Shown: positions 1-64,000 of the stretch, piece by piece
Layout: each line of letters opens with the position of its first letter
How positions within the stretch are numbered: the stretch's first letter is position 1
NCBI GenBank assembly: GCA_964019055.1
Contig: OZ025212.1
Location: 9,911,109-9,975,108 of the forward strand
Length of the DNA stretch: 64,000 nt
Reading direction: 5' to 3'
From: Anthopleura xanthogrammica
Lineage: Eukaryota > Cnidaria > Anthozoa > Actiniaria > Actiniidae
Translations under genes and position numbers: made by a program
The notes under the pieces: generated by a model
Databases searched by the model: none
Seen by the model: the letters and a program-made list of their open reading frames with translations, nothing else
Told to the model about the DNA's origin: nothing

Positions 1-2960
1 CCGTCCATCTCTTTCGTTTATAATCTTGTCTTGTTGACTTGGTTTCTCCTTGACTGGTGGTATATAGTCTAGCTTAGTGCGGATTAATCTGTTAGTCATG
101 GCTTGATAAGGTGATACGCCGGTTGCCGGGTGTGGTGTGTCTCTGTAAGCCATCAACATTTCTTGTATAGCTTTGCTTCTTCCTTTCTTGTCTTTACCTT
201 GGATACGGGCAATTTGCTCTGTCTTATTCAGTAGTTGCATAAATCTCTCCGCTTCACCATTCGCTCTCGGGTGTAATGGTGTGACGCGATGATGTTCAAA
301 ACCTTCTTCCTCTGCAAAGTCAGCAAATTCCTTCGAGTTAAATGGGGGTCCATTGTCTGACTCAAGTCTCTTTGGTATCCCGTGATGTCCAAACATCTTC
401 TTTAGTTTCTCCTTGGTGGGCTTGTTTCCTGTAGAATATGTCGTTTCCACCTCTGGGTACCTGGTTGGTTTGTCTACCACCACAAGATTGTAGTGACCAT
501 CTGGATACGGTCCTCCAAAGTCTACAGCTACTGTTTCCCATGGTTTTCTGGAATCACCGATGGTTTAATGGATTCTTCCTTCGCTTGTTTCGTTGTGATT
601 TTGCATTCATAGCACTGTCTTACAGTGTGCTCTATCATTGAGTTCATGTATGGGAACCAGTATTTGGCTCTTACCATTTGCTTGGTCTTTTTTGATCCCA
701 GATGTCCTAACTCGTGTGCGATTGAAATAACCTTGTTCTGTAGCTTTGCTGGTAGGACTATTCTCTCATTTCGGAATACTAGATCCTCTGCTATGTACAG
801 TTCCTCTCTTAAGGGGTAGTATGGTGTAATGTCAGGTTCTTTCTTATGCTCTTCCCAGTTTCCTTTCGTGATGATGTTTCTTAATTTCTGGAGTGTCTCA
901 TCTTTGCTTGTTTCTGATCTGATCTTGTCAATGAGTACCGTTGGTTCCTTGTCTATGATAGCTTTTACTGTGTATTCAGTGTCATCTTCATCAGTGTCTG
1001 GTAGTGGATGACGTGATAGAAAATCAAGGGGGTCAGCTTCATCCTTCCCTGGTTGGTACTTCATTTCGAAGTCAACGTCTTGCATGGCCATCACCCATTT
1101 CTCAATGCGTGGTGGGAGTTTGGCTGTAGCTTTGTTGAATAGTGTGAGCAATGGTTTGTGTGCTGTCACTATGGTGAACCTTGGGGCACCAAGGAGATAA
1201 ATGCTGAATCTCTCTTTTGCCCATTTCACACAGAGCATCTTTCTCTGTTTGGCTGTAACGTTTCTCTGTGTTGGTAAGTGTTCTGCTTATGAAGTGGACT
1301 GGTTGCAATCCTTTCTCTGTATTCTTGAATAATCCGACTGACAGTCCTTCGTTGTAGCTGGCCTCTGTTCTTACCATCATTGGTAGCTTTGGGTTAAAGA
1401 AGGCAATTACATCTTTACTTGAGATGCTATCTTTGAGCTTCTGGAAGGCACTTTGTTTCTCTTTATCCCAGTGGAACTTAGTTTCCTTCAGCGTCAGATC
1501 TCTCAGTGGCTTTGTCAATGATGCATACCTCGTGATGAACTTGGACAAGTAGCCTGTCATGCCAAGGAAGCTCTTCACCTCTGACTTTGATTCTGGTCTG
1601 GTACATTCTTTGACAGCTCGCACCTTCTCCTCTGTTGGGTGGAGTCCTTCTCTACTGAACTTGTATCCGTAGAATTGGATCTCACTTTTCCCGAACTCAC
1701 ACTTCTGTCGGTTTAGTGTGATGCCGAAGTCACTAGCTCTTCGCAGTACAGTCTCTAGGATCTGGTTGTGCGTCATCCAGTCTTTTGCTCCTAGCAGTAT
1801 GTCATCTCTCTGGTTCAAACATCGTGGTATGTCCCCGAAGACTTTCTGCATTGTATCGTCGAATAGGTCTTCGGACGCTTTTGCTCCGAATACCAGTCGT
1901 TTGGGTCTGTAGTTACCCCATGGTGTACTGAAAGTAGCGACTGATCTAGATTCTGGGTCAAGTTCTAGCTGATGGTATCCTTGCCGCAGGTCTAGCTTGG
2001 TTCAAATGGTACAATCATGGAACTTGAGTACAAAATCTTCAACAAATCGGCGGCTGTGTTATCCTGCTGCGCTCCATGTATGTTTTTGGCACTCGCAAGT
2101 CCACACTGGACCGTATCATGTTTGGCTTGAGTTGATCTTTTTCAGTTTTATTGAAGCTCAGTTTTGGTTGGACCACTACTGGGGAACACCAAGTTATTGG
2201 CTCGTTCTCTGGGACTTTCTCAAAAATGTCCTCTTCTACGCCCTGGTCCAGCCAATCCTTGAAAGGTGTCTGTAGGTAGTAAGGGACTTGACGGGGTTTC
2301 TGTGCTACTGGAGCTGCTTCTGGTTTCATGTTGAATCTTCCATGCATCTCCCTGTTGTTCTTGTGGTCATATATCTTCCCAATGCCTTCAAATATGTGGT
2401 TATACTTATCTACAATGTCCATCATCTCTTTCTCTTCTTTCTGCTGCTTCACTGTTCCTATGCACTGGTTGCCATCTGGGATCCTCATGTCGTTTGATAC
2501 TGTTAGTCCTCCATCTTGTTGGATCTTCATCATTCCAAGCTGTACCAGAGTGTCTCTACACACAAGAGGGGGTGAGTGTATTCGTCCATACACTACAATA
2601 AATCTCGCTTCTTTCCCACAGGTTTGGTTCCTGATGATAGTTTGAAATTCTCCTTTTACCTTGAGCTCGTGCTGCAACGTATTGAGTTTAGCTTTGCTGG
2701 GTTTCAGTGTTATCTTACTCTTGGTTCTGTTGGTGAGAGCTTTGAACTGGTGCTCGTCCATCAGGTTAACATCTGCTCCGCTATCTGGCTCTGCTTGTAC
2801 ATCCACGTCATCTAGCCTCACCGTGATCATTTTCTTGTCATTTCTTGTATCACTGATCTTTTTTGCACTCAGGCTTGACTTGACAGCTTTCTGAAAGTAC
2901 TCGTCATCTGAACTAGTTGATTTTTCCTTCTCTTCTGTCCTTTTTACCCACTTCTTGTTG
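1..2960 (-). pseudogene. pol: Gypsy-type retrotransposon pol (protease-RT-RNase H-integrase), broken
   Basis: Minus-strand reading gives the domain order of a Ty3/Gypsy pol gene. An aspartic protease lies near 2790-2700 (motif PDSGADVNL). Reverse transcriptase spans about 2250-1500 (TKLDLRQGYHQ, then DDILLGA holding the catalytic Asp pair, although the residues before DD are atypical). RNase H spans about 1400-1000. An HHCC integrase zinc finger lies near 680-600 (HELGHLG and CYEC), and the DDE integrase core runs to the window edge (AVDFGGP, ESDNGPPF, GEAERF). The order PR-RT-RH-INT separates Gypsy from Copia. The reading frame changes at least near 2030, 1850, 1240 and 540, so this copy is inactive. 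The integrase C-terminus and the 3' LTR lie outside the window. Confidence 0.9.
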
Positions 2961-3831
2961 GCATACTCCTTCCCACGGTGTCCAGGTTTGGTTCGGTGCT
3001 GTGTCTTGTCGCTGGAAGATTGGCATACTGTGGCGAAATGGTTCTATTTGTTACATTTGTTGCATCGTTTTCCAAATGCGGGAAAATGATCGTGTTTGTT
3101 GTGGTTATATCCAAAATTTCGACATTTACTCTGTCTGTTCTTTTCTTGATAATGGTTCTGTTTCCGGTTGCTTGATCTGGTTCGCTGTGGTTTGTAGTTT
3201 GGAGTCTTGCTGCTCTCCACGTTGGCAATGTTCTCCCCTGCTCTCTTTTCTGTTTTCATTTAGCGTACTTGGCGGTTGACATCCTCTACCTGGCTTGCCT
3301 CTTGTAGGAATTGGGTTAAATTCCATTTCTTGTTGATAGTTTTCTGTATCATGGCTTTATCCTCGATTGTTTGGATGATGTGCTCTAGTATTCTCTCATC
3401 TTGAACTTCCCCAAACTCACATTTCTGTGCTTTCTCTCCGAGTCGAGCTGTGTAGGCTGTTATGGACACGTTGGTTGTAGGTTTCATCTTAAGAAATTGA
3501 TATCTGGCATGGTGTTTGTTCTGTCTCGGTACGAAATGGTTGTTGAGCTTTGGTTTTAGCTTAATGTAACCATCTCCGTCATCTGGATCAGGAAGGCTCT
3601 TTTCTAATCTTCCGATTTGCTTACCTCCGTAAGTGCATCCTTTTTGTCAAGGGGGTCAGTTATTTTGAAAAATCTGAATTCTCTTTCTATATCCTCTATC
3701 CAGCCTTCCCACTCTCTTCCGATTGTATTTACATCTTCTGGTATGATAAAAGGTTGAATTTTAAGATTCCTTGTCTCGGTAACGACGTGTATCGTCGGTG
3801 CTACTTGGGCTTGATGTTCTCCTTCGACCAT
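2961..3831 (-). pseudogene. gag: Gypsy retrotransposon gag, broken
   Basis: Lies upstream of pol on the same strand, just after the predicted LTR and primer-binding site. The likely start is at 3831. The N-terminal part is charged and contains segments such as WEGWIEDIEREF, typical of Gypsy matrix/capsid regions. The middle part (about 3487-3260) is another Gag-like helical segment. Near 3130-3030 there is a CCHC-like knuckle: a Cys-rich stretch with CNKCNK followed by His and Cys, as expected of a nucleocapsid. The reading frame changes several times (near 3600, 3260 and 3040), so no full-length Gag can be made. Identity rests on position plus the zinc knuckle; sequence similarity alone would be weak. 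Confidence 0.7.
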
Positions 3832-3960
3832 TTTTCAGTCTCGTTGTCTTCGCTGTCTACTACTCTTTCGTAGCTTTACGAGCGATTTTCTTTGGTTTCG
3901 TCGAATCCAACTGTTAGGATGTCGAGAAGAATAGTTTTCCTTTGTTTTCTTCCGGTTTTT

Positions 3961-3975
3961 GTATCCTCGTCGCCA
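3961..3975 (-). promoter_or_regulatory. Primer-binding site of the Gypsy element
   Basis: On the minus strand, TGGCGACGAGGATAC begins one base after the predicted LTR end. A PBS normally begins with TGG, complementary to the CCA tail of a tRNA, right after the 5' LTR. I did not assign the tRNA. Confidence 0.6.
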
Positions 3976-3976
3976 A

Positions 3977-4125
3977 TGTTGTGACCGGTTAAAGGCTATA
4001 ATAAAGAGACTATGTAATTCTAACAACAACAGACTCTTCATCATGCTTTATTCCCTCGTGGTAATTGAATGTCCCAGACGTATATTTGACCTGGGGAGGG
4101 GGACTGGTAACAAGTAGTTATAACA
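3977..4125 (-). repeat. Short 5' LTR of the Gypsy element (about 149 bp)
   Basis: Read on the minus strand, the segment starts TGTTATAACTAC and ends GGTCACAACA (TG...CA termini). It lies directly before the PBS and contains an AATAAA signal in GGGAATAAAGC. The partner LTR is outside the window, so the boundaries come from termini and PBS position, not from an LTR-LTR alignment. The length is short for a Gypsy LTR. Confidence 0.5.
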
Positions 4126-5269
4126 GGATGCGTATGATGATGGAATGAAATGTGTATATGATCGTACCAAACTGTGATATCAGAAAAAAAAAACAATTCT
4201 GAGGCCCAGATGGGTATCGATCACAGGACCCTGCGTATCCTAGTCGGACGCTCCGCACTGAGCTAGAGGAGACTCTAATGTCGAGTAAGGTCGTTTGTCC
4301 ACACTATATTTTGACAAACGTAATGTATATGCTACAGTCACAGAAATATCTAAGGAAATAAACGATAAACAAGGTATGCGTATGATGAAGGAATGAAATG
4401 TGTATATGATCGTACCATAATGTTAAAAATAATGAGAGAAAAATATTCTTAGCCCCTGATGGGAATAGACCCCACGACCTTCCGTATTCTAGTCGAAAGT
4501 TCTGAGCTAGAGGATTTTCTAATGGCGAATAAGGTCGTTGGTCCCTACTATATTGCGACAAACGTACTTTATATGCTAAAGTCACAGAAATGTCCGATAA
4601 ACATGGTATGCGTATGATGATGGAATGAAATGTGTATATTATCGTACCATACTGTAAAATTATCAGAAAAAAAAAAAAATTCTGAGGCTCAGATGGGAAT
4701 CGAACCCAGGACCCGCCGTATCGTAGTCGAACGCTCTCCCACTGGGCTAGAGGAGAATCTAATGGCGAATAAGGTCGTTAGTCCACACTATATTGTGACA
4801 AACGTACTGTATATTCTACCATCACAGAAATGTCTAAGGAAATATACAATAAACGTGGTATGTGTTTGATGATGGAATGAAATTTGTATATGATCGTACA
4901 ATACTGTTAAAAATGAAGAAAACATTCTTTGTCCCAGATTGGAATCGACCCCAGGACCCTCCGTATTCTAGTCGAACCCTCTACCACTGAGCTAGAGGGA
5001 ACTCTAATGGCGAATAAGGTCGTTAGCCCACACTATATTGTGACAAAAGTACTGTATATGCTACAATTTCAGAAATGTCTAGGGAAATATACGATAAACA
5101 TGGTATAGGTATGATGATGGAATGAAATATGTATATGATCGTGCCATACTTTAAAATCAACAGAAAAACTGTTTTGAGCCCCAGCTGCGAATCGAACCAA
5201 GTACCCTCCGTATCCTAGTCGGACGCTCTTCCACTGAGATTTAGGAGACCCTAATGATACCATACACTA
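4126..5269 (-). repeat. Tandem tRNA-derived SINE-like units, about 240 bp each
   Basis: Five head-to-tail units share the frame 'GTATGATGATGGAATGAAAT ... GACAAACGTACTGTATATGC'. On the minus strand each has a degenerate tRNA body near 4200-4280, 4449-4525, 4682-4763, 4928-5010 and 5175-5256. An A-box-like TAGCCCAGTGG and a B-box GGTTCGATTCC are clearest in the third unit. The anticodon-like loop CTAGGAT suggests a Pro(AGG)-type ancestor. The acceptor stems do not pair well, so these look like tRNA-derived SINEs or a tandem tRNA-pseudogene array, not functional tRNAs. Short ORFs inside are meaningless. Confidence 0.65.
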
Positions 5270-6051
5270 TATAATATCATGATTACCTCGGGATCCATTG
5301 TTTCCAGAGGGCTGTTTAAGGTCTAACATCCCCCTGGATGAATAGTGATGAGGGATATTTAGTCTAAACATCCCTCATGAATATAATCATGAGGGATATT
5401 TAGACTAAATATCCCTCATGAATATAATCATGAGAGATGTTTAGACTAAATATCCCTCATCACTATTCATGAGGCATGGTCCATCATATGACAATCACCG
5501 GGACCATGGCTGGGTCGCATCGACCCAATCGAAAATTTTGAGCAATGACTTTGCATTACACACTTTTCAACACCCCAGCACTTGTGGGACCCATTGAGTA
5601 ATCTTTGCGCATGCGTTTACTAGATCGGGAATTTTTCTTACTATTTGTGACGTAATCACGACGGTTTGAAAACACTTCTTTAATACCGCTCAAGGCCAAC
5701 CAAAGTGAGTTAGAATAAAGCACCACGAATGAATGAAAGCTGGTTAAATTCGCCATTGTCGCATTTAACAAAGGCAAATTCCCGCATATCAACAGCTTTG
5801 TAAAAATTTGTAATTTATGCATCGTTCGTACGAGAGCTAACATATTTCCTAAGAGCAGTTTTATTCCTCGGCAATCATAATATTACGAACTAATAGCATG
5901 ACATTTCGGGTGATTAGTGATTAAATGTCCCCTCAAGCCTCGGGAGGTTTAGTTAAAGTCTTCGGCGTCGGGACTTCAACAAAACCTCCCTCGGCTTTCG
6001 GGGACATTTAATCACTAATCACCCTCAAGTCATGCTATTACTTATAATTAT
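5270..6051. mobile_element. Hairpin-rich MITE, copy 1
   Basis: A 782-bp non-coding element closely matches 14354-15149. It splits the tRNA-derived array: sequence before and after it joins to the consensus unit around 'CACTAT...GACAAAAGTACTG'. The left part holds three tandem near-perfect palindromes of the form GAGGGATATTTAG/CTAAATATCCCTC. The right part holds a long hairpin whose outer arms are GGGTGATTAGTGATTAAATG and its complement. The ends are AT-rich (TATAATATCATGA at left, TCATGCTATTACTTATAA at right) with only a weak terminal inversion. There is no transposase, so it must be mobilised in trans. The superfamily is not clear. Confidence 0.7.
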
Positions 6052-6468
6052 GACAAAAGTACTGTATATGCTACAGTCAAGGAAATGTCTAAGGAAATAT
6101 ACGATATGCATGGGATGCGTATGATGATGGAATGAAATTTGTATATGATAGTACCAAACTGTAAAATAATCAGAAAAAAAAAATTCTGACGCCCTGATGG
6201 GAATCACCCCAGGACCCTCGGTATCCTAGTCGGACTGCCCCTTAGGTAGAAGAGACTCTAATGGCGAGTAAGGTCGTTCGTCCACACTGTATTGTGACAA
6301 ACGTACTGTATATGCTACAGTCACAGAAATGTCTGAGAAATATACGATAAACATGGTGTGGGTATGATGTTGGAATGAAATCTGTAGCTGATCGTACCAT
6401 ACTGTTAAAAAATGAGGGAAACAAATTCTTAGCCCCAGATGGGAATCGACCCCACGACCCTCTGTATA
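6052..6468 (-). repeat. Tandem tRNA-derived units continued (1.8 copies)
   Basis: Same unit as 4126-5269, resuming after the MITE. tRNA-like bodies lie at 6184-6262 and from about 6428. The last is cut at about 6468, where satellite-like sequence begins abruptly after CCTCTGTAT. Confidence 0.6.
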
Positions 6469-7066
6469 TTTAGAGCCAAAATAGCCCTTTTTCATTTTTT
6501 TGGGCCAAAAAGGTTTTTTTCGAAGCAAAACAGTGTTTTTGTCACCCAAAATGTGCTTTTCTTGCCCAAAACGTGCTTTTAGCAGTAAAAACGTCGTGTT
6601 TTGAGGAAAAAACAAAATTCTCAGCAAAATTCCAATTTTCTCAGCAAAAGAAACCTTTTTTGACCAAAAAGCACATTTTCTCAGCCAAAACCCAATTTTT
6701 TTCGCCAAAAAGTCGTGTTTTTATCTCATGAGGTATTTTGATGAGCAAAAAGTGGTGGTTTCAGCAAACAGGTCATGCCGTCAGCGAAAAACGTCGTTTT
6801 GAGAGCCAAAATGGCCATTTTTCAGTTTTTTGGGCTAAAAAGCTTTTTTTCCCAGCAAAACAGTGTTTTGGTCACCCAAAATGTGCTTTTCTCGGCCAAA
6901 ACTTGCGTTTAGCAGTGAAAACGTCGTGTTTTGAGCGAAAGAAAATTTTCAGCAAATTTCAGATTTTCTCACAAAAACCACCTTTTTTGACCAAAAAGCA
7001 CCTTTATTCAGCCAAAACCCCATTTTTTTTCACCAAAAAGTCGTGTTTTTATCTCATGAGGTATCA
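6469..7066 (+). repeat. Isolated divergent copies (about 1.8) of the 329-bp satellite
   Basis: Alternating A-tract/T-tract sequence with the signature phrases of the 43652-64000 array (AGCAAAACAGTGTTTT, AAAACGTCGTGTTTTGAG, GCAAACAGGTCATGCCGTCA). Orientation matches the right-hand part of that array. The first copy is the more diverged and the second is closer to the array consensus. ORFs here have no coding support. Confidence 0.85.
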
Positions 7067-9520
7067 CTTTGTGAAATATCCAGAATATGGGTCATGATAC
7101 TTGGTGATACGTTCTCTGATACCGAAAGAATACTGGAGTATCATCTGGTACCTTACACGTTTTGTGTCAGGAGGTGTCAAAATCCATATTCTTCATTATT
7201 CGGACTCTTTTCCTATCAGGGAATTTCTGGGTACCTGATATTTACTGATATTACGCGTGTTTTGTCCCGTAAATGCCGTGACTTTCACGAATATTTTATG
7301 TAACAAATACGTATGCCGTGATACTTAACGTGATTTTATCCCAGAAACTTCTCGATATTCAATGTAATTTTCCCAGAATTTCCCGGAATTCAATAGTAAC
7401 CAAAATAATATTCACCCGTTGTGAAATATACTCTTGGCGATTTCCAGAAATCATTTACTTGATCATTGCACGATCTTAGGTTAATTTATTGGGAGTAAAA
7501 AATAAAAAGACAATAAACAAGTTAAGTTTTTAGAAACATTTAATAACCATCACCCAAGTAAATTTTAACCTCGTATACAGCCTTGTCGAGTTTTAATAAC
7601 AAGTAATCATTTTCTAACATACCAATATGTTTAAAAAAAGAAAGAGAGAAAAGTTCATCATCATGCTCTATATTATATATTATAGTTTTTAGAACATGGT
7701 CATACTTACTCAGCCGATCATAACTTAGTATTTTAATGCTAATCTTTTGAGTTTCTATAACTAATCAGTATTTTCTATACATTGTAGCTCATACTATAAA
7801 AACTTCTTTTTTCCCTTTGTTCTAAAAGCATTACAGTATGCAAGAAAATGAAATTAAACTTTTCAAACAACCATATCATATGTCACCACACCATACTATG
7901 TCTCTTCGTCTTCAACTTATTTTCAAGTATGATCTACATTCAAAATACTGATAAGCTATAGAAACACAAACTATAAGTAAATTCCATGTAATAAGGCAGT
8001 TAGAGAATGAATTCTTGTGTCTTATGGGAAACAGTCCCTCAAGCGTTGCCCTAATGGTCCCATTCAATGCTTGAGATTCCATAGGACACTCACCTTCATG
8101 CTCTAACCCTAGCTTGACCCCTGAATATAGAGACTCAGGTATAAAAATATTTCATATACAAATTATATGTTCCAGATAAATATATCTCAAGTCTTTACAA
8201 CATAACTGTCATTTTGTATAACTACAAGATACATGTATCCATATATTCAGTGTTGGTACCCCAAAGTAATTTCTCATCTAACATATTGAAGTACAAGCAT
8301 TTTATAGTGGTTTCTCCTTTGTATTTCATCCGACCATATTTTGAATTTTGAGCCAACATTTCAGCAGCGGCACTGAGTTAAAAGTACCCCAAAGTACTCA
8401 GCTGTTAAATCTTCATATGATGTCGAACTTCAGAGACTTCTGTTGATGTTTTGCATGCGGAAAACTATATAGGAAAGACAACACAATGTTACTAACTAAT
8501 GATAATGTACTAAATTTAACCTAGATTATGCTAATAATGTTTAGTCCACCATGATTATTTTCTTTCAAACAGAGAGTTAGATGACCAAAAGAACAACGAG
8601 CGAATTTCGGCGGGCATTAAAGACTTGAAAATATCAATATATTCGAGGGAAATAGAAGATATTATTTATATTAAAAGTACTATGCGAGCTATAGGCCCAC
8701 ACTAGTGCTTCGTTTCGTAAGCAAATATCTCAAAGCTTAAGCAAAGTTCAATGGCTTACTCACCCGTTTCTCGTGTGAAAATCGATAAATAACTTCAGCC
8801 AGGACATTTTATGGTATTTTAGATAGCACTCCAGTAGATGGTTATGGTTTGTGAGGAGCTATAAGCGCTACAAAGACGGCAAAGGCTGAGCTTACAAAGC
8901 AAGACACCATTACTGTTGAAGAATCGATGAAAATGGCGCGCTTTGATTGGAACAATAGAAGAGGACCACAAAGGATCATCGGTCACGCGATCACGTGGTT
9001 TCAACTACCTCGAATACTCGTGAATCCGGGACAGGAAATCCCACGGCACTCAATACTTGGAATATACACTAAGAATACAGTGCATGATATTCCCTGATAC
9101 TATACGACAAAGGTATTCGGTGGTTGATACTCAACTTCACAAAATGATTCAATCGATAAAAAATTTTTAATTCCAAACAATCACAGATGTTTAAAACAAC
9201 CAGAGAAGAAGTCTAAAATTGATTTTCAAATTCATTTGACTACCTCGAGTACTCGCGAATCCGAAACAGGAAACCCCACGGCACTCAATACTTGGAATAT
9301 ACAATAACAATACAGTGCATGATATTCCCTGATACTATGCGACAAAGGTATCCAGTTGTTGATACTCCATGACACTGCGTGCCCATGAGTATATGGTGCT
9401 TGATACTTTGTGATACCTCACATATCCATATACTCAGCGTTCTATTCCAGGATACGTAAAATAACTTGGAATATATGGAAACCATAATTTCCCAGATTTC
9501 CTTTATTTCTCACAGTGTAT
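7067..9520. other. AT-rich intergenic DNA; no gene seen
   Basis: No coding or RNA gene could be supported. The only structure noted is a diverged direct duplication of about 130 bp: 8998-9130 and 9236-9370 share ACTACCTCG, CACGGCACTCAATACTTGG and ATACAGTGCATGATATTCCC. The words 'gatact' and 'ggtatc' also recur at 7090-7260, suggesting an old dispersed repeat on both sides. Confidence 0.6.
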
Positions 9521-9825
9521 TTTCATGAGCCAAAATGTGGTTATTTCAGCAAACAGGTCATCCCGTCAGCGACAAACGTCGTTTTGAGAGACAAAATGGC
9601 CATTTTTCATTTTTTTGGGCTAAAAAGCTCTTTTTTCAGCAAAACAGTGTTTTGGACACCCAAAATGTGCTTTTCTGGCCCAAAATGTGCTTTTAGCAGT
9701 AAAAACGTCGTGTTTTGAGCAAAAGAAAATTCTCAGCAAAATTCAAATTTTCTCAGCAAAAAACACCTTTTTTCACCAAAAGCACCTTTTCTCAGCCAAA
9801 ACTAAATTTTTTTTCAGTTAAGGAG
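9521..9825 (+). repeat. Isolated single copy of the 329-bp satellite
   Basis: One monomer-length copy begins at CATGAGCCAAAATGTGG and runs to the AAACTAAATTTTTTTTC stretch. It shares GCAAACAGGTCATCCCGTCA and AAAACGTCGTGTTTTGAGC with the large array but has many substitutions, so it is an old outlier. Confidence 0.8.
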
Positions 9826-10030
9826 CATAAAAAGATAAATGCATTTGTTATCGTTTTCTCTTAGTGGGAAGGGTCCCCTTGGGGCTGGTAGGAGGTGAAT
9901 AAAGAAGACGTTTTTCTTACTTTTATAGAGCTATATCTAGGTTGGGAATTTTTTCTCCCTTTCGTAGTTGGCTCGTCCTTCTATCCCCAGGGTACTGGGA
10001 ATATATTTATAGGAAAATTGCCTCATAGGA

Positions 10031-10171
10031 AAGAAAGGGGAGGTAACATAATATGAAGAGTGAAATAAACAATTGCGCACATCGTCCTGGTTCGTGTACC
10101 AAGAAAGGGGGAGGTAACATAATATGAAGAGTGAAATAAACAATTGCGCACATCGTCCTGGTTCGTTTACC
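10031..10171. repeat. Tandem duplication of about 71 bp
   Basis: Two nearly identical copies start at 10031 and 10101 (AAGAAAGGGG(G)AGGTAACAT ... CGTCCTGGTTCGTNTACC). They differ by one G and one base near the end. Recent local duplication with no coding meaning. Confidence 0.85.
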
Positions 10172-10510
10172 CTTGGAGTGTTGCGCGGCATTTTTCCTGA
10201 CAAAAATTACTCGTTTCAAAGCCTCACCGCGCAAAGAGAGAATTTTGAAGGTGGCAGTTCACATAAGAATTGTTTACTTTCGTACTTGGCTCTTATCTAA
10301 CGTTCCCTGTCCTCCATATGAAGAAGAAAGCAGAAGCGTTAAATTAAAAAAGATAGTCCTTAAAATACACAAAATATTTCCCCTCAACCTATTGTCCCTT
10401 GCTTTTTATTGACAAAATTATCATATTATGATTCTTTGATACGAAGGTCAATAACTTCATAAACATCGCCACATAACATCTGCTCCACTGAGCCGTAATG
10501 TCAACATCTT

Positions 10511-10740
10511 GCAAGATAGTGATGTCATGTCCGCCAACAAAATGTTTGAAGCTAAAGCCAATTTGTTTACAAAAGAAAGGAACGTAAAACCTAAACATAA
10601 ACAATCAATTAAGGCTTGGGATATTGAAAAACTAAATACATACTTTGCCGAAGGTCAGAGCGATGGTGTTTGGAAAGACGTCCCTGAGAAGTTTGTAGCG
10701 GAGCTCCCGCGCGGAGCACCATACTTAAGAAAAAATGGTA
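10511..10740 (+). pseudogene. Possible Crypton/ZMYM-QRICH-like ORF fragment
   Basis: Translation from about 10509 contains SANKMFEAKANLFTKE and IEKLNTYFAEGQSDGVWKDV, a protein-like charged sequence. From memory it resembles the N-terminal region of domesticated or mobile Crypton-type tyrosine recombinases (ZMYM/QRICH families). The similarity is lost after about 10690 and no recombinase core (R..H-R-Y) is present, so this is at most a fragment. Confidence 0.3.
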
Positions 10741-11092
10741 ACCCATCGAGTTGATTTTTCATGATTTGACTGATTGCGCCATCACCTTGTCCGTAAGTAC
10801 GGCGTGTACCACCAAAGGGTTCCCGCTTGATTCCAAAGCGAACTTTGTCTCGCAAATACATGAAAATAGGGCTTATAAAGCGCAAGTGGCACTGCTAGTT
10901 ATGGGATTTATAGTGTTAAAGAAATTTGTACAAGATGTTCATTTCGTGAGTTTTTGATGTGGTGATAAGATGTCGTTTATATGTTTTGTATTAGGTGAAA
11001 TATAGTGGAATATGAAAATACTGAAACATACATAAATGGTAAAAATGGAAATCGCGCTAAATTATACTTATTTTTTAAAATCAGTTTGTCTT

Positions 11093-11275
11093 TCAAACCT
11101 CAGTTATCTTGCGATCTTGCGATAGGAGGAGTACCCTTTGTACTGTATTTTGTGCTTCAACCAAGGTCATTTCAGAATAATTTTCATTTGATTCGATTAT
11201 ATGAATCCTTAAATTTATTGCGTCGGCCACAGCTTGTATTATGATATGATCAGCCCATGTTCCTTGCATAGACAT
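11093..11275 (-). pseudogene. OTU-like cysteine protease fragment
   Basis: The minus-strand reading has GTWADHIIIQAVADAINLRI followed by HIIESNENYSEMT. The pattern G-x-W-x-D-x(2)-x-(2)-AxA is characteristic of the middle of OTU domains found in many invertebrate transposons. The catalytic Cys region and terminal His are not present, and the frame degenerates after about 40 residues. Orphan fragment. Confidence 0.45.
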
Positions 11276-12231
11276 GTTGTTAAAATATTGTAAGCAAGAT
11301 GTTTCTAATTCGAAGAGTTCCGAACTTTATAATAGTTTTCGAGAAGATCCGAGAAGGTATTGATCGTTTCGGTTGACCTCTTTTTTGTTATTTGGAGTTC
11401 CTGTGTAAAGTTTACTTACTCACGGACATCGCTCGATAGCATAGTGGTACTGCTTCGCGAAGTAGTGCCACAAAAAACATTCCTTTTCGACACATAATAA
11501 ACATTTTTATTGATCAAGAAGTAGTCTTCAAGAATTCATGTGTTTTTTTGTAGCGAACAATCGTATATTTTAACTTATTTTGTTCGCCTCCGATCGGCGA
11601 ATTAAAGAAGATTTTCTCTCAATAGTTTTAAATTTTTAATACATAATTTAATTTCATGTTGAATGAAATATGAAAAGGAATACATATTCCGCCACATTTT
11701 TGCCATTTATTTAATTTTTCCAGTTAGTAATTGCACATAAATGAACAATAGGTCTATTTTATGTTGTTGAACAGCATGTTCTCGTAAGCTTATAACATGA
11801 TTGTATATAATTTGTTCTTTTACTGAGTCAATAAAAGAAAAAGATATACAAGAACATTTCCAAAGGCTGACAAAGAAAATTATCATTTTGGATCAATAAT
11901 TCTGTCTCTTGTTCTTGTGAAGTTCAACTGAACAACTAGACTGAATGTAAGCAAGTTTTTTTTTCCATTTGCCCAAAACCGATATTTTTTAACCTAAGAC
12001 CAGTACCATTTGCTTAATAAGATCTTCTTCAACACATGAAAAACTTATTAATTGTATGTTGTCCTTCGAATTTAATAAGTTTTCTGGTATTTTGAAGGCG
12101 GCTTAAGTTATCGTTTTTCCTTCAGTTTTCCCCCACCGGTTTTAAAAATGCCAGGTCATATTTCTCACTATCAAAAATCAATTCCTTTCACAAATTAAGC
12201 TTATAACCGTTTCTCTAGATTTAACAAGATA
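11276..12231. other. AT-rich intergenic DNA; nothing recognised
   Basis: No ORF with protein-like composition, no repeat structure and no RNA gene could be supported here. Confidence 0.5.
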
Positions 12232-12459
12232 CACTGGACGAAAAATCAGATTCACTCATCTTCTCTCGGTGCAAATGTGGTGCAAATATGGAAAAAACAT
12301 ATAGAAAACCTAAAGCAAATCTGGTGAGTACCACATTTACTTATGGGTGAAAATATGTTAAGCAAATATGGTATTCACCAGATTTTCTTTAGATTTTCTC
12401 TATCTTTGCACCACAATCGCACCGAGCGAAGATGAGTGAATCTAATTTTTCGTCCAGTG
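12232..12459. mobile_element. Foldback MITE with CACTGG termini (CACTA-like)
   Basis: A 228-bp element begins CACTGGACGAAAAATCAGAT and ends with its inverted counterpart ...TTTTTCGTCCAGTG. The terminal arms match for about 40 bp with few differences, and inversion continues inward (GTGCAAA.../...TTTGCAC), so most of the element could fold back. It is flanked by ATA on both sides, a 3-bp duplication. CACTR ends with 3-bp TSDs are the CACTA/EnSpm pattern. The element is non-autonomous. Confidence 0.75.
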
Positions 12460-13820
12460 ATAAAACGTGAATACAAACATAAACGAGGAAGACATATCAA
12501 ATTGAAAATGTACCATTTAATACCTAGTTGCGTAAGAAAGCTTAACACTATGGTTCTGAAAACTTGATTTGATAGCTAAACTAAAGACATCACCATGGAA
12601 ATATTTTCATGCTTTGGAGTTTCCAAACTAAAAAAATTCTCTTACCTACCAAATTTGTCAGCGATTCCTTTCCTCTATAAAGCAAAACGTCAATAGTAAC
12701 ATTACTTCAAACCAAATAATCTTCCTGAATTGTGAAGCTTAAAAAGGTTGAGTTTTACTTTGTGTTTTTCGCTTACAAGCAGCACATGGCTTGGAAGCTG
12801 CTGAAAGTTTTGCTTGACATGCAAACGCGCCCAAAAACAGTCACACTTTCGTATGTAGTGTCCCGCTTGTCACGCACTTAGTATGAATTTTATTCATAGT
12901 TAATAAAATTCTTTTAAAAAAATCGTTTCTCTTTCAAACGCATGGATAATCCAATTTTGTGTGTGTAGATCTTAAAGTATATGTCAAATTAGTCTTGTGA
13001 AATAGAACATTATATTTATAATTGGTTTTGAATAGAAGATGGGAAAAAGGAAGTACGAAGAATTGAACGGAAGCTCCGCTTTTAGGCAGTGCCTAAGTAT
13101 AAATATCATATCTTGTGTATACGCTTGTATAACACCTTTACTAAAATTCTAGTTTTTCTATATTGAAGACTCAGCATAACTTGGTCTTGTATATTAATGA
13201 TAATGATAATAGCAAGACTTTAGTCGTCGTATTGTTTATTTGTAGACCTTGCAACATCGTTTGCCAAATTAAGGCCACAAATAAACAGTATGCCCTCCAA
13301 AAGTCATGTTATTGTCCTATTATTTATGAAGAATGCAAAACAGGTCATTTTTAGCCCTTTTCAGACAAAACGCATGGGTTATAGCCTATGGTTTTTCACA
13401 CCTTTTGAAAAAAATATATAGAGATTATCACATGTTAAGAGCCTGATATCGTTTTTATTCACGAGTTTCCCGTCATATCGCGAACAAGCGAGTCCGCGAG
13501 CGAGTGAGCGATATGATACGGAAAACGAGTCGATTAAGGGTCGATTAAGGGTCGATTGTATATCATTATATATCGCGAGATTTTATTGGACAGTTTGCCG
13601 TGAAGTGATAGTGTATCACTTCACTGATATGGTTTTCATTCACGGCTTTATTTCACGGATATCGACCCTAAATGTGTAATAATTACTCGGGGTTCCTGTG
13701 GAACCACCGAGTCTTAAAATGCAGGCCGTTCTTCGTCGTATTTGGTCGCCAAAAGGGCGGTCATAGTCCCAGGCGTTCCTAGCTGAGTCGCTGGGAACTG
13801 GGGGTGAGAATCATAACCGC
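12460..13820. other. AT-rich intergenic DNA; no gene seen
   Basis: No supported gene. A short region at 13440-13690 carries diverged inverted words (TCATATCGC/GCGATATGA, CGATTAAGGGTCGATTAAGG), perhaps an eroded repeat. Confidence 0.5.
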
Positions 13821-14081
13821 ATGCTAATGATCTCCTTCTGCTTCGGTTCGTCGTACTATAAACTTTACGGAATTCTGTGTCGTATGAAGATATCTTTGGA
13901 AAGTGCTATGTCATATAATACGATCATCCCACATACAAATGGACTCGCCATTCGTGGTAGGCCCACACTAAAAGATGAAGAGGCTTTTCGGAACGGGTCG
14001 GTCCACGAATCTTATAGCTCGAAAGCGTTGAAAAGAAAATGAACTATATTTGAGCACAAACCTCGAAAAGACTGACAAACT

Positions 14082-14253
14082 ATGACTAGTAAGCTTAACT
14101 CAACAGAAAACTATGACGCTGAAATCAACTTCTCGGAAGTTGAGAAAAACGAAAATCTCCTTGAGCAGAACTTCGAAGATGAAGCAAACAACAAGCAAAT
14201 CGCCATATTGGATAAAGAGTATACTCAGCGAAGTGATTTGGAAAGTAAATATG
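14082..14253 (+). other. Possible small exon of unknown gene
   Basis: An open frame from ATG 14082 has hydrophilic, protein-like composition (EINFSEVEKNENLLEQNF) and ends at a good 5' splice-site match, AAATAT|GTAAGT, near 14250. No homology was recognised. It could belong to the interrupted C76 element downstream, be an exon of a host gene, or be chance. Confidence 0.2.
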
Positions 14254-14353
14254 TAAGTTTAACTTTCTTGTTAAATATCCTGATTCATTTGTTTGTTTTT
14301 GTTTTATTCAATAGTCGTAAAATACGATTTGATTTTGCACAAATAATCATTTG

Positions 14354-15149
14354 TATAATATCATGATTACCTCGGGATCCATTGTTTCCAGAGGGATGTT
14401 TAAGGTCTAACATCCCCCTGGATGAATAGCGATGAGGGATATTTAGTCTAAATATCCCTCATGAATATAATCATGAGGGATATTTAGACTAAACATCCCT
14501 CATGAATATAATCATGAGGGATATTTAGACTAAATATCCCTCATCACTATTCATGAGGCATGGTCCCTCATATGACAATCACCGGGACCATGGCTGGGTC
14601 GCATTGACCCAATCGAAAATTTTGCGCAATGACTCTGGACTGCACACTATTGAACACCCCAGCACTTGTGGGACCCATTGAATAATCTTTGCGCATACGT
14701 TGACTAGCGGAGAATTTTTCTTACTATTTGTGACGTAATCAAGACGGTTTAAAAACACTTCATTAATACCGCTCTAGGCCAACCAAAGTGAATTAGAATA
14801 AAGCCTCACGAATGAATGAATGCTGGTTCAATTCGCCATTGTCGCATTTAACAAAGGCAAATTCCCTTAAGTATGCCGCATATCAACAGCTTTGTAAAAC
14901 TTTGTAATTTATGCATCGTACGAAAGCTAACACATTTCCTAAGAGCATTTTTATTCCTCGGTAATCATAATATTACAAACTAATAGCATGAAATTTCGGG
15001 TGATTAGTGATTAAATGTCCCCTCAAGCCTCGGGAGGTTTAGTTAAAGTCCCTCCGCCTTCGGCGTCGGGACTTCAACAAAACCTCCCTCGGTTTTCGGG
15101 GACATTTAATCACTAATCACCCTCAAGTCATGCTATTACTTATAATTAT
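14354..15149. mobile_element. Hairpin-rich MITE, copy 2
   Basis: A 796-bp copy of the element at 5270-6051, with small indels. It keeps the triple GAGGGATATTTAG-type palindromes (about 14430-14545) and the large 3' hairpin (14998-15122), whose 25-bp outer arms begin GGGTGATTAGTG. It lies directly upstream of the C76 ORF and may have separated it from its promoter or earlier exon. Confidence 0.7.
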
Positions 15150-16514
15150 CGTACAAGCGATTGTGAATATTGGTTTGTACTACATATGGACTTGCACGTG
15201 CTTAGTAGAAGACGTAGTAAATACTCTTGATGACTGTGACATACTAGAAAAAGTTACTCATTTTACAAATGTACATGAACATAATGATGTTTTAGTGTCA
15301 ATAAAGGTACAAGAATTCAGATCTCGTTATGCAAAGTATGTATTTCATAATTGTAGTCGTGTTGTATGTGATTGTCATGGCTTTCAACGTGATCGTGAAC
15401 CAAGCAGGATACCAGTGAACAGATTAAAACGTGTCTTTCAGAAAAACAGAAAACTACGGACAAATATAGGAATAAATATCTCAAATACGTAAGGCGGTTT
15501 TCGTGTAATTTCTCATATAGCGAGTATAAGGGTTTAGATCATAAAAGCAACTGTGCAAATTACAAGCTTTGTAATGATATAGAGAAAAACCCAGGTCCTG
15601 TCACCCACCATGTTGAAGCTAGTAAAACAGTAAGTGCAGCATATAGTCAAGGGGATGTTGTTATATTTGGACAAAATGCAGGGCAACAATGTGTGGCAAT
15701 GAGTTTATGTGCTTTAATATATCACCAAATGAAAGGGATAACCAACCCTGATGACTTGAAAGAATTACCAGCAATGCTTACAGTGTCAGAGGAAAATTAC
15801 CAGCTAGATTACAGTGAAAGTTATACTGGTGATGTTCATGGTCAGTCTACCATTGAAGGATATAAATACTGCATGGGCATGAAAAGAGCTTTTGAATCAT
15901 TGCTAACCGAACAATACAGCTCATTTATTCTAACAGTTGGTTGTATTGCTGTCGGTAATATTTACTGTACTGATAATGGCCATTTTAAAGTGTTTGACTC
16001 TCATGCTAGAGATGTTTATGGTAAGAGTCATCCTCAAGTGACATGTGTATTATTAGATATATCATCTATAGAGAATTTAGTGCAATACTTTCAAGGTTTA
16101 TATGGAGCAACTGATCTTTATGAATTAAAAGGTCTAAAAATTACAAAATATGACATTGCAACAAGCAACAGTGTAAAAGACATAAGTACACCAGATCAAC
16201 ACAACTGTTCCAAAGAGCAATGTTTTGCAACAGCTCTTTATTCAATATGTTACTCAATCATTTCACCTTGTAGTTACTGGAACTCAAATACTTTAGATGC
16301 AATCATTAAAAATGGATCTCAGCTTCACAATACAATAGATAATGAAACTTGTTTAACACCTGTTGAACTTGACAGTGTTAACATTTTTGGCACTAACATA
16401 AATGTAAACATTAATGAGATAAGTCACAGAGAACTACATAATTCAACTGAAAGCAGGATATCTTTACAGACCTTGATTTTAAGGAACCACAGTGGAAAAA
16501 CAGGATTTTTATGA
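15150..16514 (+). pseudogene. Peptidase C76-like protein with 2A peptide, frameshifted
   Basis: Two frames make up this gene. The first (to about 15470) gives a Cys/basic segment with [19 protein letters not shown]. The second (from about 15460) carries CNDIEKNPGP, then YSQGDVVIFGQNAGQQC and the C76-type peptidase domain. GQQCVAMSL supplies a likely nucleophile Cys, and GHFKVFDSHARD supplies the His/Asp region. Viral-type deubiquitinases of this kind (herpesvirus large-tegument fold) occur in Helitron-like and other invertebrate transposons, from memory. Translation would split at the 2A motif, releasing the peptidase as a separate protein. The helicase expected downstream in such elements is absent, and the Polinton-like element is inserted 160 bp past the stop codon. 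The start is uncertain because a MITE abuts the 5' end. Confidence 0.65.
15576..15599 (+). other. 2A (ribosome-skipping) motif DIEKNPGP
   Basis: Codons gat-ata-gag-aaa-aac-cca-ggt-cct encode DIEKNPGP, an exact match to the 2A consensus D(V/I)ExNPGP. It is in frame with the C76 domain and preceded by YKLCN. Separation would occur between the final Gly and Pro during translation. Confidence 0.85.
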
Positions 16515-16669
16515 TGGACTTCAAGTTGTTACTGTATAATTTGTATTTATCAACAAAAGAAAAAGAAAAGTCTCGCATACCACAAAGGAAATGGGCTTCC
16601 AGCCATCGAAATTATGTATGATTAACAGCTTCACGCCTACATACAGTGAACTGGATTCTCTGTGCTTTG
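16515..16669. other. Left flank of the Polinton-like insertion
   Basis: AT-rich 155 bp between the C76 stop codon and the target-site duplication. No feature seen. Confidence 0.5.
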
Positions 16670-16674
16670 ACGTT
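16670..16674. repeat. Target-site duplication, left copy (ACGTT)
   Basis: ACGTT immediately precedes the left TIR (AGCAGC...) and is repeated immediately after the right TIR at 33020-33024. A 5-bp duplication fits a retroviral-type integrase; classic Polintons usually give 6 bp. Confidence 0.85.
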
Positions 16675-16885
16675 AGCAGCACTAGGGCTGGACCGCCACA
16701 GCCGTCAGGACAAAGCGGGTATTTCTGGCGTTTTACGGTCTCTGTGGGCACCATACATTTTGTGTGTCACGCCCCATGATATACGTCTGATATATGGATT
16801 TGTATGGCGAGCCTAGGAATTATAGCATAAAGAACCCACTATGGCCTTATCGTTGCTGCGGCGAGAGGATGCAAATAGAGGAAGA
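16675..16885 (+). repeat. Left terminal inverted repeat (211 bp)
   Basis: Matches the reverse complement of 32810-33019 with one 1-bp indel (TTGTGTGTCAC versus TTGTGGTCAC) and one A/G difference. It contains the start motif GATATATGG and the first 92 bases of the VLTF3-like gene, so both ends of the element carry the same promoter. Confidence 0.97.
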
Positions 16886-17342
16886 CACCTCGGCGCAGTG
16901 TTACGAATGTGGAAGGAATATACGCAATGCCGTACCTTGTGCTACCATGGAGCATTACTACGCTAACGGAGGCCGCAAGCGAACGCCTTACAAGAGACTA
17001 AGATACTTCAGGGAATGGATGGATCATATCAGAGGTTACCATCCCGTGTACTTTGATGAAAAATCAAAGAAGAAGATCATAGACAACTTAGAAGAGCCGA
17101 CTTTACGAGGCTTAAGAAAGACGCTTAAAAAATTAAGGCTAGGTAATTACAAAGGCATCTCCTACCTCCTGTCTGAGATTACCGGGAAAGAAATACCCGA
17201 CGTTTCTCAAGATATGCCTAGAGCCGAGTGGATGTTCAGCAGAATAAGTAAGGAAATTCCCTATTACCCTGACGTAATCTACGAAATATTCCACGAAATT
17301 GACCCCAACCACCCCCTCTTGGGATGGATTCCTAGAAAATAA
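16794..17342 (+). CDS. VLTF3-like late transcription factor
   Basis: 182 aa, intact. An N-terminal zinc-ribbon-like region has RCCGE (Cys21-22) and CYECG (Cys36, Cys39). It is followed by YKRLRYFREWM (residues 66-76), the core signature I associate with poxvirus/NCLDV late transcription factor 3 (YKR..HF.EW), then a helical C-terminal half. In nucleocytoplasmic DNA viruses VLTF3 drives late-gene transcription by the viral RNA polymerase. No RNA polymerase is encoded here, so it would have to work with a host or helper-virus enzyme. The start is fixed by GATATATGG overlapping the ATG. The first 31 codons lie in the TIR and are duplicated at the other end. The protein is shorter than most VLTF3 relatives. 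Confidence 0.65.
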   Translation: MDLYGEPRNYSIKNPLWPYRCCGERMQIEEDTSAQCYECGRNIRNAVPCATMEHYYANGGRKRTPYKRLRYFREWMDHIRGYHPVYFDEKSKKKIIDNLEEPTLRGLRKTLKKLRLGNYKGISYLLSEITGKEIPDVSQDMPRAEWMFSRISKEIPYYPDVIYEIFHEIDPNHPLLGWIPRK

Positions 17343-17656
17343 AAATGCAAAACTGGGGTGTGCTCATGCGAGCTTCCAAAACATTTCCTCTTCTTCACAA
17401 ACGAAAAGTAAATCGACTTCACGTCCTTCCTTAAGCAAATCTCTAAGTTTTGCGAGATCACTTCGGAATGATAAGAAACGTTTCTTATCCATGCCAGATA
17501 ACTTCGTGAGTTTCTAACGCGTTAGAATCGTCACCGATTTATTCCTTAAGAAACAGGTGGCTAAGTTTCTAACGCGTTAGAAAGTATTTGCATAATTTCT
17601 AGACAGACGTTCGATATGTAAACAAAAGCCTGAAGCAGTTTTCTCGCAGTGAATAT
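17343..17656. terminator. Convergent intergenic region with three perfect palindromes
   Basis: This gap lies between two converging genes. It holds GATAAGAAACGTTTCTTATC (17470-17489, perfect 20-bp palindrome), TTCTAACGCGTTAGAA (17512-17527) and TTTCTAACGCGTTAGAAA (17566-17583), the last two sharing a core. Possible roles are bidirectional transcript ends, a replication origin or protein-binding sites; position favours termination. Conventional polyadenylation signals are not obvious. Confidence 0.5.
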
Positions 17657-18248
17657 TTAATTCCTTAGTCTTTCTAATACCAAAGTCTTTGCCTCTTGGT
17701 ATATTTTTTTTCTTTCTTCTTCGGTCAGGTCTTTGACCATTTTTTTATTCCTAATCTCAGACTTAAGCTTTTCGTATTTATCTGCTTCGGCTAAGATAAG
17801 CGAGAATTCTACGTCGTCTATTCTACTGTCACGCAATGTCTTAGACGTTAGGTCAATGATGGTGTTACTTTTTGATTTCGCTAGCATGATGCTTCGGTCG
17901 TGTTTTGAGATCTTCGCGGATAATTTTTTCATTATGGCCGTACTAACAGCAGAGATAATTCCACAGACGGCCCCAACACTGGCCAAAGGAACACCAACGA
18001 CTACTCCCGGCCCCGTGAGAGATGTTGCGACTCCAGAACCAGTTAAGGCAACGGACAAGGAGCCTGTTGTTATTGCCACTTTGTGTAAGACGGCTCTGCC
18101 TCTGGCGTATTCTTACCTCTTCGTAGTGCTTGTTCTGGCCTTCAAGGTAAGCCAAAATTAGATTCGCCTTATTTAACCTAAAGTTTTCTGCTTCGTTTGG
18201 TTCCTTAGGCACCTCAGGGTACAAAGGCGCAGTAGGTGTCACGTCCAT
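17657..18248 (-). pseudogene. Glycine-rich membrane-type protein of unknown function, frameshifted
   Basis: The start is at 18248 on GTATATAATGGACG. The first segment begins MDVTPTAPLYPEVP and is followed by a charged helix. A one-base frameshift near 18108 (in GAGGTAAGAATACG) joins it to a segment with a Gly/Ala/Val-rich hydrophobic stretch (SGVATSLTGPGVVVGVPLAS) and a long Lys/Glu helical tail ending at 17657. About 195 aa if undamaged. The hydrophobic stretch could insert in a membrane. From memory, related proteins are common as 'hypothetical' predictions in cnidarian genomes; the function is unknown. GAGGTAAGA also looks like a splice donor, so an intron is a less likely alternative to a frameshift. 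Confidence 0.6.
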
Positions 18249-18260
18249 TATATACTAATG
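18246..18260. promoter_or_regulatory. Shared divergent start motif CATTATATACTAATG
   Basis: The minus-strand ATG (18246-18248) and plus-strand ATG (18258-18260) are separated by 9 bp of TATA-like sequence. No room exists for conventional separate promoters between the two genes. Confidence 0.6.
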
Positions 18261-19719
18261 TACGAGGGGTTTGAAGACAATGATGATTATGGTCTTTGGG
18301 AAGCTTTCAAGAAAGCCCTTCCGAATGCTGATTTTTCTAAGTTTATGCTTCGAGGCGAGACCATAGTTTACGTACCCACTGGGGAAGTTGCTTACAGGCC
18401 TTCTGACTTTAGGAAAGTAGTAAAGCATGCAGCTGTACCACCAAAATGGCCTAAGAAATTGTTGCTTGGTAACTCTAAGTACCCCAACCCCGCTGTGGCC
18501 TTTAGCGAGAGACTAAAGGACGACCTTACCCTAAGGATAAGGACTGGTAGCGATAGCTTCGTTGCCAAGATCAGAAACATCTTTACGGAGGTACCCGTTA
18601 CACATACCACGGCAAAGGAATCCCATGAGTGGTTGGCTGGACCCAACATGCGTTACTGGCCACAGCAATTAGGCTTTGCCGTTTGGTGTGCTACGAGCGG
18701 TTGTGGGGTGGGTATGGACCTTATGAAAAAACCAGTGTTTATGTTTCACTTTCACTTTACGGTGCGAAGAATTTTATATGAGATAGGAGCCCCACTTCCT
18801 GGAGATCAAAGATTTAACCCCAAGAACAACTACCATAACAAAGTTGCCATTGACAGGCTAAGGGCGGAGTTTGGTGCTAAAGAAGACTTCAGATACACCT
18901 ATGGTCTTAACAATGGATTAGGGTATGTTTGGGCTTATTGGGGAATAGGGGGTCATGAATGAACCCCAAAGGAAGTGTACACCCTCCGATTACAGTGGGA
19001 TACAGGATACCACACAGTAAGCTATGATGATTCGACGTTCTTTGAGCCTAACTCTAAGATCACGAAAAAAGTAAGAGATGGGCCTTTGTTTAAGGATGAG
19101 GGGGGTGTTTGTGCGGGTGCTAATCCTTTGATCAAATACATTAAGAATGAAAAAACTTCATACCCAAACAAAGCAAGGGCTTAACAAAAGCCGGTCTGGC
19201 AAGAATAAATAGGAGCATAGAAGCTCTTGTTTACTGCATCCTAGGTGCACAGGTAAACATGACGAGCAGCATTGTAGGCAACAGTGGGTCTGCGGAAGAA
19301 ACTCGCCAGCAATTCCAAGTCCTATTTGAGTCTGGGGTTATTGAGAATGATATTGCTAAGAGCATTCAAAGATACCAAATGGCCATACAGGAGGCTAAGG
19401 TAAGATTAGATTATGCCGTAGCACCCGGCTGTTGGCTAATGCCCAGCAATTTGGTAATAAACAGCCACGCCGTGGTGGGGTACAATAACAAGCTGCAAAG
19501 GGCCACAAAGGATATGAAACCTGGTGCTAACGAGATAAAGGAAGATACGACGCGTGGGATCCCACCGGTTAAGACAAAAAAGTGCATCTTTCACCGAAGA
19601 CGCCACCGCCCAAAGTTCCCAAAGAGCCTACGCCGACAAAAAAGACAGATGATCATGAGCTTCTAAAGGCTGGTTTAATAGTTGGAGGTCTTGGTCTGGG
19701 TTATTATATATGGCGATGA
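18258..19719 (+). pseudogene. Large conserved protein with C-terminal membrane anchor, multiply frameshifted
   Basis: Pieces in successive frames form one gene of about 485 codons. They are 18258 to about 18955 (with LGFAVWCATSGCGVG and FHFTVRRILYEIGAP), about 18975-19180, about 19185-19590 (with GLARINRSIEALVYC and KVRLDYAVAPGCWLMPSN), and a C-terminal part of about 120 bp. That last part is a Pro/Lys-rich linker and a hydrophobic anchor (LLKAGLIVGGLGLGYYIW), ending with a TGA at 19717 inside the next gene's start. I know similar sequences only as uncharacterised cnidarian proteins. A structural (minor capsid or membrane) role is a guess from position. The start is supported by the TATA-like motif shared with the divergent gene. 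Confidence 0.6.
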
Positions 19720-20168
19720 ACAACCCCTACATAGCTGGAGTAGATTGTGTTTATACCACTTACACAGGAGAAAAAAAATACAGTGCAGCTTCTTGGGTCG
19801 ACGTCACGGGGATGTCTGTGAACCTAAACTACTCAGGAAAGAAGCTTATTTTATGTAGCATTTGCTTGGGAACGGATAGTCATGCCAACGTAGGCTTTAG
19901 ATTCCTAGATGACAATTGAGTTCTTCAGCCTATGAGAACGAAGACTAACAACCGAGAACCCGTACACTTTTCTGTAGAGCTAAATCCATTCTCTGTTGAA
20001 AACTTAATGGTTTGCACTTTTCACATGGTCACAGACTGCCATGGAAAGGTAAAGCTGCAAGTGAGGGTTGATGACACTGGAAAGGTCACGGTGAATAGTA
20101 TAGAGGACCAAAGGGACGCAAAATATAACCATGCGACCATCAGCACTCTTACGGTGTTGAGTATATGA
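19710..20168 (+). pseudogene. Beta-rich small protein A (tandem paralogue), in-frame stop
   Basis: Starts at ATG 19710 on TTATATATGG. The first 69 codons (ASWVDVTGMSVNLNYSG, ILCSICLGTDSHANVGFRF) are followed by an in-frame TGA at 19917-19919. Translation then continues in the same frame (EPVHFSVELNPFSVENLMVC, VTDCHGKVKLQVRVDD) to 20168. Pattern and order parallel the next gene (W-D/S-TG...NVG.R..D.N...FHM...C), so they are tandem duplicates. The alternating strands suggest a jelly-roll or TNF-like fold, as in small virion surface proteins, but I do not recognise the family. Confidence 0.55.
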
Positions 20169-20712
20169 ACCCACACACGGGGGAAACTAGGTTCGTGCAT
20201 TATCTTGACGAAAAGGAGTACGCAAGCAATGATTGGTCCGACACTGGTCTGGAGGTGGAGGTCGGATGCTTGGGATTGGTCCTATGCACTATCAGCATTA
20301 ACACGTGGTATAATACCAATGTTGGGCTCAGGATCGCGGATGAGAATGACCAACGAAAAGCAATAGGCACTCTGCCCATTTTTCAGCGGAGGCTACTAAG
20401 ACAACTATGGAAGGCTTAACACCAGTAACTTTTCACATGATAGCTAATTGCCAACGTGCGAGGTTACAAATTAAGCCTGTGGGTGGTGCCGGTGTCGCAG
20501 TAAATCGCGCTACCTATCCATATGATAGTATTTGGAATCATAAGCCCATTTGCACCATGAGTGTCCTGCCTTTGGTTCCGAATTATCAGCCTGGGGCTAA
20601 CACCATCTTTACTTATCCGCAGTCAAGGATGCCAAGGAGCACGGATAAGCCTCCAAAGGAATACCCAGAGAAGATCAAGCCTTCATCTGCTTCAGGACCA
20701 CGGCGCCGATAG
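20165..20712 (+). pseudogene. Beta-rich small protein B (tandem paralogue), frameshifted
   Basis: ATG 20165 overlaps the previous gene's stop (ATGA) and lies on GAGTATATGAAC. The first frame gives WSDTGLEVEVGCLGLVLCT and NVGLRIADEN. A frameshift at the T-run near 20380 leads to the second (TPVTFHMIANC, RLQIKPVGGAGVAVN), ending with a Pro/Lys-rich tail at 20712. It is about 182 codons, somewhat longer than its neighbour because of the tail. The 3' end overlaps the convergent gene on the other strand by about 38 bp. Function unknown. Confidence 0.55.
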
Positions 20713-21983
20713 CGACGACAAGGATCCAAATGTTGTTGCCTACGAACTTTAACAGTTCTCCACCGGTCCTTAGGACTAAAGAAAGTACAGACCCAAGTAG
20801 CCCAGGGATGCTGGCGGCCATTTTCTTTCCTAAGGCGGTAAGGCCTTGGCCGACCTTTGCTACGCCATTGCCGACACCCTTAAAAAAAGTAAGGATGACT
20901 CCCACTACGCTGCTAATAGCCACTGCAAAGGCAAGGGGACGCCATACTTTAACAGGGCTCTATTTATTTTTTCCTTGGTGGTAAGGCCCAATTCCCTTTC
21001 CAGGTTATCCTTTTGCCCCCGTAATTCGGTTACCCTTTCCTGTAGGCCTTCATGCTCTTTCCTAGCTGCTTCCCTTTCCTCCTCTGTTTTTGTTTGGTCA
21101 TTAATGATTTCTTCTTTTTCCTGCAACTGCCGCTCTAAGTCTTCCAAGGCCTGGTCTCTTTGACGTACTTGCTCTTCCTTGGTGTTAATTTCCTTTAAGA
21201 GCTCTTCCCGTTCGTGTAAAGCACCTTCCATGGTCGTCTTAAGCCTACTCGCTTCTTCCCTAGACATTCCTAGGTCTTGCAGTGCAAGGTCTAATGCCCT
21301 ACGTGCCCTATGTCTTTCTGTGGTTAGCTCTGTCATTCTTTCGCGCATTTCGGCCTTTTCTCTTCCATGACCATCAAGTAGCAGCTTGTTTTGCTTTGCA
21401 TATTCTCTTTCTCTTTCTTGTAGTTCTTCTTCCAGCTCCGTTGCTCTTCTTTCGGCTGTAACGCGGGCATTAAGCTGTTCAAGTCTTTGCAGCAGACCTC
21501 CGATTGCGTCCCTAAGGCCCCGTAGGTTTCTTACTCTTTCTCTAACTTCCCCATCGTCGGTAAAGAGACGCTCTGGTTTCGTCCACTTGCCAGGTTGTTT
21601 TTGGTTTTCGAGTTGTATGTAAACTATATCATTTTTTTCAGATAGCTTTACTCGATCTAAGTTAAAGTTTTCATATAATTCCAAAAGACATTCCTGGGCG
21701 GCTTCGATGGGAGGCTTAAGGTAGCTTAGTAACGTCTCATTTTGCTCTAAGGCGTCAAAGGTTTTCATTTGCAAATACTCAGGAACTTGTTGCCGGGGTT
21801 ACGCGATTGCCACTTCCTTCTCATGGAATCCCAGACAGAGCGTGCCTTCTCACCAAACCGACCCCTGATCCTATCAAATAATCCTTGTGGGTCCGTGTTG
21901 TCGATAAGAGAGTCGTATTCGTCGTCGTTTATGTCTGCCTGCCCTTCTTCAGTCGTGGGGCCAAAATCTATTTCTCCTTCCAT
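20675..21983 (-). pseudogene. Acidic/coiled-coil/membrane protein, two frameshifts
   Basis: Starts at 21983 on CATATATGG. The N-terminal 70 residues are acidic (MEGEIDFGPTTEEGQADIND). After a frameshift near 21785 comes about 280 residues dominated by a long coiled coil (roughly 21450-20960, rich in Glu, Arg, Leu heptads such as LEDLERQLQEKEE). After another shift near 20940 the protein ends in a hydrophobic and Gly-rich domain (VVGVILTFFKGVGNG, IWILVVAIGAVVL) with one or two membrane segments. That tail otherwise lacks any start codon or TATA motif of its own, so I read it as the C-terminus of this gene. The layout suggests a stalk anchored to a membrane or membrane-active virion protein. 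This is inferred only. Confidence 0.5.
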
Positions 21984-21988
21984 ATATG
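21981..21988. promoter_or_regulatory. Palindromic divergent start CATATATG
   Basis: Minus-strand ATG (21981-21983) and plus-strand ATG (21986-21988) lie 2 bp apart in a perfect palindrome. The capsid gene and the coiled-coil gene therefore share one TATA-like core. Confidence 0.7.
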
Positions 21989-23233
21989 ATAAGCTCGAAA
22001 TTAGATCCGAACATCTTACCCCAGTGCACCGGCGGCCTAAAGGCAGAAAGAACCTTTCACAAGGTTACTTTCACGCCCTCCAGCGCAAAGCCAGGTGAGA
22101 CTTTATACGTAAGTGTTCCTACTTTAACAGAAAACCTACTGCTGGTCCCAAATACCCTCTCACTGCGTTTTGATCTTGCCGTGCAGCCCGATACAGCCGA
22201 CAAGCGATTCTGCGTGAATAACATTGCTCACAACATAGTGTCAAGGATGAAAGTGAAGTTTGCTGGCGAGTGCCTACTTGACCTCAACAGGTATGACTTG
22301 TACCACACCTACAAGGATTTGTTTATGTGGGACAAAGACAGGAACGAAAAAGTAGAATGGAGAATTGGGAGCGTAGATCTAAGAAAAATAAGAAGTGCTA
22401 CTAGCCCAGCCCCAACTAACCCCGAGGATGAAAATGCCATTAAGACGGCCTATGGGACAAAGTATGTGATTCCTTTGGATTTCGAAGTACTAACAACACA
22501 CGGGGTATTCTATCCAAGGGTGTTGGGCGCTGAAATGCAGTTCGAAGTAACCCTTGCCGACACTACGAACATCCTACAGCAGGGCGACAGCGATTCGGCT
22601 CTAACTAGTATTCACCAATACAGCATGACCAACCTAGAGCTGCAATACGAGACCATCCACAGCGACACCTTAGCAAGGAGTGCAATGGCTGAGTACTCTG
22701 CTGGCAAGGCATTCCTCTACGATCACGTGGTGCTCTATAAGACCTTCAGCTTCCTGGATAAGACAGACGAGTTAATCACGCAAACCGTGAATATTCCAAG
22801 GAGGAGTCTTACGGGGTTGCTGGTGCTCTTCTTAAAGCCATTTGAGGCAGGAAAGAGAGACTCTGAGGCCTTCTCTAACCCCAACATTACCAGCGTGGGC
22901 GTAAACGTGAATGGAGTCCCAAACAAAATCTACTCCCAAGGAATGAAACCCACGGACATTTACCGCGAGGTCATAAGAAGGTATGGTGATTTCATTAGCC
23001 CCACTAAGTTCTTTCATGGGAATGAGTATGCCCTATGGGTTGATCTACGTACGTCAGAGGACAATGACATCCACGGGCAAGGTCTAAAGCTGGTTAGCAC
23101 CCAAGATGGAGTCACCCTGGAAATCAAACGCACAAAGAATGGCAGCGCTAGAAATGACGACAAGTTCAACTGCTACGTCTTTGTCGTTGGCGACGCGCAA
23201 ATGAGCAACCAACTGAAGTCCATTGCATACTAA
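21986..23233 (+). CDS. Probable major capsid protein (double jelly-roll)
   Basis: 415 aa and intact, the largest undamaged gene of the element. Composition and segment pattern are of two beta-rich halves: an N-terminal half (TLYVSVPTLTENLLLVPNTL, HGVFYPRVLGAEMQFEVTL) and a C-terminal half (YKTFSFLDKTDELITQTVNI, NEYALWVDLRTSEDNDIHG). It ends with a short strand region, FNCYVFVVGDAQ. No enzyme motifs, signal peptide or membrane span are seen. This length and architecture fit double-jelly-roll capsids of Polintons, virophages and adintoviruses. The assignment leans on memory of cnidarian homologues and on the ATPase and integrase in the same element. Start on CATATATGATAAG. The next gene begins 17 bp after the stop. 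Confidence 0.6.
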   Translation: MISSKLDPNILPQCTGGLKAERTFHKVTFTPSSAKPGETLYVSVPTLTENLLLVPNTLSLRFDLAVQPDTADKRFCVNNIAHNIVSRMKVKFAGECLLDLNRYDLYHTYKDLFMWDKDRNEKVEWRIGSVDLRKIRSATSPAPTNPEDENAIKTAYGTKYVIPLDFEVLTTHGVFYPRVLGAEMQFEVTLADTTNILQQGDSDSALTSIHQYSMTNLELQYETIHSDTLARSAMAEYSAGKAFLYDHVVLYKTFSFLDKTDELITQTVNIPRRSLTGLLVLFLKPFEAGKRDSEAFSNPNITSVGVNVNGVPNKIYSQGMKPTDIYREVIRRYGDFISPTKFFHGNEYALWVDLRTSEDNDIHGQGLKLVSTQDGVTLEIKRTKNGSARNDDKFNCYVFVVGDAQMSNQLKSIAY

Positions 23234-23250
23234 AATATTCCTCCAATATA

Positions 23251-24083
23251 ATGATTCGCGCATTCCAAAACAAAGAATTGAACCTTACTCTGCAAACCAT
23301 AAAACAGATGAATTGTACTTTAAAGCAAAGGAGGCGGCCACCGTGCTTGGTTACCAAGACCCCAACAGCGCCATACAAAAGCACGTGCCCGATAAGCATA
23401 AGAAAAGCCTTCGTGAAATAGGTATGGCCAACTTGGCTGTACCTGGTAGCCAGCCGAATTCCCTGTGGGTTACAGAATCCGGTCTATATGCCCTCATCTT
23501 CAGGTCCAAGCTACCGGCAGCAGAAAAATTCCGCGACTGGGTCTTCGAAGAGGTATTGCCCAGCATCCGAAAGACAGGTAGATATACCCAGCAGATGTTC
23601 AAGATAGAGAATGAGTTTGACTTTCATAGAAAGGTAGTGGATTACATCCGTAGGTATTACCCTAGGCTGCTCTTTGTTGCGGGCCTAGGGGAGCTGCAGG
23701 ACACGAGCAGCAAGCGCATAAAGAGTTGGCAAAAGGGCTATCAGAAGGGGCAGCCGGACCTCATCATTACCAGTCATCATAAGCATTACGCAGGCTTCTG
23801 CTTGGAGCTCAAAAGCCCCAAGGGCAGTGGGGTGCTTTCCGATGCACAAAGTACGCTGCTGGGGCGATACGTCCAACAGGGCTATAAAGTTTTGGTGAGC
23901 AACGACTACGATGAAATCACCAGGGAAATAATGGACTACTGTCAAGGCCTACGCCTGCCGTGCACTTGCTGCCCCAAAAAGTTCCTGTCATGTGAAACTT
24001 TAGATTCGCACCTTACAAAATTTCATAGGATATATGAGGATCCTACAAGTGAAGTGGAGGGACCTGAAGAAAGAGAGCTTTAA
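23251..24083 (+). pseudogene. BRO-N / PD-(D/E)XK nuclease / zinc-finger fusion, early frameshift
   Basis: The start at 23251 (CCAATATAATGATTCGCGC) gives an N-terminal IRAFQNKELNLT. A frameshift near 23300 then enters the main frame. Residues about 20-110 form a BRO-N DNA-binding domain (ELYFKAKEAATVLGY, VTESGLYALIFRSKLPAAE, FRDWVFEEVLPSIRKTG). The next about 110 residues look like a VRR-NUC/PD-(D/E)XK nuclease (KGQPDLIITS, then FCLELKSPKGSGVLSDAQ supplying D...ExK and Q). The C-terminus has a C2H2 finger (CTCCPKKFLSCETLDSHL). BRO-N occurs in large DNA viruses and phages; with a nuclease and finger it would be a DNA-targeting enzyme. It overlaps the next gene by 50 bp. Confidence 0.75.
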
Positions 24084-24291
24084 GATCCTGGAGAAGAAAA
24101 ACATAGACGATGGCATGCTCCTTACGCTCAAAGGCGAGCGGGGTGTCCTTTATAGCGTCCTTGCACCTTATAGGGTGCGCTTAATACTGGAAGACAGCGA
24201 ATACACAGACATAAAAAATAATGGCTTAAAGGAGAAAAGAGCCTATTATTGGGACTTCGAGGTGGATGTGGTCAATGACATGTACCGCTAA
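24034..24291 (+). CDS. Small protein of unknown function (85 aa)
   Basis: Intact ORF starting on GGATATATGAGG inside the 3' end of the BRO-N gene. Charged and strand-rich (KGERGVLYSVLAPYRVRLIL, RAYYWDFEVDVVNDMY), with no membrane segment or metal site. The motif at the start and the overlap with the upstream gene, a habit of this element, support it as real. No family recognised. Confidence 0.55.
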   Translation: MRILQVKWRDLKKESFKILEKKNIDDGMLLTLKGERGVLYSVLAPYRVRLILEDSEYTDIKNNGLKEKRAYYWDFEVDVVNDMYR

Positions 24292-24296
24292 AGGGG

Positions 24297-24652
24297 AATG
24301 TCTCAAGGTTATCTTTTTATTGCATCCTTAATGATGAATCTGGTGGTTGGCCTTCCAAAGCCTAAGGTACCAGGTTATGTTTTTATTAGGTTCTTTATGA
24401 TAGGTTTCGGAACTTAGCCCATGCTGCCCAAGGTACGAGGTTATTTCCTTATTAGGTTCTTAATGAGGGATTGGTGGGTTGGGCTTCCAATGCCTAAGGT
24501 ACGAGGTTAGATTTTTATTAGGTTCTTAGTAAGGGACTTTGGAATTAGCCTCCCAGGCCTAAGGTGTCAGGTTAGATTCTTATTGTATTAATAAGGGACT
24601 TTGGAATTAGCCTCCCAGGCCTAAGGTGTCAGGTTAGATTCTTATTAGGTTC
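24297..24652 (+). repeat. Tandem repeat array of about 64-bp units, left arm
   Basis: Six diverged units start with AAGGT at 24305, 24364, 24430, 24496, 24561 and 24623 (periods 59-66). The consensus is AAGGTACGAGGTTAGATTTTTATTAGGTTCTTAATGAGGGA..TTGG..TTAGCCTCC. The same unit occurs inverted at 25256-25515, on the other side of the zinc-finger gene. On the minus strand the units carry AATAAAAA-like signals downstream of that gene. Confidence 0.85.
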
Positions 24653-25222
24653 CTATTGTCTTGCCTTAAGACATAGCCATATGTGTTCTTCTTTCCTTAT
24701 TGCCCCACATCTGTTGCAGGGCTGTGTCCAATGGGGTTGGTTTTCCCATGGCACGCCTTCTATGAGGTCAAAGTATGGGGTGCCAAAGACCTCATCTATT
24801 TCCCTCTTTAGGCGCGTGAGCTCTAGGACCTGCTGGGGATGACACCTTTGTACTATATCGCCACACTTATAGCAAGGGATGTCCAAGTCATAAGACGTGT
24901 CGCACCTACGTTGGTGCCACTCCTTATCACCACAAAAGTGACCACAGATTTTCTTATGCATTTGCAGTTTCTGCTTACTACTAAGGGTTTTCTTACAGAA
25001 ATTACACGTGGTGTTTTTGTCTTTCTTACACACGGCATGCGTCAGGTGATACTGCAGCATCTGCCTACTGCTGAAAGACTTACCACAGTCCTTACATTCT
25101 TTGTTCTTTTCACACACCTTGTTTTGGGTGTGATAACGCAGCGCTTGCTTGCTGCTGAAATACTTTCCACACTTACACCCATGACACTTACATTTGAACT
25201 CAAGACATCCGTAGCACCTCAT
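24653..25222 (-). CDS. Multi-zinc-finger protein between inverted repeat arrays
   Basis: 189 aa from ATG 25222, chosen because GATATAATGAGG matches the element's start motif; 23 codons upstream are also open but lie in the repeat. Three tandem C2HC-type fingers share C-x(2)-C-x(3-5)-(Y/F/L)-S-S-(K/R)-Q-x-L-x(2)-H-x(4-5)-C (for example CGKSFSSRQMLQYH, CKKTLSSKQKLQMH). Extra Cys/His pairs follow, including CYKCGD and a final CNRCG. Likely a nucleic-acid-binding regulator or replication protein. It is flanked on both sides by inverted arrays of the same 64-bp unit, which could be its binding sites. The gene is intact. Confidence 0.7.
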   Translation of the reverse strand: MRCYGCLEFKCKCHGCKCGKYFSSKQALRYHTQNKVCEKNKECKDCGKSFSSRQMLQYHLTHAVCKKDKNTTCNFCKKTLSSKQKLQMHKKICGHFCGDKEWHQRRCDTSYDLDIPCYKCGDIVQRCHPQQVLELTRLKREIDEVFGTPYFDLIEGVPWENQPHWTQPCNRCGAIRKEEHIWLCLKARQ

Positions 25223-25255
25223 TATATCAAGGTGAATAAAATCACAATAAGAATT

Positions 25256-25515
25256 TAACCTTGTACCTATGGGGTTTGTACCTAGCCTCATTAAGAACTG
25301 AATAAAAATCTACCCTGGCACCTTGGACCTATGGAGTTCATTTCCAACCACCCTTAATGAGAACTAAATAAAACCTTAACCTTGCAGCTTAGGCCCGGAA
25401 GGCTAATCCCCAAATGCCTCATTAAGAACTAAATAATAATTTAACCTCGTACCTTGGACCCATGGGGTTTGTTCCCACCTAGCCTTAATGAGAACTAAAT
25501 AAAACTTTAACCTTG
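25256..25515 (-). repeat. Tandem repeat array of about 64-bp units, right (inverted) arm
   Basis: About five units, the reverse complement of 24297-24652. ACCTT or ACCTC marks recur at about 25257, 25321, 25380, 25443 and 25509. On the plus strand each unit contains TTAAGAACTAAATAAAA-like sequence. With the left arm it forms a large inverted structure around the zinc-finger gene. Confidence 0.85.
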
Positions 25516-25516
25516 G

Positions 25517-25669
25517 TTAGTCCAGGGTCCTTTGGGCCTTAGGGTCAGCTATGCATTGGTGCCGCTTACTTTCCTCATAGGTGTCGTTACAGTGTGAGCA
25601 CCTCGTCTTTTTCACTTTAGGTGGTACCATGACGCAGTCTCCTTACGGTTGTGTCGTAACGCAGTCCAT
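25517..25669 (-). pseudogene. Tiny zinc-knuckle protein, possible in-frame stop
   Basis: The start motif GATATATGGACTG gives ATG 25669, but codon 9 is TAA (25643-25645). The same frame continues from a second ATG at 25630 for 37 codons: MVPPKVKKTRCSHCNDTYEE, then KRHQC and a short tail to 25517. CSHC...HQC is a C2HC-like metal site. Either the gene is broken by the stop or translation starts at 25630. It lies 3 bp after the stop of the upstream minus-strand gene. Confidence 0.45.
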
Positions 25670-25672
25670 ATA

Positions 25673-25870
25673 TCATAAGGGAGCGCGCATGAAGTCCTTA
25701 ATCCACTCTTTGCCCCAGACTGCTAAGGTTAAGACAGCCCCTGCCCTTTTGGACATTTGGAGGTAGTGCTGGTCCTCCATGAGCTGCTCTACTTGCCATT
25801 CCAGGTCTTTAATCCTTTGTTCCAATTCTCTTTTCTTGTTTGCTATCGCATGCAGCGCCTCGACGTCCAT
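25673..25870 (-). CDS. Small coiled-coil protein (65 aa)
   Basis: Starts at 25870 on CATATATATGGACG. The N-terminal half is a short coiled coil (IANKKRELEQRIKDLEWQVE) and the C-terminal half is mildly hydrophobic (AGAVLTLAVWGKEWIKDF). Its stop TGA is directly followed by TATATGG of the next gene. Divergent from the packaging ATPase, with only 4 bp between start codons. Function unknown. Confidence 0.6.
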   Translation of the reverse strand: MDVEALHAIANKKRELEQRIKDLEWQVEQLMEDQHYLQMSKRAGAVLTLAVWGKEWIKDFMRAPL

Positions 25871-25877
25871 ATATATG
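25868..25877. promoter_or_regulatory. Palindromic divergent start CATATATATG
   Basis: A perfect 10-bp palindrome holds the minus-strand ATG (25868-25870) and plus-strand ATG (25875-25877) with ATAT between. It serves the coiled-coil gene and the packaging ATPase together. Confidence 0.7.
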
Positions 25878-26479
25878 AACCCCGAACATATTCCTTGCAA
25901 TGCTTTGATCGTGGGACCAACGGGCTGCGGAAAAACCCAATTCGTTGTAGAGCAACTGTATGGACCCTTCTTCCAAAGGTTTGACTATATCGTACTGCTA
26001 TGCCCCACCTACGTCAACAATAAGACCTGGAACAACGTTGGAAAAGAGGATGAAGACTTCTTCGTGGATGTGTTAGACCCCAATGACTTATCCAGTCACT
26101 TAAAGTTCTGGCACAAAACATTTCCCAAGGGCACAGAAGTGCTACTTATCTTGGACGACATTGCCTGCGGCGACGACTAAAAAAGAGGACCTTGGAGTTG
26201 GTAAAGTTAGCATTCAGCGGCAGGCATGACAAAATCTCTGTTTGGCTCCTTTCGCAGCAGCTGACCAGCGTAAGTAAGCCCTATAGGGAAAACATAGGTT
26301 CTTTGGTAGTGTTTTACACACCCAGTAAGAGTGACCTAGAGACAATCCTAAGCGACTATGGTGGGGAGATATCCAAGGAACAGCTGCATGCCTATATGCG
26401 CCACCTAAAGACGCGACCGCATTCTAAAATGATCTTCTCTTTGAGATATCCCTACGAAGTGAAAACCATTGGTTTTTAA
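25875..26479 (+). pseudogene. A32/FtsK-type genome packaging ATPase, frameshifted
   Basis: The start is on CATATATATGAAC. Walker A, GPTGCGKT, is at residues 14-21 and Walker B, VLLILDD, at about residues 89-95. The C-terminal part has VWLLSQQLTSVSKPYRENIG (a sensor-like Gln motif) and ends at 26479. A one-base deletion near 26178, in the A-run after GACGAC, creates a TAA straight after the Walker B region and puts the C-terminal 95 residues in another frame. About 200 aa in total, typical of Polinton/virophage packaging ATPases that pump DNA into double-jelly-roll capsids. Four bp separate its stop from the next start. Confidence 0.85.
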
Positions 26480-26483
26480 CTAT

Positions 26484-27028
26484 ATGGAGATTGATCAGCT
26501 AATAGAAGTGCCCACGCAGCTAGGAGAAGATGACCTTAAGGAACAACTCAACCTCCTGGTTTCTTCAGGGAAATGTAAGGAAATGATCGGTAAGGACCTT
26601 ACCCATGATCAGGTTAAGAACCTATCAGAAGAGGAAGTTAAGAGTACCACAAGCGCTATGAGGCCGCACTCGCTGCCAAAACTACAGACGCCGTAGCTGA
26701 CTCTGCCATTAAGCTCTGCACTAAGCTCCTTGGACTTGCACTACCCATAGACGACGTAGAGCAGCTGCAGAAGGACATAAGAGAGGACTATGTCATTGCC
26801 CAAGAACTTAAGATAACTTGTGGGTGGTTGTCTTTGAAGTGTGGTAAGTTAATGGCCGTAGCTAGCGTTGCCCTGCACGTCGCCCAACACCTTGACTTGA
26901 AAGAACTCGCAACGTCTTGGAAGGACTTTAAAAGGTCAAAGCTTGAGCCAGGTCGATCCCAAGTAATTGAGCAGGTCGCATCAAGTCAGCCTCAAGTACT
27001 TGATCAAGTCACCCCAAGTCATTCCTAG
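26484..27028 (+). pseudogene. Alpha-helical protein of unknown function, frameshifted
   Basis: Start ATG 26484 on CTATATGG. The N-terminal 55 codons are acidic and helical (LGEDDLKEQLNLLVSSGKC, DLTHDQVKNLSEEEVK). A frameshift near 26641 leads into a second frame, open to 27028, with YHKRYEAALAAK, CTKLLGLALPIDDVEQLQKD and a hydrophobic helix, KLMAVASVALHVAQHL. The last 35 codons fall in a direct repeat of CAAGTC-type words that continues past the stop to about 27077. From memory, similar proteins accompany such ATPases in cnidarian genomes; the role is unknown. Confidence 0.55.
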
Positions 27029-27077
27029 GTCGTTATCAAGTCATCCCTAAGTCGTTATCAAGTCACTTGTCAAGTCC
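26960..27077 (+). repeat. Short CAAGTC-type direct repeats
   Basis: CAAGTC or CAAGTA recurs about ten times at 8-22-bp spacing, including two adjacent 22-bp units (TCGTTATCAAGTCA...). It spans the 3' end of the upstream gene and the gap before the next start. Confidence 0.6.
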
Positions 27078-27085
27078 TTAGATAT

Positions 27086-27577
27086 ATGAGTGACACTGAG
27101 CAACCCGTAGAGTCCACCCCTCCCCCATCTCGCTCGGAGCCTGAGAAAATTACCAAGCCTAAGGCCCCAGGCAGAGTGGCCGCGGGAAAGAAGCTGGCAG
27201 AGATGAATAGGAAGAATAAGGCAAAGAAAGAAAAAAGAGAAGAGCCTACTAATTGGGACGTCAACCCCGGATATGTCATAGGCGGCCTGGGTCTGGCCAT
27301 TGCCGCAGGTAGCCTTTATTTGCAGTACAAACAATCACCACCTCCTAAACCTACACCTAGACCCGTAACACCAAAGAGTAAGATTCCATTCCAAGCAGCC
27401 ATTCTTACTTCTATTGTTGCAGCTGTAGGTTGGGTAGGTAAGAAGGCCCTAAAGGAAACCTTTACTGGCGACCCAAGCAGCAGCGTCATGAATTACGCAA
27501 AGATGACCGCTGCAGTTGCAGGCAGCATTGCCCTCAAGGACTACCTGCAAAAGGAAAAGTACATCCCAAATATATAA
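27086..27577 (+). CDS. Membrane protein of unknown function (163 aa)
   Basis: Starts at 27086 on GATATATGAGTG. The N-terminal 60 residues are basic and Pro/Lys-rich, then come two hydrophobic segments (VIGGLGLAIAAGSLYLQY, AILTSIVAAVGWVGK) separated by a Pro-rich linker. A third short Ala-rich stretch lies near the C-terminus. It ends with TAA sharing its A with the next ATG (TAATG). Intact. Likely a virion or membrane-associated protein; family not recognised. Confidence 0.6.
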   Translation: MSDTEQPVESTPPPSRSEPEKITKPKAPGRVAAGKKLAEMNRKNKAKKEKREEPTNWDVNPGYVIGGLGLAIAAGSLYLQYKQSPPPKPTPRPVTPKSKIPFQAAILTSIVAAVGWVGKKALKETFTGDPSSSVMNYAKMTAAVAGSIALKDYLQKEKYIPNI

Positions 27578-28011
27578 TGGTAAGCGTTGTTGCTGGTGGT
27601 GTTATTGCAGCTTTAGCTTTTACGGGAGCTAATTATGGTGGTAGATACTTGGATCGCCTTGTCCATGGTAAAAACGACTTAGCCGCCGAAAGGAAAAGGC
27701 ATGACTTAGCCATGGAGGCTTACGAAAGAGACGTTGAGGCTTGGAATGAGAAAAGAAAAGCCTATCAGGATTGGTTGGATAAGAACTACAGGGACAAGGT
27801 GCAGGCTGACAAAAACTTTGAGAACACTGACTATGCCTTTAAGCTTTATGCCCAGGCTCACCCAGGCTCGCTCGGAGCTCGCGACGAGAACCTTAGGAAA
27901 CCGCAGTTCAAGAATTACTACCAGCCATCAAAAAGGCAAAAAAATAGCGAACTGATATTCGTGGGGGTTGCAGGACTGGCCATCGGAGGTGCCGTAGCCT
28001 ATTTAATATAA
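27577..28011 (+). CDS. Membrane protein with charged helical core (144 aa)
   Basis: ATG 27577 overlaps the upstream stop, within AATATATAATGG. An N-terminal hydrophobic segment (VVAGGVIAALAFTGANYGG) and a C-terminal one (LIFVGVAGLAIGGAVAYLI) bracket a charged helical region (ERKRHDLAMEAYERDVEAW), a hairpin-like topology with both ends in a membrane. The stop TAA again overlaps the next start. Intact; unknown function. Confidence 0.6.
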   Translation: MVSVVAGGVIAALAFTGANYGGRYLDRLVHGKNDLAAERKRHDLAMEAYERDVEAWNEKRKAYQDWLDKNYRDKVQADKNFENTDYAFKLYAQAHPGSLGARDENLRKPQFKNYYQPSKRQKNSELIFVGVAGLAIGGAVAYLI

Positions 28012-28631
28012 TGATCGTCTTTTTGGAAGGTAAGAATAACTTTACCACGTACTTAAACCCACCCATCCGGGCGCATTGGGTTCGCCTCGTAAGTTGCTCT
28101 TTGTACAATTCTTGGCATAATTTGATCAATGGCATGCTCACAGCGCACAAAGGTGGCAAATATCAAGGCGTAATGCTACCCGATGAGCATTACACCCTAA
28201 TCACCCTGGCCAAGGAATTAGCAAAGCACGGCTATGTTCTCACCACGGGATTGCCCCACGAAATGACTATCAAGCATACCCTGCCCAATGATTTTTCAGT
28301 AAGACTTGGAAAGCATGATGCGTTGGGATCTTTGCTTGGAATCCAAGACAAGGCGGTTACCAACACGGCCATTCCTGTAAATTGGAAAGTCCCTAGCAGC
28401 TACGAAGTTTATTGCAACTTGGTCCACAGCTACCATGGTAAGCCCTCTCACTTGATGTCCAAGTTCCCGCCCAAGGGCAACCCCTTTGACCTGGTAGAAT
28501 ATGCCCCCATCTGTTTGCATTAAGATCTATCTTGCGATCTGGTGTCAGAAATAAGCATCACCATTAAAGTGGATGGAGAGACAGTGGACTTCAACGGGCA
28601 CCAGACTAATCTCGTCTTGGAATTCATATAA
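28011..28631 (+). pseudogene. Candidate penton/minor capsid protein, in-frame stop
   Basis: ATG 28011 lies on AATATAATGATC. The first 170 codons (NFTTYLNPPIRAHWVRLVSC, MLPDEHYTLITLAKELAKH, SVRLGKHDALGSLLGI) end at a TAA at 28521-28523. The same frame continues for 36 more codons with ISITIKVDGETVDFNGH and LVLEFI to TAA 28629. The strand-rich continuation matches the style of the rest, so the first stop is probably a lesion. About 206 codons in total suit a single-jelly-roll penton, which Polintons pair with the capsid protein and ATPase. The assignment is by size, composition and neighbourhood only. Confidence 0.4.
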
Positions 28632-29583
28632 ATGGGACGCGTCGAGGAGAAACTTAAGAGAATCTATTATGGGCCCCAAGGCTATTGGAAAGGAGCATCG
28701 GCTATTAAGAAACTCGCTGCAGCAGCCAGGGTATCGGAGGAAGTGACTAAGGATTGGCTAAAAAAACAAACCATCTTGCAGGTTTATCTTCCCGTGCCCA
28801 GGTATATTCCTAGGCCCTGTTTCACCGTTAATGCTCCAAATGAAGTTCATCAGGCGGATTTGCTTTTCTTACCGCACGACAAGGTGAAAAGAAAGACCTA
28901 TAAATATGCTTTGACCGTTGTGGACATCGCGAGCAGATACAAAGACGCCGAACCCCTCAGCACTAAAGATTCCCAGGAAGTTGCGGAGGCCCTCAGTAAG
29001 ATTTATAAGCGCGTCTTGCAATGGCCCAAGCTGCTGCAGGTGGATGCGGGGACAGAGTTCATGGGCTGTCACTAAGACGTTGAAAGACCACGACACCAAA
29101 GTCAGAAAAGCCGAGGCAGAGTACCACAGGGGCCAAAGCATCGTCGAAAGACTTAATAAGACCTTAGCCAAGCGCCTCTTTGGGTACCAGTATTGGAAAG
29201 AATTGGACTCGACTGACAGGAATAGGGAGTGGGTGCAAAGACTGCCAGATGTCGTCGCCGCGCTCAACAACGAAGAAACGAGAGTCACGCGAATGAAACC
29301 CAAGGATGCCATAAGAAGAAAACACGTCAAGCACGAGTCCTACATCAGAAGCTCAAGAGCGGTGGGATTGAAAGAAAAAAAGTTACCCCGCGACATTGTA
29401 GTCAGATACCTGTATCAACCGGGGGAATTGGAGGGCGGCAGTAAGAGAGCCACGGACCCTAACTGGTCTCTGGAAACGTATGCGATCGCAAAGTCCGTCA
29501 CCAAGAAAGGGCAGCCCGTCTTGTATTACTTAACAGATGGCCCAAGCCGTGGATTCGTCAAAGAAGAGCTACTCATAGTGTAG
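28632..29583 (+). pseudogene. Retroviral-type (rve) DDE integrase, frameshifted
   Basis: ATG 28632 on CATATAAATGGG, one base after the upstream stop. The rve core has Asp76 in EVHQADLLFL, Asp138 in LLQVDAGTEFMG and the catalytic Glu in HRGQSIVERLNKTLA, all present. A one-base deletion near 29070 introduces a stop after GTEFMG and shifts the rest. The C-terminal part has a chromodomain/SH3-like region (WSLETYAIAKSV, PVLYYLTDGP). This enzyme would insert the element and make the short target duplication. It overlaps the convergent polymerase gene by 11 bp. Confidence 0.9.
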
Positions 29584-32500
29584 CTGCCCCACGCGTTCTA
29601 TTGCAGTCCAAGCATGTCAAGCGTATGTTACCTCTCTGGTGGCCTTTCTTATTATTGAGGCGATCTACGGAAAACTGCTGGTCGTCGTTCGCGTCGAAAC
29701 TCCACAGCAGTGGTATGTTGCACTTCGCACAACGCGCACCTTTCTTATAGATGTCGTCAACACATAGGTCAAACTCCCTATTTTTTTGTTCGTCTTGCTG
29801 CTTGTACCGCAACAGCTTTTTCCTGATGTTCTCCTTGGCTATGTCTGGGGTCGTGTTGTCGTAGCGCAGCTGTGGTGCCCATGCTCTTTTGAGCTGGTGG
29901 GCATACTCCACCCTGGTAACGGCAGTGTAGATGAGGTTGCTCCAACATAGGCGCTGGTCTATGATCCAGAGGTTTTCCCTAACGGTTAGGCCCTGGGCAC
30001 TGTGGACGGTCATGCAGTAGCCCAAGCGCCAGTCGGGGTGTGATATTACCTTCTCTACTACTTCTATGCTTACCCAGGCCCTGTCGTGGGTAATGGCATT
30101 CTCTAGGGCAACATTAGTGTAAGGAACCGTGATGTTTTTCTTTTGGTTGCGGGTGTCTCTAGGTTTGTAAGAGACGGGCGCCAGCTCCTGGGCGTATTTT
30201 TCCCTATGGACCCGCAGTAGGTCCTTTTGTATCCTGGATTGCCCTGCTCTCCTGCTACTAAGCACAAGGTCCTTTGGGTGCCACTCCTGTAGGAATTTTT
30301 CATAACTGCGCGCCCTAAGGTTTTCGCGCATTACCTTACACTGCCCCACGTCACTTATGCCCCGCAGTGCCTTCTTTAGTTTTCTGACGTGGTCCTTGCT
30401 GCGGTAGTCAGCATTTATTTCCTCACTGTAAAAGCTTTGAAGCCATTCGTGGGGCATTTCACCTGCTATGGGTGGTGGCTGGCATGGGTCACCGGCGAAG
30501 ATGACCTGCGTCTTACCGCGTAGGAACTCCACCAGCTCCTGCAATAGTTCCAAAGGCACCGTACATATCTCATCCCATAGTATTACCTTGGGTATGTCTT
30601 TAATGGCCTCTGGTACCCACTTTTCCCCCTTAAAGTGGAAGAGGCTATGCCATGTCTGTGCGTCGTGACCCATGCTGCGGAGCTCTCTTTCCAGGCGATG
30701 GGTTGGTGTTAAGACCCTTATTTGGGGGAAGGTTCTTAGGACCCTAGTCGTCTTTCCACTACCCCCCGTGCCATAAAGGTAGCTGAACCTATGGTAGCTT
30801 ATGGGGTCGGTAGCCGAAGGCAGTAGCTCTGTCGTTGGGGTGGTGCTGCCGTGCGTGTGGGTACCTTCGTATGTTACCCTCTGGCGCCATGCTCTGATTT
30901 CCTCATCCTTTATGCGCCACTGTCCGCTTTCTGCTAGTTCATCGGCTGTGTAATATTGCTTTATCCTTTGTAATGCCTCTGGTCTTACGTAGAGGCTGTC
31001 TGTGGCAACCCTGGGTATGTCGTCTTTGTCAAAGCGCAGGAGCATGGATAGCAGGCTTATGTGTGCATAGGCCAACATGCTGGCCTGCAGGTGGTAATAT
31101 TGCGCCTTATGCTCATGGTAGTAGCAGAGTATGTGGTAGGAATCCGTTACCTCATCTTCTTCGATTACGCTTACCTCTTGGGCATGTACCATTGTTCCTT
31201 CCTCGTGGGCCCGCTTTATTAGGAAGTTCAGCTCCTCATCGTCGATTACCAACCGCCGTTGCATGTGTTTCTCACCCATTCTTGCTCCTTGCGTAAACGT
31301 ACCTATTACTATGCGGGCCGTGTGGTTATCCGAAGGCAGCCACTGGGTCTTAGTGCTGTGGCAAAGAATAGCTTCGTGCGCAGTGTATGTTAGCAGCCCA
31401 CTTTCTTCAAAGAACTTCAGTAGGGGTATGGGCAACCAACCCCTTTCCTGTAAGTGCTTCCCATACCAAGCGTAAATGATAGGATGCAGGCCCTCCTTGA
31501 GCTCCCAGGTGGTTAACTTTACAAACCCCGTGGCATCAATATTATACGTACCCGGCAAAGACACCCTAAAGAACAATCCCCGAGGCCTTTGAAGCTGGCG
31601 GGATAACAATGCTTCATGTCCAGAGACACGTAGTGTTCCTTGTCGTACTCCATATTCCACAGCCCTCTGTGTCCGTGCTCAACGCAAGCAAGAGCAATGT
31701 CTTTGAAATCGTTAGGCGTTGATTTCCAGCCATTTCTCTTTTTTGTGGCCATGAAGTCCAACCCATTGCTACTAAAGACGTCGTCTCCGAAGTTTTCACC
31801 CAACTCCGCGCATAAGGCTTTGATCTTCTTATCTTCTGCCTCTGGACAGTATAATACGCCCGCTTGCGTAATGAATTGCTTTCCTACCTCATCCAATAAC
31901 CAGATAGAGTTTTCCCTTATGAAGTCGTAGGTTAGTGGTTCGCCTTCATAGACTCTTACTTCTTTCTTCTTTGGAAACTTCGCTTCTCGCCAGGCGTGAC
32001 CATTATGCTGGTAAATCTTGATAGGCGACCCTTTGCTGGCATACTTCGTAGTTCCGGGGTAGATTTCCCCACCCATGATGTCCATAACTATGATTCTTCT
32101 TTGTATCATTGGCTCCAGCATCTTTATGGCTTCGATGGTACCACCACATCTTTGCGTGTTTTTCTCCCATTTACGTATTGCCTTTCTGCGTTCGTCGGTT
32201 AGCTTACCGCCCCTGGTAGAGTCGCTAAAGAACTCACGCACAAGCTTAGCAACGCAATTACCCGGGTGTCGCATAGGCTTAAGCTTCTTAGCATCAGGCT
32301 CCTTTATCCTATAGGCGGAGTAAATGACCACCGAAACGGGGTAGGCAACATCATAGTAAAGGGAATCTATGCCCACTAGGGCGCCTGGCCTCGTATCCTT
32401 GTTCAACTTAAATAGGGCGCTACGGTTACTATTTCTTATGGGATGACGACCCCTTTCTATTGACCATTGACCGTTAGCTTCTCTGATAAATGTTACTTCC

Positions 32501-32676
32501 AGGCGGTAGTCACCAGCAGGTAAGTTCTTAATAATGTCTTCTGCTCTTTCCATGGTCATAGTTGCATCCGTGTTGCCCTCAGTAAACGTCGTAAAAGCAA
32601 AGTCGCCGTCTTGCAAGACCTTATTCCTAAGGCTTCGTATTTTCTTGTCTTTGATCTCGGGCAGGTTCCGGTCCAT
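29573..32676 (-). pseudogene. Family-B-like DNA polymerase fused to SF1 helicase and HNH domain, frameshifted
   Basis: About 1,030 codons from ATG 32676 (GTATATATGGACC). The N-terminal about 330 residues are not assigned and I see no clear 3'-5' exonuclease motifs. The polymerase palm has motif A, SLDMKHCYPASF (near 31620), and motif C, RVATDSLYV (near 31000); the Asp before Ser, the catalytic one, is kept, while the first Asp of the usual DTDS is Ala. A frameshift near 31570 (GGGG run) separates the two. A RecD/Pif1-like SF1 helicase follows: GTGGSGKT (near 30770), VILWDEICTVP, VIFAGDPCQPPP, MTVHSAQGLTV and LIYTAVTRVE. The last 60 residues are an HNH-type zinc domain (CAKC, FSVDRLNNKKGH, CLDCNRTRG). 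Likely replicates the element. Confidence 0.8.
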
Positions 32677-32793
32677 ATATACATACAAATATTTTATGCT
32701 TGATATGGATCGCATCTACTCTCACTCGTACTCATAACGTAATTCCACCAAAACGGATGCATAAACTCCGCCCTAACACAGCCGCACCTATCC

Positions 32794-32901
32794 TCATGGA
32801 CTCGCATCATCTTCCTCTATTTGCATCCTCTCGCCGCAGCAACGATAAGGCCATAGTGGGTTCTTCATGCTATAATTCCTAGGCTCGCCATACAAATCCA
32901 T
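32794..32901 (-). pseudogene. TIR-encoded duplicate of the VLTF3 N-terminus (35 aa)
   Basis: The right TIR repeats the motif GATATATGG and the first 31 codons of the VLTF3-like gene, with Ile12 changed to Met. After the TIR ends the frame meets a stop at 32794. Probably a by-product of TIR extension into the gene; it could also act as a promoter firing into the polymerase gene, which follows on the same strand. Confidence 0.7.
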
Positions 32902-33019
32902 ATATCAGACGTATATCATGGGGCGTGACCACAAAATGTATGGTGCCCACAGAGACCGTAAAACGCCAGAAATACCCGCTTTGTCCTGACGGCTGTGGCG
33001 GTCCAGCCCTAGTGCTGCT
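32810..33019 (-). repeat. Right terminal inverted repeat (210 bp)
   Basis: Reverse complement of 16675-16885 with two differences; ends GCTGCT at the target duplication. Confidence 0.97.
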
Positions 33020-33024
33020 ACGTT
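33020..33024. repeat. Target-site duplication, right copy (ACGTT)
   Basis: Directly follows the right TIR and matches 16670-16674. Confidence 0.85.
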
Positions 33025-34380
33025 TTTGTCCACAGGGAGCCCAACTTACATAATAGTAAAAATATGAACGCTACTGATATCTGACACTAAGCTGCCCCCG
33101 CTTTGATTTATTACCTTTTAAACATGCTGGAAAATACGTTTACTTGTCTTAAATAGAGACTGAGATGAAATATTAGAGAAGGAAAGTATACCCTCTTCAG
33201 TCAGTTACCAAATACCGAAATCCTTTCCCTTCTCCCTCCCCACTTCCGTTCCTCTCCGGTAAGCTGATGAAAATGATGTAATTATAATAGACAGTAGAGA
33301 AAATATCGAAAAATTATTTTATCTCTATTGGCCGTTTTACTATCGGGGACGCTTTAAAATTTGAACAAAAGATTTTGCTATGGAAAAAAAACATTCTTCA
33401 TACAGCGTTACCAAAAATTTTAAAAACATCACAGCCCATCGCCACCATGCAAATCACGTGGTCACGCGTTTTTGCCCCGTCCTCCCTTAACGAAACCCGA
33501 GTTAACGCTTTATTAGCATCTAGTTTAATTTAATTTATTTAGCTTCGCCATTTAAAAACCAACGCACACACACACACTCACGCACACACACAATATATGC
33601 AAATATATAAACATAATGGCTGGGAATCCACTACAGCGTGTGCCAATTACAGTGGTCCCTCACATATATTAATATTTTGGATTAAAAGTTGAAGAATTTA
33701 TAATAAAAGTTTTTTTTTTTCTTTTTGTCTTTTCTTTTTCGTGTTTGTTTTGTCCTTCCCCCCCCCCCCCCCCCTTATACTTCTCTTTTAAGCAATAGCT
33801 ATACACGACATGAAAAGCTGCGTTTAGGCTAGTTTTAAATGCAGCTTTATGTAAATTTTACTTTTCAAGTTTACACGGATTTGAAACAGATAAAATGCTT
33901 AGTTTCAAGTTTTCACTTTGTAAACTCGTAGAAACATTACGTTTACACAGGTTTAAATGCCAGGTAAATGTGAAGAAAATTTGATATTTTCTACGTAATA
34001 AATGCCAATTACAAGGAAACGTAATCAGTGTAAACGAAACGTGGGGTTTACACAGGTTTTTTAATGAGAATATTTAACATTTGTTTTTGTTATTGAATAA
34101 ACTGAAAGAAACTGAATTAAATATCAAGTTTACATAAGTTTTCATTCCAGAATATCTACAGAAAATCCTGATACGGCAAGTAGATTTGACGGATTTCGAA
34201 TAAAAAATCTTTTTGGAAACTTGGAATATGATATCTTTTGAAAACAAGAAAACAAGGCCTCAGAATGTTATGCGCGTGATCCTCGAAATCATTTTAATCA
34301 ACAGATTTAAATACTGTCTCATCCCAACTCTTGGTGCGGATTGTATCGCACAAACAGTAATTATTTTTAATTAATCAATT
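33025..34380. other. AT-rich intergenic DNA with simple repeats
   Basis: No gene supported. It contains a CA-rich microsatellite (33567-33591) and a pure C run of about 20 near 33757-33776, preceded by a T/C-rich tract. Continuation of the C76 element past the insertion site could not be recognised. Confidence 0.5.
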
Positions 34381-34384
34381 TTAG

Positions 34385-34452
34385 GTCTTATTTGTCTTTT
34401 AGGTCTTATTTGTCTTTTAGGTCTTATTTGTCTTTTAGGTCTTATTTGTCTG
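34385..34452 (+). repeat. Tandem 18-bp repeat TAGGTCTTATTTGTCTTT
   Basis: Just under four consecutive copies immediately before the LINE remnant. Confidence 0.8.
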
Positions 34453-35590
34453 ATAGGCATTGTACTGTGAGTGTCCAGAATGGACAATCAACACCTAGAA
34501 ATGTTCAATCAGGAATTCCTCAGAGTTCTGTGTTAGGACCGATCCTCTTTATGTTATACTCAGCTCCTTTGGTGATATTGTTCGTAGTTAAGATGTAAAC
34601 TTCCAACTATATGCGGATGACTCCCAGTTATATATTACCTTTTCAACATCATCTTTGGTGGAACTAGAGCATACTAAACTTAAAATGCAATCTTGTGTTA
34701 AGGATATAGATAACTGGATGTGTATGAACAAGTTAAAACTTAACAGTGATAAGACTGAGGTACTTGTTCTATCTTCTCCTTATAGTGCCAAGCCATCTCT
34801 GGACACTCTAGAAATATCTGGCTATGATATCACCCTACATCGACATCTGGGAATATTGGGGTGATTTTTGATGAGCATCTATCACTTGATAGCCAGATAT
34901 CTGCTATTTGTAAATCCTTGTTTTATCACTTGCGTAATATATCAAAAATTCGCCAATTTATCAGTAAGAGTGCCTGCGAATCACTTGTTCACTCTTTTAT
35001 CACCTCTAAATTGGATTTTTGAAACTCCTTATTCTATGGTCTACCTAAGTCATCTATAAAAAGACTTCAGCACATCCAAAATGCAGCTGCAAGGGTTGTT
35101 ACGTTTTCTAGTAAATACGATCTAATCACCCCTGTTCTCCATAAGTTGCATTGGTTACCTTGGTTACCCCATTCAACATTAGAGCTTGTGAGTCTATATC
35201 TACCTTTAAAAAAGAGTTGAAAACCTGGCTCTTCCGGCATGCCTACAATCTTAATTAATTTTTTATTTTTCTTCGTTTCTTCGTTTCTTCGTTTCTTCGT
35301 TTCTTCGTTTCTTCGTTTCTTCGTTTCTTCGTTTCTTTGTTTCTTTGTTTCTTTGTTTCTTTGTTTCTTTGTTTTAATGAATACTTGTAATTATGTACCT
35401 ATTCAATACTATTTTGTATTTTAAGACTTATTATTATTTTTGCTTTTGTAAATATTTTGTGCATTTTATATTTCCTTTCTTTATCTTGTATATATTGTAT
35501 AGCGTTTTTGAAATATTTTAGAATTGACGCTATATGAAATAAAGATTATTATTATTATTATGATTATTATTATAATTAATCGAAATTAAG
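34453..35590 (+). pseudogene. CR1/L2-like LINE reverse transcriptase fragment with 3' tail
   Basis: Translations in several frames give the C-terminal half of a non-LTR reverse transcriptase. SGIPQSSVLGPILFMLYS (near 34520) is followed by YADDSQLYI (near 34610; catalytic YADD intact), then thumb sequence with WMCMNKLKLNSDKTEVLVL, and the 3' region LVHSFITSKL, IKRLQHIQNAAARVV and LKTWLFRHAYN. Frames break near 34597, 34860 and 35020. It ends with AAATAAAG and an (ATT)n microsatellite, as CR1/L2 elements often do. The 5' half, including the endonuclease, is missing. Confidence 0.85.
35274..35376 (+). repeat. 8-bp tandem repeat (CTTCGTTT)n to (CTTTGTTT)n
   Basis: About 12 units within the LINE 3' region; the first run has CTTCGTTT and the second run CTTTGTTT. 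Confidence 0.85.
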
Positions 35591-37790
35591 AGATTAAGAA
35601 AAACTGATTTCAACGATCCTTGTTAAGCATTGACAAGCGTGATCTGATCAGCATAGGGCAAAATCTATTAATTCAGGAAATGAAAAGTGCCAGTTACACC
35701 TTTTAAAACTAGGCAGTGCATAGGGAAAAGCACCGCAATTTCAACAAGGTAAACGTGATGAAGTATGTCTAGAATCGTGCCAGCAATCCATTTCCGTGAT
35801 CAAAATTCGCAAATTCCAAAATTGTTGAAAGCGATTTAGAGAGGCAGTGCAACCGGAAGTCGCCAGCGAAAGGGAAGGCGCTTTGTTCAAAATTTCACCC
35901 AAAGAGGAAAATTGCTCGTTCTTAGTGGACTTCAATCTTAAAAATCTTAAAGAAACAGCTTTTACCTGGAATGGTTGACACTAGAGGTTAGTACTTTCAA
36001 TTTTATCATGTGAAGGTTGTCTATCTCGTTCATTGGATAGATCGGCTGATAACTTGATGTGAATATCGATGTAATTTTGTATTTTTATTTAGATTAGCTA
36101 AAGTTTAAGTACATTTTGTGAATTATTTTTACTTTAGCCCAAGCTTCATATTTACACATAACGTTCGTCTTTGATCTTTTCAACTGTATAAGGTTGCAGA
36201 ACTTAAAAAATGTGTACGACTTATAATCCCTGTTTCACCATACCATACTTTGAATTGGTTGATATTTAGCTGAATTGCAAGACAAATTTAAAAGAGCAGT
36301 GCACAAGTCTCCATGTCATTTGATTGAAGCGTTTTCTCTGGCAGGTTGATGTACTTTAATGTTCTTTCGTGCCGGCTTTTAGAACAGGACAACATATAGT
36401 CTTTGTGTTATTGAATCTTATTTTTATCGCATTTTTCACATTGTAAACTATGGCATTAGACCTTGAGGCCTGGCAATTAACGAGAAAAAATGCAAGTTTT
36501 ACTTGTGCCCAAGGTGGAAATTACCATAAACGGAAGCTTATTAGTGTATTAGTAAGGTAAAGTCGAGACCTATTTTTGGTCTATGGAAGGTATGACATGA
36601 TAGAAACATGGTATTGACCTTATGGATATTTTTCGTTCGTACTGCATAAAAATCACTCAAAAGCTTTCAAAATAGTTTCATAACTCTCTGATGTATTTAA
36701 CTGAATTAAAACTCTTTTATGTTTTAAAATATTTTCCATTATTTGATCTTTTTGTAGTGTATTTGCGTTGGTTCCAGCAAAGCTTGCAAATGTATCCTGA
36801 TCGAGACTCAACTACACTGAAATCGCTGTCTAAATGGTCGAGTTACGGTGCAATGTTTTAGAAATCTTGACGTTTAAAGGACTTCTACATATTGCACGAA
36901 CTTCTCTCGATGTCCTTTTGATATATTCAATATTTATATACAATGATTACGATGTAAAAAGCCACCCAAATAAACCATCTTATTCAAATGCCCTTGTTGT
37001 TAGCCTATATTTATGCGTCTGCATGCCAGCGGTAATTATCATTAAAATTGATTTTCGTGCCCATTGTAGTACAAAATGCCTACGTGCTCCAAAATCGTTG
37101 AAAGCGATTTTGTGAGGAAGCGCATGCGCAGGCCGCCATCGAAGGGAAAACTCATGAGGTACTTAATTTTTGCCTCCTTTCAACACATTGTGACCATTTC
37201 AAACTTTTGTATGATGAATATGTGATGTAAGAAATTTTAAAATATGCTCGTTTTATGCATGCTTATAACTTTCACGACCTGTACGAGCCGTGAAACAAAA
37301 TCAACACTCGTCAGTATCAGGTCGTGTGTATTGGACATACATGGCCAAAACTGGAGGTGTTTTGAAAAAGAATAACATTGACACTAAGTTTGAAAAAAGG
37401 CAAAAAAACTCAAAATTGTTCAAAACATTGGGCTATTGTCCATGGTTTTTGGATGAAGAGGACAATAATTGACTCTTCTTTTTTGAAATTGTGGATGAGT
37501 TATAATATAATGGTAGTATAGTAGAACCTCCTCATACCTATCTCATGCTCCATTTTCGTTCTTCGTGTTTAGCAACGTTCTTCATTTATGACTGATGTTT
37601 CTCCTCCAGAAAGAAAAAAAAAACGATTCAGTCAACAATAAAGAGTACATGGATTAAAAAAAAACTACTATTGCTTTCTTTCCATTACCCCCTCACTGAC
37701 TAAGTATTAAATATTTTTTCCACCTCACTTCTGCTAACTTTTTACACGAGCAGTTGTTTTCAGTAATTCAGTAAAAGAACAAAAAACACC
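35591..37790. other. AT-rich intergenic DNA; no gene seen
   Basis: No supported gene. Short diverged copies of one sequence (TCCAAAATYGTTGAAAGCGATTT) occur at 35813 and 37087, hinting at an old dispersed repeat. Confidence 0.5.
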
Positions 37791-37794
37791 TCAA

Positions 37795-38830
37795 ATATAC
37801 TAAAAATTGGTCACAACCGTGGGCTATAGTCGATGCTTTTTGCCTGAGAATGGCCAAAAATGATGTATATTGTGTTCCTCAAAAAAAATGGGAATTTTTT
37901 CAAATGGTTTGAAAATGGCCTACAATCAGTCAAAAGCAAGATCTAAATTCCATGCTTTTTGCCTGAAAATGGCTAAAAATGATCTATATTGTAATCTTCA
38001 AAAATAATGGGAATTTTTTCAAATGGTTTGAAAATGGCCTACAATCAGTCAAAAGCAAGATCTAAATTCCATGCTTTTTGCCTGAAAATGGCTAAAAATG
38101 ATCTATATTGTAATCTTCAAAAATAATGGGAATTTTTTCAAATGGTTTGAAAATGGCCTACAATCAGTCAAAAGCAAGATCTAAATTCCATGCTTTTTGC
38201 CTGAAAATGGCTAAAAATGACCTATTTTTTATCCTTCACTGATAATAAAACTAAGCATGTTTTTTTGTCTGAAAATGGCCAAAAATGATCTATTTTGTGT
38301 AGTTCTTAAATAATGCCTATTATTTGGCCTACGATCAGTCAAAAGCAAGATGTAAATTCCATGCTTTTTGCCTGAGAATGGCCAAAAATGATCTATATTG
38401 TGTTCCTCAAAAATAATGGGAATTTTTTCAAATGGTTTGAAAATGGCCTACAATCAGTCAAAAGCAAGATCTAAATTCCATGCTTTTTGCCTGAAAATGG
38501 CTAAAAATGATTTATATTGTAATCTTCAAAAATAATGGGCATTTTTTCAATTGGTTTGAAAATGGCCCAAAATTAGTCAAAACCAAGGGCTCAATTCCAT
38601 GCTTTTTGCCTGAAAATAGCTAAAAATGACCTATTTTTTATCCTTCACTGATAATAAAACTAAGCATGTTTTTTTGTCTGAAAATGGCCAAAAATGATCT
38701 ATTTTGTGTAGTTCTTAAATAATGCCTATTTTTTCAAAAGGGGTGAAAATGGCCCAAAATCAGTCAAAGTTGTTGGCTACAGTCCATGCTTTTTGCCTCA
38801 AAATGGCCAAAAATGATCTATATTGTGTTG
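37795..38830 (+). repeat. 119-bp tandem repeat array (about 8-9 units)
   Basis: Consensus unit phrases are AATGGTTTGAAAATGGCCTA, CATGCTTTTTGCCTGAAAATG and GATCTATATTGTAATCTTC. The marker GAAAATGGCC recurs at 37911, 38030 and 38149, exactly 119 bp apart. Central units are nearly identical and outer ones are diverged, with two interspersed variant units (TCACTGATAATAAAACTAAG). Non-coding. Confidence 0.9.
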
Positions 38831-40390
38831 TAAGATCTTGATCCCTCAACATATTGCTGGTTTGTCGGAGCGGCATACTCATCTACGTAAAGAGCTATTC
38901 GTTTTCATTGTATATTGATTATAGAGATAGCTATGCTACTTGATCTGTATTATTTTTTCCAGCTGCATCATAGCAATAGGAGGTACAATCACTTAGACGT
39001 CAAATATTTGAATAATCATATTTCTTTGCTTGTGTGTCTGCTTTTGTAAATGTCTGTTGTTGTGTGTATATGTATATACTGTCATTGTGAAAAAGGTCAA
39101 GGTGAAGGTCAAAAAAAAAGTATATTATTATGAACAATGAATTGAATCAGAGGCATTCTACTTCTTCATTACGAGTTGAACTGAAAATACTATTTTGCTT
39201 TTGAAAAAGGATGGAATTCTATAACTAGATTGTGATGTTGTAAGCCAATAAATACTTTACTAATATTCTATTTATAGTCTTATATCAAATTTAATTTTGT
39301 TGGTCATTTTTGTGGGGAAAGCTTGATATTAATTTTGATTGTTCACATTGGTTATGTAGACAGGGCCAAGGTTTTCACGATTACGCGATACTGTTTTACA
39401 CGGAACTAACAGACATTTTTATGATCAAAATAGGCAGCTGTATTTGCTTTTTTTTGATATTGTTTCTATAATATTTAATTTTCATATTACACTTTGCTTT
39501 TTAGAGATTTCATGTTTGTTTTGTTTTTCAATTTGTACGATCTCATCATATTATTTTAGTCGGTTCCTTTAAAAAACCTATATTTTTCCAGCATTTTGTT
39601 GCCAAAAGGATCCGAATCAGTTATTTCCTTGTTAAAAGCTGAATTACTTCAACATATTAGACATCATGAAAACTCGGTAGTTGGTAAGACTCGGCTACAA
39701 ATAATTTGCTTTATTTAGTTTTGAATTTTATTCAATATATTCGAAAATTTGTGTATGATATATAAGATAGCTAATTAACTTTCTGTTTCTCCATAAACTT
39801 TTAATATTCATTAAAAGTCTTTTGTTTAAGTTTCAAACTCGGGAGCTCTTCACTTCTCGACGTCCAGGAGCAAGCGAATTCAAATTAACGTTTTGTCCAT
39901 TGATGCTTCCCGAGCTGTGTCCAACCCCCCCTGACGAATGAGTAAGCAAGTGAGTGACACATTTGCATATCTAGAGTCCTCATGATAACTCATTCCTACG
40001 CGTCGCGTATCCACAAGTAAAAAAAACATTTAGACCAAAAGAAATGTTACGTTATACCTTACACTTGCTGTAATAGTTTTCTCGGCATCTCTGACAGTAC
40101 CAATAAGTCCTCGAGCCCGAATGGCCTATGAGTCAATAGCCCATTCGGCTATCGGCTTCATAGAAACTGAGACTAGCTTTTGTAGCGATAAATATGTTGC
40201 AAATAATCTAGGGTAAACTTAGGTGAAAAAAAATTAAACTATACCAAAATACTTCCAAAATTTCTCAAAAAAGCTGTAGGCTTCAAGAGACCTCCTTGCC
40301 TTTATAAAGATGTAATTATTCTAACTATTATTGTGTATATATATACGTGAACGTGAAATGATTAATTATAATACTAATTTTTTTAATTTT
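38831..40390. other. AT-rich intergenic DNA; no gene seen
   Basis: No coding, RNA or repeat feature could be supported in this stretch. Confidence 0.5.
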
Positions 40391-40394
40391 TTTT

Positions 40395-40869
40395 TTTAAA
40401 TTAATAATCTTTATTTCACATCCAATAATAATAATAATAATGAAAATTACAAAAAATGCTATAAAAATTTTGCTATAACTATTTACAAAGTTATATGTAT
40501 TTAAAATCTAAAGTATTGAAAGTATTATTAAGGTAAAGAAAAAAAACTGAGTTCAAATATTAAATTAAGAATATAGCAATGTAGGTACAAAATATCAATA
40601 AAATATGCACATACAAAGAAAAATTAAAAATCTAATTAAAATTAGCGATGGCATTGTCAATAGAAAAATCTGTGTTATAAATGTCATGAGTTCTTCTTTT
40701 TACTCTAGTGCCTCTGAGACATAATAGAGCAGAGCGGAGAAGGGCAAATGAAACTTTCGCCCGCAACCAAGACATAGGATTAGAGTAAGTTTCCCCTTTC
40801 TTGGATGATAAAAGTTCGGCCAATCGCTTGTGGTACATCTTACATTTTGTGCCCATTCCACCATTGGAT

Positions 40870-40870
<1 letters not shown>
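40395..40870 (-). pseudogene. 3' end of a retroelement ORF
   Basis: The minus strand from about 40856 to 40632 encodes a C-terminal protein piece (KMYHKRLAELLSSKKGE, NPMSWLRAKVSFALLRSALL, LRGTRVKRR) ending in a stop. It is followed by AT-rich 3' UTR with TGAAATAAAGATTATTAA near 40405. The last sequence matches the tail of the LINE at 35540 in style. From memory the protein end resembles C-termini of repeated cnidarian retroelement ORFs. It is 5'-truncated at the adjoining microsatellite. Confidence 0.5.
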
Positions 40871-40907
<37 letters not shown>

Positions 40908-41098
40908 CAATGACAATGACAATGACAATGACAATGACAATGACAATGACAATGACAATGACAATGACAATGACAATGACAATGACAATGACAATGACAA
41001 TGACAATGACAATGACAATGACAATGACAATGACAATGACAATGACAATGACAATGACAATGACAATGACAATGACAATGACAATGACAATGACAATG
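40871..41098 (+). repeat. Microsatellites (TAA)n then (ATGACA)n
   Basis: About 12 TAA units (40871-40904) pass directly into about 32 perfect ATGACA units (40905-41098). Long ORFs in all frames here are artefacts of the repeat. Confidence 0.97.
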
Positions 41099-41102
41099 AT
41101 AA

Positions 41103-43650
41103 TAGGAAATAAGCAAAATAAAACGTGGACTATTCCTTTATTCTTACAGTCATTAAATAAAAGAATTTTATGATTCAAGTGATTTCCGCAAGACTGGGTA
41201 AAAAAGAAGACAAAGTTGAGCTGCTTGAAGTTACTGAAAATTACTGAAAAACGTTCAAAGTGCACGAAGATGTGCTCTCTTAGTTCATACTCTCTTGCTA
41301 TAATAATTACAAAATATTCGCACATAGAAAGCTAACAATCTCCCCTTTCTCTCTCTCCTCCCTCATTTACCTCTCCCTTATAATTGATAGATAAATTTAT
41401 AAATTTATATTCCGCATTACTCAAAACACAGCTACTATACGAATATAAAGTATGTGCAATAAGATACCTTGTAAGTTAACATTATTATTATAGCAGTTCA
41501 CAAGTATTGAAATTTATAATTTCATTAATTCGTGTTACCTAGCTAGATTAGCTCCTTAGTCACTCTAGATAACCAATACCATAGCTTTGTAAACATAGAG
41601 ATGTAATTATTACAATTGTTTTGTAAAGCATTTTTTGGTATAAATTTATATCATTGTATTGTATAAATATAGAAATCATATTGTACACAGACTTGCAGCA
41701 CTTCACTTGCAATATGCAACGGCTAGTTAAGTTTATAGCTTGTTATCAATGAGTGGTAAAGACATGGGACTGCGTAGTGAAGTCTGCTAGGTTTTAGAAG
41801 GTTTATAAATAAATATGGATGAAGGTATAGTGGAATTGTAAAACAATTTTTCTTACAATGATTGATGGCATACCATATGATACTTGCTTTGGGAAGGAGT
41901 TCTTGAACTTAGAAGAACTTAGAATAATAAATAAAGAAAAAAAGAAAGAAAGAAAGAAAGAAAGAAAGTGTAAACTAAGGTAGGAGTGAATATCAAAGTA
42001 GATGAATGAGAAGCCGTCACGTTGTTGTTGTTGTACATTGTGCAAGAAAAGACTACAGTCGTATTAAGAAGCGTAAATAAATATTTAAGCTAAAGAAACA
42101 TAGTTTGTGGAAAAACTCTGGAGCCTTAAGGATAAACAAGCAGAATGGAAGCAAAAACAAGTGGGTTTTAGCCTAAAACCCCAACCACGTGCAAACTACT
42201 ACAACAAGGTTATACGTATTTGGGGAAAAAAAGTAATTTTGGAAGGAGGAAAAACGCTGTAACCTAGGAAGAAGAATGTGTAGAAGGGAAGAAATAATGT
42301 TTGTGTTGGTGTCTTCACAGTTAAGCGTAGATTATGATATTTTCTTACCTCTTAAAAGCGAGTGTTTCTGTGCAGTCAGTCGTGGTCATAAGTGAGGGAG
42401 GCGAAGGACGAAGTGATGCCTTTGAATATGATTAGAATGTATATTGAGGTGACCCGACAGGCTTTGCGGTCACTCGCGCGCTCAAATGGGGTATGGAATA
42501 TCGGCAACGAGGGACTTGAGGACATCATTAAGTCCTATGACGGTTTAAATCCGTGTGAACACGAAGAAATGCGTGCACACCTGCTCCTGGTAGGACGGGG
42601 AAGGTAGTGAAAAGGAAATATTTCGGCCAAGATGATCGGAAAAGGCAGCTTATTCCGTTGTGAATTTGAGTCCTACGAGTGCAGCAGGGGCCCTCGTTGG
42701 CGAACTCGTCTTGGACCGACGGGAATGAAATTTGCTCGGGCTGTAGACCAGCCGTGGGTAGGCGGCGAGTGATTGGCTTGTTGGTGCCCAAGACTTAGTT
42801 GTAGTTGTTGTTGTTGGTGAGGGGGTATTCCATGCCGGTTTTCAGTCCTGTTGGGTACCCTGTGCTTTTTGTTTTTGCTGTGGTCAGTGGAGTCCTGGGG
42901 CGAAGAAGGGAGGGGTGGTCGTATCGCAGTGTTCGTGTATCTCCATAGTATTTTTTTTCCGAAGATATAAAGAGTTCGCGAGCTTGCTCGTGCACTCCAC
43001 TACCACACCAAATCATTAATTCGACTGGAAACCCGTTCTTTGTAGCCTCAATTGAGCAACCTTTTCAGTCAATATGTATGTAATAAATCGTGTAGGTCCG
43101 TCGTGGGTGAATATCCAATTATACAAAATTGTAACCCAACGATGAATTTTTGCGCGCTGTCATTGGTTTAAATGGGTCACGTGCAGGACGGGTATCAGGT
43201 GATATCCCCCATCCGACGTGATGTTAGTCCAGTACAAGGGAAAAACATTAAAAAAGAAAAGAAAAAAAAAATGGAAAACAAAGAACCTCGGTTTTTACAA
43301 TCAAGTGAGAGTAACATACAAAGACTGGTTTGAGAAAGCTACGCCAGGAAAGACGAAAAAATCCACAAAGTATACTGTAAATGTCTTCAATGGTAGATAT
43401 CCTTGTTTCGTGAATTGAAATTGCTTTTATAAACTACGAAAAACCAAAAAAAATTCGACAACTGATGTGATACAATGGTATATTCAATGTCAAAAACGTT
43501 TCACTTCAAAATAATTGTTTTTATATCCAGCATGGAGAGCAGAGACAATTAGTTTTTGATGACGGATCAATGCAGTTTGCTAAAACCATTCCTTCAAGTC
43601 GTTGGGTTATAAAATAGATAAACCCGTTCTGGCTCACTGGAATATATTCT
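41103..43650. other. AT-rich intergenic DNA; no gene seen
   Basis: No gene supported. A (GAAA)n run lies at 41938-41968. A somewhat G+C-richer stretch at 42390-43020 has short ORFs without recognisable similarity. Confidence 0.5.
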
Positions 43651-43651
43651 G

Positions 43652-46600
43652 AAAATGGGGTTTTGGCTGAGTAAAGGTGCTTTTTGGTCAAAAAAGGTGT
43701 TTTTGGCTGAGAAAATCTGAAATTTGCTGAGAATTTTCTTTTGCTCAAAACACGACGTTTTCACTGCTAAACGCAAGTTTTGGCCGAGAAAAGCACATTT
43801 TGGATGTCCAAAACACTGTTTTGCTGGGGAAAAAAGCTTTTTAGCCCAAAAAACTGAAAAATGGCCATTTTGGCTCTCAAAACCAGGTTTTTCGCTGACG
43901 GCGTGACCTGTTTGCTGAAACCCCCACTTCTTGCTCATGAAAATACCTCTTGAGATAAAAACACGACTTTTTGGCGAAAAAAAATGGGGTTTTGGCTGAG
44001 TAAAGGTGCTTTTTGGTCAAAAAAGGTGTTTTTGGCTGAGAAAATCTGAAATTTGCTGAGAATTTTCTTTTGCTCAAAACACGACGTTTTCACTGCTAAA
44101 CGCAAGTTTTGGCCGAGAAAAGCACATTTTGGATGTCCAAAACACTGTTTTGCTGGGGAAAAAAGCTTTTTAGCCCAAAAAACTGAAAAATGGCCATTTT
44201 GGCTCTCAAAACCAGGTTTTTCGCTGACGGCGTGACCTGTTTGCTGAAACCCCCACTTCTTGCTCATGAAAATACCTCTTGAGATAAAAACACGACTTTT
44301 TGGCGAAAAAAAATGGGGTTTTGGCTGAGTAAAGGTGCTTTTTGGTCAAAAAAGGTGTTTTTGGCTGAGAAAATCTGAAATTTGCTGAGAATTTTCTTTT
44401 GCTCAAAACACGACGTTTTCACTGCTAAACGCAAGTTTTGGCCGAGAAAAGCACATTTTGGATGTCCAAAACACTGTTTTGCTGGGGAAAAAAGCTTTTT
44501 AGCCCAAAAAACTGAAAAATGGCCATTTTGGCTCTCAAAACCAGGTTTTTCGCTGACGGCGTGACCTGTTTGCTGAAACCCCCACTTCTTGCTCATGAAA
44601 ATACCTCTTGAGATAAAAACACGACTTTTTGGCGAAAAAAAATGGGGTTTTGGCTGAGTAAAGGTGCTTTTTGGTCAAAAAAGGTGTTTTTGGCTGAGAA
44701 AATCTGAAATTTGCTGAGAATTTTCTTTTGCTCAAAACACGACGTTTTCACTGCTAAACGCAAGTTTTGGCCGAGAAAAGCACATTTTGGATGTCCAAAA
44801 CACTGTTTTGCTGGGGAAAAAAGCTTTTTAGCCCAAAAAACTGAAAAATGGCCATTTTGGCTCTCAAAACCAGGTTTTTCGCTGACGGCGTGACCTGTTT
44901 GCTGAAACCCCCACTTCTTGCTCATGAAAATACCTCTTGAGATAAAAACACGACTTTTTGGCGAAAAAAAATGGGGTTTTGGCTGAGTAAAGGTGCTTTT
45001 TGGTCAAAAAAGGTGTTTTTGGCTGAGAAAATCTGAAATTTGCTGAGAATTTTCTTTTGCTCAAAACACGACGTTTTCACTGCTAAACGCAAGTTTTGGC
45101 CGAGAAAAGCACATTTTGGATGTCCAAAACACTGTTTTGCTGGGGAAAAAAGCTTTTTAGCCCAAAAAACTGAAAAATGGCCATTTTGGCTCTCAAAACC
45201 AGGTTTTTCGCTGACGGCGTGACCTGTTTGCTGAAACCCCCACTTCTTGCTCATGAAAATACCTCTTGAGATAAAAACACGACTTTTTGGCGAAAAAAAA
45301 TGGGGTTTTGGCTGAGTAAAGGTGCTTTTTGGTCAAAAAAGGTGTTTTTGGCTGAGAAAATCTGAAATTTGCTGAGAATTTTCTTTTGCTCAAAACACGA
45401 CGTTTTCACTGCTAAACGCAAGTTTTGGCCGAGAAAAGCACATTTTGGATGTCCAAAACACTGTTTTGCTGGGGAAAAAAGCTTTTTAGCCCAAAAAACT
45501 GAAAAATGGCCATTTTGGCTCTCAAAACCAGGTTTTTCGCTGACGGCGTGACCTGTTTGCTGAAACCCCCACTTCTTGCTCATGAAAATACCTCTTGAGA
45601 TAAAAACACGACTTTTTGGCGAAAAAAAATGGGGTTTTGGCTGAGTAAAGGTGCTTTTTGGTCAAAAAAGGTGTTTTTGGCTGAGAAAATCTGAAATTTG
45701 CTGAGAATTTTCTTTTGCTCAAAACACGACGTTTTCACTGCTAAACGCAAGTTTTGGCCGAGAAAAGCACATTTTGGATGTCCAAAACACTGTTTTGCTG
45801 GGGAAAAAAGCTTTTTAGCCCAAAAAACTGAAAAATGGCCATTTTGGCTCTCAAAACCAGGTTTTTCGCTGACGGCGTGACCTGTTTGCTGAAACCCCCA
45901 CTTCTTGCTCATGAAAATACCTCTTGAGATAAAAACACGACTTTTTGGCGAAAAAAAATGGGGTTTTGGCTGAGTAAAGGTGCTTTTTGGTCAAAAAAGG
46001 TGTTTTTGGCTGAGAAAATCTGAAATTTGCTGAGAATTTTCTTTTGCTCAAAACACGACGTTTTCACTGCTAAACGCAAGTTTTGGCCGAGAAAAGCACA
46101 TTTTGGATGTCCAAAACACTGTTTTGCTGGGGAAAAAAGCTTTTTAGCCCAAAAAACTGAAAAATGGCCATTTTGGCTCTCAAAACCAGGTTTTTCGCTG
46201 ACGGCGTGACCTGTTTGCTGAAACCCCCACTTCTTGCTCATGAAAATACCTCTTGAGATAAAAACACGACTTTTTGGCGAAAAAAAATGGGGTTTTGGCT
46301 GAGTAAAGGTGCTTTTTGGTCAAAAAAGGTGTTTTTGGCTGAGAAAATCTGAAATTTGCTGAGAATTTTCTTTTGCTCAAAACACGACGTTTTCACTGCT
46401 AAACGCAAGTTTTGGCCGAGAAAAGCACATTTTGGATGTCCAAAACACTGTTTTGCTGGGGAAAAAAGCTTTTTAGCCCAAAAAACTGAAAAATGGCCAT
46501 TTTGGCTCTCAAAACCAGGTTTTTCGCTGACGGCGTGACCTGTTTGCTGAAACCCCCACTTCTTGCTCATGAAAATACCTCTTGAGATAAAAACACGACT

Positions 46601-49600
46601 TTTTGGCGAAAAAAAATGGGGTTTTGGCTGAGTAAAGGTGCTTTTTGGTCAAAAAAGGTGTTTTTGGCTGAGAAAATCTGAAATTTGCTGAGAATTTTCT
46701 TTTGCTCAAAACACGACGTTTTCACTGCTAAACGCAAGTTTTGGCCGAGAAAAGCACATTTTGGATGTCCAAAACACTGTTTTGCTGGGGAAAAAAGCTT
46801 TTTAGCCCAAAAAACTGAAAAATGGCCATTTTGGCTCTCAAAACCAGGTTTTTCGCTGACGGCGTGACCTGTTTGCTGAAACCCCCACTTCTTGCTCATG
46901 AAAATACCTCTTGAGATAAAAACACGACTTTTTGGCGAAAAAAAATGGGGTTTTGGCTGAGTAAAGGTGCTTTTTGGTCAAAAAAGGTGTTTTTGGCTGA
47001 GAAAATCTGAAATTTGCTGAGAATTTTCTTTTGCTCAAAACACGACGTTTTCACTGCTAAACGCAAGTTTTGGCCGAGAAAAGCACATTTTGGATGTCCA
47101 AAACACTGTTTTGCTGGGGAAAAAAGCTTTTTAGCCCAAAAAACTGAAAAATGGCCATTTTGGCTCTCAAAACCAGGTTTTTCGCTGACGGCGTGACCTG
47201 TTTGCTGAAACCCCCACTTCTTGCTCATGAAAATACCTCTTGAGATAAAAACACGACTTTTTGGCGAAAAAAAATGGGGTTTTGGCTGAGTAAAGGTGCT
47301 TTTTGGTCAAAAAAGGTGTTTTTGGCTGAGAAAATCTGAAATTTGCTGAGAATTTTCTTTTGCTCAAAACACGACGTTTTCACTGCTAAACGCAAGTTTT
47401 GGCCGAGAAAAGCACATTTTGGATGTCCAAAACACTGTTTTGCTGGGGAAAAAAGCTTTTTAGCCCAAAAAACTGAAAAATGGCCATTTTGGCTCTCAAA
47501 ACCAGGTTTTTCGCTGACGGCGTGACCTGTTTGCTGAAACCCCCACTTCTTGCTCATGAAAATACCTCTTGAGATAAAAACACGACTTTTTGGCGAAAAA
47601 AAATGGGGTTTTGGCTGAGTAAAGGTGCTTTTTGGTCAAAAAAGGTGTTTTTGGCTGAGAAAATCTGAAATTTGCTGAGAATTTTCTTTTGCTCAAAACA
47701 CGACGTTTTCACTGCTAAACGCAAGTTTTGGCCGAGAAAAGCACATTTTGGATGTCCAAAACACTGTTTTGCTGGGGAAAAAAGCTTTTTAGCCCAAAAA
47801 ACTGAAAAATGGCCATTTTGGCTCTCAAAACCAGGTTTTTCGCTGACGGCGTGACCTGTTTGCTGAAACCCCCACTTCTTGCTCATGAAAATACCTCTTG
47901 AGATAAAAACACGACTTTTTGGCGAAAAAAAATGGGGTTTTGGCTGAGTAAAGGTGCTTTTTGGTCAAAAAAGGTGTTTTTGGCTGAGAAAATCTGAAAT
48001 TTGCTGAGAATTTTCTTTTGCTCAAAACACGACGTTTTCACTGCTAAACGCAAGTTTTGGCCGAGAAAAGCACATTTTGGATGTCCAAAACACTGTTTTG
48101 CTGGGGAAAAAAGCTTTTTAGCCCAAAAAACTGAAAAATGGCCATTTTGGCTCTCAAAACCAGGTTTTTCGCTGACGGCGTGACCTGTTTGCTGAAACCC
48201 CCACTTCTTGCTCATGAAAATACCTCTTGAGATAAAAACACGACTTTTTGGCGAAAAAAAATGGGGTTTTGGCTGAGTAAAGGTGCTTTTTGGTCAAAAA
48301 AGGTGTTTTTGGCTGAGAAAATCTGAAATTTGCTGAGAATTTTCTTTTGCTCAAAACACGACGTTTTCACTGCTAAACGCAAGTTTTGGCCGAGAAAAGC
48401 ACATTTTGGATGTCCAAAACACTGTTTTGCTGGGGAAAAAAGCTTTTTAGCCCAAAAAACTGAAAAATGGCCATTTTGGCTCTCAAAACCAGGTTTTTCG
48501 CTGACGGCGTGACCTGTTTGCTGAAACCCCCACTTCTTGCTCATGAAAATACCTCTTGAGATAAAAACACGACTTTTTGGCGAAAAAAAATGGGGTTTTG
48601 GCTGAGTAAAGGTGCTTTTTGGTCAAAAAAGGTGTTTTTGGCTGAGAAAATCTGAAATTTGCTGAGAATTTTCTTTTGCTCAAAACACGACGTTTTCACT
48701 GCTAAACGCAAGTTTTGGCCGAGAAAAGCACATTTTGGATGTCCAAAACACTGTTTTGCTGGGGAAAAAAGCTTTTTAGCCCAAAAAACTGAAAAATGGC
48801 CATTTTGGCTCTCAAAACCAGGTTTTTCGCTGACGGCGTGACCTGTTTGCTGAAACCCCCACTTCTTGCTCATGAAAATACCTCTTGAGATAAAAACACG
48901 ACTTTTTGGCGAAAAAAAATGGGGTTTTGGCTGAGTAAAGGTGCTTTTTGGTCAAAAAAGGTGTTTTTGGCTGAGAAAATCTGAAATTTGCTGAGAATTT
49001 TCTTTTGCTCAAAACACGACGTTTTCACTGCTAAACGCAAGTTTTGGCCGAGAAAAGCACATTTTGGATGTCCAAAACACTGTTTTGCTGGGGAAAAAAG
49101 CTTTTTAGCCCAAAAAACTGAAAAATGGCCATTTTGGCTCTCAAAACCAGGTTTTTCGCTGACGGCGTGACCTGTTTGCTGAAACCCCCACTTCTTGCTC
49201 ATGAAAATACCTCTTGAGATAAAAACACGACTTTTTGGCGAAAAAAAATGGGGTTTTGGCTGAGTAAAGGTGCTTTTTGGTCAAAAAAGGTGTTTTTGGC
49301 TGAGAAAATCTGAAATTTGCTGAGAATTTTCTTTTGCTCAAAACACGACGTTTTCACTGCTAAACGCAAGTTTTGGCCGAGAAAAGCACATTTTGGATGT
49401 CCAAAACACTGTTTTGCTGGGGAAAAAAGCTTTTTAGCCCAAAAAACTGAAAAATGGCCATTTTGGCTCTCAAAACCAGGTTTTTCGCTGACGGCGTGAC
49501 CTGTTTGCTGAAACCCCCACTTCTTGCTCATGAAAATACCTCTTGAGATAAAAACACGACTTTTTGGCGAAAAAAAATGGGGTTTTGGCTGAGTAAAGGT

Positions 49601-52600
49601 GCTTTTTGGTCAAAAAAGGTGTTTTTGGCTGAGAAAATCTGAAATTTGCTGAGAATTTTCTTTTGCTCAAAACACGACGTTTTCACTGCTAAACGCAAGT
49701 TTTGGCCGAGAAAAGCACATTTTGGATGTCCAAAACACTGTTTTGCTGGGGAAAAAAGCTTTTTAGCCCAAAAAACTGAAAAATGGCCATTTTGGCTCTC
49801 AAAACCAGGTTTTTCGCTGACGGCGTGACCTGTTTGCTGAAACCCCCACTTCTTGCTCATGAAAATACCTCTTGAGATAAAAACACGACTTTTTGGCGAA
49901 AAAAAATGGGGTTTTGGCTGAGTAAAGGTGCTTTTTGGTCAAAAAAGGTGTTTTTGGCTGAGAAAATCTGAAATTTGCTGAGAATTTTCTTTTGCTCAAA
50001 ACACGACGTTTTCACTGCTAAACGCAAGTTTTGGCCGAGAAAAGCACATTTTGGATGTCCAAAACACTGTTTTGCTGGGGAAAAAAGCTTTTTAGCCCAA
50101 AAAACTGAAAAATGGCCATTTTGGCTCTCAAAACCAGGTTTTTCGCTGACGGCGTGACCTGTTTGCTGAAACCCCCACTTCTTGCTCATGAAAATACCTC
50201 TTGAGATAAAAACACGACTTTTTGGCGAAAAAAAATGGGGTTTTGGCTGAGTAAAGGTGCTTTTTGGTCAAAAAAGGTGTTTTTGGCTGAGAAAATCTGA
50301 AATTTGCTGAGAATTTTCTTTTGCTCAAAACACGACGTTTTCACTGCTAAACGCAAGTTTTGGCCGAGAAAAGCACATTTTGGATGTCCAAAACACTGTT
50401 TTGCTGGGGAAAAAAGCTTTTTAGCCCAAAAAACTGAAAAATGGCCATTTTGGCTCTCAAAACCAGGTTTTTCGCTGACGGCGTGACCTGTTTGCTGAAA
50501 CCCCCACTTCTTGCTCATGAAAATACCTCTTGAGATAAAAACACGACTTTTTGGCGAAAAAAAATGGGGTTTTGGCTGAGTAAAGGTGCTTTTTGGTCAA
50601 AAAAGGTGTTTTTGGCTGAGAAAATCTGAAATTTGCTGAGAATTTTCTTTTGCTCAAAACACGACGTTTTCACTGCTAAACGCAAGTTTTGGCCGAGAAA
50701 AGCACATTTTGGATGTCCAAAACACTGTTTTGCTGGGGAAAAAAGCTTTTTAGCCCAAAAAACTGAAAAATGGCCATTTTGGCTCTCAAAACCAGGTTTT
50801 TCGCTGACGGCGTGACCTGTTTGCTGAAACCCCCACTTCTTGCTCATGAAAATACCTCTTGAGATAAAAACACGACTTTTTGGCGAAAAAAAATGGGGTT
50901 TTGGCTGAGTAAAGGTGCTTTTTGGTCAAAAAAGGTGTTTTTGGCTGAGAAAATCTGAAATTTGCTGAGAATTTTCTTTTGCTCAAAACACGACGTTTTC
51001 ACTGCTAAACGCAAGTTTTGGCCGAGAAAAGCACATTTTGGATGTCCAAAACACTGTTTTGCTGGGGAAAAAAGCTTTTTAGCCCAAAAAACTGAAAAAT
51101 GGCCATTTTGGCTCTCAAAACCAGGTTTTTCGCTGACGGCGTGACCTGTTTGCTGAAACCCCCACTTCTTGCTCATGAAAATACCTCTTGAGATAAAAAC
51201 ACGACTTTTTGGCGAAAAAAAATGGGGTTTTGGCTGAGTAAAGGTGCTTTTTGGTCAAAAAAGGTGTTTTTGGCTGAGAAAATCTGAAATTTGCTGAGAA
51301 TTTTCTTTTGCTCAAAACACGACGTTTTCACTGCTAAACGCAAGTTTTGGCCGAGAAAAGCACATTTTGGATGTCCAAAACACTGTTTTGCTGGGGAAAA
51401 AAGCTTTTTAGCCCAAAAAACTGAAAAATGGCCATTTTGGCTCTCAAAACCAGGTTTTTCGCTGACGGCGTGACCTGTTTGCTGAAACCCCCACTTCTTG
51501 CTCATGAAAATACCTCTTGAGATAAAAACACGACTTTTTGGCGAAAAAAAATGGGGTTTTGGCTGAGTAAAGGTGCTTTTTGGTCAAAAAAGGTGTTTTT
51601 GGCTGAGAAAATCTGAAATTTGCTGAGAATTTTCTTTTGCTCAAAACACGACGTTTTCACTGCTAAACGCAAGTTTTGGCCGAGAAAAGCACATTTTGGA
51701 TGTCCAAAACACTGTTTTGCTGGGGAAAAAAGCTTTTTAGCCCAAAAAACTGAAAAATGGCCATTTTGGCTCTCAAAACCAGGTTTTTCGCTGACGGCGT
51801 GACCTGTTTGCTGAAACCCCCACTTCTTGCTCATGAAAATACCTCTTGAGATAAAAACACGACTTTTTGGCGAAAAAAAATGGGGTTTTGGCTGAGTAAA
51901 GGTGCTTTTTGGTCAAAAAAGGTGTTTTTGGCTGAGAAAATCTGAAATTTGCTGAGAATTTTCTTTTGCTCAAAACACGACGTTTTCACTGCTAAACGCA
52001 AGTTTTGGCCGAGAAAAGCACATTTTGGATGTCCAAAACACTGTTTTGCTGGGGAAAAAAGCTTTTTAGCCCAAAAAACTGAAAAATGGCCATTTTGGCT
52101 CTCAAAACCAGGTTTTTCGCTGACGGCGTGACCTGTTTGCTGAAACCCCCACTTCTTGCTCATGAAAATACCTCTTGAGATAAAAACACGACTTTTTGGC
52201 GAAAAAAAATGGGGTTTTGGCTGAGTAAAGGTGCTTTTTGGTCAAAAAAGGTGTTTTTGGCTGAGAAAATCTGAAATTTGCTGAGAATTTTCTTTTGCTC
52301 AAAACACGACGTTTTCACTGCTAAACGCAAGTTTTGGCCGAGAAAAGCACATTTTGGATGTCCAAAACACTGTTTTGCTGGGGAAAAAAGCTTTTTAGCC
52401 CAAAAAACTGAAAAATGGCCATTTTGGCTCTCAAAACCAGGTTTTTCGCTGACGGCGTGACCTGTTTGCTGAAACCCCCACTTCTTGCTCATGAAAATAC
52501 CTCTTGAGATAAAAACACGACTTTTTGGCGAAAAAAAATGGGGTTTTGGCTGAGTAAAGGTGCTTTTTGGTCAAAAAAGGTGTTTTTGGCTGAGAAAATC

Positions 52601-55600
52601 TGAAATTTGCTGAGAATTTTCTTTTGCTCAAAACACGACGTTTTCACTGCTAAACGCAAGTTTTGGCCGAGAAAAGCACATTTTGGATGTCCAAAACACT
52701 GTTTTGCTGGGGAAAAAAGCTTTTTAGCCCAAAAAACTGAAAAATGGCCATTTTGGCTCTCAAAACCAGGTTTTTCGCTGACGGCGTGACCTGTTTGCTG
52801 AAACCCCCACTTCTTGCTCATGAAAATACCTCTTGAGATAAAAACACGACTTTTTGGCGAAAAAAAATGGGGTTTTGGCTGAGTAAAGGTGCTTTTTGGT
52901 CAAAAAAGGTGTTTTTGGCTGAGAAAATCTGAAATTTGCTGAGAATTTTCTTTTGCTCAAAACACGACGTTTTCACTGCTAAACGCAAGTTTTGGCCGAG
53001 AAAAGCACATTTTGGATGTCCAAAACACTGTTTTGCTGGGGAAAAAAGCTTTTTAGCCCAAAAAACTGAAAAATGGCCATTTTGGCTCTCAAAACCAGGT
53101 TTTTCGCTGACGGCGTGACCTGTTTGCTGAAACCCCCACTTCTTGCTCATGAAAATACCTCTTGAGATAAAAACACGACTTTTTGGCGAAAAAAAATGGG
53201 GTTTTGGCTGAGTAAAGGTGCTTTTTGGTCAAAAAAGGTGTTTTTGGCTGAGAAAATCTGAAATTTGCTGAGAATTTTCTTTTGCTCAAAACACGACGTT
53301 TTCACTGCTAAACGCAAGTTTTGGCCGAGAAAAGCACATTTTGGATGTCCAAAACACTGTTTTGCTGGGGAAAAAAGCTTTTTAGCCCAAAAAACTGAAA
53401 AATGGCCATTTTGGCTCTCAAAACCAGGTTTTTCGCTGACGGCGTGACCTGTTTGCTGAAACCCCCACTTCTTGCTCATGAAAATACCTCTTGAGATAAA
53501 AACACGACTTTTTGGCGAAAAAAAATGGGGTTTTGGCTGAGTAAAGGTGCTTTTTGGTCAAAAAAGGTGTTTTTGGCTGAGAAAATCTGAAATTTGCTGA
53601 GAATTTTCTTTTGCTCAAAACACGACGTTTTCACTGCTAAACGCAAGTTTTGGCCGAGAAAAGCACATTTTGGATGTCCAAAACACTGTTTTGCTGGGGA
53701 AAAAAGCTTTTTAGCCCAAAAAACTGAAAAATGGCCATTTTGGCTCTCAAAACCAGGTTTTTCGCTGACGGCGTGACCTGTTTGCTGAAACCCCCACTTC
53801 TTGCTCATGAAAATACCTCTTGAGATAAAAACACGACTTTTTGGCGAAAAAAAATGGGGTTTTGGCTGAGTAAAGGTGCTTTTTGGTCAAAAAAGGTGTT
53901 TTTGGCTGAGAAAATCTGAAATTTGCTGAGAATTTTCTTTTGCTCAAAACACGACGTTTTCACTGCTAAACGCAAGTTTTGGCCGAGAAAAGCACATTTT
54001 GGATGTCCAAAACACTGTTTTGCTGGGGAAAAAAGCTTTTTAGCCCAAAAAACTGAAAAATGGCCATTTTGGCTCTCAAAACCAGGTTTTTCGCTGACGG
54101 CGTGACCTGTTTGCTGAAACCCCCACTTCTTGCTCATGAAAATACCTCTTGAGATAAAAACACGACTTTTTGGCGAAAAAAAATGGGGTTTTGGCTGAGT
54201 AAAGGTGCTTTTTGGTCAAAAAAGGTGTTTTTGGCTGAGAAAATCTGAAATTTGCTGAGAATTTTCTTTTGCTCAAAACACGACGTTTTCACTGCTAAAC
54301 GCAAGTTTTGGCCGAGAAAAGCACATTTTGGATGTCCAAAACACTGTTTTGCTGGGGAAAAAAGCTTTTTAGCCCAAAAAACTGAAAAATGGCCATTTTG
54401 GCTCTCAAAACCAGGTTTTTCGCTGACGGCGTGACCTGTTTGCTGAAACCCCCACTTCTTGCTCATGAAAATACCTCTTGAGATAAAAACACGACTTTTT
54501 GGCGAAAAAAAATGGGGTTTTGGCTGAGTAAAGGTGCTTTTTGGTCAAAAAAGGTGTTTTTGGCTGAGAAAATCTGAAATTTGCTGAGAATTTTCTTTTG
54601 CTCAAAACACGACGTTTTCACTGCTAAACGCAAGTTTTGGCCGAGAAAAGCACATTTTGGATGTCCAAAACACTGTTTTGCTGGGGAAAAAAGCTTTTTA
54701 GCCCAAAAAACTGAAAAATGGCCATTTTGGCTCTCAAAACCAGGTTTTTCGCTGACGGCGTGACCTGTTTGCTGAAACCCCCACTTCTTGCTCATGAAAA
54801 TACCTCTTGAGATAAAAACACGACTTTTTGGCGAAAAAAAATGGGGTTTTGGCTGAGTAAAGGTGCTTTTTGGTCAAAAAAGGTGTTTTTGGCTGAGAAA
54901 ATCTGAAATTTGCTGAGAATTTTCTTTTGCTCAAAACACGACGTTTTCACTGCTAAACGCAAGTTTTGGCCGAGAAAAGCACATTTTGGATGTCCAAAAC
55001 ACTGTTTTGCTGGGGAAAAAAGCTTTTTAGCCCAAAAAACTGAAAAATGGCCATTTTGGCTCTCAAAACCAGGTTTTTCGCTGACGGCGTGACCTGTTTG
55101 CTGAAACCCCCACTTCTTGCTCATGAAAATACCTCTTGAGATAAAAACACGACTTTTTGGCGAAAAAAAATGGGGTTTTGGCTGAGTAAAGGTGCTTTTT
55201 GGTCAAAAAAGGTGTTTTTGGCTGAGAAAATCTGAAATTTGCTGAGAATTTTCTTTTGCTCAAAACACGACGTTTTCACTGCTAAACGCAAGTTTTGGCC
55301 GAGAAAAGCACATTTTGGATGTCCAAAACACTGTTTTGCTGGGGAAAAAAGCTTTTTAGCCCAAAAAACTGAAAAATGGCCATTTTGGCTCTCAAAACCA
55401 GGTTTTTCGCTGACGGCGTGACCTGTTTGCTGAAACCCCCACTTCTTGCTCATGAAAATACCTCTTGAGATAAAAACACGACTTTTTGGCGAAAAAAAAT
55501 GGGGTTTTGGCTGAGTAAAGGTGCTTTTTGGTCAAAAAAGGTGTTTTTGGCTGAGAAAATCTGAAATTTGCTGAGAATTTTCTTTTGCTCAAAACACGAC

Positions 55601-58600
55601 GTTTTCACTGCTAAACGCAAGTTTTGGCCGAGAAAAGCACATTTTGGATGTCCAAAACACTGTTTTGCTGGGGAAAAAAGCTTTTTAGCCCAAAAAACTG
55701 AAAAATGGCCATTTTGGCTCTCAAAACCAGGTTTTTCGCTGACGGCGTGACCTGTTTGCTGAAACCCCCACTTCTTGCTCATGAAAATACCTCTTGAGAT
55801 AAAAACACGACTTTTTGGCGAAAAAAAATGGGGTTTTGGCTGAGTAAAGGTGCTTTTTGGTCAAAAAAGGTGTTTTTGGCTGAGAAAATCTGAAATTTGC
55901 TGAGAATTTTCTTTTGCTCAAAACACGACGTTTTCACTGCTAAACGCAAGTTTTGGCCGAGAAAAGCACATTTTGGATGTCCAAAACACTGTTTTGCTGG
56001 GGAAAAAAGCTTTTTAGCCCAAAAAACTGAAAAATGGCCATTTTGGCTCTCAAAACCAGGTTTTTCGCTGACGGCGTGACCTGTTTGCTGAAACCCCCAC
56101 TTCTTGCTCATGAAAATACCTCTTGAGATAAAAACACGACTTTTTGGCGAAAAAAAATGGGGTTTTGGCTGAGTAAAGGTGCTTTTTGGTCAAAAAAGGT
56201 GTTTTTGGCTGAGAAAATCTGAAATTTGCTGAGAATTTTCTTTTGCTCAAAACACGACGTTTTCACTGCTAAACGCAAGTTTTGGCCGAGAAAAGCACAT
56301 TTTGGATGTCCAAAACACTGTTTTGCTGGGGAAAAAAGCTTTTTAGCCCAAAAAACTGAAAAATGGCCATTTTGGCTCTCAAAACCAGGTTTTTCGCTGA
56401 CGGCGTGACCTGTTTGCTGAAACCCCCACTTCTTGCTCATGAAAATACCTCTTGAGATAAAAACACGACTTTTTGGCGAAAAAAAATGGGGTTTTGGCTG
56501 AGTAAAGGTGCTTTTTGGTCAAAAAAGGTGTTTTTGGCTGAGAAAATCTGAAATTTGCTGAGAATTTTCTTTTGCTCAAAACACGACGTTTTCACTGCTA
56601 AACGCAAGTTTTGGCCGAGAAAAGCACATTTTGGATGTCCAAAACACTGTTTTGCTGGGGAAAAAGCTTTTTAGCCCAAAAAACTGAAAAATGGCCATTT
56701 TGGCTCTCAAAACCAGGTTTTTCGCTGACGGCGTGACCTGTTTGCTGAAACCCCCACTTCTTGCTCATGAAAATACCTCTTGAGATAAAAACACGACTTT
56801 TTGGCGAAAAAAAATGGGGTTTTGGTTGAGTAAAGGTGCTTTTTGGTCAAAAAAGGTGTTTTTGGCTGAGAAAATCTGAAATTTGCTGAGAATTTTCTTT
56901 TGCTCAAAACACGACGTTTTCACTGCTAAACGCAAGTTTTGGCCGAGAAGCAATTTTGGATGTCCAAAACACTGTTTTGCTGGGGAAAAAAGCTTTTTAG
57001 CCCAAATGCCATTTGGCTCTCAAAACCAGGATTTTCGCTGACGGCGAGACCTGTTTGCTGAAACCCCCACCTTCTTGCTCATGAAAATACCTTTGAGATA
57101 AAAACACTCTTGAGATAAAAACACGACTTTTTGGCCAAAAAAAAATGGGGTTTTGGCTGAGTAAAGGTGCTTTTTGGTCAAAAAAGGTGTTTTTGGCTGA
57201 GAAAATCTGAAATTTGCTGAGAATTTTCTTTTGCTCAAAACACGACGTTTTCACTGCTAAACGCAAGTTTTGGCCGAGAAAAGCACATTTTGGATGTCCA
57301 AAACACTGTTTTGCTGGGGAAAAAAGCTTTTTAGCCCAAAAAACTGAAAAATGGCCATTTTGGCTCTCAAAACCAGGTTTTTCGCTGACGGCGTGACCTG
57401 TTTGCTGAAACCCCCACTTCTTGCTCATGAAAATACCTCTTGAGATAAAAACACGACTTTTTGGCGAAAAAAAAATGGGGTTTTGGCTGAGTAAAGGTGC
57501 TTTTTGGTCAAAAAAGGTGTTTTTGGCTGAGAAAATCTGAAATTTGCTGAGAATTTTCTTTTGCTCAAAACACGACGTTTTCACTGCTAAACGCAAGTTT
57601 TGGCCGAGAAAAGCACATTTTGGATGTCCAAAACACTGTTTTGCTGGGGAAAAAAGCTTTTTAGCCCAAAAAACTGAAAAATGGCCATTTTGGCTCTCAA
57701 AACCAGGTTTTTCGCTGACGGCGTGACCTGTTTGCTGAAACCCCCACTTCTTGCTCATGAAAATACCTCTTGAGATAAAAACACGACTTTTTGGCGAAAA
57801 AAAATGGGGTTTTGGCTGAGTAAAGGTGCTTTTTGGTCAAAAAAGGTGTTTTTGGCTGAGAAAATCTGAAATTTGCTGAGAATTTTCTTTTGCTCAAAAC
57901 ACGACGTTTTCACTGCTAAACGCAAGTTTTGGCCGAGAAAAGCACATTTTGGATGTCCAAAACACTGTTTTGCTGGGGAAAAAAGCTTTTTAGCCCAAAA
58001 AACTGAAAAATGGCCATTTTGGCTCTCAAAACCAGGTTTTTCGCTGACGGCGTGACCTGTTTGCTGAAACCCCCACTTCTTGCTCATGAAAATACCTCTT
58101 GAGATAAAAACACGACTTTTTGGCGAAAAAAAATGGGGTTTTGGCTGAGTAAAGGTGCTTTTTGGTCAAAAAAGGTGTTTTTGGCTGAGAAAATCTGAAA
58201 TTTGCTGAGAATTTTCTTTTGCTCAAAACACGACGTTTTCACTGCTAAACGCAAGTTTTGGCCGAGAAAAGCACATTTTGGATGTCCAAAACACTGTTTT
58301 GCTGGGGAAAAAAGCTTTTTAGCCCAAAAAACTGAAAAATGGCCATTTTGGCTCTCAAAACCAGGTTTTTCGCTGACGGCGTGACCTGTTTGCTGAAACC
58401 CCCACTTCTTGCTCATGAAAATACCTCTTGAGATAAAAACACGACTTTTTGGCGAAAAAAAATGGGGTTTTGGCTGAGTAAAGGTGCTTTTTGGTCAAAA
58501 AAGGTGTTTTTGGCTGAGAAAATCTGAAATTTGCTGAGAATTTTCTTTTGCTCAAAACACGACGTTTTCACTGCTAAACGCAAGTTTTGGCCGAGAAAAG

Positions 58601-59325
58601 CACATTTTGGATGTCCAAAACACTGTTTTGCTGGGGAAAAAAGCTTTTTAGCCCAAAAAACTGAAAAATGGCCATTTTGGCTCTCAAAACCAGGTTTTTC
58701 GCTGACGGCGTGACCTGTTTGCTGAAACCCCCACTTCTTGCTCATGAAAATACCTCTTGAGATAAAAACACGACTTTTTGGCGAAAAAAAATGGGGTTTT
58801 GGCTGAGTAAAGGTGCTTTTTGGTCAAAAAAGGTGTTTTTGGCTGAGAAAATCTGAAATTTGCTGAGAATTTTCTTTTGCTCAAAACACGACGTTTTCAC
58901 TGCTAAACGCAAGTTTTGGCCGAGAAAAGCACATTTTGGATGTCCAAAACACTGTTTTGCTGGGGAAAAAAGCTTTTTAGCCCAAAAAACTGAAAAATGG
59001 CCATTTTGGCTCTCAAAACCAGGTTTTTCGCTGACGGCGTGACCTGTTTGCTGAAACCCCCACTTCTTGCTCATGAAAATACCTCTTGAGATAAAAACAC
59101 GACTTTTTGGCGAAAAAAAATGGGGTTTTGGCTGAGTAAAGGTGCTTTTTGGTCAAAAAAGGTGTTTTTGGCTGAGAAAATCTGAAATTTGCTGAGAATT
59201 TTCTTTTGCTCAAAACACGACGTTTTCACTGCTAAACGCAAGTTTTGGCCGAGAAAAGCACATTTTGGATGTCCAAAACACTGTTTTGCTGGGGAAAAAA
59301 GCTTTTTAGCCCAAAAAACTGAAAA
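43652..59325 (-). repeat. 329-bp satellite array, about 47 copies
   Basis: Head-to-tail monomers of 329 bp (for example starts at 43938, 44267, 44596 and so on). About 38 consecutive copies appear identical. Degenerate copies with small deletions occur around 56665-57130, and two 330-bp units near there. The monomer splits into 17 degenerate sub-units, mostly 19-21 bp, of the form CTGAGAAAA...TTTTGG. ORFs of 60-110 aa recur in every monomer on both strands, but 329 is not a multiple of three and there is no sign of coding constraint. Orientation is opposite to the copies after the gap. Confidence 0.97.
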
Positions 59326-59525
59326 NNNNNNNNNNNNNNNNNNNNNNNNNNNNNNNNNNNNNNNNNNNNNNNNNNNNNNNNNNNNNNNNNNNNNNNNNNN
59401 NNNNNNNNNNNNNNNNNNNNNNNNNNNNNNNNNNNNNNNNNNNNNNNNNNNNNNNNNNNNNNNNNNNNNNNNNNNNNNNNNNNNNNNNNNNNNNNNNNNN
59501 NNNNNNNNNNNNNNNNNNNNNNNNN
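59326..59525. other. Assembly gap (200 N)
   Basis: Exactly 200 N, a scaffolding placeholder of unknown true length. The satellite changes strand across it. Confidence 0.99.
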
Positions 59526-62500
59526 GGCCAAAACTTGCGTTTAGCAGTGAAAACGTCGTGTTTTGAGCAAAAGAAAATTCTCAGCAAATTTCAGATTTTC
59601 TCAGCCAAAAACACCTTTTTTGACCAAAAAGCACCTTTACTCAGCCAAAACCCCATTTTTTTTCGCCAAAAAGTCGTGTTTTTATCTCAAGAGGTATTTT
59701 CATGAGCAAGAAGTGGGGGTTTCAGCAAACAGGTCACGCCGTCAGCGAAAAACCTGGTTTTGAGAGCCAAAATGGCCATTTTTCAGTTTTTTGGGCTAAA
59801 AAGCTTTTTTTCCCAGCAAAACAGTGTTTTGGACATCCAAAATGTGCTTTTCTCGGCCAAAACTTGCGTTTAGCAGTGAAAACGTCGTGTTTTGAGCAAA
59901 AGAAAATTCTCAGCAAATTTCAGATTTTCTCAGCCAAAAACACCTTTTTTGACCAAAAAGCACCTTTACTCAGCCAAAACCCCATTTTTTTGGCCAAAAA
60001 GTCGTGTTTTTATCTCAAGAGGTATTTTCATGAGCAAGAAGTGGGGGTTTCAGCAAACAGGTCACGCCGTCAGCGAAAAACCTGGTTTTGAGAGCCAAAA
60101 TGGCCATTTTTCAGTTTTTTGGGCTAAAAAGCTTTTTTTCCCAGCAAAACAGTGTTTTGGACATCCAAAATGTGCTTTTCTCGGCCAAAACTTGCGTTTA
60201 GCAGTGAAAACGTCGTGTTTTGAGCAAAAGAAAATTCTCAGCAAATTTCAGATTTTCTCAGCCAAAAACACCTTTTTTGACCAAAAAGCACCTTTACTCA
60301 GCCAAAACCCCATTTTTTTTCGCCAAAAAGTCGTGTTTTTATCTCAAGAGGTATTTTCATGAGCAAGAAGTGGGGGTTTCAGCAAACAGGTCACGCCGTC
60401 AGCGAAAAACCTGGTTTTGAGAGCCAAAATGGCCATTTTTCAGTTTTTTGGGCTAAAAAGCTTTTTTTCCCAGCAAAACAGTGTTTTGGACATCCAAAAT
60501 GTGCTTTTCTCGGCCAAAACTTGCGTTTAGCAGTGAAAACGTCGTGTTTTGAGCAAAAGAAAATTCTCAGCAAATTTCAGATTTTCTCAGCCAAAAACAC
60601 CTTTTTTGACCAAAAAGCACCTTTACTCAGCCAAAACCCCATTTTTTTTCGCCAAAAAGTCGTGTTTTTATCTCAAGAGGTATTTTCATGAGCAAGAAGT
60701 GGGGGTTTCAGCAAACAGGTCACGCCGTCAGCGAAAAACCTGGTTTTGAGAGCCAAAATGGCCATTTTTCAGTTTTTTGGGCTAAAAAGCTTTTTTCCCC
60801 AGCAAAACAGTGTTTTGGACATCCAAAATGTGCTTTTCTCGGCCAAAACTTGCGTTTAGCAGTGAAAACGTCGTGTTTTGAGCAAAAGAAAATTCTCAGC
60901 AAATTTCAGATTTTCTCAGCCAAAAACACCTTTTTTGACCAAAAAGCACCTTTACTCAGCCAAAACCCCATTTGTTTTCGCCAAAAAGTCGTGTTTTTAT
61001 CTCAAGAGGTATTTTCATGAGCAAGAAGTGGGGGTTTCAGCAAACAGGTCACGCCGTCAGCGAAAAACCTGGTTTTGAGAGCCAAAATGGCCATTTTTCA
61101 GTTTTTTGGGCTAAAAAGCTTTTTTTCCCAGCAAAACAGTGTTTTGGACATCCAAAATGTGCTTTTCTCGGCCAAAACTTGCGTTTAGCAGTGAAAACGT
61201 CGTGTTTTGAGCAAAAGAAAATTCTCAGCAAATTTCAGATTTTCTCAGCCAAAAACACCTTTTTTGACCAAAAAGCACCTTTACTCAGCCAAAACCCCAT
61301 TTTTTTTCGCCAAAAAGTCGTGTTTTTATCTCAAGAGGTATTTTCATGAGCAAGAAGTGGGGGTTTCAGCAAACAGGTCACGCCGTCAGCGAAAAACCTG
61401 GTTTTGAGAGCCAAAATGGCCATTTTTCAGTTTTTTGGGCTAAAAAGCTTTTTTCCCCAGCAAAACAGTGTTTTGGACATCCAAAATGTGCTTTTGTCGG
61501 CCAAAACTTGCGTTTAGCAGTGAAAACGTCGTGTTTTGAGCAAAAGAAAATTCTCAGCAAATTTCAGATTTTCTCAGCCAAAAACACCTTTTTTGACCAA
61601 AAAGCACCTTTACTCAGCCAAAACCCCATTTGTTTTCGCCAAAAAGTCGTGTTTTTATCTCAAGAGGTATTTTCATGAGCAAGAAGTGGGGGTTTCAGCA
61701 AACAGGTCACGCCGTCAGCGAAAAACCTGGTTTTGAGAGCCAAAATGGCCATTTTTCAGTTTTTTGGGCTAAAAAGCTTTTTTTCCCAGCAAAACAGTGT
61801 TTTGGACATCCAAAATGTGCTTTTCTCGGCCAAAACTTGCGTTTAGCAGTGAAAACGTCGTGTTTTGAGCAAAAGAAAATTCTCAGCAAATTTCAGATTT
61901 TCTCAGCCAAAAACACCTTTTTTGACCAAAAAGCACCTTTACTCAGCCAAAACCCCATTTTTTTTCGCCAAAAAGTCGTGTTTTTATCTCAAGAGGTATT
62001 TTCATGAGCAAGAAGTGGGGGTTTCAGCAAACAGGTCACGCCGTCAGCGAAAAACCTGGTTTTGAGAGCCAAAATGGCCATTTTTCAGTTTTTTGGGCTA
62101 AAAAGCTTTTTTTCCCAGCAAAACAGTGTTTTGGACATCCAAAATGTGCTTTTCTCGGCCAAAACTTGCGTTTAGCAGTGAAAACGTCGTGTTTTGAGCA
62201 AAAGAAAATTCTCAGCAAATTTCAGATTTTCTCAGCCAAAAACACCTTTTTTGACCAAAAAGCACCTTTACTCAGCCAAAACCCCATTTTTTTTTCGCCA
62301 AAAAGTCGTGTTTTTATCTCAAGAGGTATTTTCATGAGCAAGAAGTGGGGGTTTCAGCAAACAGGTCACGCCGTCAGCGAAAAACCTGGTTTTGAGAGCC
62401 AAAATAGCCATTTTTTCAGTTTTTTGGGCTAAAAAGCTTTTTTTCCCAGCGAAACAGTGTTTTGGACATCCAAAATGTGCTTTTCTCGGCCAAAACTTGC

Positions 62501-64000
62501 GTTTAGCAGTGAAAACGTCGTGTTTTGAGCAAAAGAAAATTCTCAGCAAATTTCAGATTTTCTCAGCCAAAAACACCTTTTTTGACCAAAAAGCACCTTT
62601 ACTCAGCCAAAACCCCATTTTTTTTTCGCCAAAAAGTCGTGTTTTTATCTCAAGAGGTATTTTCATGAGCAAGAAGTGGGGGTTTCAGCAAACAGGTCAC
62701 GCCGTCAGCGAAAAACCTGGTTTTGAGAGCCAAAATGGCCATTTTTTCAGTTTTTTGGGCTAAAAAGCTTTTTTTCCCAGCAAAACAGTGTTTTGGACAT
62801 CCAAAATGTGCTTTTCTCGGCCAAAACTTGCGTTTAGCAGTGAAAACGTCGTGTTTTGAGCAAAAGAAAATTCTCAGCAAATTTCAGATTTTCTCAGCCA
62901 AAAACACCTTTTTTGACCAAAAAGCACCTTTACTCAGCCAAAACCCCATTTTTTTTGGCCAAAAAGTCATGTTTTTATCTCAAGAGGTATTTTCATGAGC
63001 AAGAAGTGGGGGTTTCAGCAAACAGGTCACGCCGTCAGCGAAAAACCTGGTTTTGAAAGCCAAAATGGCCATTTTTCAGTTTTTTGGGCTAAAAAGCTTT
63101 TTTTCCCAGCAAAACAGTGTTTTGGACATCCAAAATGTGCTTTTCTCGGCCAAAACTTGCGTTTAGCAGTGAAAACGTCGTGTTTTGAGCAAAAGAAAAT
63201 TCTCAGCAAATTTCAGATTTTCTCAGCCAAAAACACCTTTTTTGACCAAAAAGCACCTTTACTCAGCCAAAACCCCATTTTTTTTCGCCAAAAAGTCGTG
63301 TTTTTATCTCAAGAGGTATTTTCATGAGCAAGAAGTGGGGGTTTCAGCAAACAGGTCACGCCGTCAGTGAAAAACCTGGTTTTGAGAGCCAAAATGGCCA
63401 TTTTTCAGTTTTTTGGGCTAAAAAGCTTTTTTTCCCAGCAAAACAGTGTTTTGGACATCCAAAATGTGCTTTTCTCGGCCAAAACTTGCGTTTAGCAGTG
63501 AAAACGTCGTGTTTTGAGCAAAAGAAAATTCTCAGCAAATTTCAGATTTTCTCAGCCAAAAACACCTTTTTTGACCAAAAAGCACCTTTACTCAGCCAAA
63601 ACCCCATTTTTTTTGCCCAAAAAGTCGTGTTTTTATCTCAAGAGGTATTTTCATGAGCAAGAAGTGGGGGTTTCAGCAAACAGGTCACGCCGTCAGCGAA
63701 AAACCTGGTTTTGAGAGCCAAAATGGCCATTTTTCAGTTTTTTGGGCTAAAAAGCTTTTTTTCCCAGCAAAACAGTGTTTTGGACATCCAAAATGTGCTT
63801 TTCTCGGCCAAAACTTGCGTTTAGCAGTGAAAACGTCGTGTTTTGAGCAAAAGAAAATTCTCAGCAAATTTCAGATTTTCTCAGCCAAAAACACCTTTTT
63901 TGACCAAAAAGCACCTTTACTCAGCCAAAACCCCATTTTTTTTGGCCAAAAAGTCGTGTTTTTATCTCAAGAGGTATTTTCATGAGCAAGAAGTGGGGGT
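59526..64000 (+). repeat. 329-bp satellite array, inverted, about 14 copies to window end
   Basis: Same monomer in reverse orientation, less homogeneous. Most copies have GCTTTTTTTCCCAGC where the other arm has GCTTTTTTCCCCAGC. Variants TTTGTTTTCGCC (60972, 61630) mark units exactly two monomers apart. Some units are 330-331 bp. The array continues past the window. Confidence 0.97.

What the first reader, a model, noticed from the sequence alone, without database searches (positions are those of the whole stretch)
16794..32901. Every gene of the Polinton-like element starts on a TATA-like motif touching the ATG
All 18 start codons, plus the TIR duplicate, sit on ATATATG, ATATAATG or a close variant. 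Plus strand: 16794, 18258 (TATATACTAATG), 19710, 20165, 21986, 23251, 24034, 25875, 26484, 27086, 27577, 28011 and 28632 (TATAAATG). Minus strand: 18248, 21983, 25222, 25669, 25870, 32676 and 32901. The TATA core lies 0-5 bases from the ATG, too close for a standard host TATA box with a leader. Poxvirus late promoters (TAAATG) and ASFV late promoters overlap the start codon in this way, and this element encodes a VLTF3-like late factor. I infer a self-contained late-transcription signal producing near-leaderless mRNAs.
Basis: partly seen in the sequence, partly recalled or inferred. Interest (0 to 1): 0.88.

Follow-up and report, generated by a model that had tools for sequence, protein, structure and literature searches.

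The report
Start-codon TATA promoters throughout a Polinton
In a virus-like mobile element present in several copies in one eukaryotic genome, all 19 recognised gene starts sit on a TATA-type sequence that overlaps or almost touches the start codon; this is likely a virus-style "late" start signal giving messages with almost no leader, and would mean that viral rather than ordinary host machinery is predicted to switch the element on.

Summary
In same-family copies 124 of 125 start/copy pairs with an in-frame ATG keep the motif, though start codons moved and flanks changed. A gene start missing from the window carries it in 12 of 12 loci. Three divergent gene pairs share one TA core between their start codons. 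A second, larger Polinton family in the same genome lacks it at 10 of 10 starts examined and showed no VLTF3 match: the signal is family-specific and goes with the VLTF3-like gene. Best reading: a late-type initiator overlapping the ATG, as in poxvirus TAAATG or the ASFV late TA(+1)TA, predicted to be read by a pox/asfar-type RNA polymerase with help from the element's VLTF3-like protein. No polymerase family was found in 29 scanned ORF pieces, so "self-contained" is not supported; a helper virus is likelier. No transcript data were available.

The parts
16674..16885 (+). left terminal inverted repeat; carries the start and first codons of the VLTF3-like gene
   Evidence: 99-100% complementary arms; 5-bp TSD ACGTT
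32810..33020 (-). right terminal inverted repeat; carries the duplicate start 32901-
16790..16796 (+). ATATATG, start of VLTF3-like gene 16794-17342
   Evidence: VLTF3:
18246..18260 (.). shared start element CATTATATACTAATG of divergent genes 18248- and 18258+
   Evidence: copies
19706..19712 (+). ATATATG, start of gene 19710 (reading frame interrupted later)
   Evidence: 9 of 9 copies
20162..20167 (+). TATATG, start of gene 20165; three copies have an insertion just upstream and ATATATG at the ATG
   Evidence: 9 of 9 copies
21981..21988 (.). palindrome CATATATG holding both start codons of divergent genes 21983- and 21986+ (major capsid protein, 415 aa)
   Evidence: 6 of 6 copies; MCP:
23246..23253 (+). 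ATATAATG, start of BRO-N / VRR_NUC gene (frame interrupted)
   Evidence: 2 of 2 copies
24030..24036 (+). ATATATG, start of 85-aa gene 24034-24291
   Evidence: 3 of 3 copies; 4 at locus edges dropped
25220..25227 (-). ATATAATG, start of C2H2-like gene 25222-24653
   Evidence: 5 of 6 rows; 1 without ATG
25667..25673 (-). ATATATG, start of small gene 25669- (early stop in this copy)
   Evidence: 6 of 7 rows; 1 without ATG
25868..25877 (.). palindrome CATATATATG holding both start codons of 25870- and 25875+ (A32-like packaging ATPase)
   Evidence: ATPase:
26481..26486 (+). TATATG, start of gene 26484
   Evidence: 8 of 8 copies; 1 at locus edge dropped
27082..27088 (+). ATATATG, start of gene 27086 (in this copy fused with a second gene that has its own start motif in other copies)
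27571..27579 (+). TATATAATG, start of gene 27577
   Evidence: 6 of 6 copies
28006..28013 (+). ATATAATG, start of gene 28011-28523
   Evidence: 7 of 7 copies
28627..28634 (+). TATAAATG, start of rve integrase gene (frame interrupted)
   Evidence: 6 of 7 rows; 1 without ATG
32674..32680 (-). ATATATG, start of replication gene reading to 29573 (SF1 helicase domain in its 3' part; interrupted)
   Evidence: DNA polymerase B part recognised from recall only
32899..32905 (-). ATATATG, TIR duplicate of the VLTF3 start, opens only a short frame

Best explanation
Every recognised gene of this Polinton-family element starts on a TATA-type sequence that overlaps or lies within three bases of its ATG, and this sequence is likely the gene's own late-type transcription initiator, predicted to be read by a pox/asfar-type RNA polymerase supplied from outside and probably aided by the element's VLTF3-like protein. 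Shown: the sequence, its concentration at starts, its retention in same-family copies, its sharing by divergent start codons, its absence from the starts examined in the second family. Inferred: that it acts on DNA as an initiator, with transcription beginning at an A of the TATA 0-8 bases before the ATG (near-leaderless mRNA, possibly with extra AU repeats from slippage); that all genes then form one expression class; that the polymerase comes from a co-infecting large DNA virus, since none was found in the element; and that the VLTF3-like protein adapts that polymerase to these sites.
For: At starts: 11 of 11 ATATATG and 5 of 5 ATATAATG in the element are on listed starts. Retention: of 132 evaluable start/copy pairs 122 have the motif, 2 have it at another in-frame ATG, 7 have no usable ATG, 1 has an ATG without it; 67 of the 122 differ from the window in the 12 bases before the ATG. 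Pooled identity over 110 alignment rows is 79% at -10..-6, 91% at -5..-1, 84-87% at +5..+24. Motif follows the start: VLTF3 start 11-12 codons further in, at GTGTGATATATG and close variants, in copies; insertion before 20165 with ATATATG at the ATG, and ATATATAATG vs GATATAGATG at 27577. A solitary 48%-identical VLTF3-like gene has TATATAATG at its ATG. Divergent pairs leave 2, 4 and 9 bases between start codons; the core of the third changes length in copies yet stays. No second motif upstream: at -40..-10 no column exceeds 0.38 bits. VLTF3 and motif occur together in one family, and neither was found in the other. Precedent: TAAATG in poxviruses; ASFV late TA(+1)TA with median 9-nt leaders and AU/AUAU slippage at ATA (passages).
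Against: No transcript was seen. No polymerase was found in the element and no helper is known; endogenous large-virus genes in this genome could not be searched (tool unanswered). Poxvirus TAAATG itself occurs at 1 of 20 starts. In ASFV and poxviruses a class of genes carries the late signal; here all do, replication gene and integrase included. The VLTF3/motif association rests on two families. Copies are related, so retention is partly recency: 55 of 122 pairs have the same 12-base flank, including nearly all at the MCP, ATPase, 28011 and integrase starts. Rows are not fully de-duplicated by physical copy and include six VLTF3 rows aligned across a replaced start region. The 32676 start could not be tested in copies.
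Confidence: 0.55

Rival explanations
1. Ordinary host RNA polymerase II promoters: the motif is a TATA box or AT-rich core and the host transcribes the element.
For: TATATA is a good TATA-box sequence (recalled); the element sits in chromosomes; no viral polymerase family was found in it.
Against: A TATA box places the start about 25-30 bases downstream, past the ATG; no other element is seen at -40..-10; divergent genes have 2-9 bases between their ATGs; the second family in the same nucleus does without it.
Confidence: 0.17
2. A translation-level signal: AUAU before AUG helps ribosomes start or restart on long multi-gene mRNAs.
For: The motif always includes or abuts the ATG; genes 27086, 27577 and 28011 are packed with overlapping stop and start codons.
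Against: Spacing to the ATG varies (TATATG, TATAATG, TATAAATG, TATAGATG, TATATACTAATG); at 27577 all 6 copies read TATAG-ATG, so the TAATG stop/start overlap of the window is not kept while TATA is; solitary and divergent genes have it too; I recall no precedent.
Confidence: 0.13
3. Another DNA-level role: a site for a regulator or silencer, or TA-rich replication slippage that happens to persist at starts.
For: The core is palindromic and its length varies like a slipping TA repeat.
Against: Slippage would not restrict the motif to start codons (0 of 547 other ATGs have ATATATG) or re-form it at moved starts.
Confidence: 0.07
4. No current function: the motif is the relic of one promoter cassette spread by recent copying.
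For: Copies are closely related (ATPase 94-100% aa) and several genes are broken.
Against: The motif spans many non-homologous genes and survives in start regions whose alignments to the window are 67-80% identical and in a 48%-identical VLTF3 gene.
Confidence: 0.08

Closest known systems
ASFV late promoters (initiator TA(+1)TA)
   Same: TATA at the initiation site, start codon a few bases away, AT-rich; ASFV late leaders median 9 nt with AU/AUAU slippage (PMC7163114 passages); TATATA mainly 0-20 bp from the ATG in asfarvirus and kaumoebavirus (PMC5974111 passages)
   Different: ASFV encodes its polymerase and has a separate early class; here all genes carry it, divergent ATGs share it, and no polymerase was found
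Poxvirus late promoters (TAAATG)
   Same: initiator overlaps the start codon (PMC3061580, PMC11423596 passages); VLTF3 is named as a poxvirus late transcription factor (PF04947)
   Different: core is TATA not TAAAT (1 of 20 starts reads TATAAATG); no polymerase found in the element
Virophages and endogenous mavirus-like elements (EMALEs)
   Same: small integrating virus-like elements with type-specific promoter motifs; mavirus TCTA corresponds to the CroV late motif, other types carry other motifs (PMC8547959 passages)
   Different: no helper known here; the motif includes the ATG itself; VLTF3-like gene encoded
Yeast cytoplasmic linear elements pGKL1/2
   Same: one short promoter per gene, very short leaders, slippage at the start site (PMC6831550 passages)
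   Different: they use ATNTGA with the transcription start 13-25 nt downstream and encode a pox-like polymerase; nothing conserved upstream here
Polintons/Mavericks of other hosts
   Same: TIRs, rve integrase, capsid protein, A32-like ATPase
   Different: I saw no promoter signal for non-virophage Polintons in the search listings or in passages of PMC12220804 and PMC8097293; most listed papers were not opened

Membership tests
Polinton/Maverick | terminal inverted repeats and short target duplication | tested here: met
   TSD 5 bp ACGTT where 6 bp is usual (recalled)
Polinton/Maverick | retroviral-type integrase | tested here: met
   rve PF00665, 33.1 bits vs cut-off 32.6
Polinton/Maverick | major capsid protein and A32-like packaging ATPase | tested here: met
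   window MCP 16.1 bits vs Capsid_N cut-off 24, its second-family homologue 25.1; ATPase N-terminal piece Pox_A32 20.1 bits, C-terminal piece 24.2 bits vs cut-off 22.8
Polinton/Maverick | protein-primed DNA polymerase B | tested here: inconclusive
   no polymerase profile matched the pieces; an SF1 helicase domain did; the polymerase part rests on recall
VLTF3 family | match to PF04947 and VLTF3 fold | tested here: met
   14 of 14 aligned members match at E <= 0.01, best 7e-9; window protein below the gathering cut-off; 16 of the 22 best Foldseek viral hits are named VLTF3-like or late transcription factor, but TM about 0.3-0.6, rmsd mostly 8-20 A, model pLDDT 67; no PDB match
Poxvirus late promoter | TAAAT(G) at the start codon | tested here: not met
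   TATAAATG at 1 of 20 starts
ASFV-type late initiator | TATA at the transcription start with a short leader | tested here: inconclusive
   TATA at 20 of 20 starts; transcription start not mapped
[quoted passage not shown]
   TATA at the ATG; no motif at -40..-10; transcription start not mapped
Virophage-like satellite | promoter equal to that of a helper virus | not testable with these tools
   no helper known; host-genome family search unanswered
pGKL-type element | ATNTGA upstream sequence before each start, own RNA polymerase | tested here: not met
   no conserved column at -40..-10 (ATNTGA itself was not searched for); no polymerase family

The most novel reading that the evidence does not exclude
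This Polinton family is a virophage-like satellite living in a eukaryotic genome: all its genes form one late class fired by the RNA polymerase of an unknown large DNA virus at start-codon-overlapping, often two-way TATA palindromes, yielding leaderless AUAU-tailed mRNAs, with its own VLTF3-like factor as the adaptor; the sister family, with other start-adjacent sequences and no VLTF3 found, is tuned to a different polymerase or helper.
Probability: 0.3. Interest if true: 0.88.

Novelty: new variant of a known kind. Interest (0 to 1): 0.76.

Why it matters
How integrated Polintons are expressed is, to my knowledge, poorly known. An ATG-overlapping initiator on every gene, family-specific and accompanied by a VLTF3-like gene, gives a direct prediction: leaderless, possibly AU-extended mRNAs made by a viral-type polymerase. 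If right, Polintons in this host depend on, or descend from, virus-type transcription and may be satellites of an undiscovered large DNA virus. It also gives a practical rule for finding true gene starts in decayed elements: in same-family copies, 69 of 90 motif ATGs open 60 codons or more against 330 of 1997 other ATGs.

Tried and rejected
Relatives in IMG/VR: none confirmed with the MCP, an MCP alignment or a VLTF3 alignment. Solved structures for VLTF3: no meaningful match by sequence or fold. Terminators and poly(A) signals: AATAAA, TTTTTNT and T7 positions were listed but showed me no regular link to gene ends; not tested statistically. A baculovirus-like TAAG signal (recalled) in the second family: within 12 bases of the ATG at 4 of the 10 starts by eye, too few to claim. 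The pooled count (128 motif, 8 none, 8 no ATG, of 144) was replaced because its ATG choice failed at locus edges and it included non-family VLTF3 fragments. Host identity was not determined. The 32676 start had no copies in the count; two near-identical rows keep TATATA with the ATG changed. The first count of the extra gene (10 loci) used an exact anchor; with another word found 12 loci. Three loci that should cover the region (L002, L008, L038) did not hold that word and were not examined further.
Full report
What is there. The window lies in a 290-Mb assembly of a eukaryote that I did not identify. The element runs from 16674 to 33020, between inverted terminal repeats, with a 5-bp ACGTT duplication. 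It encodes a VLTF3-like protein, a major capsid protein, a BRO-N/VRR_NUC protein, a C2H2-like protein, an A32-like ATPase, an rve integrase, an SF1 helicase domain in a long replication gene, and several small proteins. The polymerase part of the replication gene is my recognition from recall; no profile matched it. Many genes are interrupted. Nine ATPase loci at 94-100% identity, window included, make up its own family; 76 further ATPase matches at up to 49% identity belong to other Polintons, chiefly one second family.

The observation. Each of the 20 listed ATGs was read with its upstream sequence. ATATATG occurs 11 times in the element on both strands and ATATAATG 5 times, always at a listed start. 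TATA within 12 bases including the ATG: 20 of 20 against 20 of 547 other ATGs. Information is concentrated at -4 to -1 (0.56, 0.81, 1.01, 0.96 bits), with a weaker T preference at -9/-8 (0.44, 0.74) and nothing above 0.38 bits from -40 to -10. Because starts may have been chosen by eye for the motif, I looked for independent support: eight starts align at or near their N-termini (first aligned residue 1-19) with homologues of the second family or of single divergent copies; 18258 aligns only from residue 62, so it supports the start loosely. The other ten gene starts have no such independent check.

Divergent pairs. 21983-/21986+ share CATATATG, 25870-/25875+ share CATATATATG and 18248-/18258+ share CATTATATACTAATG. 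Two, four and nine bases lie between the start codons. In copies the third pair is unchanged or reads CATATATATATG, CATATATATACTAATG, CATATATATACATATG or CATATATATATATATG: the core changes length but stays a TA run between two ATGs. One copy (L069) shows no left start codon there and keeps ATATATACTAATG. The first pair is the same in 6 of 6 copies.

Copies. In the final count, 137 start/copy rows were found; 5 at locus edges were dropped. Of 132, 122 have the motif at the nearest in-frame ATG, 2 at another in-frame ATG, 7 have no usable in-frame ATG, and 1 (L015, VLTF3, upstream sequence unlike the other copies) has an ATG without it. In 67 of the 122 the 12 upstream bases differ from the window; in 55 they are the same and so say little. 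Most telling are places where the start region changed: the VLTF3 start lies 11-12 codons further in and sits in GTGTGATATATG, GTGTAATATATG or GTGTCATATATG; three copies carry an insertion before 20165 and still have ATATATG at the ATG; 27577 reads ATATATAATG in the window but GATATAGATG or ATATAGATG in the copies. Pooled identity dips to 79% at -10..-6 and rises to 91% at -5..-1 (110 rows, not fully de-duplicated). Upstream flanks from -60 to -26 are 93-95% identical and mostly code for neighbours, so only the near flank is a fair comparison.

Between the genes of 27086 and 27577 the other copies have a further gene. In 12 of 12 loci outside the window that hold the region's marker word (7 physical copies) it starts on ATATAATG; it runs 69 codons in 10 loci, is cut by the locus end in one and stops at 23 codons in one (first seen). 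In the window its start is gone and its frame is fused to 27086. Over the same-family loci searched, 69 of 90 ATGs bearing the motif open 60 codons or more, against 330 of 1997 other ATGs.

Other families. The second family has AT-rich but different sequences before its starts (for example GATAAAGTAAGA-ATG, CAATAAATAAGA-ATG); 0 of 10 starts, taken from four loci of different copies, have the motif. The VLTF3 search found no match in its elements, by inspection of the places listed at E <= 0.001; a more distant homologue would be missed. A solitary VLTF3-like gene 48% identical has TATATAATG at its ATG. One divergent copy (L073) has ATATATAATG at the 18248 homologue but AATATAAGATG at the 18258 homologue. 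So the motif is a trait of this lineage, not of the host nor of these protein families, and it goes with the VLTF3-like gene, though on two families only.

The VLTF3-like protein. Nineteen homologues were found, 13 with precomputed PF04947. All 14 members of the alignment match PF04947, best 7e-9; the window's own protein is below the curated cut-off. The model has modest confidence (pLDDT 67) and its superpositions are poor, yet 16 of its 22 best viral fold matches are named VLTF3-like or late transcription factor proteins of giant viruses.

How it likely works. Shown: a start-codon-touching TATA on each gene, kept under change. Inferred: it is a DNA-level initiator. A Pol II TATA box would put the start inside the gene; divergent pairs leave no room for separate promoters outside the neighbour's coding sequence; nothing else is conserved upstream. 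The nearest working models are poxvirus late TAAATG (PMC3061580 and PMC11423596, passages; Rosel 1986 seen as a reference title) and the ASFV late initiator TA(+1)TA, whose late mRNAs have median 9-nt leaders, with AU or AUAU extensions at ATA starts (PMC7163114, passages). No RNA polymerase family matched in 29 ORF pieces, so I infer an outside viral polymerase with the VLTF3-like protein as helper; mavirus-type elements give the precedent of promoters matched to a helper and differing between element types in one host (PMC8547959, passages). The helper step is the weakest.

Limits. No RNA evidence, no same-family DNA from other species (searches found none), no answer from the host-genome search for capsid family PF04451. 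Novelty: in the listings I saw no such signal for Polintons other than virophages; I read passages of only a few of those papers (PMC12220804 has no occurrence of "promoter", PMC8097293 two unrelated ones).

Noticed in passing
24306-24652 and 25237-25520: Two arrays of about 62-66-bp repeats in opposite orientation flank the C2H2-like gene 25222-; several units hold TTTTTATT/AATAAA.
   Followed up: partly
43652-59325 and 59526-64000: Satellite arrays of a 329-bp unit, 99% matches, with consensus units in opposite orientations, about 200 bp apart.
   Followed up: no
L082 (G000 C3:2493500-2501000), ORF 6559-7086 minus: A solitary open VLTF3-like gene (48% identical); the other five ORFs of 70 aa or more in this 7.5 kb do not look like element genes by eye: possibly retained alone.
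   Followed up: partly
27086-27577: In this copy the frame is a fusion of two genes that are separate in other copies.
   Followed up: yes
L042, L055, L076, L077, L083, L084: An abundant second Polinton family (most of the 76 further ATPase matches, many with 212-codon open frames) with its own AT-rich start-adjacent sequences such as GATAAAGTAAGA-ATG; comparing two copies, integrase and MCP seem to start back to back about 40 bp apart.
   Followed up: partly
L023, L024, L025 (C7:9301725, 8664149, 8855388): Short TIR/VLTF3-start fragments 98-99% identical to the window's element ends recur on the same contig, suggesting recent end-only duplications.
   Followed up: no
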